The notes beneath the pieces are model-generated. The model had not been told where the DNA came from. It worked only from the letters and a program-made list of their open reading frames with translations, and did not search any database. From assembly GCA_017308215.1 (NCBI GenBank), contig JAFKFQ010000387.1, positions 1 to 33,645 of the forward strand: DNA of 33,645 nt. The letters are read 5' to 3'. Of the stretch, positions 1-33,645 are shown in pieces. Both the position numbers and the translations under genes were made by a program. This DNA is from a bacterium. Lineage in GTDB: Bacteria; Planctomycetota; Planctomycetia; Gemmatales; Gemmataceae. How positions within the stretch are numbered: the stretch's first letter is position 1; the number at the start of each line of letters is the position of its first letter.

Positions 1-105
1 ACCACTCTACCGGCCCCGTTGCCTGCCCACGAAATCAAGCCCCGATGTCACGACTGGATCCGACGTGCGCCGGGTGGTCGTTGTCCCCAGCCACCTGCAA
101 CCCCG

Positions 106-130
106 ACCAGCCGGCGCGCGCCGGCCGTTC
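106..130 (-). repeat. Degenerate copy of the GGCCGGCGTGAGCCGG repeat core
   Basis: Read on the minus strand this is GAACGGCCGGCGCGCGCCGG plus CTGGT, matching one arm of the 28562-28686 element except that the loop GTGA is GCGC. The neighbouring bases 86-105 also resemble the inner part of that element. It lies in the 240-base leader of the first gene, in which no other feature beyond a Shine-Dalgarno (231-235) is seen. Confidence 0.55.
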
Positions 131-240
131 CCCCGACCCGACACCGACCGGTAGGCGCACCACGACTCCGCCGGACACAATTGGATCCGCCCGAATGACT
201 CGCCCCGTAGGATGGGGTAGCCGTTCGCCCGGAGGCCGCC

Positions 241-1473
241 ATGCCCGCCCGCCACGTCGAACACGTCGAGTTGTCCGGCCACATCCTCGACTCGCTCCTG
301 CTGCCGAAGGTGCTCGACGCCATTGTCACCCGCGGGGCGAGTTACGAGGTCCAGGAGTTCCGCGTCGGCCGCACGCAGGGCGACCCGTCGTACGCCCGGC
401 TGGAGATCCGCGCCGACTCGCAGCCGCAGCTCGATGCGGTGTTGACGGAGATCCTGTCGCACGGCGCCGTGCCGGTCCACCCCGCCGACTGCGCCGCGGT
501 CGTGGCGGACATGGACGGCGCGTTCCCCGACGGCTTCTACTGCTCGACGAACTACCGCACCCAGGTCCGCCTCCGCGGCGAGTGGGTGGAGGTCGAGGAT
601 CAGGAGATGGACTGCGGCATCGCCCTCGACCCGGTCGGCGCCGCCGCCCGCTGCCTGCCGATGGTGGCGGTGAAGAAGGGCGACCGCATCGTCGTCGGCC
701 ACGCCGGCATCCGCGTGCTGCCCGAGGACTCGGCGACGAAGAAGCACGAACTCTTCGAGTTCATGACGAGCGCGGTGTCGAGCGAGAAGCCGAAGGGGGT
801 GAGCGTGCGCGAGATCGCCCAGGCGATCCGCCGCACCCGCGCCGCCGGCGAGAAGGTGCTGGCGGTGCTGGGGCCGGCGGTGGTCCACACCGGCGGAGGG
901 GCGCTGGCGGCGGGGATGGTGCGGGACGGGTTCATCAACGTCCTCTTCGCCGGCAACGCGCTGGCCACCCACGACATCGAACAGGCGCTGTACGGCACCA
1001 GCCTGGGCGTGTCGCTGGAGCACGGCCTGCCGACCGACGAGGGGCACGAGCACCACCTGCGGTCGATCAACACGGTCCGCCGCCTCGGCGGCATCCGCCC
1101 CGCGGTCGAGGCCGGGAAGCTGACGAGCGGCATCATGTACGAGTGCGTGAAGGCGAACGTGCCCTACGTGCTCGCCGGCAGCATCCGCGACGACGGCCCG
1201 CTGACCGACGTGATTACCGACAGCCTCGCCGCCCAGGACGCGATGCGGCGCCTCCTGCCGGGCGTGCGCTTCTGTTTGATGGTGGCGACGACGCTGCACA
1301 GCGTCGCGGTCGGGAACCTGCTGCCGGCGTGGGTAAAGGTGGCGTGCGTGGACATCAGCCCGGCGACGGTGACGAAGTTAATGGACCGCGGCAGTACGCA
1401 GACGGTCGGGATCGTGTCCGACGCCGAGCCGTTCCTGCGGGCGCTCGACGCCGAGCTACGCCGCGGGGGGTGA
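241..1473 (+). CDS. TIGR00300 / ArgZ-AgrE C-terminal family protein, probable ornithine cyclodeaminase
   Basis: A 410-residue cytoplasmic protein. The first ~110 residues match the LOR/SDH conserved region. A Rossmann-like half follows with family-typical stretches: GPAVVHTGG near residue 218, FAGNALATHDIE near 237 and HEHHLRSIN near 269. Archaeal members and the C-terminal part of cyanobacterial AgrE/ArgZ convert ornithine to proline and ammonia. This copy lacks the N-terminal arginine dihydrolase domain, so it should act on free ornithine. The start is fixed by GGAGG at 231-235, five bases before the ATG. The gene runs alone on this strand and its last 18 bases overlap, tail to tail, the end of the VTT gene at 1456. 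The family call is firm; the exact substrate is inferred from relatives. Confidence 0.88.
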   Translation: MPARHVEHVELSGHILDSLLLPKVLDAIVTRGASYEVQEFRVGRTQGDPSYARLEIRADSQPQLDAVLTEILSHGAVPVHPADCAAVVADMDGAFPDGFYCSTNYRTQVRLRGEWVEVEDQEMDCGIALDPVGAAARCLPMVAVKKGDRIVVGHAGIRVLPEDSATKKHELFEFMTSAVSSEKPKGVSVREIAQAIRRTRAAGEKVLAVLGPAVVHTGGGALAAGMVRDGFINVLFAGNALATHDIEQALYGTSLGVSLEHGLPTDEGHEHHLRSINTVRRLGGIRPAVEAGKLTSGIMYECVKANVPYVLAGSIRDDGPLTDVITDSLAAQDAMRRLLPGVRFCLMVATTLHSVAVGNLLPAWVKVACVDISPATVTKLMDRGSTQTVGIVSDAEPFLRALDAELRRGG

Positions 1474-2115
1474 CGCCGGCTCGACCACCGGCCGCTTCCG
1501 CAAGAAGTAGTGAACCGGCGGCCAGACCAGCAGCGGGATCGCGGCGCTGACGACGAGCCCGACGGTGGGCCGGTCGAGGTACTGCTCGCCGAGCACGCCG
1601 AACGCGAACCCCATCGCAAAGCTGCCGCACGCCAGCGCCGCCGTGAACGGCCCGGCGCGCATCCGCGCCGCCCCGGCGAGGCAGCACAGCGCTTCGGGGA
1701 GGAGCGGCATCCACCGCGACAGCGCCACCGCCCAGAGGCCGTGCCTGGCGAAGAACCCGCGCAACTTCTCGATGTCGGAATCGCCGACGAATAGACGGAG
1801 CGCCGGCCCGCCGACCCACCGCCCGCCGGCGTAGGCGACCAGCCCGGCGAGGGTGGACCCGAGCCCGCCGACGAGCCCGCCGACGAGCGGCCCGTAGAGC
1901 ATCCCGAGCCCGGCAATCACGGCCGTGGACGGCACCGGCAGTACGAGGTCCGAGACGATCAGCCCGACGCCGACGGCCCACGCCCACGCGCCGTACTGCT
2001 GGAGGCGGCGCAGCCCATCCGGGCCGGCGAACGCGGCGTCGATCTCGTCGTCGAGGACGAAGACGGGAATGAGCGTGACGGCGACGCAGACGAAGATGAC
2101 GGCGTACAGGCGCAT
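1456..2115 (-). CDS. VTT-domain (DedA/TVP38-like) inner-membrane protein
   Basis: A 219-residue integral membrane protein with about five hydrophobic segments (near residues 3-21, 42-60, 65-95, 150-170 and 182-203). The central portion has the VTT/SNARE-associated pattern: a glycine-rich GGLGSTLAGLVAYAGGRWVG stretch, then SRWMPLLPEALCCLAGAARM, the re-entrant-loop-like motif. Family members are linked to lipid scrambling or transport and membrane homeostasis; the substrate here is unknown. It is last in a run of minus-strand genes, 15 bases after the Uma2 gene. No clear Shine-Dalgarno is visible, which fits translation following the upstream gene. A second VTT protein lies at 22116-22850 but is not closely similar. 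Confidence 0.85.
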   Translation of the reverse strand: MRLYAVIFVCVAVTLIPVFVLDDEIDAAFAGPDGLRRLQQYGAWAWAVGVGLIVSDLVLPVPSTAVIAGLGMLYGPLVGGLVGGLGSTLAGLVAYAGGRWVGGPALRLFVGDSDIEKLRGFFARHGLWAVALSRWMPLLPEALCCLAGAARMRAGPFTAALACGSFAMGFAFGVLGEQYLDRPTVGLVVSAAIPLLVWPPVHYFLRKRPVVEPASPPAA

Positions 2116-2130
2116 GCGGCGGTGATACGA

Positions 2131-2877
2131 CTAGACCGCGTCCGGGTCGATCCCGAGTTCGCGCAGCTTCGCCGCGAGGCGCTCGCGCCCCGCCCGTTCC
2201 TCGGCCGCCTTCACCCGCTCCTGCTCCGCCTTCCGCGCCTCCGCGGCGGCCCGCCGCTCGGCCTCCGCGACCTTTCGCCGCTCTACGAGAAGTTGCTCCT
2301 GGTGGGCGGTCCGTTCCCCGACGATCTCGTTGAAATGCGGGAACGGCGAACCGTCGGGGCCGACCACACGCAGTTCCTCACCGGGCGACACCTCGAACCG
2401 GACACCGAGCCGGGCGCTCGTATGGCCGTGCGCCGACACGATCGGCCCCAGTCGCCGGCCCGTGCGGAGGCGCATCGTCAACTCGCGCGCGCCGGGGTCG
2501 TACTCGTAGAACTCTTCGACGCCGTGTCGGGCGTAGAAGCGGGCCAACTTGCCGCGCTTGTGGTACGTGTTGGACGGCGACAGCACCTCAATGACAACCT
2601 GCGGGGCGACGCCGCCTTCCTCCCACTGCTTGTAGCTCGACCGCTCGCCCTTCGGCCGCCCGAACGCGATCATCACGTCCGGCGCGGTGGCGACGTCCGG
2701 CCGCCCCTCGACCGGGTACCAGAACATGTCGGCCGCGACGAGCACGTCCGGGCGGTCCTGGTAGTGCCGCTCAAAGCCCAGGAGTAGGGCGAGAATCCAC
2801 TTGATTTGGAGTGAGTTCTCGCCCATCGGCTCGCCGTCCGATTCGGGGTAGACGATCTCGTTCGTCGGTAGCGGCAT
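2131..2877 (-). CDS. Uma2-family PD-(D/E)XK nuclease-like protein with C-terminal coiled coil
   Basis: A 248-residue protein. The restriction-endonuclease-like fold shows as APDV (D67), then VVIEVLSPSNT (E97) and nearby lysines K108/K110. Residues 190-240 form a long charged Ala/Glu/Arg coiled coil, a tail common in planctomycetal Uma2 proteins. The family is greatly expanded in Gemmataceae and cyanobacteria, and its role is not established. The ATG at 2877 is preceded by GGAGG nine bases upstream. The open frame extends to 3930, but that part is the shadow of the SEC-C gene. The catalytic-type residues look intact. It sits 44 bases after the SEC-C gene and 15 bases before the VTT gene, probably co-transcribed with both. 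Confidence 0.88.
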   Translation of the reverse strand: MPLPTNEIVYPESDGEPMGENSLQIKWILALLLGFERHYQDRPDVLVAADMFWYPVEGRPDVATAPDVMIAFGRPKGERSSYKQWEEGGVAPQVVIEVLSPSNTYHKRGKLARFYARHGVEEFYEYDPGARELTMRLRTGRRLGPIVSAHGHTSARLGVRFEVSPGEELRVVGPDGSPFPHFNEIVGERTAHQEQLLVERRKVAEAERRAAAEARKAEQERVKAAEERAGRERLAAKLRELGIDPDAV

Positions 2878-2921
2878 CGTGTGTCGCCTCCGCGGGATGC
2901 CCCATCGTACCGCGCCGGCGG

Positions 2922-4145
<1,224 letters not shown>

Positions 4146-4165
4146 GCTCAACCTCGTGCGGTCGG

Positions 4166-5578
4166 TCAGGGGACGGGCGGCCCCTTCGGGTGGAGCTTTA
4201 CGCGCTCGTCGTACTCCTTCGTGAGTACGTCGCGCACGAGTCCCTTCGCAATCAACTCGCGCTCGGGGACCGCGCCCAAATCCTTCGTGTCCACGACCCA
4301 GCGGTCGAGCGCCGCGCGCATGGTGCGGAGGGTGTCGGCGTGCGCCGGGTCGGCGGCGAGGTTGCGGACCTCGTGCGGGTCGGTGCGGGTGTCGTACAGC
4401 TCCTCCGGCGGCTTCGTGCGGGCGAAGAAGAGCATCTGCGTGGCGTTCAGCTTCCCGTCGAACGCCAGCCGGCGCCAGTCGCGCATTACCGGCATCTCGT
4501 CCATGTAGTTGATGTACTGAGCGTACGGCAGCTCCGGGTGGAAGTTGCGGACGTAGCGGAAGTGCGGCCCGCGCGCCGCCCGGATGCGGTCGTAGGTCTC
4601 GTCCATGCGGTCGCGGGCGCTGAACACGTACTCCGGCGCCGGCTGCGTCCGCGGGCCGAGGAACACGCGCCCCTGCATGTGCGCCGGCACGGCGGCGCCG
4701 GCGGCGGTGAGGAATGTCGGCGCCAGGTCGAGGAAGCACGTCAGGTCGTCGCGGATGGTGCCGGGACGGATCGTGCCGGGCCAGCGCACGAGCAGCGGCA
4801 CGCGGGTGCCGCTGTCGTAGCACCAGCGCTTGCCGCGCGTCAGCCCCCAGCCGTGGTCGCCGAAGAACACGACGATGGTGTTCTCGGCCCACCGCCGCTC
4901 GTCGAGTAGCCGCAGCACGTCGCCGACGAGGTAGTCCATCGCGGTGACGTTGTCGTGGTACTTGCCGACGCACTCGCGCACCGCCGGCGTGTCGGGGAAG
5001 TACGGCGGCAGCGCGACGCGCGCCCGGTCGCGGTGCTGCCCCGGCGTCAGCCGCGCCGTGTTGCGGGCGTAGGCCTCCGGCGTCGCCCGCACTTGGCTCT
5101 CGTGCGTCACCGCGAAGTTCACGTAGGCGAACCACGGCCGGTCGGCGGGCAGCAGCGCCGGGTTCTTCGTCCAGTCGTGCGTCGTGTCCACCCACGCCTT
5201 CGGCAGGTCGAAGTTGAAGTCGGTCTTCCCCGGCCACGCGACGAAATAGCCGGCCTTCTTGAGGTAGTCCACGAACAGTTCCGGCGTGCGCGCCAGCTTC
5301 GACCGCATGTGGTGCGTGCCGAGCGTCGTCGGGTACACGCCGGTGATAAGCCCGCTCCGGCTCGGGGCGCACACCGGGGCGTGGGTGAACGCCCGCGTGA
5401 ACCGCGCCCCCTGTGCGGCGAAGCGATCGAGGTTCGGCGTAACTGCGTCCGGGTCGCCGTAGCAGCCGAGGCTCGGCGAGATGTCCTCGGCGCCGATGAG
5501 CACGATGTTCGGCCGCGCCTGGGCGAGGGCGGGCGCGCCCGCGGCGAGAAGGCCCGCGGCGGCGACGAGGAAGCGCAT
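4166..5578 (-). CDS. Secreted sulfatase (type I, formylglycine-dependent)
   Basis: A 470-residue precursor with a signal peptide (residues 1-20, cut after ALAQ). The catalytic motif CAPSR begins at Cys70, the cysteine that anaerobic or FGE-type maturases convert to formylglycine. Metal and active-site positions include D32 in the N-terminal GAEDISP stretch, D241-H242 in FFGDHGW, and K250 ahead of the [15 protein letters not shown] block. Type I sulfatases remove sulfate esters or sulfamates from polysaccharides and are hugely expanded in Planctomycetes. The [10 protein letters not shown] segment after the motif resembles heparan-N-sulfatase-like members, but the substrate is not determinable. 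GGAG lies seven bases before the ATG. No maturase gene is in the window. Confidence 0.93.
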
Positions 5579-5597
5579 GGGCGGCTCCGGGAGGGGG

Positions 5598-6035
5598 TCA
5601 GTCGGCGTCGATCACCAGTGACGCGAACACGGCACGGAAGACGGGCTCGGCGGTGTCGCGGTCGTACTCGCTCGCCTGCCCCATGAGCAGGAGCGGGCCG
5701 GCGGGCGTGTCCACGCAGCGGGTGTGGCAGGCGACCGCGGTGTCGAGCGTGAGGAAGTCGATGTCGTGCCCGATCGCCACGCGGCCGGCGAGCGTCTCCA
5801 CCACGTCGTCGGCGTCGAGTTCCTTGTACTCGGCCTTCAGCGCGTCGAGCGTCTGGTCGGCGAGCGCCGCCGGCGTGTCGGCCTCGGGCCGGAGTGAGAC
5901 GAGTAGGAACGCCGTCGCCGGGCTCTGGAGGACGACCGTCCACGCCGCCCCGTCGTCGTCCGCGGCATCGGGATCGGGCCGCCAGTTGGTCGGGTACTGG
6001 AAGCGGATGCCGTCGCGGTCGAAGGTGTCGGTCAT
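5598..6035 (-). CDS. PsbP/DcrB-like small protein
   Basis: A 145-residue protein without a signal peptide. It opens with FDRDGIRFQYPTNWRPD, the strand-plus-YP..W signature of the DcrB/PsbP/DUF1795 fold, followed by alternating strand and helix sequence ending in VFASLVIDAD. The fold usually binds ligands or acts as a small accessory protein; no catalytic residues are recognisable. The ATG at 6035 is followed directly by this signature. The longer frame upstream runs through an intergenic repeat and is not coding. No clear Shine-Dalgarno is present. It ends 19 bases before the sulfatase start, suggesting shared transcription. The fold assignment rests on pattern only. Confidence 0.72.
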   Translation of the reverse strand: MTDTFDRDGIRFQYPTNWRPDPDAADDDGAAWTVVLQSPATAFLLVSLRPEADTPAALADQTLDALKAEYKELDADDVVETLAGRVAIGHDIDFLTLDTAVACHTRCVDTPAGPLLLMGQASEYDRDTAEPVFRAVFASLVIDAD

Positions 6036-6043
6036 GGGAGCAC

Positions 6044-6140
6044 AGAACGCAGAGTGCAGAATGCAGAATAGAACCCAGAATACCAAATCGACCACCGAGG
6101 ACGTGATACCGGCATTTTCAATTCTGCGTTCTGCGTTCTT
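6044..6140. repeat. Imperfect inverted repeat built of ~7-base units
   Basis: The arms are 6044-6069 and 6121-6140. The left arm reads as seven-base units (GAACGCA, GAGTGCA, GAATGCA). The right arm is the reverse complement of the same unit (ATTCTGC, GTTCTGC, GTTCTT). About 16 of 20 aligned positions pair. It fills most of the gap between the ATP-grasp stop at 6143 and the next gene's start, and is AT-richer than the coding DNA around it. It could fold in RNA as a terminator or processing stem, or be a repetitive element. Compare the element at 29753-29840. Confidence 0.7.
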
Positions 6141-6142
6141 CA

Positions 6143-7498
6143 CTATCTGGGCTCGACCACGAACGTCGGCACGACCGACCCGCCGGCGGCGACGTTCACC
6201 GGGGCGTCGGCGGCGACGCGGGTGAGGCAGCCGCAGACGAACTCGCCGAAGGCCACGAACGGACTCGTCTCGACGGACAGCTCGCGCAGTTCGACGCGCC
6301 CGCCGTCGGTCACCGGGTACGGCTCGCGCGGCAGGCCGACCTTTCGCTGCACCACGAACGGCCCCTCCAGCGCCCGGCGCACCGCCGCCTCCCACGCCGG
6401 CTGGTCCGCCTGCCACCCGGGCACGGTCCCTTCCGCGCCGAGCGCGTCGTTCGGCCGCAGTACCAGCGTCTCGCGGTTCGCCATCACGTACGGCACCAGT
6501 TCGACCTCGGCGCCGCCGGCGGTCGTGCGGCGGTCCTCGACGACGCGCGTCCAGGGGACGTGCGCCGCGATCAGGGCTCGTTGCTCCGGAGTGAACAGCG
6601 CCGCGTTGCGCTCGTCGCTCAGCACCGCGACCGCCGCCTTCTTCCCGAGCAAAAGACCGCGGAACGGGTTGACGACGCACGCCGCCCGGTCGCGCGCCGC
6701 GCGGAACAGCGGGTGGTCGAGCCCGCACCGCGCCGCCAGCTCACCGGCCGCGACGCGCCGGTAGACGAGCGTGGCGTGGAACTCGCCGGCCCGGAGCTTC
6801 CCGTTGTCGTACTCCAGGTCGCGCGGGTCCACGATGCGGGCCTCGACGCCCATCGCCCGGAAGTAGTCGTAGAAGAGGACGAACTCGGCGAACGTCGGCG
6901 CCTCGCGCCAGTCGAGGATCGCCACCCGCGGCGGGTCGGCCGAGGAGCCGCGCCACTTGCGGTACGAGTCGGCGAGGGCGTGCAGCACCCCGGCCCGGTC
7001 GATGACCGGCCACGCGAGGAACCGCCGGCTGAACTCCTGGAACGCCGGCAGCCCCTGGAACAGCCGGGCGAGCGAGTCGGAGTAGCCGGCGCCGGCCGTC
7101 GTCTCGGTGTTGAACTCGGTGAACAGCAGGTCGGTTTCCGACGCGAAGAAGGCGTCGAACCGCCCGGCCGGCGTCGGGTCGGGGAAGCCGGGGTCGAGGG
7201 TGAAGAGATCGTCTTCCCAGTCGCGGAGGCGGAACTGGCGGCGGAACCCCGGGTCGGCCGCGGCGCGGGCGTGGGCGGTACGAAGGGCCGGGAGCAGACC
7301 GCTGGCCTTGTCGTGGATCAGACGGAACTGCGCCGGGGTGAGGAACCGCGGCCGCAGCACGCCGCACACCGGGCGGCGGGCGTAGACGAGCCCGCGGGCG
7401 TCCTGGCCGTGGAGCAGCGTGGCGGCCGACTCGGCGGCGAGCGCGGGGGCGGTGGCGAGGAGGTCGTGGTAGGCGGCGACGGCGGCGGCGGCGGACAT
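6143..7498 (-). CDS. Circularly permuted ATP-grasp protein (glutathionylspermidine-synthase-like)
   Basis: A 451-residue cytoplasmic protein. Family landmarks are EFNTET at 128-133, VVNPFRGLLLGKKAAVAVLSDE from 275 (candidate nucleotide-binding K286) and LVLRPNDALGAEGTVPGW from 345, with R348, N350 and D351 in the position of the ATP/Mg loop. VVQ at 382-384 follows. This matches circularly permuted ATP-grasp ligases related to glutathionylspermidine synthase, which join a carboxylate to an amine using ATP. The substrates here are unknown and no amidase domain is attached. The start is supported by GAGGAG eight bases upstream, overlapping the Uma2 stop, so it is co-transcribed with that gene. 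The 107-base gap after it holds an inverted repeat. Confidence 0.75.
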   Translation of the reverse strand: MSAAAAVAAYHDLLATAPALAAESAATLLHGQDARGLVYARRPVCGVLRPRFLTPAQFRLIHDKASGLLPALRTAHARAAADPGFRRQFRLRDWEDDLFTLDPGFPDPTPAGRFDAFFASETDLLFTEFNTETTAGAGYSDSLARLFQGLPAFQEFSRRFLAWPVIDRAGVLHALADSYRKWRGSSADPPRVAILDWREAPTFAEFVLFYDYFRAMGVEARIVDPRDLEYDNGKLRAGEFHATLVYRRVAAGELAARCGLDHPLFRAARDRAACVVNPFRGLLLGKKAAVAVLSDERNAALFTPEQRALIAAHVPWTRVVEDRRTTAGGAEVELVPYVMANRETLVLRPNDALGAEGTVPGWQADQPAWEAAVRRALEGPFVVQRKVGLPREPYPVTDGGRVELRELSVETSPFVAFGEFVCGCLTRVAADAPVNVAAGGSVVPTFVVEPR

Positions 7499-7508
7499 CG
7501 GTGGCTCC

Positions 7509-8129
7509 TCAGCGGCCCTTCCGCTTCGGCTTGGTGGGGCGGGCGAACAGGTCGGCCAGCGGCACCGCGAACCCCGGCAGCACGCGGCCGCCGTCCAGCA
7601 CGCCGGTCTCGTCCAGCACTTTGAATCGCTTCGCCAACGTGTACACCTTCGCCGTCTTCGTCGGCGGGTCGATCACCCACGCCAGCCTGCACCCGGCAGC
7701 GAAGAACTCGGCGAGCTTGCGGTCGATCTCCTGCGTCGTGTTCGTCGGGCTCAACACCTCGACGACGAGGCTCGGGGCGACCGTCCAGAACGCCTCGTCC
7801 GGGAACTCGCCATCCGGGAACGACTCCCACGGGATGAATGTCGCGTCCGGGATCCGGACCACGCCCTGCTTGAGCCGAATGTACCCGTCACCGCCGAGCA
7901 CCACACCCGTATTCGCCGACTCGACGTGGTTCCACATCCTGGCGAGGAGGTTGGCACCGATGAAGCTTTCTGCGCGTCCCGTTGCCTTCACCACCAGGTT
8001 GCCGTCGATGAGATCACACAGCGCCTCTTCGGGCGTGTTCAGGTCCGCCTCCGTGGCCGTGCCGGGCAGTGGGGTCGTGCGGATGCGTTCGGTGGGAATT
8101 CCGCCAAGCCGGTCGACAAGTTCTGCCAC
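7509..8129 (-). CDS. Uma2-family PD-(D/E)XK nuclease-like protein
   Basis: A 206-residue protein. The core motifs are IPDATF (D95), LVVEVLSPTNTT (E124) and the K138 region DRKLAEFFAAG, followed by LAWVIDPPTKTAKVY, the usual Uma2 order. The catalytic-type residues are intact. Unlike the copy at 2131-2877 it has a short basic tail (KPKRKGR) instead of a coiled coil. The physiological role of the family is unsettled. It is first of the seven-gene minus-strand run and is separated from the ATP-grasp gene by only 10 bases. The promoter should lie in 8130-8328, shared divergently with the receiver gene; I see no convincing -35/-10 pair there. Confidence 0.88.
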   Translation of the reverse strand: MAELVDRLGGIPTERIRTTPLPGTATEADLNTPEEALCDLIDGNLVVKATGRAESFIGANLLARMWNHVESANTGVVLGGDGYIRLKQGVVRIPDATFIPWESFPDGEFPDEAFWTVAPSLVVEVLSPTNTTQEIDRKLAEFFAAGCRLAWVIDPPTKTAKVYTLAKRFKVLDETGVLDGGRVLPGFAVPLADLFARPTKPKRKGR

Positions 8130-8229
8130 GGTGTGGAACCTGGGGCTCGTGACACGGCGGCGGACGGGGCGGGGCGCGGCGGCATGGTGACACCGGTTGT
8201 GGCACGCGGGCGGCCTGCTCAGCCTACCG

Positions 8230-8245
8230 CGCCCGCCGGCGGGCG
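8230..8245. other. 16-base perfect GC palindrome in a divergent spacer
   Basis: CGCCCGCC followed by its exact reverse complement GGCGGGCG, lying between the divergent Uma2 and receiver genes. At this base composition a palindrome of this kind can arise by chance. It could be an operator or an RNA stem in a leader, but nothing else in the 199-base spacer supports either role. Confidence 0.3.
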
Positions 8246-8328
8246 GGTACGCCGTTCCCGGGGGTGGCCGGCCGCATCACGCGCTCGTTCACTAGACCCC
8301 GACGTACAGCGCCCCACTGGATCGCCCT

Positions 8329-8706
8329 GTGACTCGCCCGATCGTTCTCGTCGTGGAAGACGAGCCGGCCATTCTGGCAATGAGCCGGATGATCCTGGCG
8401 CGCGAAGGCTATCCGGTTGTCACCGCGGAGGACGGCCCCACCGCCGTCGCGCGCTTCCAGGACGCCGCGGACGCGGTCGGGGTCGTCGTCCTCGACCTGA
8501 ACATCCCCGGGTTCGGCGGGTGGGCGGTACTGGCTGAGCTGCGGCGGATTCGGCCCGGGGTGCGGGTCCTGGTCACCACCGGTAGCGTGGGCGCCGACGA
8601 CTCGGGCACGGCCCTCCACGAACCGCCGACGGCCGTGCTCCCCAAGCCGTACCGTCCGTCCGACCTGATCGAAACCGTCGCCCGCGTGCTCGCCGCCCCG
8701 GCGTGA
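8329..8706 (+). CDS. Stand-alone response-regulator receiver protein
   Basis: A 125-residue protein that is a single receiver (CheY-like) domain. The acidic pocket is E10-D11 in VVEDEP, the phosphoacceptor is D56 in VVVLDLNIPG, T84 precedes the second switch, and K106 lies in LPKPYRP. All key residues are present and no output domain is attached, so it should act by binding a partner protein. It begins with GTG at 8329; no strong Shine-Dalgarno is seen. No histidine kinase is nearby, so its kinase is encoded elsewhere. The cytochrome gene begins 145 bases downstream behind its own possible promoter. Confidence 0.93.
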   Translation: MTRPIVLVVEDEPAILAMSRMILAREGYPVVTAEDGPTAVARFQDAADAVGVVVLDLNIPGFGGWAVLAELRRIRPGVRVLVTTGSVGADDSGTALHEPPTAVLPKPYRPSDLIETVARVLAAPA

Positions 8707-8799
8707 CACCCCGGCCCGATCTGCGTATCAGGGCTACCACCCAATTCGCCCAGCTCTCGCGTGAGTCGATTCGCGCTGGCCCCAGGCAGGCGGGTGGGG

Positions 8800-8805
8800 T
8801 ATGAT
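8800..8805 (+). promoter_or_regulatory. Possible -10 element (TATGAT) for the cytochrome gene
   Basis: TATGAT in a G-rich setting, 46 bases before the ATG at 8852. It matches a sigma-70 -10 box at five of six positions, but no good -35 lies 16-18 bases upstream. It stands out as AT-rich in GC-rich DNA. Confidence 0.3.
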
Positions 8806-8851
8806 TTCCCAACTCCCGCCACGCCGCACGTTTCCGCCCGCCGGACCGCAT

Positions 8852-11254
8852 ATGCCCCTGCCCCGCCCCCTCTTCGTCGGTCTCCTCACACCCGCTGCGC
8901 TCGTCGCCGTGGGCGGCTTCACGCCCACGCCCGCGCAGCCGGTACCGGAGGCGAAAGCGTTTGCGGCCGAGGGGGTTGCGTACCTCAAGAAGCACTGCCT
9001 CTCGTGCCACGGCGACACGCGGCCGAAGGCGGACCTGTCGCTGACCAAGTACACGACCGCCGAGTCGCTGCTGAAGGACCGGAAGGTCTGGCAGCGCGTG
9101 CAGGAGGTGATTCACGGCGGCGAGATGCCGCCCGAATCGCGGCCGCGACCGGCGCCGGGCGAGTCGGAAGCGTTTCTGAAGACCGTCGGTGGCATCTTCG
9201 ACCACCACGACCGCACGGCGCCGCCCGACCCGGGCCGCGTCACCATGCGGCGCCTGAACCGCCTCGAGTACAACAACACGATCCGCGACCTCGTCGGCGT
9301 CGATTTCACCCCAGCCGACGACTTCCCTTCGGACGACGTCGGCCACGGCTTCGACAACATCGGCGACGTGCTGACGCTGCCGCCGGTACTGCTCGAGCGC
9401 TACCTCGCGGCGGCCGAGAGCGTGATGGACCGCGCGATCGCGGTGACGCCGGCCAAGTCGCCCGAGCGCTGGCAGGGCGGGCAGTATCTCGAACCGGCCT
9501 CGGCGAAGGCGCCGCTCAAAAACAACTGGCGCGTCGTGACCGTGAAGGACGGCGGCGACGCAGTCGAGACCGGCCCCGTTCACACCTCGTACCAGGTGCC
9601 GAAGGACGGCGAGTACGTCTTCCGCGCCCGCGTCCGCGCCGAGACGGAGGGGAAGGAACCGGTCCGCATCGCCGTCCTCGCGGTGTGCGACAAGGACGCG
9701 CCGGGGGTGGCCAGCGACGCGGACGTGGAGAAGCTCAGTGGCGCCGCTCTGAAGGGGCTGCGCCCGTTCGTCATTCTCAAGACCGAAGAAGTGAGGGGGG
9801 CCGAGAAGGCGCCGCAGATCGTCGAGGCGAAGGTGCCGGCGAACCTCGGCGTGAAGCGGATGGCGGTGGCGCTCGTGAAACCGAAGGCCGGCGAGCCGGC
9901 GCCGACGCTGTACGTCCAGAACCTGCACCTGAAAGGCCCGCTCGACACACGCCCCGCCACGCACCGCAAACTCCTCGCCACCGACGAGTCGAAGCCCACC
10001 GCCGAGCGCACGAAGGACGTGCTGGCGCGTTTCGCCACGAAGGCGTACCGCCGGCCGGTTGCGGCGGAGGAACTGGCGCGGCTCGTGAAGCTCGCCGAGT
10101 CGCGCACCGCGGCGGGTGAGTCGTGGGAGGCGGGCGTGCAGTTCGCCATGACCGCCGTCCTCGTGTCGCCTAAGTTCCTGTTCCGCGTCGAGCTCGACGA
10201 CCGCCCCGAAGGCCCGGAGGCGCGGCCGCTCAACGAGTTCCAGCTCGCGTCACGACTGAGTTACTTCCTGTGGGCGTCGATGCCGGACGACGAACTCTTC
10301 GGCCTCGCGTCGAAGGGCGAACTCACCAAGAGCCTGCCGCAGCAGGTGAAGCGGATGCTCGCCGACCCGAAGGCGAACACGCTGGTCGAGTCGTTCGCCA
10401 TGCAGTGGCTGCAACTCCAGCCGCTCAAGAACGCCCAGCCCGACGCCAAGCTGTTCCCGCAGTTCAACGACCGGCTGCGGGCGGCGATGCTGCAAGAAAC
10501 GAAGCTGTTTCTCGGCGAGATCGTCCGCCAGGACCGCAGCGTCCTCGACATCCTCGACGCCGACTTCACCTACGTGAACGCCGACCTCGCCCGCCTCTAC
10601 GGCCTCAAGGACGGCCCGCGCGGCGGCCGGCGGCAGGATGAGTTCGTCCGCATCGCGCTCGCCGGCACGAACCGCGGCGGCGTGCTGACGCAGGCGAGCG
10701 TGCTGACGGTCACGTCGAACCCGACGCGCACGAGCCCGGTGAAGCGCGGCCGGTGGGTGCTGGAACAGCTCCTCGGCACGCCCCCGCCCCCGCCCCCGCC
10801 GAACGTGCCCGAGCTCGAAGAAGCCGGCAAGAAGACGACGGCGCTGACGCTACGGGCGCGGATGGAGGAGCACCGCAAGAACCCGGCGTGCGCCAACTGC
10901 CACGCCAAGATGGACCCCCTCGGGTTCGGCCTGGAGAACTTCGACGCCGTGGGCGCGTTCCGCATGAAGGACGGCGGCTCGCCCATCGACCCGTCCGGCG
11001 AACTGCCCGGCGGGGTGAAGTTCGCCGGCCCGGTGGAGCTGAAGAAGATTCTGGTCGGCAAGAAAGAGCTGTTCGCCCGCTGCCTGACCGAGAAGCTGCT
11101 GACCTACGGCCTCGGCCGCGGGCTGGAGTTCTACGACAAGCGCGCCGTGGACAAGGTCGTCGCCGGCCTGGCGCGGCAGGATTACAAGTTCTCGGCGCTG
11201 GTGACCGAGATCGTGACCTCCGACCCGTTCCGCATGCGCCGCGGCTCGCGTTAG
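8852..11254 (+). CDS. Planctomycete cytochrome c-type protein (DUF1587-DUF1592-DUF1588-DUF1585)
   Basis: An 800-residue exported protein with an N-terminal signal segment (residues 1-28). A heme site CLSCH at 49-53 with a candidate Met92 ligand in GGEMPP forms the PSCyt part. It is followed by MRRLNRLEYNNTIRDLVG (DUF1587), a carbohydrate-module-like stretch, RLSYFLWASMPDDELFGLA (DUF1592), RGGVLTQASVLTVTSNPTRT (DUF1588), a second heme-like site CANCH at 680-684, and EKLLTYGLGRGLEFYD (DUF1585). This architecture is characteristic of Planctomycetes and is normally paired with a DUF1552 protein, as here. The role is unproven; a periplasmic redox or polymer-processing complex is suspected. I start at 8852 because it begins the signal peptide; 8801 would add 17 unlikely residues. 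Confidence 0.93.
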   Translation: MPLPRPLFVGLLTPAALVAVGGFTPTPAQPVPEAKAFAAEGVAYLKKHCLSCHGDTRPKADLSLTKYTTAESLLKDRKVWQRVQEVIHGGEMPPESRPRPAPGESEAFLKTVGGIFDHHDRTAPPDPGRVTMRRLNRLEYNNTIRDLVGVDFTPADDFPSDDVGHGFDNIGDVLTLPPVLLERYLAAAESVMDRAIAVTPAKSPERWQGGQYLEPASAKAPLKNNWRVVTVKDGGDAVETGPVHTSYQVPKDGEYVFRARVRAETEGKEPVRIAVLAVCDKDAPGVASDADVEKLSGAALKGLRPFVILKTEEVRGAEKAPQIVEAKVPANLGVKRMAVALVKPKAGEPAPTLYVQNLHLKGPLDTRPATHRKLLATDESKPTAERTKDVLARFATKAYRRPVAAEELARLVKLAESRTAAGESWEAGVQFAMTAVLVSPKFLFRVELDDRPEGPEARPLNEFQLASRLSYFLWASMPDDELFGLASKGELTKSLPQQVKRMLADPKANTLVESFAMQWLQLQPLKNAQPDAKLFPQFNDRLRAAMLQETKLFLGEIVRQDRSVLDILDADFTYVNADLARLYGLKDGPRGGRRQDEFVRIALAGTNRGGVLTQASVLTVTSNPTRTSPVKRGRWVLEQLLGTPPPPPPPNVPELEEAGKKTTALTLRARMEEHRKNPACANCHAKMDPLGFGLENFDAVGAFRMKDGGSPIDPSGELPGGVKFAGPVELKKILVGKKELFARCLTEKLLTYGLGRGLEFYDKRAVDKVVAGLARQDYKFSALVTEIVTSDPFRMRRGSR

Positions 11255-11344
11255 GCCGGGGCGCAAGCCCCGGATGGTTGCAACGCGTTCGCGGTATTCG
11301 CGTCTTCTGGCCCAACGGCATCCGGGGCTTGCGCCCCAGCCTAA
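11251..11344. repeat. 26-base inverted repeat overlapping the cytochrome gene's stop codon
   Basis: The arms are 11251-11276 and 11319-11344, complementary at 25 of 26 positions. The left arm contains the TAG stop of the cytochrome gene (11252-11254) and itself folds as CCGGGGC-GCAA-GCCCCGG, a seven-pair stem with a GNRA-type loop. The right arm folds as GGGGC-TTGC-GCCCC. The whole could form one long stem or two small ones, and lies between two same-strand genes that are normally co-expressed. It may act as an RNA processing or attenuation site, or be a repetitive element. Confidence 0.8.
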
Positions 11345-11368
11345 CACGAACCGTTCGAGGAGCCCGCC

Positions 11369-12706
11369 ATGCCCCGCCCGACGATCAGCCGCCGGCTCGC
11401 CCTCAAGGGGCTCGGCGTGTCCATCGGCCTCCCGTGGCTCGAAGCGATGGGGCCGCAGACCGCCTGGGCGCAAGGCCCGGGCACCGCGAACCCCGCCCCG
11501 AACCGGATGTGCGTCCTGTACGTCCCGAACGGGAAGAACATGGCCGACTGGACGCCGGCCGCGGAGGGGAGCAACTTCGAGCTCCCGCACATCCTCCGCC
11601 CGCTCCAGCCGGTGAAGGACAAGTTGCTCGTCCTCACCGGCCTCACCGCCGACAAGGCCCGCCCGCACGGCGACGGCGGCGGCGACCACGCCCGGGCGCT
11701 CGGCGCGTTCCTCACCGGCTCCCAGCCGCGCAAGACGGATGGCACCGACATCCGCGCCGGCGTCAGCGTCGATCAGGTGGCCGCGGCCCGCGTCGGCGAC
11801 CAGACGCGTCTCCCGTCGCTCGAACTCGGTTGCGAGGCCGGGGCGATGGCCGGGAACTGCGACAGCGGGTACTCGTGCGTCTACTCGTCCACGATGTCGT
11901 GGCGGTCGGCGACGCAGCCGCTGCCGAAGGAGGTGAACCCGAAGCTCGTGTTCGAGCGCCTCTTCTCGACCACCCCCGACAACGTCCGCCAGCGCCAGGA
12001 CGCCCGCCGCCGCAGCGTCCTCGACTTCGTCCGCGACGACTCGCGCGAGCTGACGGGCCAGCTCGGCGCCGGCGACCGCCGCAAGCTCGACGAGTACCTG
12101 TCGGCGGTGCGCGACGTGGAACTTCGCATCCAGCGTGCCGCCTCGCTGCCGCCGGTGCGCACGCCCGACGTGGCCGCTCCGACCGGCGTCCCGGGGAGCT
12201 ACCCGGAGCACATCCGCCTCATGTACGACCTGATCGCGCTGACGTTCCAGGCGGACGTGACGCGGGTGGTGACGTGCGTGCTGGCGAACGAGGGGAGCAA
12301 CAAGCCGTACCCGTTCGCAGGGGTGAGCGAGGGGCACCACGACCTGTCGCACCACGAGAACAAGGCCGAGAAGAAGCAGAAGCTGCGCGACATCAACACG
12401 TTCCACACGACGCAGCTGGCGTACTTCCTGGAGAAGCTGAAGGGCATCCGCGAGGGCGACGGCACGCTGCTCGATCACTGCATGGTGGCCTACGGCAGCG
12501 GGAACAGCGACGGGAACGCCCACAACCACGACGACCTGCCGATCCTGCTGGCGGGTGGCGGGTGCGGGACGCTGCGGACCGGGCGGCACGTGAAGTACGC
12601 CCGCGAGACGCCACTGAACAACCTGTGGGTCGGCCTGCTCGACCGGATGCGGGTGCGGGTGGACGCGCTCGGCGACAGCACCGGCGCGCTGCCGAACCTG
12701 GCGTAA
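11369..12706 (+). CDS. DUF1552 secreted protein, partner of the cytochrome gene
   Basis: A 445-residue protein with a Tat-like N-terminus (SRRLALKGLG, then a hydrophobic stretch ending in AWAQG near residue 35). The DUF1552 body shows MCVLYVPNGKNMADWTP, LVLTGLTADKARPHGDGGGDHARALGAFLTG and a C-terminal HCMVAYGSGNSDGNAHNHDDLPILLAGGG block, related to the alkaline-phosphatase-like DUF1501 proteins. The conserved His/Asp clusters suggest metal binding. In Planctomycetes this gene nearly always follows a DUF1592-type cytochrome, and the two probably act together outside the inner membrane. GAGGAG lies six bases before the ATG. The biochemical reaction is unknown. Confidence 0.92.
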   Translation: MPRPTISRRLALKGLGVSIGLPWLEAMGPQTAWAQGPGTANPAPNRMCVLYVPNGKNMADWTPAAEGSNFELPHILRPLQPVKDKLLVLTGLTADKARPHGDGGGDHARALGAFLTGSQPRKTDGTDIRAGVSVDQVAAARVGDQTRLPSLELGCEAGAMAGNCDSGYSCVYSSTMSWRSATQPLPKEVNPKLVFERLFSTTPDNVRQRQDARRRSVLDFVRDDSRELTGQLGAGDRRKLDEYLSAVRDVELRIQRAASLPPVRTPDVAAPTGVPGSYPEHIRLMYDLIALTFQADVTRVVTCVLANEGSNKPYPFAGVSEGHHDLSHHENKAEKKQKLRDINTFHTTQLAYFLEKLKGIREGDGTLLDHCMVAYGSGNSDGNAHNHDDLPILLAGGGCGTLRTGRHVKYARETPLNNLWVGLLDRMRVRVDALGDSTGALPNLA

Positions 12707-12712
12707 GGCAAG

Positions 12713-12810
12713 GCATTTTTTGACAGGATGAACAGGAACAAGCAGGATTGAAAGCAAAGACCGATTTCGATTTCATCCCGCTTGATCCTGTTCATCCTGT
12801 CAAAAAATGC
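12713..12810. repeat. Perfect 25-base inverted repeat between convergent genes
   Basis: The arms 12713-12737 and 12786-12810 are exact reverse complements, and pairing continues inward with few mismatches to about 12751 and 12773. The arms carry a ~9-base periodicity of the ACAGGATGA type and end in a run of six T (left) or A (right). Read from either side this gives a strong stem with a U-rich edge, so it can serve as a terminator for the DUF1552 gene (+, stop 12706) and the ceramidase-like gene (-, stop 12820). It is AT-rich against its surroundings, which hints at a mobile or foreign repeat. Confidence 0.85.
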
Positions 12811-12819
12811 CGCGTTGCT

Positions 12820-14241
12820 TCACCGCGGCGCCACCTGACCCAACAGTTCCAGCGCCGCTGCCGTCACCGCGTCGGCGGCGCCAGCCTCCAGATAGCTCGA
12901 CCGCGCCCGCCACGTCTCGTACCCGCCCAGCGCGTGCTGCGCCGCCGTCGGCAGATAGCCGTTGTACCCGTTCGCCAGCGACACCGTGAACGTCTGCCGC
13001 AGCGGCGACTTCTTCTTGATGTCGAGCCCGATCTGTGTGAACACCTCGCACGGGATCGCCACGATCCCCAGGTCGCCCACACGGATCGCCTGGACGCGCA
13101 CCGGCACCGTGTCCGGGTACTTCGCCATCAGCACCGTCTCGCGCGCGTACACCTCTTCGGCCCCGACCAGCACCTTCTTGCCCTCGGCCTTCTTCAGAAT
13201 CCCCTCGGCCCGCGCCACCTCCGCCGCCGTCGGCTTGCGGACCTTCAGCGTCAGGTTCTTGGTGGCGACGGCGAGCATGACGTCGGAGCGGTAGGTCGTG
13301 CCGTCGGCGGCGGTCTTCGCGGCCTTCGCCACCGCCTCCGCCACCTCGCGCGACCGCTCGCCCGGCTCGCGCTTCGGCGGGGCGGCGCCGGCGAAGTTGA
13401 TGTTGTTCACGTCGCCGCTCGTGCCGTTCGACAGGACGCCGACGAACCCGTCCCCCTTCGCCCCCAGCACCGCGCCGACGCGCTCGGCGAACACACCGAA
13501 ATAGTCGGCCGAGAGCGCCGGCCGGTCGCCGACGTAGTGGAGCGAGTAGTTGGCGAACAACGCCCGCGGCGCGCCGTCCGGGCCGCGCACGCTCAGCACG
13601 CTCACCGCTGGATCGACCGGTCCGGCCTGCTTGTCGAGCGCCTTGTTCCCGTAGCCCGGGTTCGTGCGCACCTTGTCGGTCGCCTCGCCGAAAGGGTTCT
13701 TGTTCTCGAACCCCGGCTGCGTCAGCCAGCGGCGGTTGAAGACGTGGTTCGGCTCGTCGGCGGCGCCCCACCCGACCTGTGCCGGGGCGAGCTTGGCGTG
13801 CGCGGCGGTGATGCCGGCGGCGATCTTCTTCGACAGGAACGCGACGTACCGCTCGTCCGGGTCGCTCTGGAACACGCCGCCGACGGTCGGCGCGGTGTGC
13901 GTGTGCGTCGCCGAGATGAGGATGTTCCCTGCCGGGATGCCGGTCGCCTGGCTCGCCTCCGCCCGCGCCGCGTCGCCGAGCTCGCGCGGGATCATGCAGC
14001 TATCCACGACGCACAGCGCCGCCTTCGTCTTGCCGTCGTCGAGGACGAGGCAGCGGGCGTGGAGCTTGTCGGCCGCACCCGTCGCCTGCCGGTCGGCGAA
14101 CCCGCCGTTCACGGAGATCGGGAAGTGCTCGGGCGTAACGTCCTGCGCGAAGGCGCCGGCCCGGAGGCCGGACGGGCGCTGTTGGGCGGCGGGCGCGGCG
14201 GCCGCGACCGTGGCGAGGAGCAGAAGTGCGAGGCGTGTCAT
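12820..14241 (-). CDS. Secreted neutral/alkaline ceramidase-like protein
   Basis: A 473-residue precursor with a signal peptide (residues 1-19, cut near APAAQ). The N-terminal ceramidase-like domain begins LRAGAFAQDVTP and carries ILISATHTHTAPTVGG with H113 and H115 as probable zinc ligands, plus GNKALDKQAGPVDPAVSVLSV, LFANYSLHYVGD and GTSGDVNNINF further on. Characterised relatives hydrolyse the amide bond of ceramide, but planctomycetal members are shorter and lack the C-terminal immunoglobulin-like domain, so the substrate may differ. GGAG lies seven bases before the ATG at 14241; the nine extra upstream residues in frame are not a signal peptide. It converges on the DUF1552 gene across the 12713-12810 repeat. 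Confidence 0.85.
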   Translation of the reverse strand: MTRLALLLLATVAAAAPAAQQRPSGLRAGAFAQDVTPEHFPISVNGGFADRQATGAADKLHARCLVLDDGKTKAALCVVDSCMIPRELGDAARAEASQATGIPAGNILISATHTHTAPTVGGVFQSDPDERYVAFLSKKIAAGITAAHAKLAPAQVGWGAADEPNHVFNRRWLTQPGFENKNPFGEATDKVRTNPGYGNKALDKQAGPVDPAVSVLSVRGPDGAPRALFANYSLHYVGDRPALSADYFGVFAERVGAVLGAKGDGFVGVLSNGTSGDVNNINFAGAAPPKREPGERSREVAEAVAKAAKTAADGTTYRSDVMLAVATKNLTLKVRKPTAAEVARAEGILKKAEGKKVLVGAEEVYARETVLMAKYPDTVPVRVQAIRVGDLGIVAIPCEVFTQIGLDIKKKSPLRQTFTVSLANGYNGYLPTAAQHALGGYETWRARSSYLEAGAADAVTAAALELLGQVAPR

Positions 14242-14323
14242 GTGGGGCTCCGGGGGCGGGAGTCCCAAGTATCCGCCGCCAGGCCGGGCGGGGCAAGCGG
14301 CTGCCGTTCACAGGCGGCTGCGG

Positions 14324-14329
14324 TACACT
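14324..14329 (+). promoter_or_regulatory. Possible -10 element (TACACT) for the TIGR03067 pair
   Basis: TACACT lies 29 bases before the ATG at 14359, followed by a clear Shine-Dalgarno GGAGG at 14349-14353. The matching -35 is poor (CTGCCG at 17-base spacing). It is offered because it is the only AT-containing box in the 117-base divergent spacer. Confidence 0.3.
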
Positions 14330-14358
14330 GACGGCCGGTTCCGCCCACGGAGGTTCGC

Positions 14359-14787
14359 ATGACGCGATTCGCTCTCGCCGGTGTGGTGTTCGCGGCCGGG
14401 GTCGCCGGCCCGCTCGCGGCCGACGACGCCACCCTGAAGTCCCTCGCCGGCTCATACAAGGCGGTCGGCCTGCACAAGTACGGCGAGGAGGCGACGGCCG
14501 ACCTCGTGGCCGAGATCCGGGCGAAGATCGAGAAGGACGAAATCACCTTTACGGTCAAGGGGAAGGAGTTCCCGGCGAAGCTCAAGGTGGACCCGGCGAA
14601 GACCCCGGCGCACCTGGACCTGTCCCCGGCCGACGGCCCCGAGAAGGGGCGAACCTTTCTCGGTATTTACAAGCTGGAGAAGGGCGAGCTGGTGGTGGCG
14701 TTCACCGAAAAGGCCGACCGCCCGACCGACTTCAAGGGCGGCGAGGACGTGCTGGTGATGCGGCTGAAGCGGGACGGCGGGAAGTAG
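14359..14787 (+). CDS. TIGR03067 secreted protein, copy 1
   Basis: A 142-residue precursor with a signal peptide (residues 1-20, LAADDA cleavage region). The mature part is a small beta-barrel-like domain of the planctomycetal TIGR03067 type: LAGSYKAVGL at the start, a KFTVKG-like strand (ITFTVKGKEF), KVDPAKTPAHLDL, GIYKLEKGELVVAF and the closing RPTDFKGGEDVLVMRLKR. The function is unknown; a lipocalin-like carrier or cell-envelope role has been assumed. GGAGG sits five bases before the ATG. A paralogue follows 32 bases downstream, so the two are a tandem duplication in one transcript. Confidence 0.88.
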   Translation: MTRFALAGVVFAAGVAGPLAADDATLKSLAGSYKAVGLHKYGEEATADLVAEIRAKIEKDEITFTVKGKEFPAKLKVDPAKTPAHLDLSPADGPEKGRTFLGIYKLEKGELVVAFTEKADRPTDFKGGEDVLVMRLKRDGGK

Positions 14788-14819
14788 CGGGTCCGTTCAC
14801 ACCTTACCGAGGGCGACCG

Positions 14820-15254
14820 ATGACGCGGCTGACGGCGGGCGTTGTGGCGGCACTGGTGGTGGTCGGGGCGGGCTCGGCGCAGCCCGACGCCCCGGCCAAG
14901 TCGATCGAGGGGAAGTACAAGGTGGTGTCGGCGGTCTTCGGCGGGAAGGCGGACACGGAAAAGGCGATGAAGGTGACGTTCGAGTTCAAGGGCGACGAGG
15001 TGATCATCAACAAGGGCGGGGAGCGGGACGAGACGGCGACGTACAAGCTCGACCCGTCGAAAACGCCGGGGCATATCGACATCACCCCGAAGAGCGACAA
15101 GGTGGTGCTCGGGATCTACCAGACGAAGCAGACGAAGGCGGGGCTGGAGCTGACGATTGCGTTCGCGAAGGATGACGGCGCCCGCCCGACCGACTTCAAG
15201 GGCGAGGGGCCGCGGGACGCGGTCATCACGCTGCTGCGCCAGGGCGGGAAGTAG
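14820..15254 (+). CDS. TIGR03067 secreted protein, copy 2
   Basis: A 144-residue precursor with a signal peptide (residues 1-20, cleavage near GSAQPDA). It follows the same order as copy 1: IEGKYKVVSAVFGG, VTFEFKGDEVIINKGG, YKLDPSKTPGHIDITP, LGIYQTKQTKAGLELTIAF and ARPTDFKGEGPRDAVITLLR, then the same GGK end. Identity to copy 1 is moderate, so the duplication is old. The ATG at 14820 begins the signal peptide; the open frame further upstream is the shadow of copy 1. A hairpin terminator lies just after its stop. The function is unknown. Confidence 0.88.
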   Translation: MTRLTAGVVAALVVVGAGSAQPDAPAKSIEGKYKVVSAVFGGKADTEKAMKVTFEFKGDEVIINKGGERDETATYKLDPSKTPGHIDITPKSDKVVLGIYQTKQTKAGLELTIAFAKDDGARPTDFKGEGPRDAVITLLRQGGK

Positions 15255-15265
15255 CCCACCCCGCG

Positions 15266-15284
15266 GGGGCGGTTCTACCGCCCC
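15266..15284. terminator. Hairpin terminator between convergent genes
   Basis: GGGGCGGT-TCT-ACCGCCCC gives eight pairs around a three-base loop. It lies 11 bases after the TIGR03067 stop, and the stop codon of the Hsp70-like gene (15275-15277) sits in the loop edge, so it can serve both strands. There is no U-run, so termination would not be a classical intrinsic type. Confidence 0.55.
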
Positions 15285-17113
15285 TCGCGGACGTTGTACT
15301 CCAGCTTCCACCGCTGCTTCCCGTCGCGGCTGAACAGCCACAGCTCGAGTTGGCCCACCGGCGTCACCTTGCTGTGCAGGTGGACCGGCACCACCTGCCG
15401 CGCCGCGGTGCCCTTCGCCTCCAGCGTCGTCTTGATCGGGGCGAGCTCGTCCACCTGCCCCTCCCACTCGTCCACCACCGTGCCCGCCGTGTCCGTGCGG
15501 CGGGTCGTCGAACCGAGGAAGCGGAACTCCGCCTCCTCGCCCGTCACCAGCCCGAACTCGGCGCCGGGGATGTCCGCCTCCGTCCCTTCCTCCATCCCGA
15601 ACGGGGCCACGCACAGCGCCTTGATCGGCGGGGCGATCCCCGGAACCGCCGGCGCCGCCGTCTCGACCCCAACGTAGTACGCCCGCGCCGTGCCGCCGCG
15701 GATGCGCACGCCCTTGCCGCGCCGCACCAGCCCGTAGTACGCGGCGCCGCGCGCCACCGCGAGGTCGAGGTCGGCCCCGGGCAGCTCGCGCGGGGCGTCG
15801 GCCTTCACGCTCTTCGCCCACGCGCCCAGCACCCCGAGGAGGCGGTTGCGCATCGGGTCGGCCTTGAACACACCACCGTTGAAAAGGATGGCGCTGGGGA
15901 GCGCGACGCCCGCCTTCTTGCCGCCCTTCTTTGCACTCTCGCGCCCCGCCAGCGACTCCGCCTGCCGGCTGAGGAACGACGCGAGGTGGCGCGTGATGCC
16001 GGGGTCGGAGACGTAGGGGAGGCCGAGTTCCTGCAACCCGGCGGTGCGGGCGCGGGCGGGCTCGGCGTCGCGCGGGCACTCGGGGAAGAACCCGTCGATC
16101 AGCACCGCCTCGGCGTCGGCCCGCGGCAGGTCGTGCTTGATCGTCCCGCCGACGAGGCTGCGGCCCTTGCCCAGCACCGTGACCGGCGCCTTCGTCAGCT
16201 TCGGGTTGGCGAATAGTTGCTCCTTGGCGCTGCGGCAGGCGTAGGTGAGTTGCACCATCTGGCCGGCGTCGAGCTTCGTGTTGTTCTTGGCCAGCACCTG
16301 CGCCACCTGGTAGGCGAGCGTCAGGTCCATGTTGTCGCCGCCGAGCAGCAGGTGGTCGCCGACCGCGAGGCGCGTCAGGTTCAGGTTGCCGTTCTCCTCG
16401 GCGACCTCGATCAGGGTGAAGTCGGTCGTCCCGCCGCCCACGTCGGCCACGAGCACGAGGTCGCCGACGCCGACGTTCTCGCGCCACTTGTCGCCGGCGC
16501 GGTCGAGCCAGGCGTAGAACGCCGCCTGCGGCTCCTCGAGGAGCGTGAGGTGCTCGAAGCCGGCGGCGCGGGCGGCCTCGACGGTCAACTCGCGGGCGGC
16601 GGCGTCGAACGACGCGGGGACCGTCAGCACGATGTCCTGCGCTTCGAGCTTGTCGGCGGTGTCTTTGCCCGGTCCGTTGTGGTTCCAGGCTTCGGCGAGG
16701 TGCTTCAGGTAGCGTGTGGCCGCCTCGACCGGTGACACGCGGCGGCCGGTCTCGGGGGCGCGGAACGGCAGGATCGGCGCCTTGCGGTCGGCCCCTGGGT
16801 GGCTGAGCCACGACTTCGCCGACGCCACGAGGCGTGTCGGCACCTGCGAGCCGAAGGCGCGGGCGAACTCGCCGACGGCGTAGTCGCGCTGGGCGTCCCA
16901 CGGCAGCTTGAGCGCGCCGGCCGGCTGCTCTCCGTCGCCGGGGAGGTACAGGAACGACGGGAGGAGCGACCGCTCCTCGACCGCCCCCTGCCCGACGACC
17001 TGCGGGACCGCGAGCGTGACGACCGGGGGGTTCTCGCCGGCGGCCGCGTCCACGTAGGCAAGGGCGGAGTTCGTGGTGCCGAGGTCGATGCCGACGACGT
17101 ACCGGGAGGCCAT
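15275..17113 (-). CDS. Hsp70-family (DnaK-like) ATPase
   Basis: A 612-residue cytoplasmic protein. The actin-like ATPase signatures are GIDLGTTNSALAY at 8-20 (phosphate loop 1), VLVADVGGGTTDFTLIEVAE (phosphate loop 2) and ILFNGGVFKADPMRNRLL (the adenosine-site region, in the form typical of this Hsp70 subfamily and not of DnaK). A beta-rich C-terminal portion (REL..FRFLGSTTRR, VPVHLHSKVTPVGQLELW) corresponds to a substrate-binding part. Longer relatives carry a DUF3731 extension that is absent here. No DnaJ or GrpE gene is adjacent, so it is a specialised chaperone and not the housekeeping DnaK. AGGAG lies six bases before the ATG, and a good -10 box is upstream. Confidence 0.92.
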   Translation of the reverse strand: MASRYVVGIDLGTTNSALAYVDAAAGENPPVVTLAVPQVVGQGAVEERSLLPSFLYLPGDGEQPAGALKLPWDAQRDYAVGEFARAFGSQVPTRLVASAKSWLSHPGADRKAPILPFRAPETGRRVSPVEAATRYLKHLAEAWNHNGPGKDTADKLEAQDIVLTVPASFDAAARELTVEAARAAGFEHLTLLEEPQAAFYAWLDRAGDKWRENVGVGDLVLVADVGGGTTDFTLIEVAEENGNLNLTRLAVGDHLLLGGDNMDLTLAYQVAQVLAKNNTKLDAGQMVQLTYACRSAKEQLFANPKLTKAPVTVLGKGRSLVGGTIKHDLPRADAEAVLIDGFFPECPRDAEPARARTAGLQELGLPYVSDPGITRHLASFLSRQAESLAGRESAKKGGKKAGVALPSAILFNGGVFKADPMRNRLLGVLGAWAKSVKADAPRELPGADLDLAVARGAAYYGLVRRGKGVRIRGGTARAYYVGVETAAPAVPGIAPPIKALCVAPFGMEEGTEADIPGAEFGLVTGEEAEFRFLGSTTRRTDTAGTVVDEWEGQVDELAPIKTTLEAKGTAARQVVPVHLHSKVTPVGQLELWLFSRDGKQRWKLEYNVREGR

Positions 17114-17142
17114 TACCGACTCCTGTTCAGGGTGGTACGGCC

Positions 17143-17148
17143 ATTGTA
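17143..17148 (-). promoter_or_regulatory. Probable -10 element (TACAAT) for the Hsp70-like gene
   Basis: On the minus strand TACAAT lies 29 bases before the ATG at 17113, with CAGGAG between. It matches the -10 consensus at five of six positions. A GC stem (CGCCCC-GCCC-GGGGCG) occupies the spacer region, and no sigma-70 -35 is seen at normal distance, so another sigma factor or an activator may be used. Confidence 0.4.
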
Positions 17149-17236
17149 GCGCCCCGCCCGGGGCGATGGCCGTTCCCCGGCCGCCGGCATACCACTACCC
17201 GGACACCCGCCGCCCTCCCGCACCAGGTTCCACCGC

Positions 17237-19618
17237 ATGGGCTCCGCACCGTCCGCCCCGCTCCCGATCGCCCGGCTGACCGGGGTCGGGCTGGTGGTGT
17301 TCCTCGCCAACGCGGCGCTGCTCGTGCTGCAGCTCGTGGCGAGCCGACTGCTCGCCCCGTTCATCGGCTCCGACCTCTACACCTGGACCGGCATCATCGG
17401 CGTGTTCCTCGCCGGCATCGCGCTCGGGAACGCCTACGGCGGCCGCATCGCCGACAAGTACCCGCAGCCGCGCACCCTCGTCGCGCTGCTCGGCGTCGGG
17501 GCGCTGGCGGCGCTGTGGATGGCCGTCTTCCCCATGCTCCTCGCCGCCAGCGGGGCGCACACCGGTATCCCGCTCGGGCCGCGCATCCCGGTCCTCGCGG
17601 CGGTCCTGTGCCTCCCCGCCGGGTTCGTCCTCAGCCTGCTCACGCCGGTGGCGATCAAGCTCGGCCTTCCGGACGTGTCAAAGGCCGGCAGCGTGTCCGG
17701 GCTGATCTTCGCGCTGAGCACACTCGGCTGCCTCCTCGGCAACTACGTCACCGGGTTCTACCTGGTGCCGATGTTCACCATCAACTCGCTCGTGTACGTC
17801 GCCGCCGGGCTGCTCGCGGTCACGGCCGTCGGAGTGTTCCTCGTGCTGAAGGCCGACCCGCCAGCGAACGACCCGGTGACCCCGCCCGAGGTGCCGGTCA
17901 CATCCGACGAGCCGGTCCCACCGGCGGTCAACCCCGCCGCGTTCGCCGACATCCGCCACGCCTACGCGGTCGTGTTCATCGCCAGCTTCTGCGGGATGGC
18001 GTTGGAGCTCGCGGCCAGCCGGGTCATCGCCCAGCACATCGGCGTCAGCCTGTTCTCGTGGACCGGGGTGATCGGCGTCATGCTCGCTGGGACGTGCGTC
18101 GGCAACTTCGCCGGCGGCCTGTTCGCGGACAAGGTGAACCGGCCGGACAGCGGGTGGAACCCGCGGATGGCGCTCGGCGGGTCGCTCGTGCTCGCCGGCG
18201 GGCTCACCATCCTGGTACTCGTCACCAGTGCGCTGCTGTCGCGCGAGAAGTTCTTCACCGGCGAGGGGCTGATCTACCAGATCGTGATGTGGAGCTTCAC
18301 GCTGTTCTTCGCCCCGATGGCGGTCCTCGGCACGATCTCGCCGCAGGTCATCCGGCTGGCCGTGCCGGACGTGGCGCACGCCGGCCGCGTCGCCGGCCGC
18401 GTCTACGCCTGGAGCACCGCCGACGCCATCGCCGGCACCTTCGCCACCGGGTACGTCCTGATCTCCGGCCTGGGCACCGACCGCACCGTCATCGTGATCG
18501 CCGCCGGCCTCGCACTGGTGAGCATGACGGTGGCCCAGGTGTGGAAGGACAACACCCTGCTGTACCTGCTCAGCATCGTCCTCGGCGGGGTGACCGGCGG
18601 CGTGATCCTGACGTGGGAGCCGGTGAAGCCGGGCACCGACCTGGTCGCCCAGCGCGACACCAACTATTACCGCATCCGGGTGACGATGGAGTCCGAGGAC
18701 TACCCGTTCATCCTCAACCTGTACCTCGACCACCTCCTCCACTCGACGGTGAACACCGACGACCCGCTGTTCATCTACTACAAGCACGAGGAGATCCAGA
18801 TCGAGTTCGAGCGGCTGGCGAAGGCGCACGGCCCGACCCCGCGCGTGCTGCTCATCGGCGGCGGGGGGTACACCCTGCCGCGGGCCACGATGAAGCTGGT
18901 CCCCGAGGTGCGGATGGACGTGGTCGAGATCGACCCGGGGGTGACGAAGGTCGCCTACGACGTGCTCGGGCTGAAGAAGAACGAGAACCACCGCGACATC
19001 AACATGGACGGCCGACAGTACGTGGCGGAGGTGGCGCCGGCCGGCAGCTACGACCTGGTGATCCAGGACGCGGTGAACGACCTGTCGGTGCCGTCGCACC
19101 TGATGACGAAGGAGTACAACGACGCGGTCAAGAAGGCGCTCAAGCCGAACGGCACGTTCCTGCTGACCATCATCGACAGTGTGGAGCACGGGAAGGTGTG
19201 GCGGGCGTCGATGGCGACGCTGAAGCAGTCCTTCGCGCACGTCCACCTGCTCGCGTCGAGCGACCCGCCGCCGCTCGAGCGGCCCGCCGACCCGAAGGCG
19301 GCCGAGGACTGGGAGGCGCGGGTGGCGGCCTGGGCGTCCGGGCGGCAGGTGTACGTCATCTACGCCTCGGACACGCCGCTCGACCTCGCCGCGCTGAAGG
19401 CGGCGACCGACACCCAGGTGACGCCGACGTGGAACGAGCCGCGCGCCGCCGCGCTCGGCGCCGCGGCGACGGCACCGGTCGTGCCGTTCTTCACGAAGCT
19501 GGTGGACCCGCGGCTGCTGGAGCCGTTCCTGGCGAAGGAGCCCGGCGTGATCCTGACCGACCAGTTCGCCCCGATCGACAACCTCATGGCCGAGGTATTC
19601 CGCCGGCGGAACCAGTAG
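17237..19618 (+). CDS. Fused polytopic membrane / spermidine-synthase-like protein
   Basis: A 793-residue inner-membrane protein. The first ~470 residues hold a dozen or more hydrophobic segments in two related halves: ASRLLAPFIGSDLYTWTGIIG in the first is echoed by ASRVIAQHIGVSLFSWTGVIG in the second, each followed by a LAG...GN..GG..ADK stretch. From ~475 the chain becomes soluble and resembles spermidine synthase: RVLLIGGGGYTLPRATMK near 535, then VVEIDPGV and LVIQDAVNDLSVPSHLMTKEY. Such fusions are annotated as fused MFS/spermidine synthase; whether they make polyamines is unproven. It ends flush against the next gene: its TAG and the opposing TAG form TAGCTA. Confidence 0.88.
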   Translation: MGSAPSAPLPIARLTGVGLVVFLANAALLVLQLVASRLLAPFIGSDLYTWTGIIGVFLAGIALGNAYGGRIADKYPQPRTLVALLGVGALAALWMAVFPMLLAASGAHTGIPLGPRIPVLAAVLCLPAGFVLSLLTPVAIKLGLPDVSKAGSVSGLIFALSTLGCLLGNYVTGFYLVPMFTINSLVYVAAGLLAVTAVGVFLVLKADPPANDPVTPPEVPVTSDEPVPPAVNPAAFADIRHAYAVVFIASFCGMALELAASRVIAQHIGVSLFSWTGVIGVMLAGTCVGNFAGGLFADKVNRPDSGWNPRMALGGSLVLAGGLTILVLVTSALLSREKFFTGEGLIYQIVMWSFTLFFAPMAVLGTISPQVIRLAVPDVAHAGRVAGRVYAWSTADAIAGTFATGYVLISGLGTDRTVIVIAAGLALVSMTVAQVWKDNTLLYLLSIVLGGVTGGVILTWEPVKPGTDLVAQRDTNYYRIRVTMESEDYPFILNLYLDHLLHSTVNTDDPLFIYYKHEEIQIEFERLAKAHGPTPRVLLIGGGGYTLPRATMKLVPEVRMDVVEIDPGVTKVAYDVLGLKKNENHRDINMDGRQYVAEVAPAGSYDLVIQDAVNDLSVPSHLMTKEYNDAVKKALKPNGTFLLTIIDSVEHGKVWRASMATLKQSFAHVHLLASSDPPPLERPADPKAAEDWEARVAAWASGRQVYVIYASDTPLDLAALKAATDTQVTPTWNEPRAAALGAAATAPVVPFFTKLVDPRLLEPFLAKEPGVILTDQFAPIDNLMAEVFRRRNQ

Positions 19619-21049
19619 CTACTCGTTCGGCCTGGCCAAGAGGGCCGGGTCGAGTCGCTCGTAGTGGTGGTGGTCCGCGACCACCGCCTCGCCCGCCTTC
19701 TTCCCGGCCAGCCGGATCTCGATTCGGGTTGGCCGCCGCACCCCGTCCCGCTCGGTGTACTCGGCGTACAGTGTCTCCCGCGCGACCGCCCCCGGATCCC
19801 GGTCGTCCTTCCGCACCAGCAGGTGTGTCTGGGCATCGAACCACAGGGTCATGTCCGGCCACCCGACCCGCGCCACCCGCACCCCGACCGCCGGCCGCCC
19901 GGCGACCTCGGCCCGGCCGGCCGACGTCAACTTCGCGGTCGGATCGTCAGCAAGCGGAGCGACCTCGAACCCCCACCCGACGGCAAGCGTCTCCTGCCAG
20001 CCCAGGATCTCATCGGCGGTGAGTGGGCGGGCGGACCGACCGGCCTCCTGGAGCCACCCCTTCCCGTTCGCGTACACCTGCGTCCGGGGCCCCCTCTTCC
20101 CCCCCACCGTCTCGGTCCGCACCTGCCGGGCGGCGGTCGGGAAGTCTATCCAGAGTTCGGTCTCCACCTCCGCGAATGGGCTGGTCGGGCTCCCCGGGTC
20201 GCTGAACACCCGGGCCGTCTCCCGGGTGTACCGGCAGCGGAGCTTCCGCTGCCGCTCGGCCCCGCCGGTCGCAGCCACGTGTTGCCGGAGCACTTCCCGG
20301 GGGTCGGCGGCCGGAGCCGCCCCCGGCTCCCGGAACAGCCCCAGGTCGATGGCGTCGAGCACCTTGTACTCCGTGATCCGCTCCTCGGTCGTCTTCACCC
20401 CGGCCACGTACCGGACCCGCTTGGTCGGCCTCTTCACCCCTCCGAAGTCCTTGTACTCCAGCAGCAACTGATCCTGAATCCCGACCGGGGACGGGGTCGT
20501 GTACTGAGCGAGGAGGCCGGTCCCGCGGTCGAACCACAGGGTGACGTCGGGCCGCCCGGTGCGGGTCACCCGCACCCCGTCGGCCGGGCGGCCGGCGACC
20601 TCACCCGGTCCGGTCGCGGCCAGGGTGAACCCGGGATCGGTGACCAGTGGAAGGAGGCTGGTGACGCCGTCTCGGTAGATGTTGCCGAGCCCGGCCTCCA
20701 GGTTCTTCCCCTCGACCTGGCGGCGGGTGCCGTTCACGGTGGCCCACCCGGCCCCGCCGGCGAACGCCGTGATCTCGACCAGTTCCCCGTTGGGGGCGGA
20801 GAGTGTCACCTCGGACCGGTACCGGACCCCGGCCTCCCGCCAGTTCCGGGCGGTGAACGGGACAGCCTGGCCGCGGACGAACACCGTCCCCTCGCCCCGG
20901 ATGAACAGCTTCGTGTCCTGCGCGAGCTTGTCCGCCCCGCCTGCCGCGTCAATCGCCCGGCGGACGAGCGCAGACGGCTCTGTGCCATTCTGGGCGGGGA
21001 GTGGATGCGCCCAGAGAACCATTCCGACGGTGACGAGGAGGATCCGCAT
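19619..21049 (-). CDS. Secreted protein with two LolA/LppX-like repeats
   Basis: A 476-residue precursor with a signal peptide (residues 1-19, cut after PLPAQ). The mature chain is an internal duplication. GEVAGRPADGVRVTRTGRPD followed by TLWFD in the first half matches AEVAGRPAVGVRVARVGWPD followed by TLWFD in the second, and both halves continue with LL.Y....GV.RPT and end near LF/LLARP. Each half looks like an outer-membrane-lipoprotein-sorting (LolA/LppX) barrel that binds lipid-like ligands. No lipobox is present, so the protein is probably soluble or loosely bound outside the inner membrane. The ATG at 21049 starts the signal peptide. A perfect palindrome lies 12 bases upstream. The function is inferred from fold resemblance only. 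Confidence 0.75.
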   Translation of the reverse strand: MRILLVTVGMVLWAHPLPAQNGTEPSALVRRAIDAAGGADKLAQDTKLFIRGEGTVFVRGQAVPFTARNWREAGVRYRSEVTLSAPNGELVEITAFAGGAGWATVNGTRRQVEGKNLEAGLGNIYRDGVTSLLPLVTDPGFTLAATGPGEVAGRPADGVRVTRTGRPDVTLWFDRGTGLLAQYTTPSPVGIQDQLLLEYKDFGGVKRPTKRVRYVAGVKTTEERITEYKVLDAIDLGLFREPGAAPAADPREVLRQHVAATGGAERQRKLRCRYTRETARVFSDPGSPTSPFAEVETELWIDFPTAARQVRTETVGGKRGPRTQVYANGKGWLQEAGRSARPLTADEILGWQETLAVGWGFEVAPLADDPTAKLTSAGRAEVAGRPAVGVRVARVGWPDMTLWFDAQTHLLVRKDDRDPGAVARETLYAEYTERDGVRRPTRIEIRLAGKKAGEAVVADHHHYERLDPALLARPNE

Positions 21050-21060
21050 AGTTGTGCCTG

Positions 21061-21076
21061 TGGGGTCATGACCCCA
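21061..21076. promoter_or_regulatory. 16-base perfect palindrome upstream of the LolA-like gene
   Basis: TGGGGTCATGACCCCA is its own reverse complement. It ends 12 bases before the start codon of the minus-strand gene at 21049, so it lies in the 5' leader or core promoter. Symmetry of this kind suits a dimeric repressor site or an RNA stem just ahead of the ribosome site. No regulator is encoded beside it. Confidence 0.45.
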
Positions 21077-21240
21077 ACGTTGAGTGAGGTCTACCTTTCA
21101 TCGGGACACTGCCATACCCCGTCTCGCTGAATGCTCAAGGCCGGGTCCGAATCGGAGGTGGCGCGTCCGGGTGGGCTTGACCCGGCGCGGGGGGATGGGT
21201 AAAGCCGCGCCACGACTGACGCTCCCTCCGGGGTCGGGCT

Positions 21241-22098
21241 ATGGACGGCTCGCTCGGACACCTTCGAATCTTCGCCCCCGCGGCCGACCTCGTCCCTGCG
21301 CCGCGGCCGGGCGACCCGCAGGGGCTCGCCAACCGCGAGCTCATCCGCCCGCCGACGTACCGCCGCGGGCACGGCGGGCTCGAACCGTTCTCCGGGGCGT
21401 GGCTCGACGAGCTCGCCGCCAAGCGCTACCAGCGGCACGGCACCTGGCTCCCCGCCGCGCTCGAGTTCGACCGCCACCCGGGCGAAACGGTGCTGGTCCT
21501 CGGCCCCGGGATCGGCAGTGACGCCGCCCGCTACGCCGCCGGCGGGTGCGAGGTGACCATCGCCGCCGGCCCGGACGACCACCCGGCCCTGATCCGCGAC
21601 CACCTCGACCGCCGCGGCCTGTCCGCGACGATCACCGCGCTCCAGCCCGACCGCCTCCCCGCCGCCGACTGCACCGTGGACGTGGTGGTGTGGAACGCGC
21701 TCCACTCCCCGGCCCCGACGCCGGAGCCGGCGGAACTGCTGCGTGTGCTGAAGTCGGGCGGGAAGGTGATCGGGCTGTTCCCGGCGAAGTACGACGCCGG
21801 CTACTGGCAGGACATCCTCTTCCCGCTCCAGGGCTGGTACTGGCGGCGCCCGCCCGACCCGACCTCCGCCCCGAAGGCGACCGGCCGCGGGCTGGCGGCG
21901 GCGTTCGCCGGGTTCGAGCGGGTGGCGGTGGCGAAGCGGCACCTGCGGCGCTCGGAGTTGCCACACCCGTGGCGCGTGCTGCCGCTGTGGCTGCTCGAAC
22001 GGCTCATCGGCCGCGTGCTGGTGGTGAAGGCGTTCAAGCGGCTGGCGTCGCGAACCGGCACCCACGCCGCGCTCCCGGCGACCGCCCGCGCCGCCTGA
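21241..22098 (+). CDS. Class I SAM-dependent methyltransferase
   Basis: A 285-residue cytoplasmic protein. A Rossmann methyltransferase core follows ~80 N-terminal residues: motif I VLVLGPGIGSDAARYAAGGCEVTIAAGPD (glycine loop at 88-92), DRLPAADCTVDVVVWNALHS as the motif II/III region and LLRVLKSGGKVIGLFPAKYD as the post-core strand. A basic C-terminal region (LERLIGRVLVVKAFKRLASR) suggests contact with membrane or nucleic acid. The substrate is unknown. The Shine-Dalgarno before the ATG is weak. The VTT gene starts 17 bases after its stop, so the two are probably co-transcribed. Confidence 0.82.
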   Translation: MDGSLGHLRIFAPAADLVPAPRPGDPQGLANRELIRPPTYRRGHGGLEPFSGAWLDELAAKRYQRHGTWLPAALEFDRHPGETVLVLGPGIGSDAARYAAGGCEVTIAAGPDDHPALIRDHLDRRGLSATITALQPDRLPAADCTVDVVVWNALHSPAPTPEPAELLRVLKSGGKVIGLFPAKYDAGYWQDILFPLQGWYWRRPPDPTSAPKATGRGLAAAFAGFERVAVAKRHLRRSELPHPWRVLPLWLLERLIGRVLVVKAFKRLASRTGTHAALPATARAA

Positions 22099-22115
22099 CC
22101 CGGTATCCTGACCGG

Positions 22116-22850
22116 GTGACCGCCACCCCCGCCCCCCCCCCGCCGGCCCGCTTCACCGCGGGCCGCCTGCTCGTCCTCACCGCCGTCGCCGCGGTATTCG
22201 GGCTATTCCTCGCGTTCGGACCGGACGAGGCCGAGGTCATCGCCCGCTCCGCGGAGTGGCGAATGACGGTGCGTCAGAACCTGCCCGGCGCGATCGCGCT
22301 GCTCATTCTCGCGGCCATCATACTCGTCGGCCTGTCGCTCCCCGTCAGCCTCTGGCTGACGGTGCTGGCCGGGTTCCTGTTCGGGGCGTGGGTCGGGGCG
22401 GCCGTGATGAGCGCGGCCTCGACGGCGGGCGCGGCGGTGGCGTTCCTCGTGGCGCGGTACGTCTTCGCCGGCCCGGTGCGGCGCGCGGCGCTGACCCGTC
22501 CGCGGTTCGCGGCGGCGCTGGCGCGGATCGACCGCGGCGTCGCGGCGCACGGCCCCTATTACATCGCCGTGCTGCGGATGACGCCGGTGTTCCCGTTCTG
22601 GCTGGTGAACCTCGGCCTGGCGCTGACGCCGATCCGCCTGCGCATGTACGTGGCGGTGAGCTGGCTGGCGATGCTGCCGGTGACCGCCGTCCTGGCGACG
22701 GCGGGGGCGGAACTAGCGGAAATCACGTCGTTCCGCGACGCGCTGTCGCCGCGGGTGCTGGTGACCCTCGCGCTGATGCCGCTGGTCCCGGTCGTACTAC
22801 ACCTCGTCGCGCGCCGGCTCACGCCGTCGGTCGCGCGTACTTCGCAATGA
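22116..22850 (+). CDS. VTT-domain (DedA/TVP38-like) membrane protein, second copy
   Basis: A 244-residue integral membrane protein with hydrophobic segments near residues 17-34, 58-78, 80-115, 160-180, 185-205 and 217-235. The VTT pattern is GFLFGAWVGAAVMSAASTAGAAVAFLVARYVF followed by LRMTPVFPFWLVNLGLALTPIRLRMYV, with the proline-containing re-entrant motif clearer than in the copy at 1456-2115. It probably acts in membrane lipid handling. The GTG at 22116 is the first start after the methyltransferase stop; a six-pair hairpin CCCGGT/ACCGGG (22099-22116) overlaps it. Its last 32 bases overlap the end of the FAD gene on the other strand. Confidence 0.85.
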   Translation: MTATPAPPPPARFTAGRLLVLTAVAAVFGLFLAFGPDEAEVIARSAEWRMTVRQNLPGAIALLILAAIILVGLSLPVSLWLTVLAGFLFGAWVGAAVMSAASTAGAAVAFLVARYVFAGPVRRAALTRPRFAAALARIDRGVAAHGPYYIAVLRMTPVFPFWLVNLGLALTPIRLRMYVAVSWLAMLPVTAVLATAGAELAEITSFRDALSPRVLVTLALMPLVPVVLHLVARRLTPSVARTSQ

Positions 22851-24423
22851 GCGCCCGGGCGGTGCGCAGGCCGTCCACCGCCGCGGAGACGATGCCGCCG
22901 GCGAAGCCGGCCCCCTCGCCGACCGGGTACAGCCCCGGCACGCCGGGCGACTCGCGCGTCTCGGAGTCGCGGTCGATGCGGACCGGCGAGCTGCCGCGCG
23001 CCTCGGGGCCGACCAGCACCGCGTCCGGGAGGAATCGCCCCTGCCAGCGGCGGTCCATCTGCGGCAGGCCGTGCCGCACCGCCTCGGCGACCACCGGCGG
23101 AAGCACGTCGCGCAGGTCGGCGATCAGCACGCCGCGCGGGTAGCTCGACTTCACGGCGCCGGTCGTCGGCCGGCCGCGGACGAAGTCGCGGGCGCGCTGC
23201 ACCGGCGAGCGGTACTCACCGCGGCCGAGCTCGAACGCCTTCCGCTCGTATTGCTCCTGGAGCCGCACCCCGGCGAGCACGTCGGCGGCGCCGAACTCCT
23301 CGACCGGCACCGTCACGACGAGCCCGCTGTTCGCGTACGGCGAGTCGCGCTTGCTCAGGCTCATGCCGTTCGTGCAGAAGAACCCCTCCTGCGACACGCT
23401 CGGGATGACGTGCCCGCCGGCGCACATGCAGAACGTGAACAGATCGTTCTTCCCGTGCGCGACGAGCGAGTAGTCGGCGTTGCCGAGCAGGCTCTCGTAG
23501 TGGCCGTGCCGCGGGCCGAACTGCACCTCGTTCACGACCGCCTGCGGGTGCTCGACGCGCACGCCGAACTGGAACGCCTTCGGGCTCATCGGCACGCCGC
23601 GCGCCGCGAGCATCGCGTAGGTGTCGCGGGCGCTGTGCCCCGGGGCCAGCACCACCGCCGACGCCGCGACGAAGCCCGACGACGTGGCGACACCCGCCAG
23701 CCCGGCCGCGTCGACGCGCACGTCCTCGACGCGCGTGAGGAAGCGGACCTCGCCGCCGAGTTCCTCGATCTTGCGGCGGATCGCCTTCACCACGGCGGGG
23801 AGGCGGTTGCTGCCGAGGTGGGGGCGGTGGTAGTAGAGGATGTTCGGGCGGCCCGGCTGCTGCCCCTTGCACTCGGCGAACAGCTCCAGCACGCGCATCA
23901 CGTCCGGCCCGGACCCGCGGCACGTCAGCTTGCCGTCCGAGAACGTGCCGGCGCCGCCCTCGCCGAACAGGTAGTTGCTCTCGGGGTGGAAGACACCGCC
24001 CTCGTCGAACGTGCGCACGTCGCGGATGCGGTCGTTCACCTTCGTGCCGCGCTCCAGCACGACCGGCCGGTAGCCGTGCAACGCGAGGAAGTACGCGCAC
24101 ACCAGCCCGCCCGGCCCGGACCCGACCACCACCGGCCGGTGCGGCAGCGGCGCCGGCCCCGGATCGGGCATGGCGAACGGCGGCTCGGTGACCGACTCGA
24201 CGTGAACGGCCGGGTCGGCGCGCGGCGCGGCAGCGGGGGCTTCGACCTCGAAGTTGTAGACGAAGCGGAGCTCGCGCTTGTCGCGCAGGTCGAGCGCCTT
24301 GCGGACGACGCGCCACCCGCCGAGGTCGGTCGGCAGCACGCCGAGCGCGCGGGCGAGGTGGGCGGGCAGGTTGGCTTCGGGCTCCCCCACCGGGAGCCGC
24401 AGGTTGGACACGCGCAGGGACAT
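22819..24423 (-). CDS. FAD-dependent dehydrogenase (COG2509 type)
   Basis: A 534-residue cytoplasmic flavoprotein. An N-terminal ~90-residue domain (VSNLRLPVGEPEANL...LRFVYNFEVE) is typical of the COG2509 group. It precedes the dinucleotide fold VVVGSGPGGLVCAYFL (GSGPGG at 101-106) with E124 as the ribose-binding acid in VVLERG. Further family blocks are NYLFGEGGAGTFSDGKLTCR, FTFCMCAGGHVIPSVSQEG and the C-terminal GLYPVGEGAGFAGGIVSAAVDG, the second FAD-binding strand. The substrate is unknown. The start at 24423 gives the complete domain; there is no Shine-Dalgarno, and a -10-like TATCAT ends only six bases upstream, so the message may be leaderless. Convergent overlap with the VTT gene is 32 bases. 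Confidence 0.9.
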   Translation of the reverse strand: MSLRVSNLRLPVGEPEANLPAHLARALGVLPTDLGGWRVVRKALDLRDKRELRFVYNFEVEAPAAAPRADPAVHVESVTEPPFAMPDPGPAPLPHRPVVVGSGPGGLVCAYFLALHGYRPVVLERGTKVNDRIRDVRTFDEGGVFHPESNYLFGEGGAGTFSDGKLTCRGSGPDVMRVLELFAECKGQQPGRPNILYYHRPHLGSNRLPAVVKAIRRKIEELGGEVRFLTRVEDVRVDAAGLAGVATSSGFVAASAVVLAPGHSARDTYAMLAARGVPMSPKAFQFGVRVEHPQAVVNEVQFGPRHGHYESLLGNADYSLVAHGKNDLFTFCMCAGGHVIPSVSQEGFFCTNGMSLSKRDSPYANSGLVVTVPVEEFGAADVLAGVRLQEQYERKAFELGRGEYRSPVQRARDFVRGRPTTGAVKSSYPRGVLIADLRDVLPPVVAEAVRHGLPQMDRRWQGRFLPDAVLVGPEARGSSPVRIDRDSETRESPGVPGLYPVGEGAGFAGGIVSAAVDGLRTARALIAKYARPTA

Positions 24424-24429
24424 GAGGGA

Positions 24430-24435
24430 ATGATA
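24430..24435 (-). promoter_or_regulatory. Possible -10 element (TATCAT) close to the FAD gene start
   Basis: On the minus strand TATCAT is followed by six bases and then the ATG at 24423. A -35-like TTGATA is at 24457-24462, but the 21-base spacing is too long. If used, transcription would begin at or next to the start codon. Confidence 0.35.
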
Positions 24436-24486
24436 GCCCCGCCGCGGGCGGCCGTATATCAACCTCACCTGCTCTGGAGTTCCCTG

Positions 24487-24613
24487 ATGCGCTACGGCCC
24501 GCTCGCCGCGTTCGCACTTACTGCTTTCGCGGTCGTGTTGCCCGCCCAACCCGCCGCGTCGCCACAGGCCGCGCTCGTCGCCGGGGTGAAGGAAATCGGC
24601 GGCGGCGGCGGTC
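24487..24613 (+). pseudogene. Signal peptide and N-terminus of the M60 peptidase in a different frame
   Basis: An ATG preceded by TGGAG at eight-base spacing opens a reading frame whose first ~37 residues are a signal peptide and the family-type start ALVAGVKEIG. The frame then enters a GGC-rich tract (about 24598-24613) and degenerates into Gly/Arg sequence, while the frame two positions over begins to read AVVAAGEGGGG and the peptidase body. The two pieces clearly belong to one ancestral gene. A deletion within the GGC tract that changed the frame, or a sequence error, explains this best. Confidence 0.65.
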
Positions 24614-26641
24614 GTGGCGGCGGGGGAAGGCGGGGGCGGGCGCGTCGTGCTGTTCGGGCACGAGGGTTACCTCGTGCCGGACGGGCTCGCCGCCGGCGAC
24701 ACGCAGAAGCTGGTGACGAACGCCGTCCACTGGGCGGCCGGTGGGAAGGCGACCGAGGTCGTCGTACTCGGCCTCGCCGGCACGGCCGACGCGCTGAAGA
24801 AGGCCGGTCTCCCGGCCGCAAACGCGAAGGGCGCACCGGCCGGGGCGAAGGGCCGCGTGGTCGTGTGCAACGCCGGCGGGCTTCGGGCCGCTGACGCGCC
24901 GGCGCTCGAGAAATTCCTCGCGGGCGGCGGCGGGATCGTGGCCGGCGGGCCGGGGTGGGGCTGGGAGCAGACGCACCCCGGCCAGTCGCTCGCCGCCGAC
25001 CACGCCGGGAACACGGTGTTCGCCGCCGCCGGCCTCGTCATCGCGAGCGGCACGCTCGACGCGCCCGCCGGAAAGAAACTCGCCGTCGGCACACCGGATC
25101 GCTTCGCGCACGTCGCCGCGGCCGAAACCCTCATTAACGACGCGGTGAAAGCGAAAGCCGCGCCGCCCGGCGACGCCCGTACGGCGGAAGCAACGCTTAC
25201 CGGCGCACTGCGCGCCCTGCCGACCGCCGAACAGGCGAAGCTCACGGGCCGGCTCACGAAGACGCTCGCCGGCGTACCGGCGGCGATTCCGACGGCGAAA
25301 CAACCGCTCAAGGGCGGTACGCCTGGCCGGCTCGCGCTCGGGCTGCGGACGAAGCTCGCGCTCGACCTCCCGCCCGACCGCCTCGCCGCCGACCCCGCCG
25401 CGGGTGCCTTCCCCGGGACCGTGGCGAAGGGCGCGCCGCGTGTGAAAGGGCGCACTGTCACGGTCCGCACCGGCGCTCCGGGCTACGTCTGCGACGGCCA
25501 CGGCGTGTCGGCGAAGGCCGACGTCTGGCACAGCACCGGCGTCTACGCCGCGCCGGGCGAGGTGGTGCGGGTCGGCATCCCGGCCGAACTCGCGGGGAAG
25601 GGGCTCGGCGTCCGCATCGGGGCGCACACCGACCAACTCTGGCACCTCGACCGCTGGGAGCGCGCCCCGCAGGTCTCGCGCTGGTTCCCGCTGGCCGCCG
25701 CGACCACGCCCGCGGCCAACCCGTTCGGCGGGCTCGTCTACGTCACGGCCCCGGTCGGGGCGAAGCTCGGCGACGTCACCACGACGATCGACGGCGGCGT
25801 CGAGGCGCCGGTCTACTTCGCCGGGAAGACGACGGCCCCCGAGTGGGCGAAGCTGCGGTCCGCGCCGGCGCCGTGGGCGGAGTTCGTCAGCGACAAACTC
25901 GTACTCACCGTGCCGGCGGCGGTCGCGCGGGGGGTGGAGAACCCGGCCGAGTTGCTCGCCTTCTGGGACCAGGTGCTCGACGGCTGTGCCGACCTGACGG
26001 TCGTCGACCGCCGCCGCGGCCGGGCCGAGCGGATGGTGTTCGACGAGCAGATCTCCAACGGGTACCTCCACTCGGGCTACCCGATCATGGCCCCGCTCGA
26101 AATCGCCCCGCTGGCCGTGGACGTTGTGCGGATGCGGCGCGAGGGGGCGTGGGGCTTCTTCCACGAACTCGGCCACAACCACCAGCAGCGCGACTGGACG
26201 TTCGACGGCACCGTCGAGGTGACGTGCAACCTGTACTCCCTCTACCTGCTGGAGACGTTCTGTCCCGGCGCCCCGGTCCACGACGAGATGAAGGGGCCGG
26301 GACAGGTGCGCAACGCGGCGAAGCACAAGGCGGGCGGTTCGACGTTCGAGAACTGGCAGCGCGAACCGTTCGTGGCGCTGATCGTGTACGACCAGCTGCG
26401 CCGCTCCTTCGGCTGGGACGTGTTTAAGAAGGTGTTCGCCGAGTACCACGCCGCCGCGCCGGCCGACCGCCCGCGCACGGAGCAGGCGAAGCGCGACCGG
26501 TTCGTGGTGCGCTTCTCGAAGGCAGCGGGGCGGAACGTCGCCCCGGCGTTCGAGGCGTGGGGCGTGCCGGTGGGCGACGCGGCGAAGCGCGAGGTGGCGG
26601 CGCTGCCGGCGTGGGAGCCGCCGGCGCCGGGCGGGCGGTAG
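24614..26641 (+). CDS. M60-family (enhancin/TCAF-like) metallopeptidase body, frameshifted at its N-terminus
   Basis: A 675-residue frame. The N-terminal part (RVVLFGHEGYL, then LVTNAVHWAAGG and VVVCNAGGL) resembles the glutaminase-like domain found before M60 domains in TCAF proteins. The M60 catalytic site is HELGHNH with H517, E518 and H521, followed by GTVEVTCNLYSLYLLE supplying E535, the expected glutamate in the HExxH...E arrangement. M60 peptidases cleave glycoproteins such as mucins. The GTG at 24614 is only the first start in this frame; the natural start with its ribosome site is probably 24487. As written the protein has no signal peptide and would remain inside the cell. It ends in an inverted-repeat spacer. 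Confidence 0.82.
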   Translation: MAAGEGGGGRVVLFGHEGYLVPDGLAAGDTQKLVTNAVHWAAGGKATEVVVLGLAGTADALKKAGLPAANAKGAPAGAKGRVVVCNAGGLRAADAPALEKFLAGGGGIVAGGPGWGWEQTHPGQSLAADHAGNTVFAAAGLVIASGTLDAPAGKKLAVGTPDRFAHVAAAETLINDAVKAKAAPPGDARTAEATLTGALRALPTAEQAKLTGRLTKTLAGVPAAIPTAKQPLKGGTPGRLALGLRTKLALDLPPDRLAADPAAGAFPGTVAKGAPRVKGRTVTVRTGAPGYVCDGHGVSAKADVWHSTGVYAAPGEVVRVGIPAELAGKGLGVRIGAHTDQLWHLDRWERAPQVSRWFPLAAATTPAANPFGGLVYVTAPVGAKLGDVTTTIDGGVEAPVYFAGKTTAPEWAKLRSAPAPWAEFVSDKLVLTVPAAVARGVENPAELLAFWDQVLDGCADLTVVDRRRGRAERMVFDEQISNGYLHSGYPIMAPLEIAPLAVDVVRMRREGAWGFFHELGHNHQQRDWTFDGTVEVTCNLYSLYLLETFCPGAPVHDEMKGPGQVRNAAKHKAGGSTFENWQREPFVALIVYDQLRRSFGWDVFKKVFAEYHAAAPADRPRTEQAKRDRFVVRFSKAAGRNVAPAFEAWGVPVGDAAKREVAALPAWEPPAPGGR

Positions 26642-26659
26642 TGGCGGGGCTCGGGGCTT

Positions 26660-26697
26660 CCGTAGGTCGGGTCGAGTCCGCGAGGCCCGACCTACGG
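26660..26697. terminator. 12-pair inverted repeat between convergent genes
   Basis: CCGTAGGTCGGG (26660-26671) pairs exactly with CCCGACCTACGG (26686-26697) around a 14-base loop. It lies 18 bases after the M60 stop and contains the stop codon of the opposing small gene (26692-26694). A bidirectional terminator is the simplest reading; the 31513-31572 element shares its outer CGTAGGT arms. Confidence 0.65.
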
Positions 26698-27000
26698 GAG
26701 CATGTCCGCCGCGAAGAGGCCGCCTTCGTCGGCGTATCCCAACAACACCTGTGTGAAATACACCAGTCTTGCCTCGGCGTGCTCCGTGATTCGGTACTCG
26801 TCGAGCCAGGCATTGATGGCGGGCGCGTCGGCCATCCACAGCCGCTGGGCGGCACGCAGATCGGCCAGGTCCGTCGGGGACGCATGCCGGAGGAAGTCGA
26901 AGATCCGCTCGTCGAATTGGTAGCGGCCGTATCGCTCGGCCGGAGCCGCTACCCACGCCAGCGCCGGGGGGAGTTTCGACCAGTCCAACATTACTGCCAT
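26692..27000 (-). CDS. Small protein of unknown function, coupled to a receiver gene
   Basis: A 102-residue soluble protein I do not recognise. It is rich in aromatic and acidic residues (WSKLPPALAWVAAPAERYGRY, FDFLRHASPTDLADLRAAQRLW) and has no signal peptide, membrane segment or cysteines. It overlaps the end of the receiver gene: ATG codons at 27000 and at 26991 are both possible, the second forming a TAATG overlap with the receiver stop and giving 99 residues. The tight coupling suggests that the product works with the receiver, perhaps as its target, but this is inference. Its stop codon lies within the 26660-26697 repeat. Confidence 0.62.
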   Translation of the reverse strand: MAVMLDWSKLPPALAWVAAPAERYGRYQFDERIFDFLRHASPTDLADLRAAQRLWMADAPAINAWLDEYRITEHAEARLVYFTQVLLGYADEGGLFAADMLP

Positions 27001-27341
27001 CCCGTGGTCTCCGAATTCAGTGCCGCTTCGATTCCCGCGAAGCGTGTCTTCGGGCACGCGGCGTCCGCCCCCGCGGCGAGCAGTGCCGCGTTCCCGTCCT
27101 CGTGTGCTGATACCGCCGCCACGCGCGGCCGCGGGTCGAGGTGCCGCACGAGCGCGACCACCTCGGTCCCCTTCCCGTCGTCCAGGTCGTAGTCGGTCAG
27201 CACGACGTCGAACGCGGCCGCGAGCAGCGCGGCCTTCGCGGCGGCGACCGACGGCACTACGGTCAGGTCGTGGGCGCTGAGGAACTGCTTTCCCGCCACC
27301 CGCACGAAAACCGCGTGGTTCTCGACCCACAGGATTCGCAC
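26991..27341 (-). CDS. Stand-alone receiver-domain protein with altered acidic pocket
   Basis: A 116-residue single receiver domain starting at GTG. The phosphoacceptor is D50 in VVLTDYDLDDG, S78 occupies the Ser/Thr switch position in AAVSAH, and K98 lies in CPKTRF where KP is usual. The acidic pair at the first strand end is E7-N8 instead of two acids, so Mg binding and phosphorylation may be weaker. No output domain or kinase is adjacent. It runs into a small unknown gene with overlapping ends. The only gene upstream on this strand, DUF3500, is separated by a strong terminator, so this pair has its own promoter in a short ~67-base gap or depends on read-through. Confidence 0.8.
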   Translation of the reverse strand: MRILWVENHAVFVRVAGKQFLSAHDLTVVPSVAAAKAALLAAAFDVVLTDYDLDDGKGTEVVALVRHLDPRPRVAAVSAHEDGNAALLAAGADAACPKTRFAGIEAALNSETTGWQ

Positions 27342-27352
27342 AGCAGTTGCCC

Positions 27353-27392
27353 GGAAAACGAAAAAGCGGCGCGGGGCGAGCCCCGCGCCGCT
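27353..27392 (-). terminator. Rho-independent terminator of the DUF3500 gene
   Basis: On the minus strand a 12-pair stem (AGCGGCGCGGGG with its complement, four-base loop, 27365-27392) is followed by TTTTTCGTTTT. It starts 17 bases after the DUF3500 stop at 27409. This is the most classical intrinsic terminator in the window. Confidence 0.85.
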
Positions 27393-27408
27393 GGGCGGAA
27401 CCCCAAAC

Positions 27409-28449
27409 TCACGCCAGCCGGCTGCTGACGTTCACGAAGGTGTGGATGTGCGGCAGGGCGCGGAAGCTCCACACGAAGCCCGGGCCTTCCAGCCGCCAGA
27501 AGCTCCACGGCTCGCGGGCGGTCCGCTCGCCCTCGGTGTAGAACGCGAACGCCAGCCGGTCCATCCCGCCGTTCGCCCGCACGATCTCCATCACCTCGTC
27601 CCCGTCGGCCCGGCGGTACGGCGACACCAGCTCGCGCATCACCCGCTCCACCAGCCCCTTCTGGTCGCGCGTCAGCGCCGTGAACGCCACCCCCGGCGCC
27701 TTGTAGTCGGCCCGCGGTAGCTGCACCGACGCCACCCCGTCGCGCCACGTCCCCGGCTTCACCGCCTGCGGCTTCTGCTCGTCGGACAATGACGCGAACA
27801 GGTCCATGAGCGAGCGGGTCTGGTGGTAGAACACGTTGTTCGTGGCGTACCCGCTCGGGCTGTGGCCGTAGTACAGCGGCCCGCCGAACGCCGCGCCCTG
27901 CTCCGAGTTGCCGTCGCAGCGGATGGTCAGGTGGTGGCCGGCGAACATGAGCGAGAACGGCCGCTCGCTGGCCGCCTCGCCGTAGAACAGGGCGCCGATG
28001 CTCTCGAAGTCGCCGCTGTTGTCGAACCGGCCGTTGCGGCTCAGCAGGCGGTAGCCCTCGTTGCCGTTGGCGAGCGACTTGAAGATGCGGTCGAGCTGCT
28101 CGATCTGCGTGCGGGTGTAGGCGGCGCCGATGCGCACGTCGGCGTTCGGCGGGGCGTTGTGCGTGGCGAGCCGGGCCGGGGCGCCGCCCTTCGGGCCGAA
28201 GTCCCACGGCTTCACGACCTTCGCCTTCTGCTCGGGCGTCAGCGTGGCGAACAGTTCGCGGATCATGGCCTCGCTGGTCGCCTGCTGCTGGGCGCGGGCG
28301 GCCCGGGCCTTCGCCAGCGGCGAGAACGTCTCGGCGGCCGGGATCGCGCCGGCGACGGCCACGGCCCCGAGGGTGCGGAAGAAGTCGCGGCGGCCGAGTT
28401 CCGGGGTGTCGCAGTCGGGGCACGGGACGGGCTTGTCGGCGGGCTGCAT
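27409..28449 (-). CDS. DUF3500 protein with Tat-type signal
   Basis: A 346-residue precursor. It begins with a CPDC pair (Cys10, Cys13), then GRRDFFRTLGAVAVAGAIPA, a twin-arginine signal (RR at 20-21), implying export in folded form. The DUF3500 body shows MFAGHHLTIRCDGNSEQGAAFGGPLYYGHSPSGY, LSDEQKPQAVKPGTWRDGV and a C-terminal FAFYTEGERTAREPWSFWRLEGPGFVWSFRALPHIHTF block with conserved Trp and His. The function of the family is unknown. The Cys pair before the signal is common in planctomycetal Tat substrates and may bind metal. GGAGG lies eight bases before the ATG. It is monocistronic: a long inverted repeat lies upstream and a terminator downstream. Confidence 0.88.
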   Translation of the reverse strand: MQPADKPVPCPDCDTPELGRRDFFRTLGAVAVAGAIPAAETFSPLAKARAARAQQQATSEAMIRELFATLTPEQKAKVVKPWDFGPKGGAPARLATHNAPPNADVRIGAAYTRTQIEQLDRIFKSLANGNEGYRLLSRNGRFDNSGDFESIGALFYGEAASERPFSLMFAGHHLTIRCDGNSEQGAAFGGPLYYGHSPSGYATNNVFYHQTRSLMDLFASLSDEQKPQAVKPGTWRDGVASVQLPRADYKAPGVAFTALTRDQKGLVERVMRELVSPYRRADGDEVMEIVRANGGMDRLAFAFYTEGERTAREPWSFWRLEGPGFVWSFRALPHIHTFVNVSSRLA

Positions 28450-28561
28450 GAGACGGGCCTCCGGCGGGGACGAGAACGGGAAAGGGTTTCGGGCGATGCG
28501 TAGGTATTACACCCGATCCGCGCGGGCCTGTCACGCGCGGATTCGATGAGTGTTCCGCGGT

Positions 28562-28686
28562 GGGCGAACGGCCGGCGTGAGCCGGCTGGTCGTTGGTACG
28601 GGTGCCTGGGACGGCGACCGATCACCCACGTTGTTCGCTCGGGCACCTGCACCAACCACCAGCCGGCTCACGCCGGCCGTTCGCCC
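28562..28686. repeat. Long inverted repeat with 29-base perfect arms
   Basis: The arms 28562-28590 and 28658-28686 are exact reverse complements. Pairing continues inward for about 16 more bases with four mismatches (28591-28606 against 28642-28657). Each arm carries the core GCGAACGGCCGGCGTGAGCC followed by GG, which itself folds as CCGGC-GTGA-GCCGG, a GNRA-type loop. It starts six bases past the stop of the HD gene at 28693 and can terminate that transcript. Other copies of the core lie at 31536-31557 and, degenerate, 106-130. Confidence 0.85.
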
Positions 28687-28692
28687 GGAGGG

Positions 28693-29697
28693 TCAGTCGT
28701 ACCCGCCGCCGCCCTCGCCGATCAGGTCGCCGTTGCTGCCGCCCTTGTAGAACCGGCGGCCGAGGTTATGGTTGTACGGCGTCCACGCCGACGGGTTGTT
28801 CTTGTCCTCCCTCAGCTCCCGCGCCACTTGGTGCATCCGCGTGTCCATCATGTCGATGACGTGGAGCAGCATCGCCTCCGGCGTCATCGGCACGCGCGGG
28901 CTGCCCCACTCGAGCGTGCCGTGGTGGCTGAGGATCATGTGCTGGAGCCGCAGCATCAACTCGCGTGGGATCGGCTCGCCGGTCAGATCCGGCACCTTCA
29001 GCGCGGCGGTCGTCAGCAGCTCGACGCCGATCGCCAGGTGGCCGACCAGCTGCCCCTCGTCGGAGTAGCCGAAGGCGCGGGCGTAGGTGAGTTCGCGGAC
29101 CTTCCCGGCGTCGTGGAGGAAGACGCCCATCAGGAGCAGGTCGCGGTCCACGAACGGGTACAGCGGCAGGAGGCGCTCGGCGGCGTCCATCATGGTGACG
29201 ACGTGCTCGAGCAGCCCGCCGACGTAGGCGTGGTGGAGCTTCACCCCGGCCGGGCATGCCGCGAACTGGCGGACGAAGGCGTCGTCCATGAGCAGGCACT
29301 CGGCGAGCGCCCGCAGGTGCGGGTTGCCGAGCTTGAACAGGTAGCCGCGCAGCCGGTCCATCAGCTTCGGGATGCTCTGCTCGGTCTGCGGTAGGAAGTC
29401 CGACAGATCGACCTTCCCCGGCTCCTCGCGCTCGACCGACGTGAGGATGACCTGGAGCGCCCCTTGGAACAACTGTACCTTGCCGGCGGCGTGGACGAAG
29501 TCGCCGGGGTCGAACCCGCGCGCCACGTTGTCGCCGGCGTTCCACAGCCGCGCCGAGATGCCGCCGGTGCGGTCGCGGAGTTCCAGCTGCAGGTACGGCG
29601 CCCCGTTCCGGTTCACGCGGAGCTGCTTGTCGGCGACGAGGTACACGTCGTCGAGCGGGTCTCCGTCGCGGAGCTGGTCCACGGTGCGGCGGGGCAT
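28693..29697 (-). CDS. OB-fold/HD-domain 3'-5' exoribonuclease (YhaM-like)
   Basis: A 334-residue cytoplasmic protein. Residues 15-90 form an OB-fold nucleic-acid-binding domain (VYLVADKQLRVNRNGAPYLQLELRDRTG, then GDFVHAAGKVQLFQGALQVILT). Residues 150-300 form the HD phosphohydrolase domain with H165 in GLLEHVV, the HD pair H195-D196 in MGVFLHDAGK, HH at 258-259 and D282/D285 in VIDMMD. This order matches YhaM/CBF1, a 3'-5' exonuclease that trims single-stranded RNA or DNA. All metal ligands look intact. AGGA lies eight bases before the ATG at 29697; the open frame upstream is non-coding repeat. It is divergent from the ECF sigma operon. Confidence 0.9.
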   Translation of the reverse strand: MPRRTVDQLRDGDPLDDVYLVADKQLRVNRNGAPYLQLELRDRTGGISARLWNAGDNVARGFDPGDFVHAAGKVQLFQGALQVILTSVEREEPGKVDLSDFLPQTEQSIPKLMDRLRGYLFKLGNPHLRALAECLLMDDAFVRQFAACPAGVKLHHAYVGGLLEHVVTMMDAAERLLPLYPFVDRDLLLMGVFLHDAGKVRELTYARAFGYSDEGQLVGHLAIGVELLTTAALKVPDLTGEPIPRELMLRLQHMILSHHGTLEWGSPRVPMTPEAMLLHVIDMMDTRMHQVARELREDKNNPSAWTPYNHNLGRRFYKGGSNGDLIGEGGGGYD

Positions 29698-29752
29698 CGG
29701 GCTAATCCTGGGGGTCGGCGGTACGGGGCGAACGGGTACGCTAGGGATGCTC

Positions 29753-29840
29753 GGGACGGGGAACAGGAGACGGGAGACAGGAAACTCACGAGTTCGGGTG
29801 TCACACGTCCCCTGTTCCCCGTCCCCTGTCTCCCGTCCCG
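29753..29840. repeat. Heptad-based inverted repeat between divergent genes
   Basis: The arms 29753-29787 and 29807-29840 are complementary at 27 of 34 aligned positions. The left arm divides into seven-base units (GGGACGG, GGAACAG, GAGACGG, GAGACAG) and the right arm into the complementary ones (CCCCTGT, TCCCCGT, CTCCCGT). It resembles 6044-6140 in design although the unit sequence differs. It lies between the HD gene and the ECF sigma factor and would fall in the leader or promoter of one or both. Confidence 0.7.
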
Positions 29841-29910
29841 CATCTACAACAACCGCCCCGGCCGCGCGAACGCCCGGCCCGCCGCCCGCGTACAGGGTGT
29901 AGGGAGCGCT

Positions 29911-30543
29911 GTGCCCGATCCCGCCCGCCTTCCCGCCGAGACGGACGAACAGCTCCTCGCCCGCCTCCGGGCCGGAGACCGGTCGGTGTTCGGCACGCTC
30001 GTGAAGCGGTACGAGCGAGAACTGTTCGGCTACCTCCGCCGGTACGTCGGCGACGACGACTTGGCCGACGACGTGTTCCAGAACACGTTCATCGCGGTGT
30101 TCCGCAAGATCGGCCAGTACGAGCCCGGGCGGGCGGCGCGGCCGTGGCTGTACGCCATCGCCACCAACCAGGCGATCGACGCGCTGCGGCGGCGGACGCG
30201 CCGCGGCGACCGCTCGGCCGACGCCCGCACCGCCCCCGACGAGGAGGGCGAGCCGCGGCCGCTGTTCGAGCTGGTGCCCGCCCCCGGCCCTGACCCGGGC
30301 GAGAGCGCCGACCGCGCCGAGCAGGCCGGGCGCGTCCGCGCCGCGGTGGACCGGCTCCCGGACCTGTTGCGCCAGGTGGTCGTGCTGGCGTACTTCCAGG
30401 GGCTGAAGTACAAGGACATCGCCGACGTACTGGGCATCCCGGTCGGCACGGTGAAGTCTCGGCTCCACGCGGCGACGACGAAACTGACGGAAGACTGGAC
30501 GGCGGCCGAAGACCACACACCCCGTCCCGTGGGTGAACCATGA
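29911..30543 (+). CDS. ECF-type sigma-70 factor
   Basis: A 210-residue protein. Region 2 spans ~24-96 (LVKRYERELFGYLRRYVGDDDLADDVFQNTF, then FRKIGQYEPGRAARPWLYAIATNQAIDALRRR). An acidic linker follows, then region 4 (RLPDLLRQVVVLAYFQGLKYKDIADVLGIPVGTVKSRLHAAT), the -35-reading helix-turn-helix. Start at GTG 29911 with AGGGAG at 29901-29906, five bases upstream; the longer frame runs through the repeat. Its TGA overlaps the ATG of the anti-sigma gene by four bases (ATGA), the usual coupling for a sigma/anti-sigma pair. Target promoters are unknown. Confidence 0.93.
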   Translation: MPDPARLPAETDEQLLARLRAGDRSVFGTLVKRYERELFGYLRRYVGDDDLADDVFQNTFIAVFRKIGQYEPGRAARPWLYAIATNQAIDALRRRTRRGDRSADARTAPDEEGEPRPLFELVPAPGPDPGESADRAEQAGRVRAAVDRLPDLLRQVVVLAYFQGLKYKDIADVLGIPVGTVKSRLHAATTKLTEDWTAAEDHTPRPVGEP

Positions 30544-31517
30544 CCGACGAACACGACGACCTGCCCGGCTACCTCTTCGACCTGTTCGACCCCGCCGAGC
30601 ACGCCGCCGTTGCCGCGCGCCTCGCCGCCGACCCCGACCTCGCCGTCCGGCTCGCGCGGCTTCAGGCGGCCCTCGCCCCGCTCAAGGCCGAGCCCGCCCC
30701 CGAGGCGCCCCCCGGGCTCGCGCTGCGTGCGCTGGCCCGCGTCGCCGAGTACGTCGTTGCCACCGAGCCGCGGCAATCAGCGCGCCCGACGCCGGTGGAG
30801 GTCATCGCCGCCGACGTGGCGCCGGAGCGCGTCGGCCCGCGGCGCCTCCCCGTCACCGACCGGCCGGAGGCGCGGACGCTCGGCGGTCGGTTCCGCATCG
30901 AGCTGGTGGTCGCGGCGGGGATCGGGCTGATCGGCGTCGGGCTCGCCTCGACCTTCGTGATGAAGGCCCGCCAGCAGAGCGACACGGTCGCGTGCCAGGC
31001 CAACCTGATGACGCTTCACCAGGGGCTGTCCGGCTACGCCGACGCGAACGCCGGCCGCTTCCCGGAGGTCGGCACCCCCGCGCACCCGGTCGCGGGCTCG
31101 TTCGTGGCAGCACTGGCGGAAAACGGTCAGGTGCCGCCCGGCTTCCGCGCCGTCTGCCCGGCCGCCGGCGGCACGCCGGTTCTGGACGCGCGCGTCGTGC
31201 CGGCGACAACGGTCGGGTACGCCTACACGCTGGGCCACCGGGGGACGGACGGGCTGGTCCTCGGCCCGCGCCGGGCGAACGGGATCGACGAGGAGAACGA
31301 CCTGATCCCGGTGTGCGCCGACATCCCGGTCGGCGCCGCGGGCGCCCCGCACACGCACGGCCAGAACGTCCTCTTCGCCGGCGGCAACGTCCGCTTCGCC
31401 ACCGTCCCGACGGTCGGGCTGAACGGTGACGACATCTACCGCAACTTCCTCGGCCGGGTCGCCGCCGGCGTGGACCGGGCGGATGCTGTGCTGGGGGTGG
31501 GAAGCGATCGACCGTAG
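30540..31517 (+). CDS. Membrane anti-sigma factor with pseudopilin (DUF1559-like) outer domain
   Basis: A 325-residue single-pass protein. Residues 1-70 are an acidic helical cytoplasmic part (LPGYLFDLFDPAEHAAVAARLAADPDL) of the anti-sigma type, without the HxxxCxxC zinc motif. A linker leads to one membrane segment at ~120-141. The outer part starts ACQANLMTLHQGLSGYADANAGRFP and ends HTHGQNVLFAGGNVRFAT, which match the opening and closing elements of planctomycetal DUF1559/H-X9-DG pseudopilin domains. It starts by four-base overlap with the ECF gene, so the two are made together. It probably holds the sigma factor at the membrane until an external cue is sensed. The stop codon is inside the 31513-31572 repeat. 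Confidence 0.82.
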   Translation: MTDEHDDLPGYLFDLFDPAEHAAVAARLAADPDLAVRLARLQAALAPLKAEPAPEAPPGLALRALARVAEYVVATEPRQSARPTPVEVIAADVAPERVGPRRLPVTDRPEARTLGGRFRIELVVAAGIGLIGVGLASTFVMKARQQSDTVACQANLMTLHQGLSGYADANAGRFPEVGTPAHPVAGSFVAALAENGQVPPGFRAVCPAAGGTPVLDARVVPATTVGYAYTLGHRGTDGLVLGPRRANGIDEENDLIPVCADIPVGAAGAPHTHGQNVLFAGGNVRFATVPTVGLNGDDIYRNFLGRVAAGVDRADAVLGVGSDRP

Positions 31518-31572
31518 GTGCGAAGCCCCGACGTGGCGAACGGCCGGCGTGAGCCGGACCCGACGACCTACG
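31513..31572. repeat. Composite inverted repeat containing both flanking stop codons
   Basis: CGTAGGT (31513-31519) pairs with ACCTACG (31566-31572). Inside is the 31536-31557 copy of the GAACGGCCGGCGTGAGCCGG core with its GTGA loop. The TAG of the anti-sigma gene (31515-31517) and the TAG of the opposing sigma gene (31568-31570) both come from the outer arms. It probably terminates both convergent transcripts. Confidence 0.7.
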
Positions 31573-32545
31573 AAACCTCGCCCGCTGGTAGCGTCTTCCC
31601 CTTTGCCGCTAACAGCCGCGCCAGGTGGTCGGCCGACAGGCGGGGGTCGTCGGTGAGTACGCCGCCGAGTTCGGTCAGCACGAACCCTTCCAGGTCGTCG
31701 CCGATCCAGCCGTCCGCGACCAGCCGTCCGCCGATCTGCTCCAGCGCCCGGTCGCGGAGCTTGTCGGTGCGGCGCGAGATACTCCCCTCGTGCAGCCCGA
31801 GCAGCGCCGCCGCGTCGCGCTGACTCATCCGGTACCGCCAGCGCAGCCCGAGCAGCAGGCGCTCGTCGTCGGTCGTGGTGTCGAGCCAGTCGCGGGCGGC
31901 GTGGACGAACGTCTCGTGCCAGCGCGCCTCCGCAGTCGGGCGCGGGGTGTCGAACGGCAGGGCGATCTCGTCGTCCGGCAGCGCCACCACCCCGGACTGC
32001 CGCCGCAGCTGCGACAGGTGCCAGTTCTGGAACACCCGGATGAGCCACGGGGCGAGCGGCCGCTGGCCGTCGTAGCGGGCGAGGATCGGCAGCGCGTCCG
32101 CCCCCTCCGCGGCGATCAGGTTGCTCCAGAACTCCGTCACCGCCGTGTCCTGCTTCTCCTCGTCGCGCGGGTACAGCCGCACCGCCCGCGCCCGCAGCGC
32201 GTCCACCAGCAGGCAGTCGCTCCGGCCGGTGCGGGCCGCGAAGAGTAGCTCCCACGCCGCCCGCTGGCCGGTCAGGCAGCCGACGCACACGGCCCAGTCG
32301 GTCGCGTACAGCCCTTCGAGGTAGCCGGCGCGGGTGGCCCCGGGCGCCTTCGGGAAGTAGAGGCGGAAGGTGCGGTCGAGGTGGCGGAGGAAGTCGGGTT
32401 CGGCGAGCCGCACCGCCGGCACCTGGAGGCGGCACAGGTGGAGGACCACGCGCGCCCGGGCGAGGTCGGCCGCGGCGGGGGCCGGTGGCTCGGGTACGGG
32501 AGCGGACACGCGGGGCTCCGGGCGGGCCATCGTGGCGGTCGTCAT
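31568..32545 (-). CDS. Atypical sigma-70-like factor with N- and C-terminal extensions
   Basis: A 325-residue protein. A proline-rich start leads to ~90 residues of unassigned sequence. Region 2 then spans ~92-182 (AAWELLFAARTGRSDCLLVDALRARAVRLYP and LPILARYDGQRPLAPWLIRVFQNWHLSQLRRQSG), and region 4 spans ~225-275 (DDERLLLGLRWRYRMSQRDAAALLGLHEGSISRRTDKLRDRAL), followed by a ~50-residue tail that may be regulatory. This resembles sigma-like factors common in Gemmataceae. I use the ATG at 32545, with GGAG seven bases upstream; 32566 and 32530 are alternatives. The Shine-Dalgarno sits in a hairpin (32553-32572). It converges on the ECF/anti-sigma operon. Confidence 0.85.
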   Translation of the reverse strand: MTTATMARPEPRVSAPVPEPPAPAAADLARARVVLHLCRLQVPAVRLAEPDFLRHLDRTFRLYFPKAPGATRAGYLEGLYATDWAVCVGCLTGQRAAWELLFAARTGRSDCLLVDALRARAVRLYPRDEEKQDTAVTEFWSNLIAAEGADALPILARYDGQRPLAPWLIRVFQNWHLSQLRRQSGVVALPDDEIALPFDTPRPTAEARWHETFVHAARDWLDTTTDDERLLLGLRWRYRMSQRDAAALLGLHEGSISRRTDKLRDRALEQIGGRLVADGWIGDDLEGFVLTELGGVLTDDPRLSADHLARLLAAKGKTLPAGEVS

Positions 32546-32552
32546 CGCGGGG

Positions 32553-32572
32553 CTCCGGGGCGACACCCGGAG
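32553..32572 (-). promoter_or_regulatory. Leader hairpin covering the sigma gene's Shine-Dalgarno
   Basis: On the minus strand CTCCGGG, a six-base loop and CCCGGAG form seven pairs, ending seven bases before the ATG at 32545. The GGAG of the 3' arm is the only ribosome site for this gene, so the stem would hide it. It could make translation sensitive to temperature, a bound protein or a ligand. Confidence 0.5.
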
Positions 32573-32621
32573 ATACCCCCCGCGGGGCGGGAACCTGTCA
32601 GCGCGAGGCGACGGGTGGCGG

Positions 32622-33645
32622 TCACGGCGGGCTGAACAGCAGTACCTGGAGGTTCGACCCCGGCAGCCGCTCGTGCTCGACCACCGGCGACGGGTTCTGG
32701 CCCATCCCCAGCGGGGTCATCTTCCGCCGCGCCGTCCACCCCAGTTTATGGAGCCCCCGCGACCGGAAGAACTCCACCGCCACCTCCGCCTGCTTCCGCG
32801 TCATTTCCAACGCCGACGCCGGCGTCTGGTCCGGGTCGGCCGGCTCGCTGTACGCGACCACCACCACCTCGGCCCGCGGGTCGGAGTACCCGGCCACCCA
32901 GTCGGCGGCGCCGTTCAGCAGGTCCACGCCCATCGGGCTGAGGATCGCCGACTTGGCCTGGAACACCGCCCCGGCCGGGATCACCTTCCGCTCCCGCCGC
33001 ATCGACGGGCGGACCAGGAGCCCCGCCGCGTCCTCGACGTAGGAGCGGATCACCGGCATCTTGCTGATCGCGTCCGTCCCCTGCTTCACCGAGCGGAGGG
33101 TGTCGCGGCCGTCGGCGACGAACCCCTTCAGGCTCGCCACCTCGCCCTGCATCGACCCGACCGTCGTGTCCACCCGGCGGACCGCGGCGCGGGCGTCGGC
33201 GGTCAACCCCTTCAGGTCGTGGTACAGGTCGTCATCTTTGACGAGCTTGTTGAACGTGCCGTCGCTGTCGCGCACGTCCTTGAGCAACCCCCGCGCCTCG
33301 GCGGACGTGGCCCGCACGTCGGCGGCCAGCGCCTTGACCTCGGCCGCGACCGCCCGCGCCTCGGCGACCGCCTGATCCAGTCCGGCGGGCGGCAGCCCCT
33401 TGAGGCGCCCGGCGGCGAGCGGGCCGGCGCCGGGGTGGCCGGGGTCGATGGCCACGACCTTCGCCCCGAACACGCCGCCGGACAGGACGCGCGCCGCGGC
33501 GTCACCGTACAGGCGGTCTGCCAGTTCCTTCTTCACGCGCAGGCGCACCGTGACCTCGGCCCCCGGGCCGTCGTGGTCCGGGTACTCGACCGCGACCACC
33601 TCGCCGGCATCGACCCCGCGGACGCGGACCGGCATCCCGGGGCCG
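32622..33645 (-). CDS. MCE/MlaD-family protein with OmpA-like C-terminus (N-terminus outside window)
   Basis: At least 341 residues, cut by the right edge. The visible part starts inside the MCE domain: PVRVRGVDAGEVVAVEYP, then EVTVRLRVKKELADRLYGDAAARVLSGGVFGAKVVAIDPG. A long helical region follows (~AVAEARAVAAEVKALAADVRAT to ~SVKQGTDAISKM), as in MlaD-like lipid-transport tunnels. From ~residue 215 a compact domain (VFQAKSAILSPMGVDLLNGAADWVAGYSDPRAEVVVVAYSEPAD...TRKQAEVAVEFFRSRG) resembles OmpA/MotB peptidoglycan-binding domains. The ATG at 33635 is inside the MCE motif and is not the true start. It probably anchors a lipid-transfer bridge to the wall or outer membrane. An MlaE/MlaF-type permease and ATPase may lie beyond the edge. 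Confidence 0.8.
   Translation of the reverse strand, partial: GPGMPVRVRGVDAGEVVAVEYPDHDGPGAEVTVRLRVKKELADRLYGDAAARVLSGGVFGAKVVAIDPGHPGAGPLAAGRLKGLPPAGLDQAVAEARAVAAEVKALAADVRATSAEARGLLKDVRDSDGTFNKLVKDDDLYHDLKGLTADARAAVRRVDTTVGSMQGEVASLKGFVADGRDTLRSVKQGTDAISKMPVIRSYVEDAAGLLVRPSMRRERKVIPAGAVFQAKSAILSPMGVDLLNGAADWVAGYSDPRAEVVVVAYSEPADPDQTPASALEMTRKQAEVAVEFFRSRGLHKLGWTARRKMTPLGMGQNPSPVVEHERLPGSNLQVLLFSPP

Follow-up and report, generated by a model that had tools for sequence, protein, structure and literature searches.

In a planctomycete genome, mobile palindromic repeats that insert near gene 3' ends very probably come to supply the stop codons of some of the genes they meet, and insertions that would lead to read-through are very probably selected against. 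The window from which this was derived is a stretch of 33,645 nucleotides, contig C48 of assembly G000 (9.0 Mb in 766 contigs, 85% complete). A sequence-only reading of this window had named five stops inside hairpins or repeat arms and had proposed that they form one recurring arrangement, caused either by repeats that replace the native gene end or by terminators that came to contain the stop in the course of their evolution. Gene ends were checked with a codon-usage gene caller built for G000, which reproduced all gene ends of that reading. The five stops are located at 11252-11254 (gene 8852/8801-11254, plus strand), 15275-15277 (gene 15275-17113, minus strand), 26692-26694 (gene 26692-26991, minus strand), 31515-31517 (gene 30540-31517, plus strand) and 31568-31570 (gene 31568-32545, minus strand). 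All five coordinates are correct, each stop terminates a called gene and each lies within a hairpin or repeat arm. As a single arrangement, however, the proposal could be maintained only in part: the stops at 11252, 26692 and 31568 are read from REP/REPIN-like repeats that share a G(T)TAG tag on their 5' side or an end resembling such a tag, whereas the positions of those at 15275 and 31515 are ancestral. RNA folding energies, scored against dinucleotide shuffles, gave z values of -7.4 (11249-11345), -4.4 (15256-15292) and -4.3 (26658-26699), and the fold of 31511-31574 was weak (z only -2.0 and -1.4, with 6 and 20 of 200 shuffles equally stable). When inverted repeats were called strictly across the genome, only the 11252 case was retained.

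Three repeat families could be described. In family A, GTTAG precedes the hairpin GCCGGGGC-GCAA-GCCCCGG, and the units occur mostly as inverted pairs of about 71 bp. Family B consists of TTYC-GTAG and the hairpin GTCGGGtcGAG...CGAggCCCGAC, mostly as inverted pairs of about 153 bp and sometimes as single units. Family C, GGCGAACGGCCGGCGTGAGCCGGC, carries a TGA in its hairpin loop, and its inverted pairs measure 82 or 123 bp. Head-out inverted pairs numbered 23, 36 and 46 in families A, B and C, with median spans of 71, 153 and 107.5 bp. Family A comprises 66 units; family B has about 218 units genome-wide (up to 3 mismatches) versus 8 for a reversed-pattern control. Spacers hold 99 of 128 sampled B units and 122 of 133 sampled C units.

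Judged from their sequence layout, families A and B are built like REPs and REPINs. The features that they have in common with GTAG REPs and REPINs are many, mainly intergenic palindromic units of 20-40 bp, head-out pairing and termini supplying TAG stops. In family B the GTAG tag itself is well conserved (G 95%, T 90%, A 83%, G 95%). Family A is tagged by GTTAG and not by GTAG, and is thus called REP-like here, with membership in the class unproven. A convincing Y1/RAYT gene, the remaining mark of such systems, was not found in the assembled part of G000 (85% complete), which gave only two weak Y1_Tnp matches and zero matches to the Y1 protein of the relatives. In genus relatives, GTAG-tagged hairpins of other sequence do flank IS200-type Y1 transposase genes, and where tested the proteins of these genes score below the curated REP_Tyr_transpos cut-off. 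In the case of L190, L195, L196, L197 and L202 these flanking hairpins are CCAGGGGTGACAACCCCTGG and variants of it, a REPtron-like layout.

The first capture in the window is a REPIN-like element of family A (11250..11345, plus strand), made up of GTTAG, the hairpin GCCGGGGCGCAAGCCCCGG and then a second unit in inverted orientation, with arms at 11250-11276 and 11319-11345. Its TAG at 11252-11254 is the stop of gene 8852-11254, a PSCyt/PSD gene with the Pfam domains DUF1592/1588/1587/1585/1595. The syntenic ortholog in the closest relative, G004, is 87% identical and ends in ...RRGRAPQ and TAA, versus ...RRGSR and the family A TAG in the window. Another palindrome, CCGCTTGCGGCGTAGCGTCGCGACGCTACGCCGCAAGCGG, is found in the orthologous G004 spacer (L170), so that the repeat found at one and the same gene junction varies with the lineage.

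In the case of 26692, a single family B unit, CCGTAGGTCGGG...CCCGACCTACGG (26661..26696), has 12-base arms at 26661-26672 and 26685-26696, and its CTA at 26692-26694 ends the ORF 26692-26991 on the minus strand. This small gene matched no Pfam family; homologs are present in 10 other genomes of the host's family and terminate about 6 residues sooner than the window gene. Together with the minus-strand ORF 26991-27341, which has a response-regulator receiver domain, it lies between convergent neighbours (26642-27408), the orthologs of which are separated by only about 57 bp in G004; the difference reflects either an insertion specific to one lineage or a loss on the G004 side.

The third site is a degenerate composite element (31512..31573), in which B-like ends, CGTAGGT...ACCTACG, surround a family C unit, GGCGAACGGCCGGCGTGAGCCGG. 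Its TAG at 31515-31517 and its CTA at 31568-31570 are the stops of both flanking genes. G004 shows the empty site, TAA-CCGCG-TCA, with a convergent spacer of 5 bases versus 50 in the window. Gene 31568-32545 takes its final VS and its stop from the element end GTTTCGTAGG; the G004 ortholog ends in ...PAAE* with TGA. Gene 30540-31517, on the other side, ends in DRP* at the same residue as in five relatives (TAA/TGA/TAG/TAA/TAA), so the position of this stop is ancestral, although it now lies within the end of the element.

To describe how often such coincidences occur, a census was made over 1.57 Mb of G000 with 1280 stops. This sample was enriched for contigs with families A and B, and its copy densities are thus not genome averages; offsets and frames are unaffected by this choice of loci. 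Among copies with a same-strand stop within 80 nt, the tag or loop stop of the repeat was the gene stop in 3 of 29 cases for A, 9 of 54 for B and about 7 of 63 for C. Families A and B together give an exact coincidence in 12 of 83 nearby copies; the excess over chance is specific to the families, and only in this form does the claim of the sequence-only reading stand. No copy of the three families was found in the 1.57 Mb with a gene stop at +1 to +80 nt beyond the repeat stop, which would mark read-through. All 19 captures, in turn, have the repeat's own stop in frame, a 19:0 split with a probability near 1e-9 if the three frames were equally likely. In simulations in which real elements were inserted at random within a range of -30 to +60 nt relative to stops, offset 0 was reached by 11-12% (observed 10-17%), and about two read-throughs arose per capture. 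Thus the captured fraction fits random insertion and it is the read-through class that is missing, with none observed. A binomial comparison of offset 0 with uniform placement is a rough figure only and was replaced by this simulation, because insertions before a stop collapse many positions onto offset 0.

The captured ends also carry bases of the repeats. Seven of the nine captured B ends have the element's 5' bases TTCG before TAG or TAA, and six of the nine genes end in Ser (TCG-TAG), versus 5.4% of all genes. As TTYC is conserved among copies, this excess of Ser indicates that the last codon comes from the element. Captured C copies always use a single frame, GGCGAACGGCCGGCG-TGA in the exact copies.

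Orthologs were then compared in five genomes of the genus, found with one chimeric query of C-termini. The closest relative, G004, lacks the repeats at captured sites and usually has TGA or TAA there, with TAG in just 1 of about 13 captured genes. Tail length equals that of G004 in 3 of 12 captured genes versus 20 of 24 uncaptured controls (Fisher p = 0.001), and in all 6 of the controls that end in TAG (p = 0.009 versus captured genes). The changes range from -2 to +3 residues, with a single case of +11; captured L017, L071 and window gene 30540 have exactly the same length as their relatives. The expectation that repeats alter C-termini was therefore borne out for most captured genes (tails differ in 9 of 12, versus 4 of 24 controls), but not at 15275 and 31515, where the ends are unchanged. 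Stop-codon switching was discarded as evidence, since control TAG genes switch too (5 of 6 between G000 and G004).

The mechanism that very probably accounts for the observed stop coincidence, frame exclusivity, repeat absence at orthologous sites and altered tails starts from at least three short mobile repeat families (A with GTTAG, B with GTAG, C with a loop TGA) inserting around gene 3' ends. If a copy lands in the stop or only a few codons before it, with its built-in TAG or TGA in frame, the gene terminates there, and the captured protein mostly loses or gains 0-3 residues. The other two frames would append a repeat-encoded tail; none was seen, most likely because selection purges them. 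Insertion past the stop is the common outcome and leaves a hairpin 10-50 nt downstream. We infer that the frame bias is most simply explained by purifying selection against added tails and that a Y1 (IS200/RAYT-like) transposase mobilises the repeats. The proposal that repeats insert at or near stops and replace the gene end is thus supported for the mobile-repeat cases, is only half right for 31515 and fails for 15275. A further idea, which we consider unlikely, is that the unrelated families A to C each converged on a clean frame-ending stop (tag TAG or loop TGA); if stopless repeats were purged from gene ends, this would be a selected property, and captured hairpins may regulate message termination or stability.

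Transposases of the IS200/IS605 type integrate beside a short target sequence. The repeats could accordingly have been placed 3' of an existing GTAG, so that genes ending in xxG-TAG were targeted and their ends left unchanged. This would suit L017, L071 and 30540, whose stop positions match those of relatives, and G does precede 192 of 264 TAG stops. Nevertheless, target choice is an unlikely explanation: the TTYC before GTAG is conserved among copies and hence part of the element, TAG is rare at the G004 orthologs, tail length is altered in most captured genes, and family C, with its TGA in a loop, is left unexplained. GTAG targeting as the sole explanation was therefore disfavoured on the grounds of TTYC, G004 and the tails, although for a few of the captures, those where the stop has not moved, a GTAG already in place could have served. 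Stop capture by inserted repeats, selected for frame, remains the preferred explanation.

Hairpins in general have to be kept apart from these families. Arms of at least 10 bases cover 2.5% of stops versus 0.7% in shuffled sequence, but they cover 14-19% of positions 10-50 nt downstream, and hairpin density is highest 20-40 nt past the stop. Hairpins that contain a stop thus form the upstream edge of the ordinary downstream hairpin distribution. By the refutation test attached to the sequence-only reading a general enrichment of stops in hairpins did not survive, and it was dropped. The same distribution bears on the idea that terminators evolved to contain the stop and so link the end of translation to stem formation. 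The hairpins do fold well, and in E. coli, REPs are reported to stall ribosomes when they lie within 15 nt of a stop (PMC12306157). Yet T runs are absent, a stop within an arm is rare, hairpins normally lie 10-50 nt past the stop, and the captured hairpins are lineage-specific repeats missing in relatives, which makes this coupling extremely improbable. Chance would mean that dense hairpins in the short spacers of a G+C-rich genome occasionally cover a stop. It holds for 15275 and for the abutting stops at 19616-19621, where the stops are ancestral, but it is very unlikely to explain the captures, as the exact tag coincidence and the frame exclusivity would be unexpected.

The hairpin at 15275 (15260..15291, minus strand; GGGGCGG-TAGAA-CCGCCCC) is real and is not among families A, B and C. 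It had been taken as a terminator with the stop in its loop. An intrinsic terminator combines a G+C-rich stem with a T run. As neither strand has a T run at 15255-15295, the hairpin does not qualify as a canonical terminator. All five relatives, which lack the hairpin, end in VREGR* at this position, mostly with TAG, and three have TAG followed by AAT, lacking the 3' arm; the hairpin hence arose around an old stop, and the terminator assignment was abandoned. A palindrome at 19605..19632, likewise not among families A, B and C, spans the abutting convergent stops TAG and CTA (19616-19621), and the stop of gene 17237-19618 is common to the window and G004. Both sites represent secondary structure around an ancestral stop, outside the repeat-capture mechanism.

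GTAG REPs often furnish the ORFs beside them with a TAG stop (Di Nocera, De Gregorio, Rocco 2013; PMC3733652). Repeat-supplied stops are therefore an already described, modest side effect of mobile repeats. Like the GTAG REPs and REPINs of PMC3733652, family B has a GTAG tag, a short hairpin, inverted pairs and a location near gene 3' ends. Differences are the GTTAG of family A, the pair span of about 153 bp and conserved TTYC of family B, the loop TGA of family C, and a cognate transposase that was not found in G000 (85% complete). RU-type and QMITE small mobile sequences (PMC2759123, PMC5896051) are likewise non-autonomous repeats at gene 3' ends that replace the native stop and supply C-terminal residues; their repeat-read tails reach about 30-35 residues, whereas here there is no read-through and mostly 0-3 residues change. 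The E. coli REPs that lie within 15 nt of stops (summarised in PMC12306157) also place a hairpin at or directly after the stop, a likeness of position; uncaptured A and B tags lie at least 5-7 nt and mostly 10-40 nt past the stop. Families A, B and C are apparently new when set against the literature, as distinct from a repeat database. The contribution lies in the three families, in the finding that captures are confined to one frame and in what the relatives show: a counted case of small mobile repeats rewriting protein C-termini, whose ratio of 19 captures to 0 read-throughs offers an easy way to read selection on the insertion of repeats. It is also a warning that in such genomes C-terminal residues and stop usage partly reflect repeats and not genes.

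Other repeats lie in the window as well. A family C pair (28562..28686) occupies the spacer before the stop of gene 28693-29697, which does not come from the repeat. At 12712-12811, 6 nt past a TAA stop, there is a 95% complementary inverted repeat of the CAGGATGAACAGGA type, different from families A to C. The spacers 6038-6139 and 29744-29840 hold purine-rich degenerate inverted repeats (AGAACGCAGAGTGCAGAATGC and GGGAACAGGAGACGGGAGACAGG). Elsewhere in the genome (L056, L060, L101, L103), TGA-bearing arms of similar simple repeats make up many of the other in-arm TGA stops.
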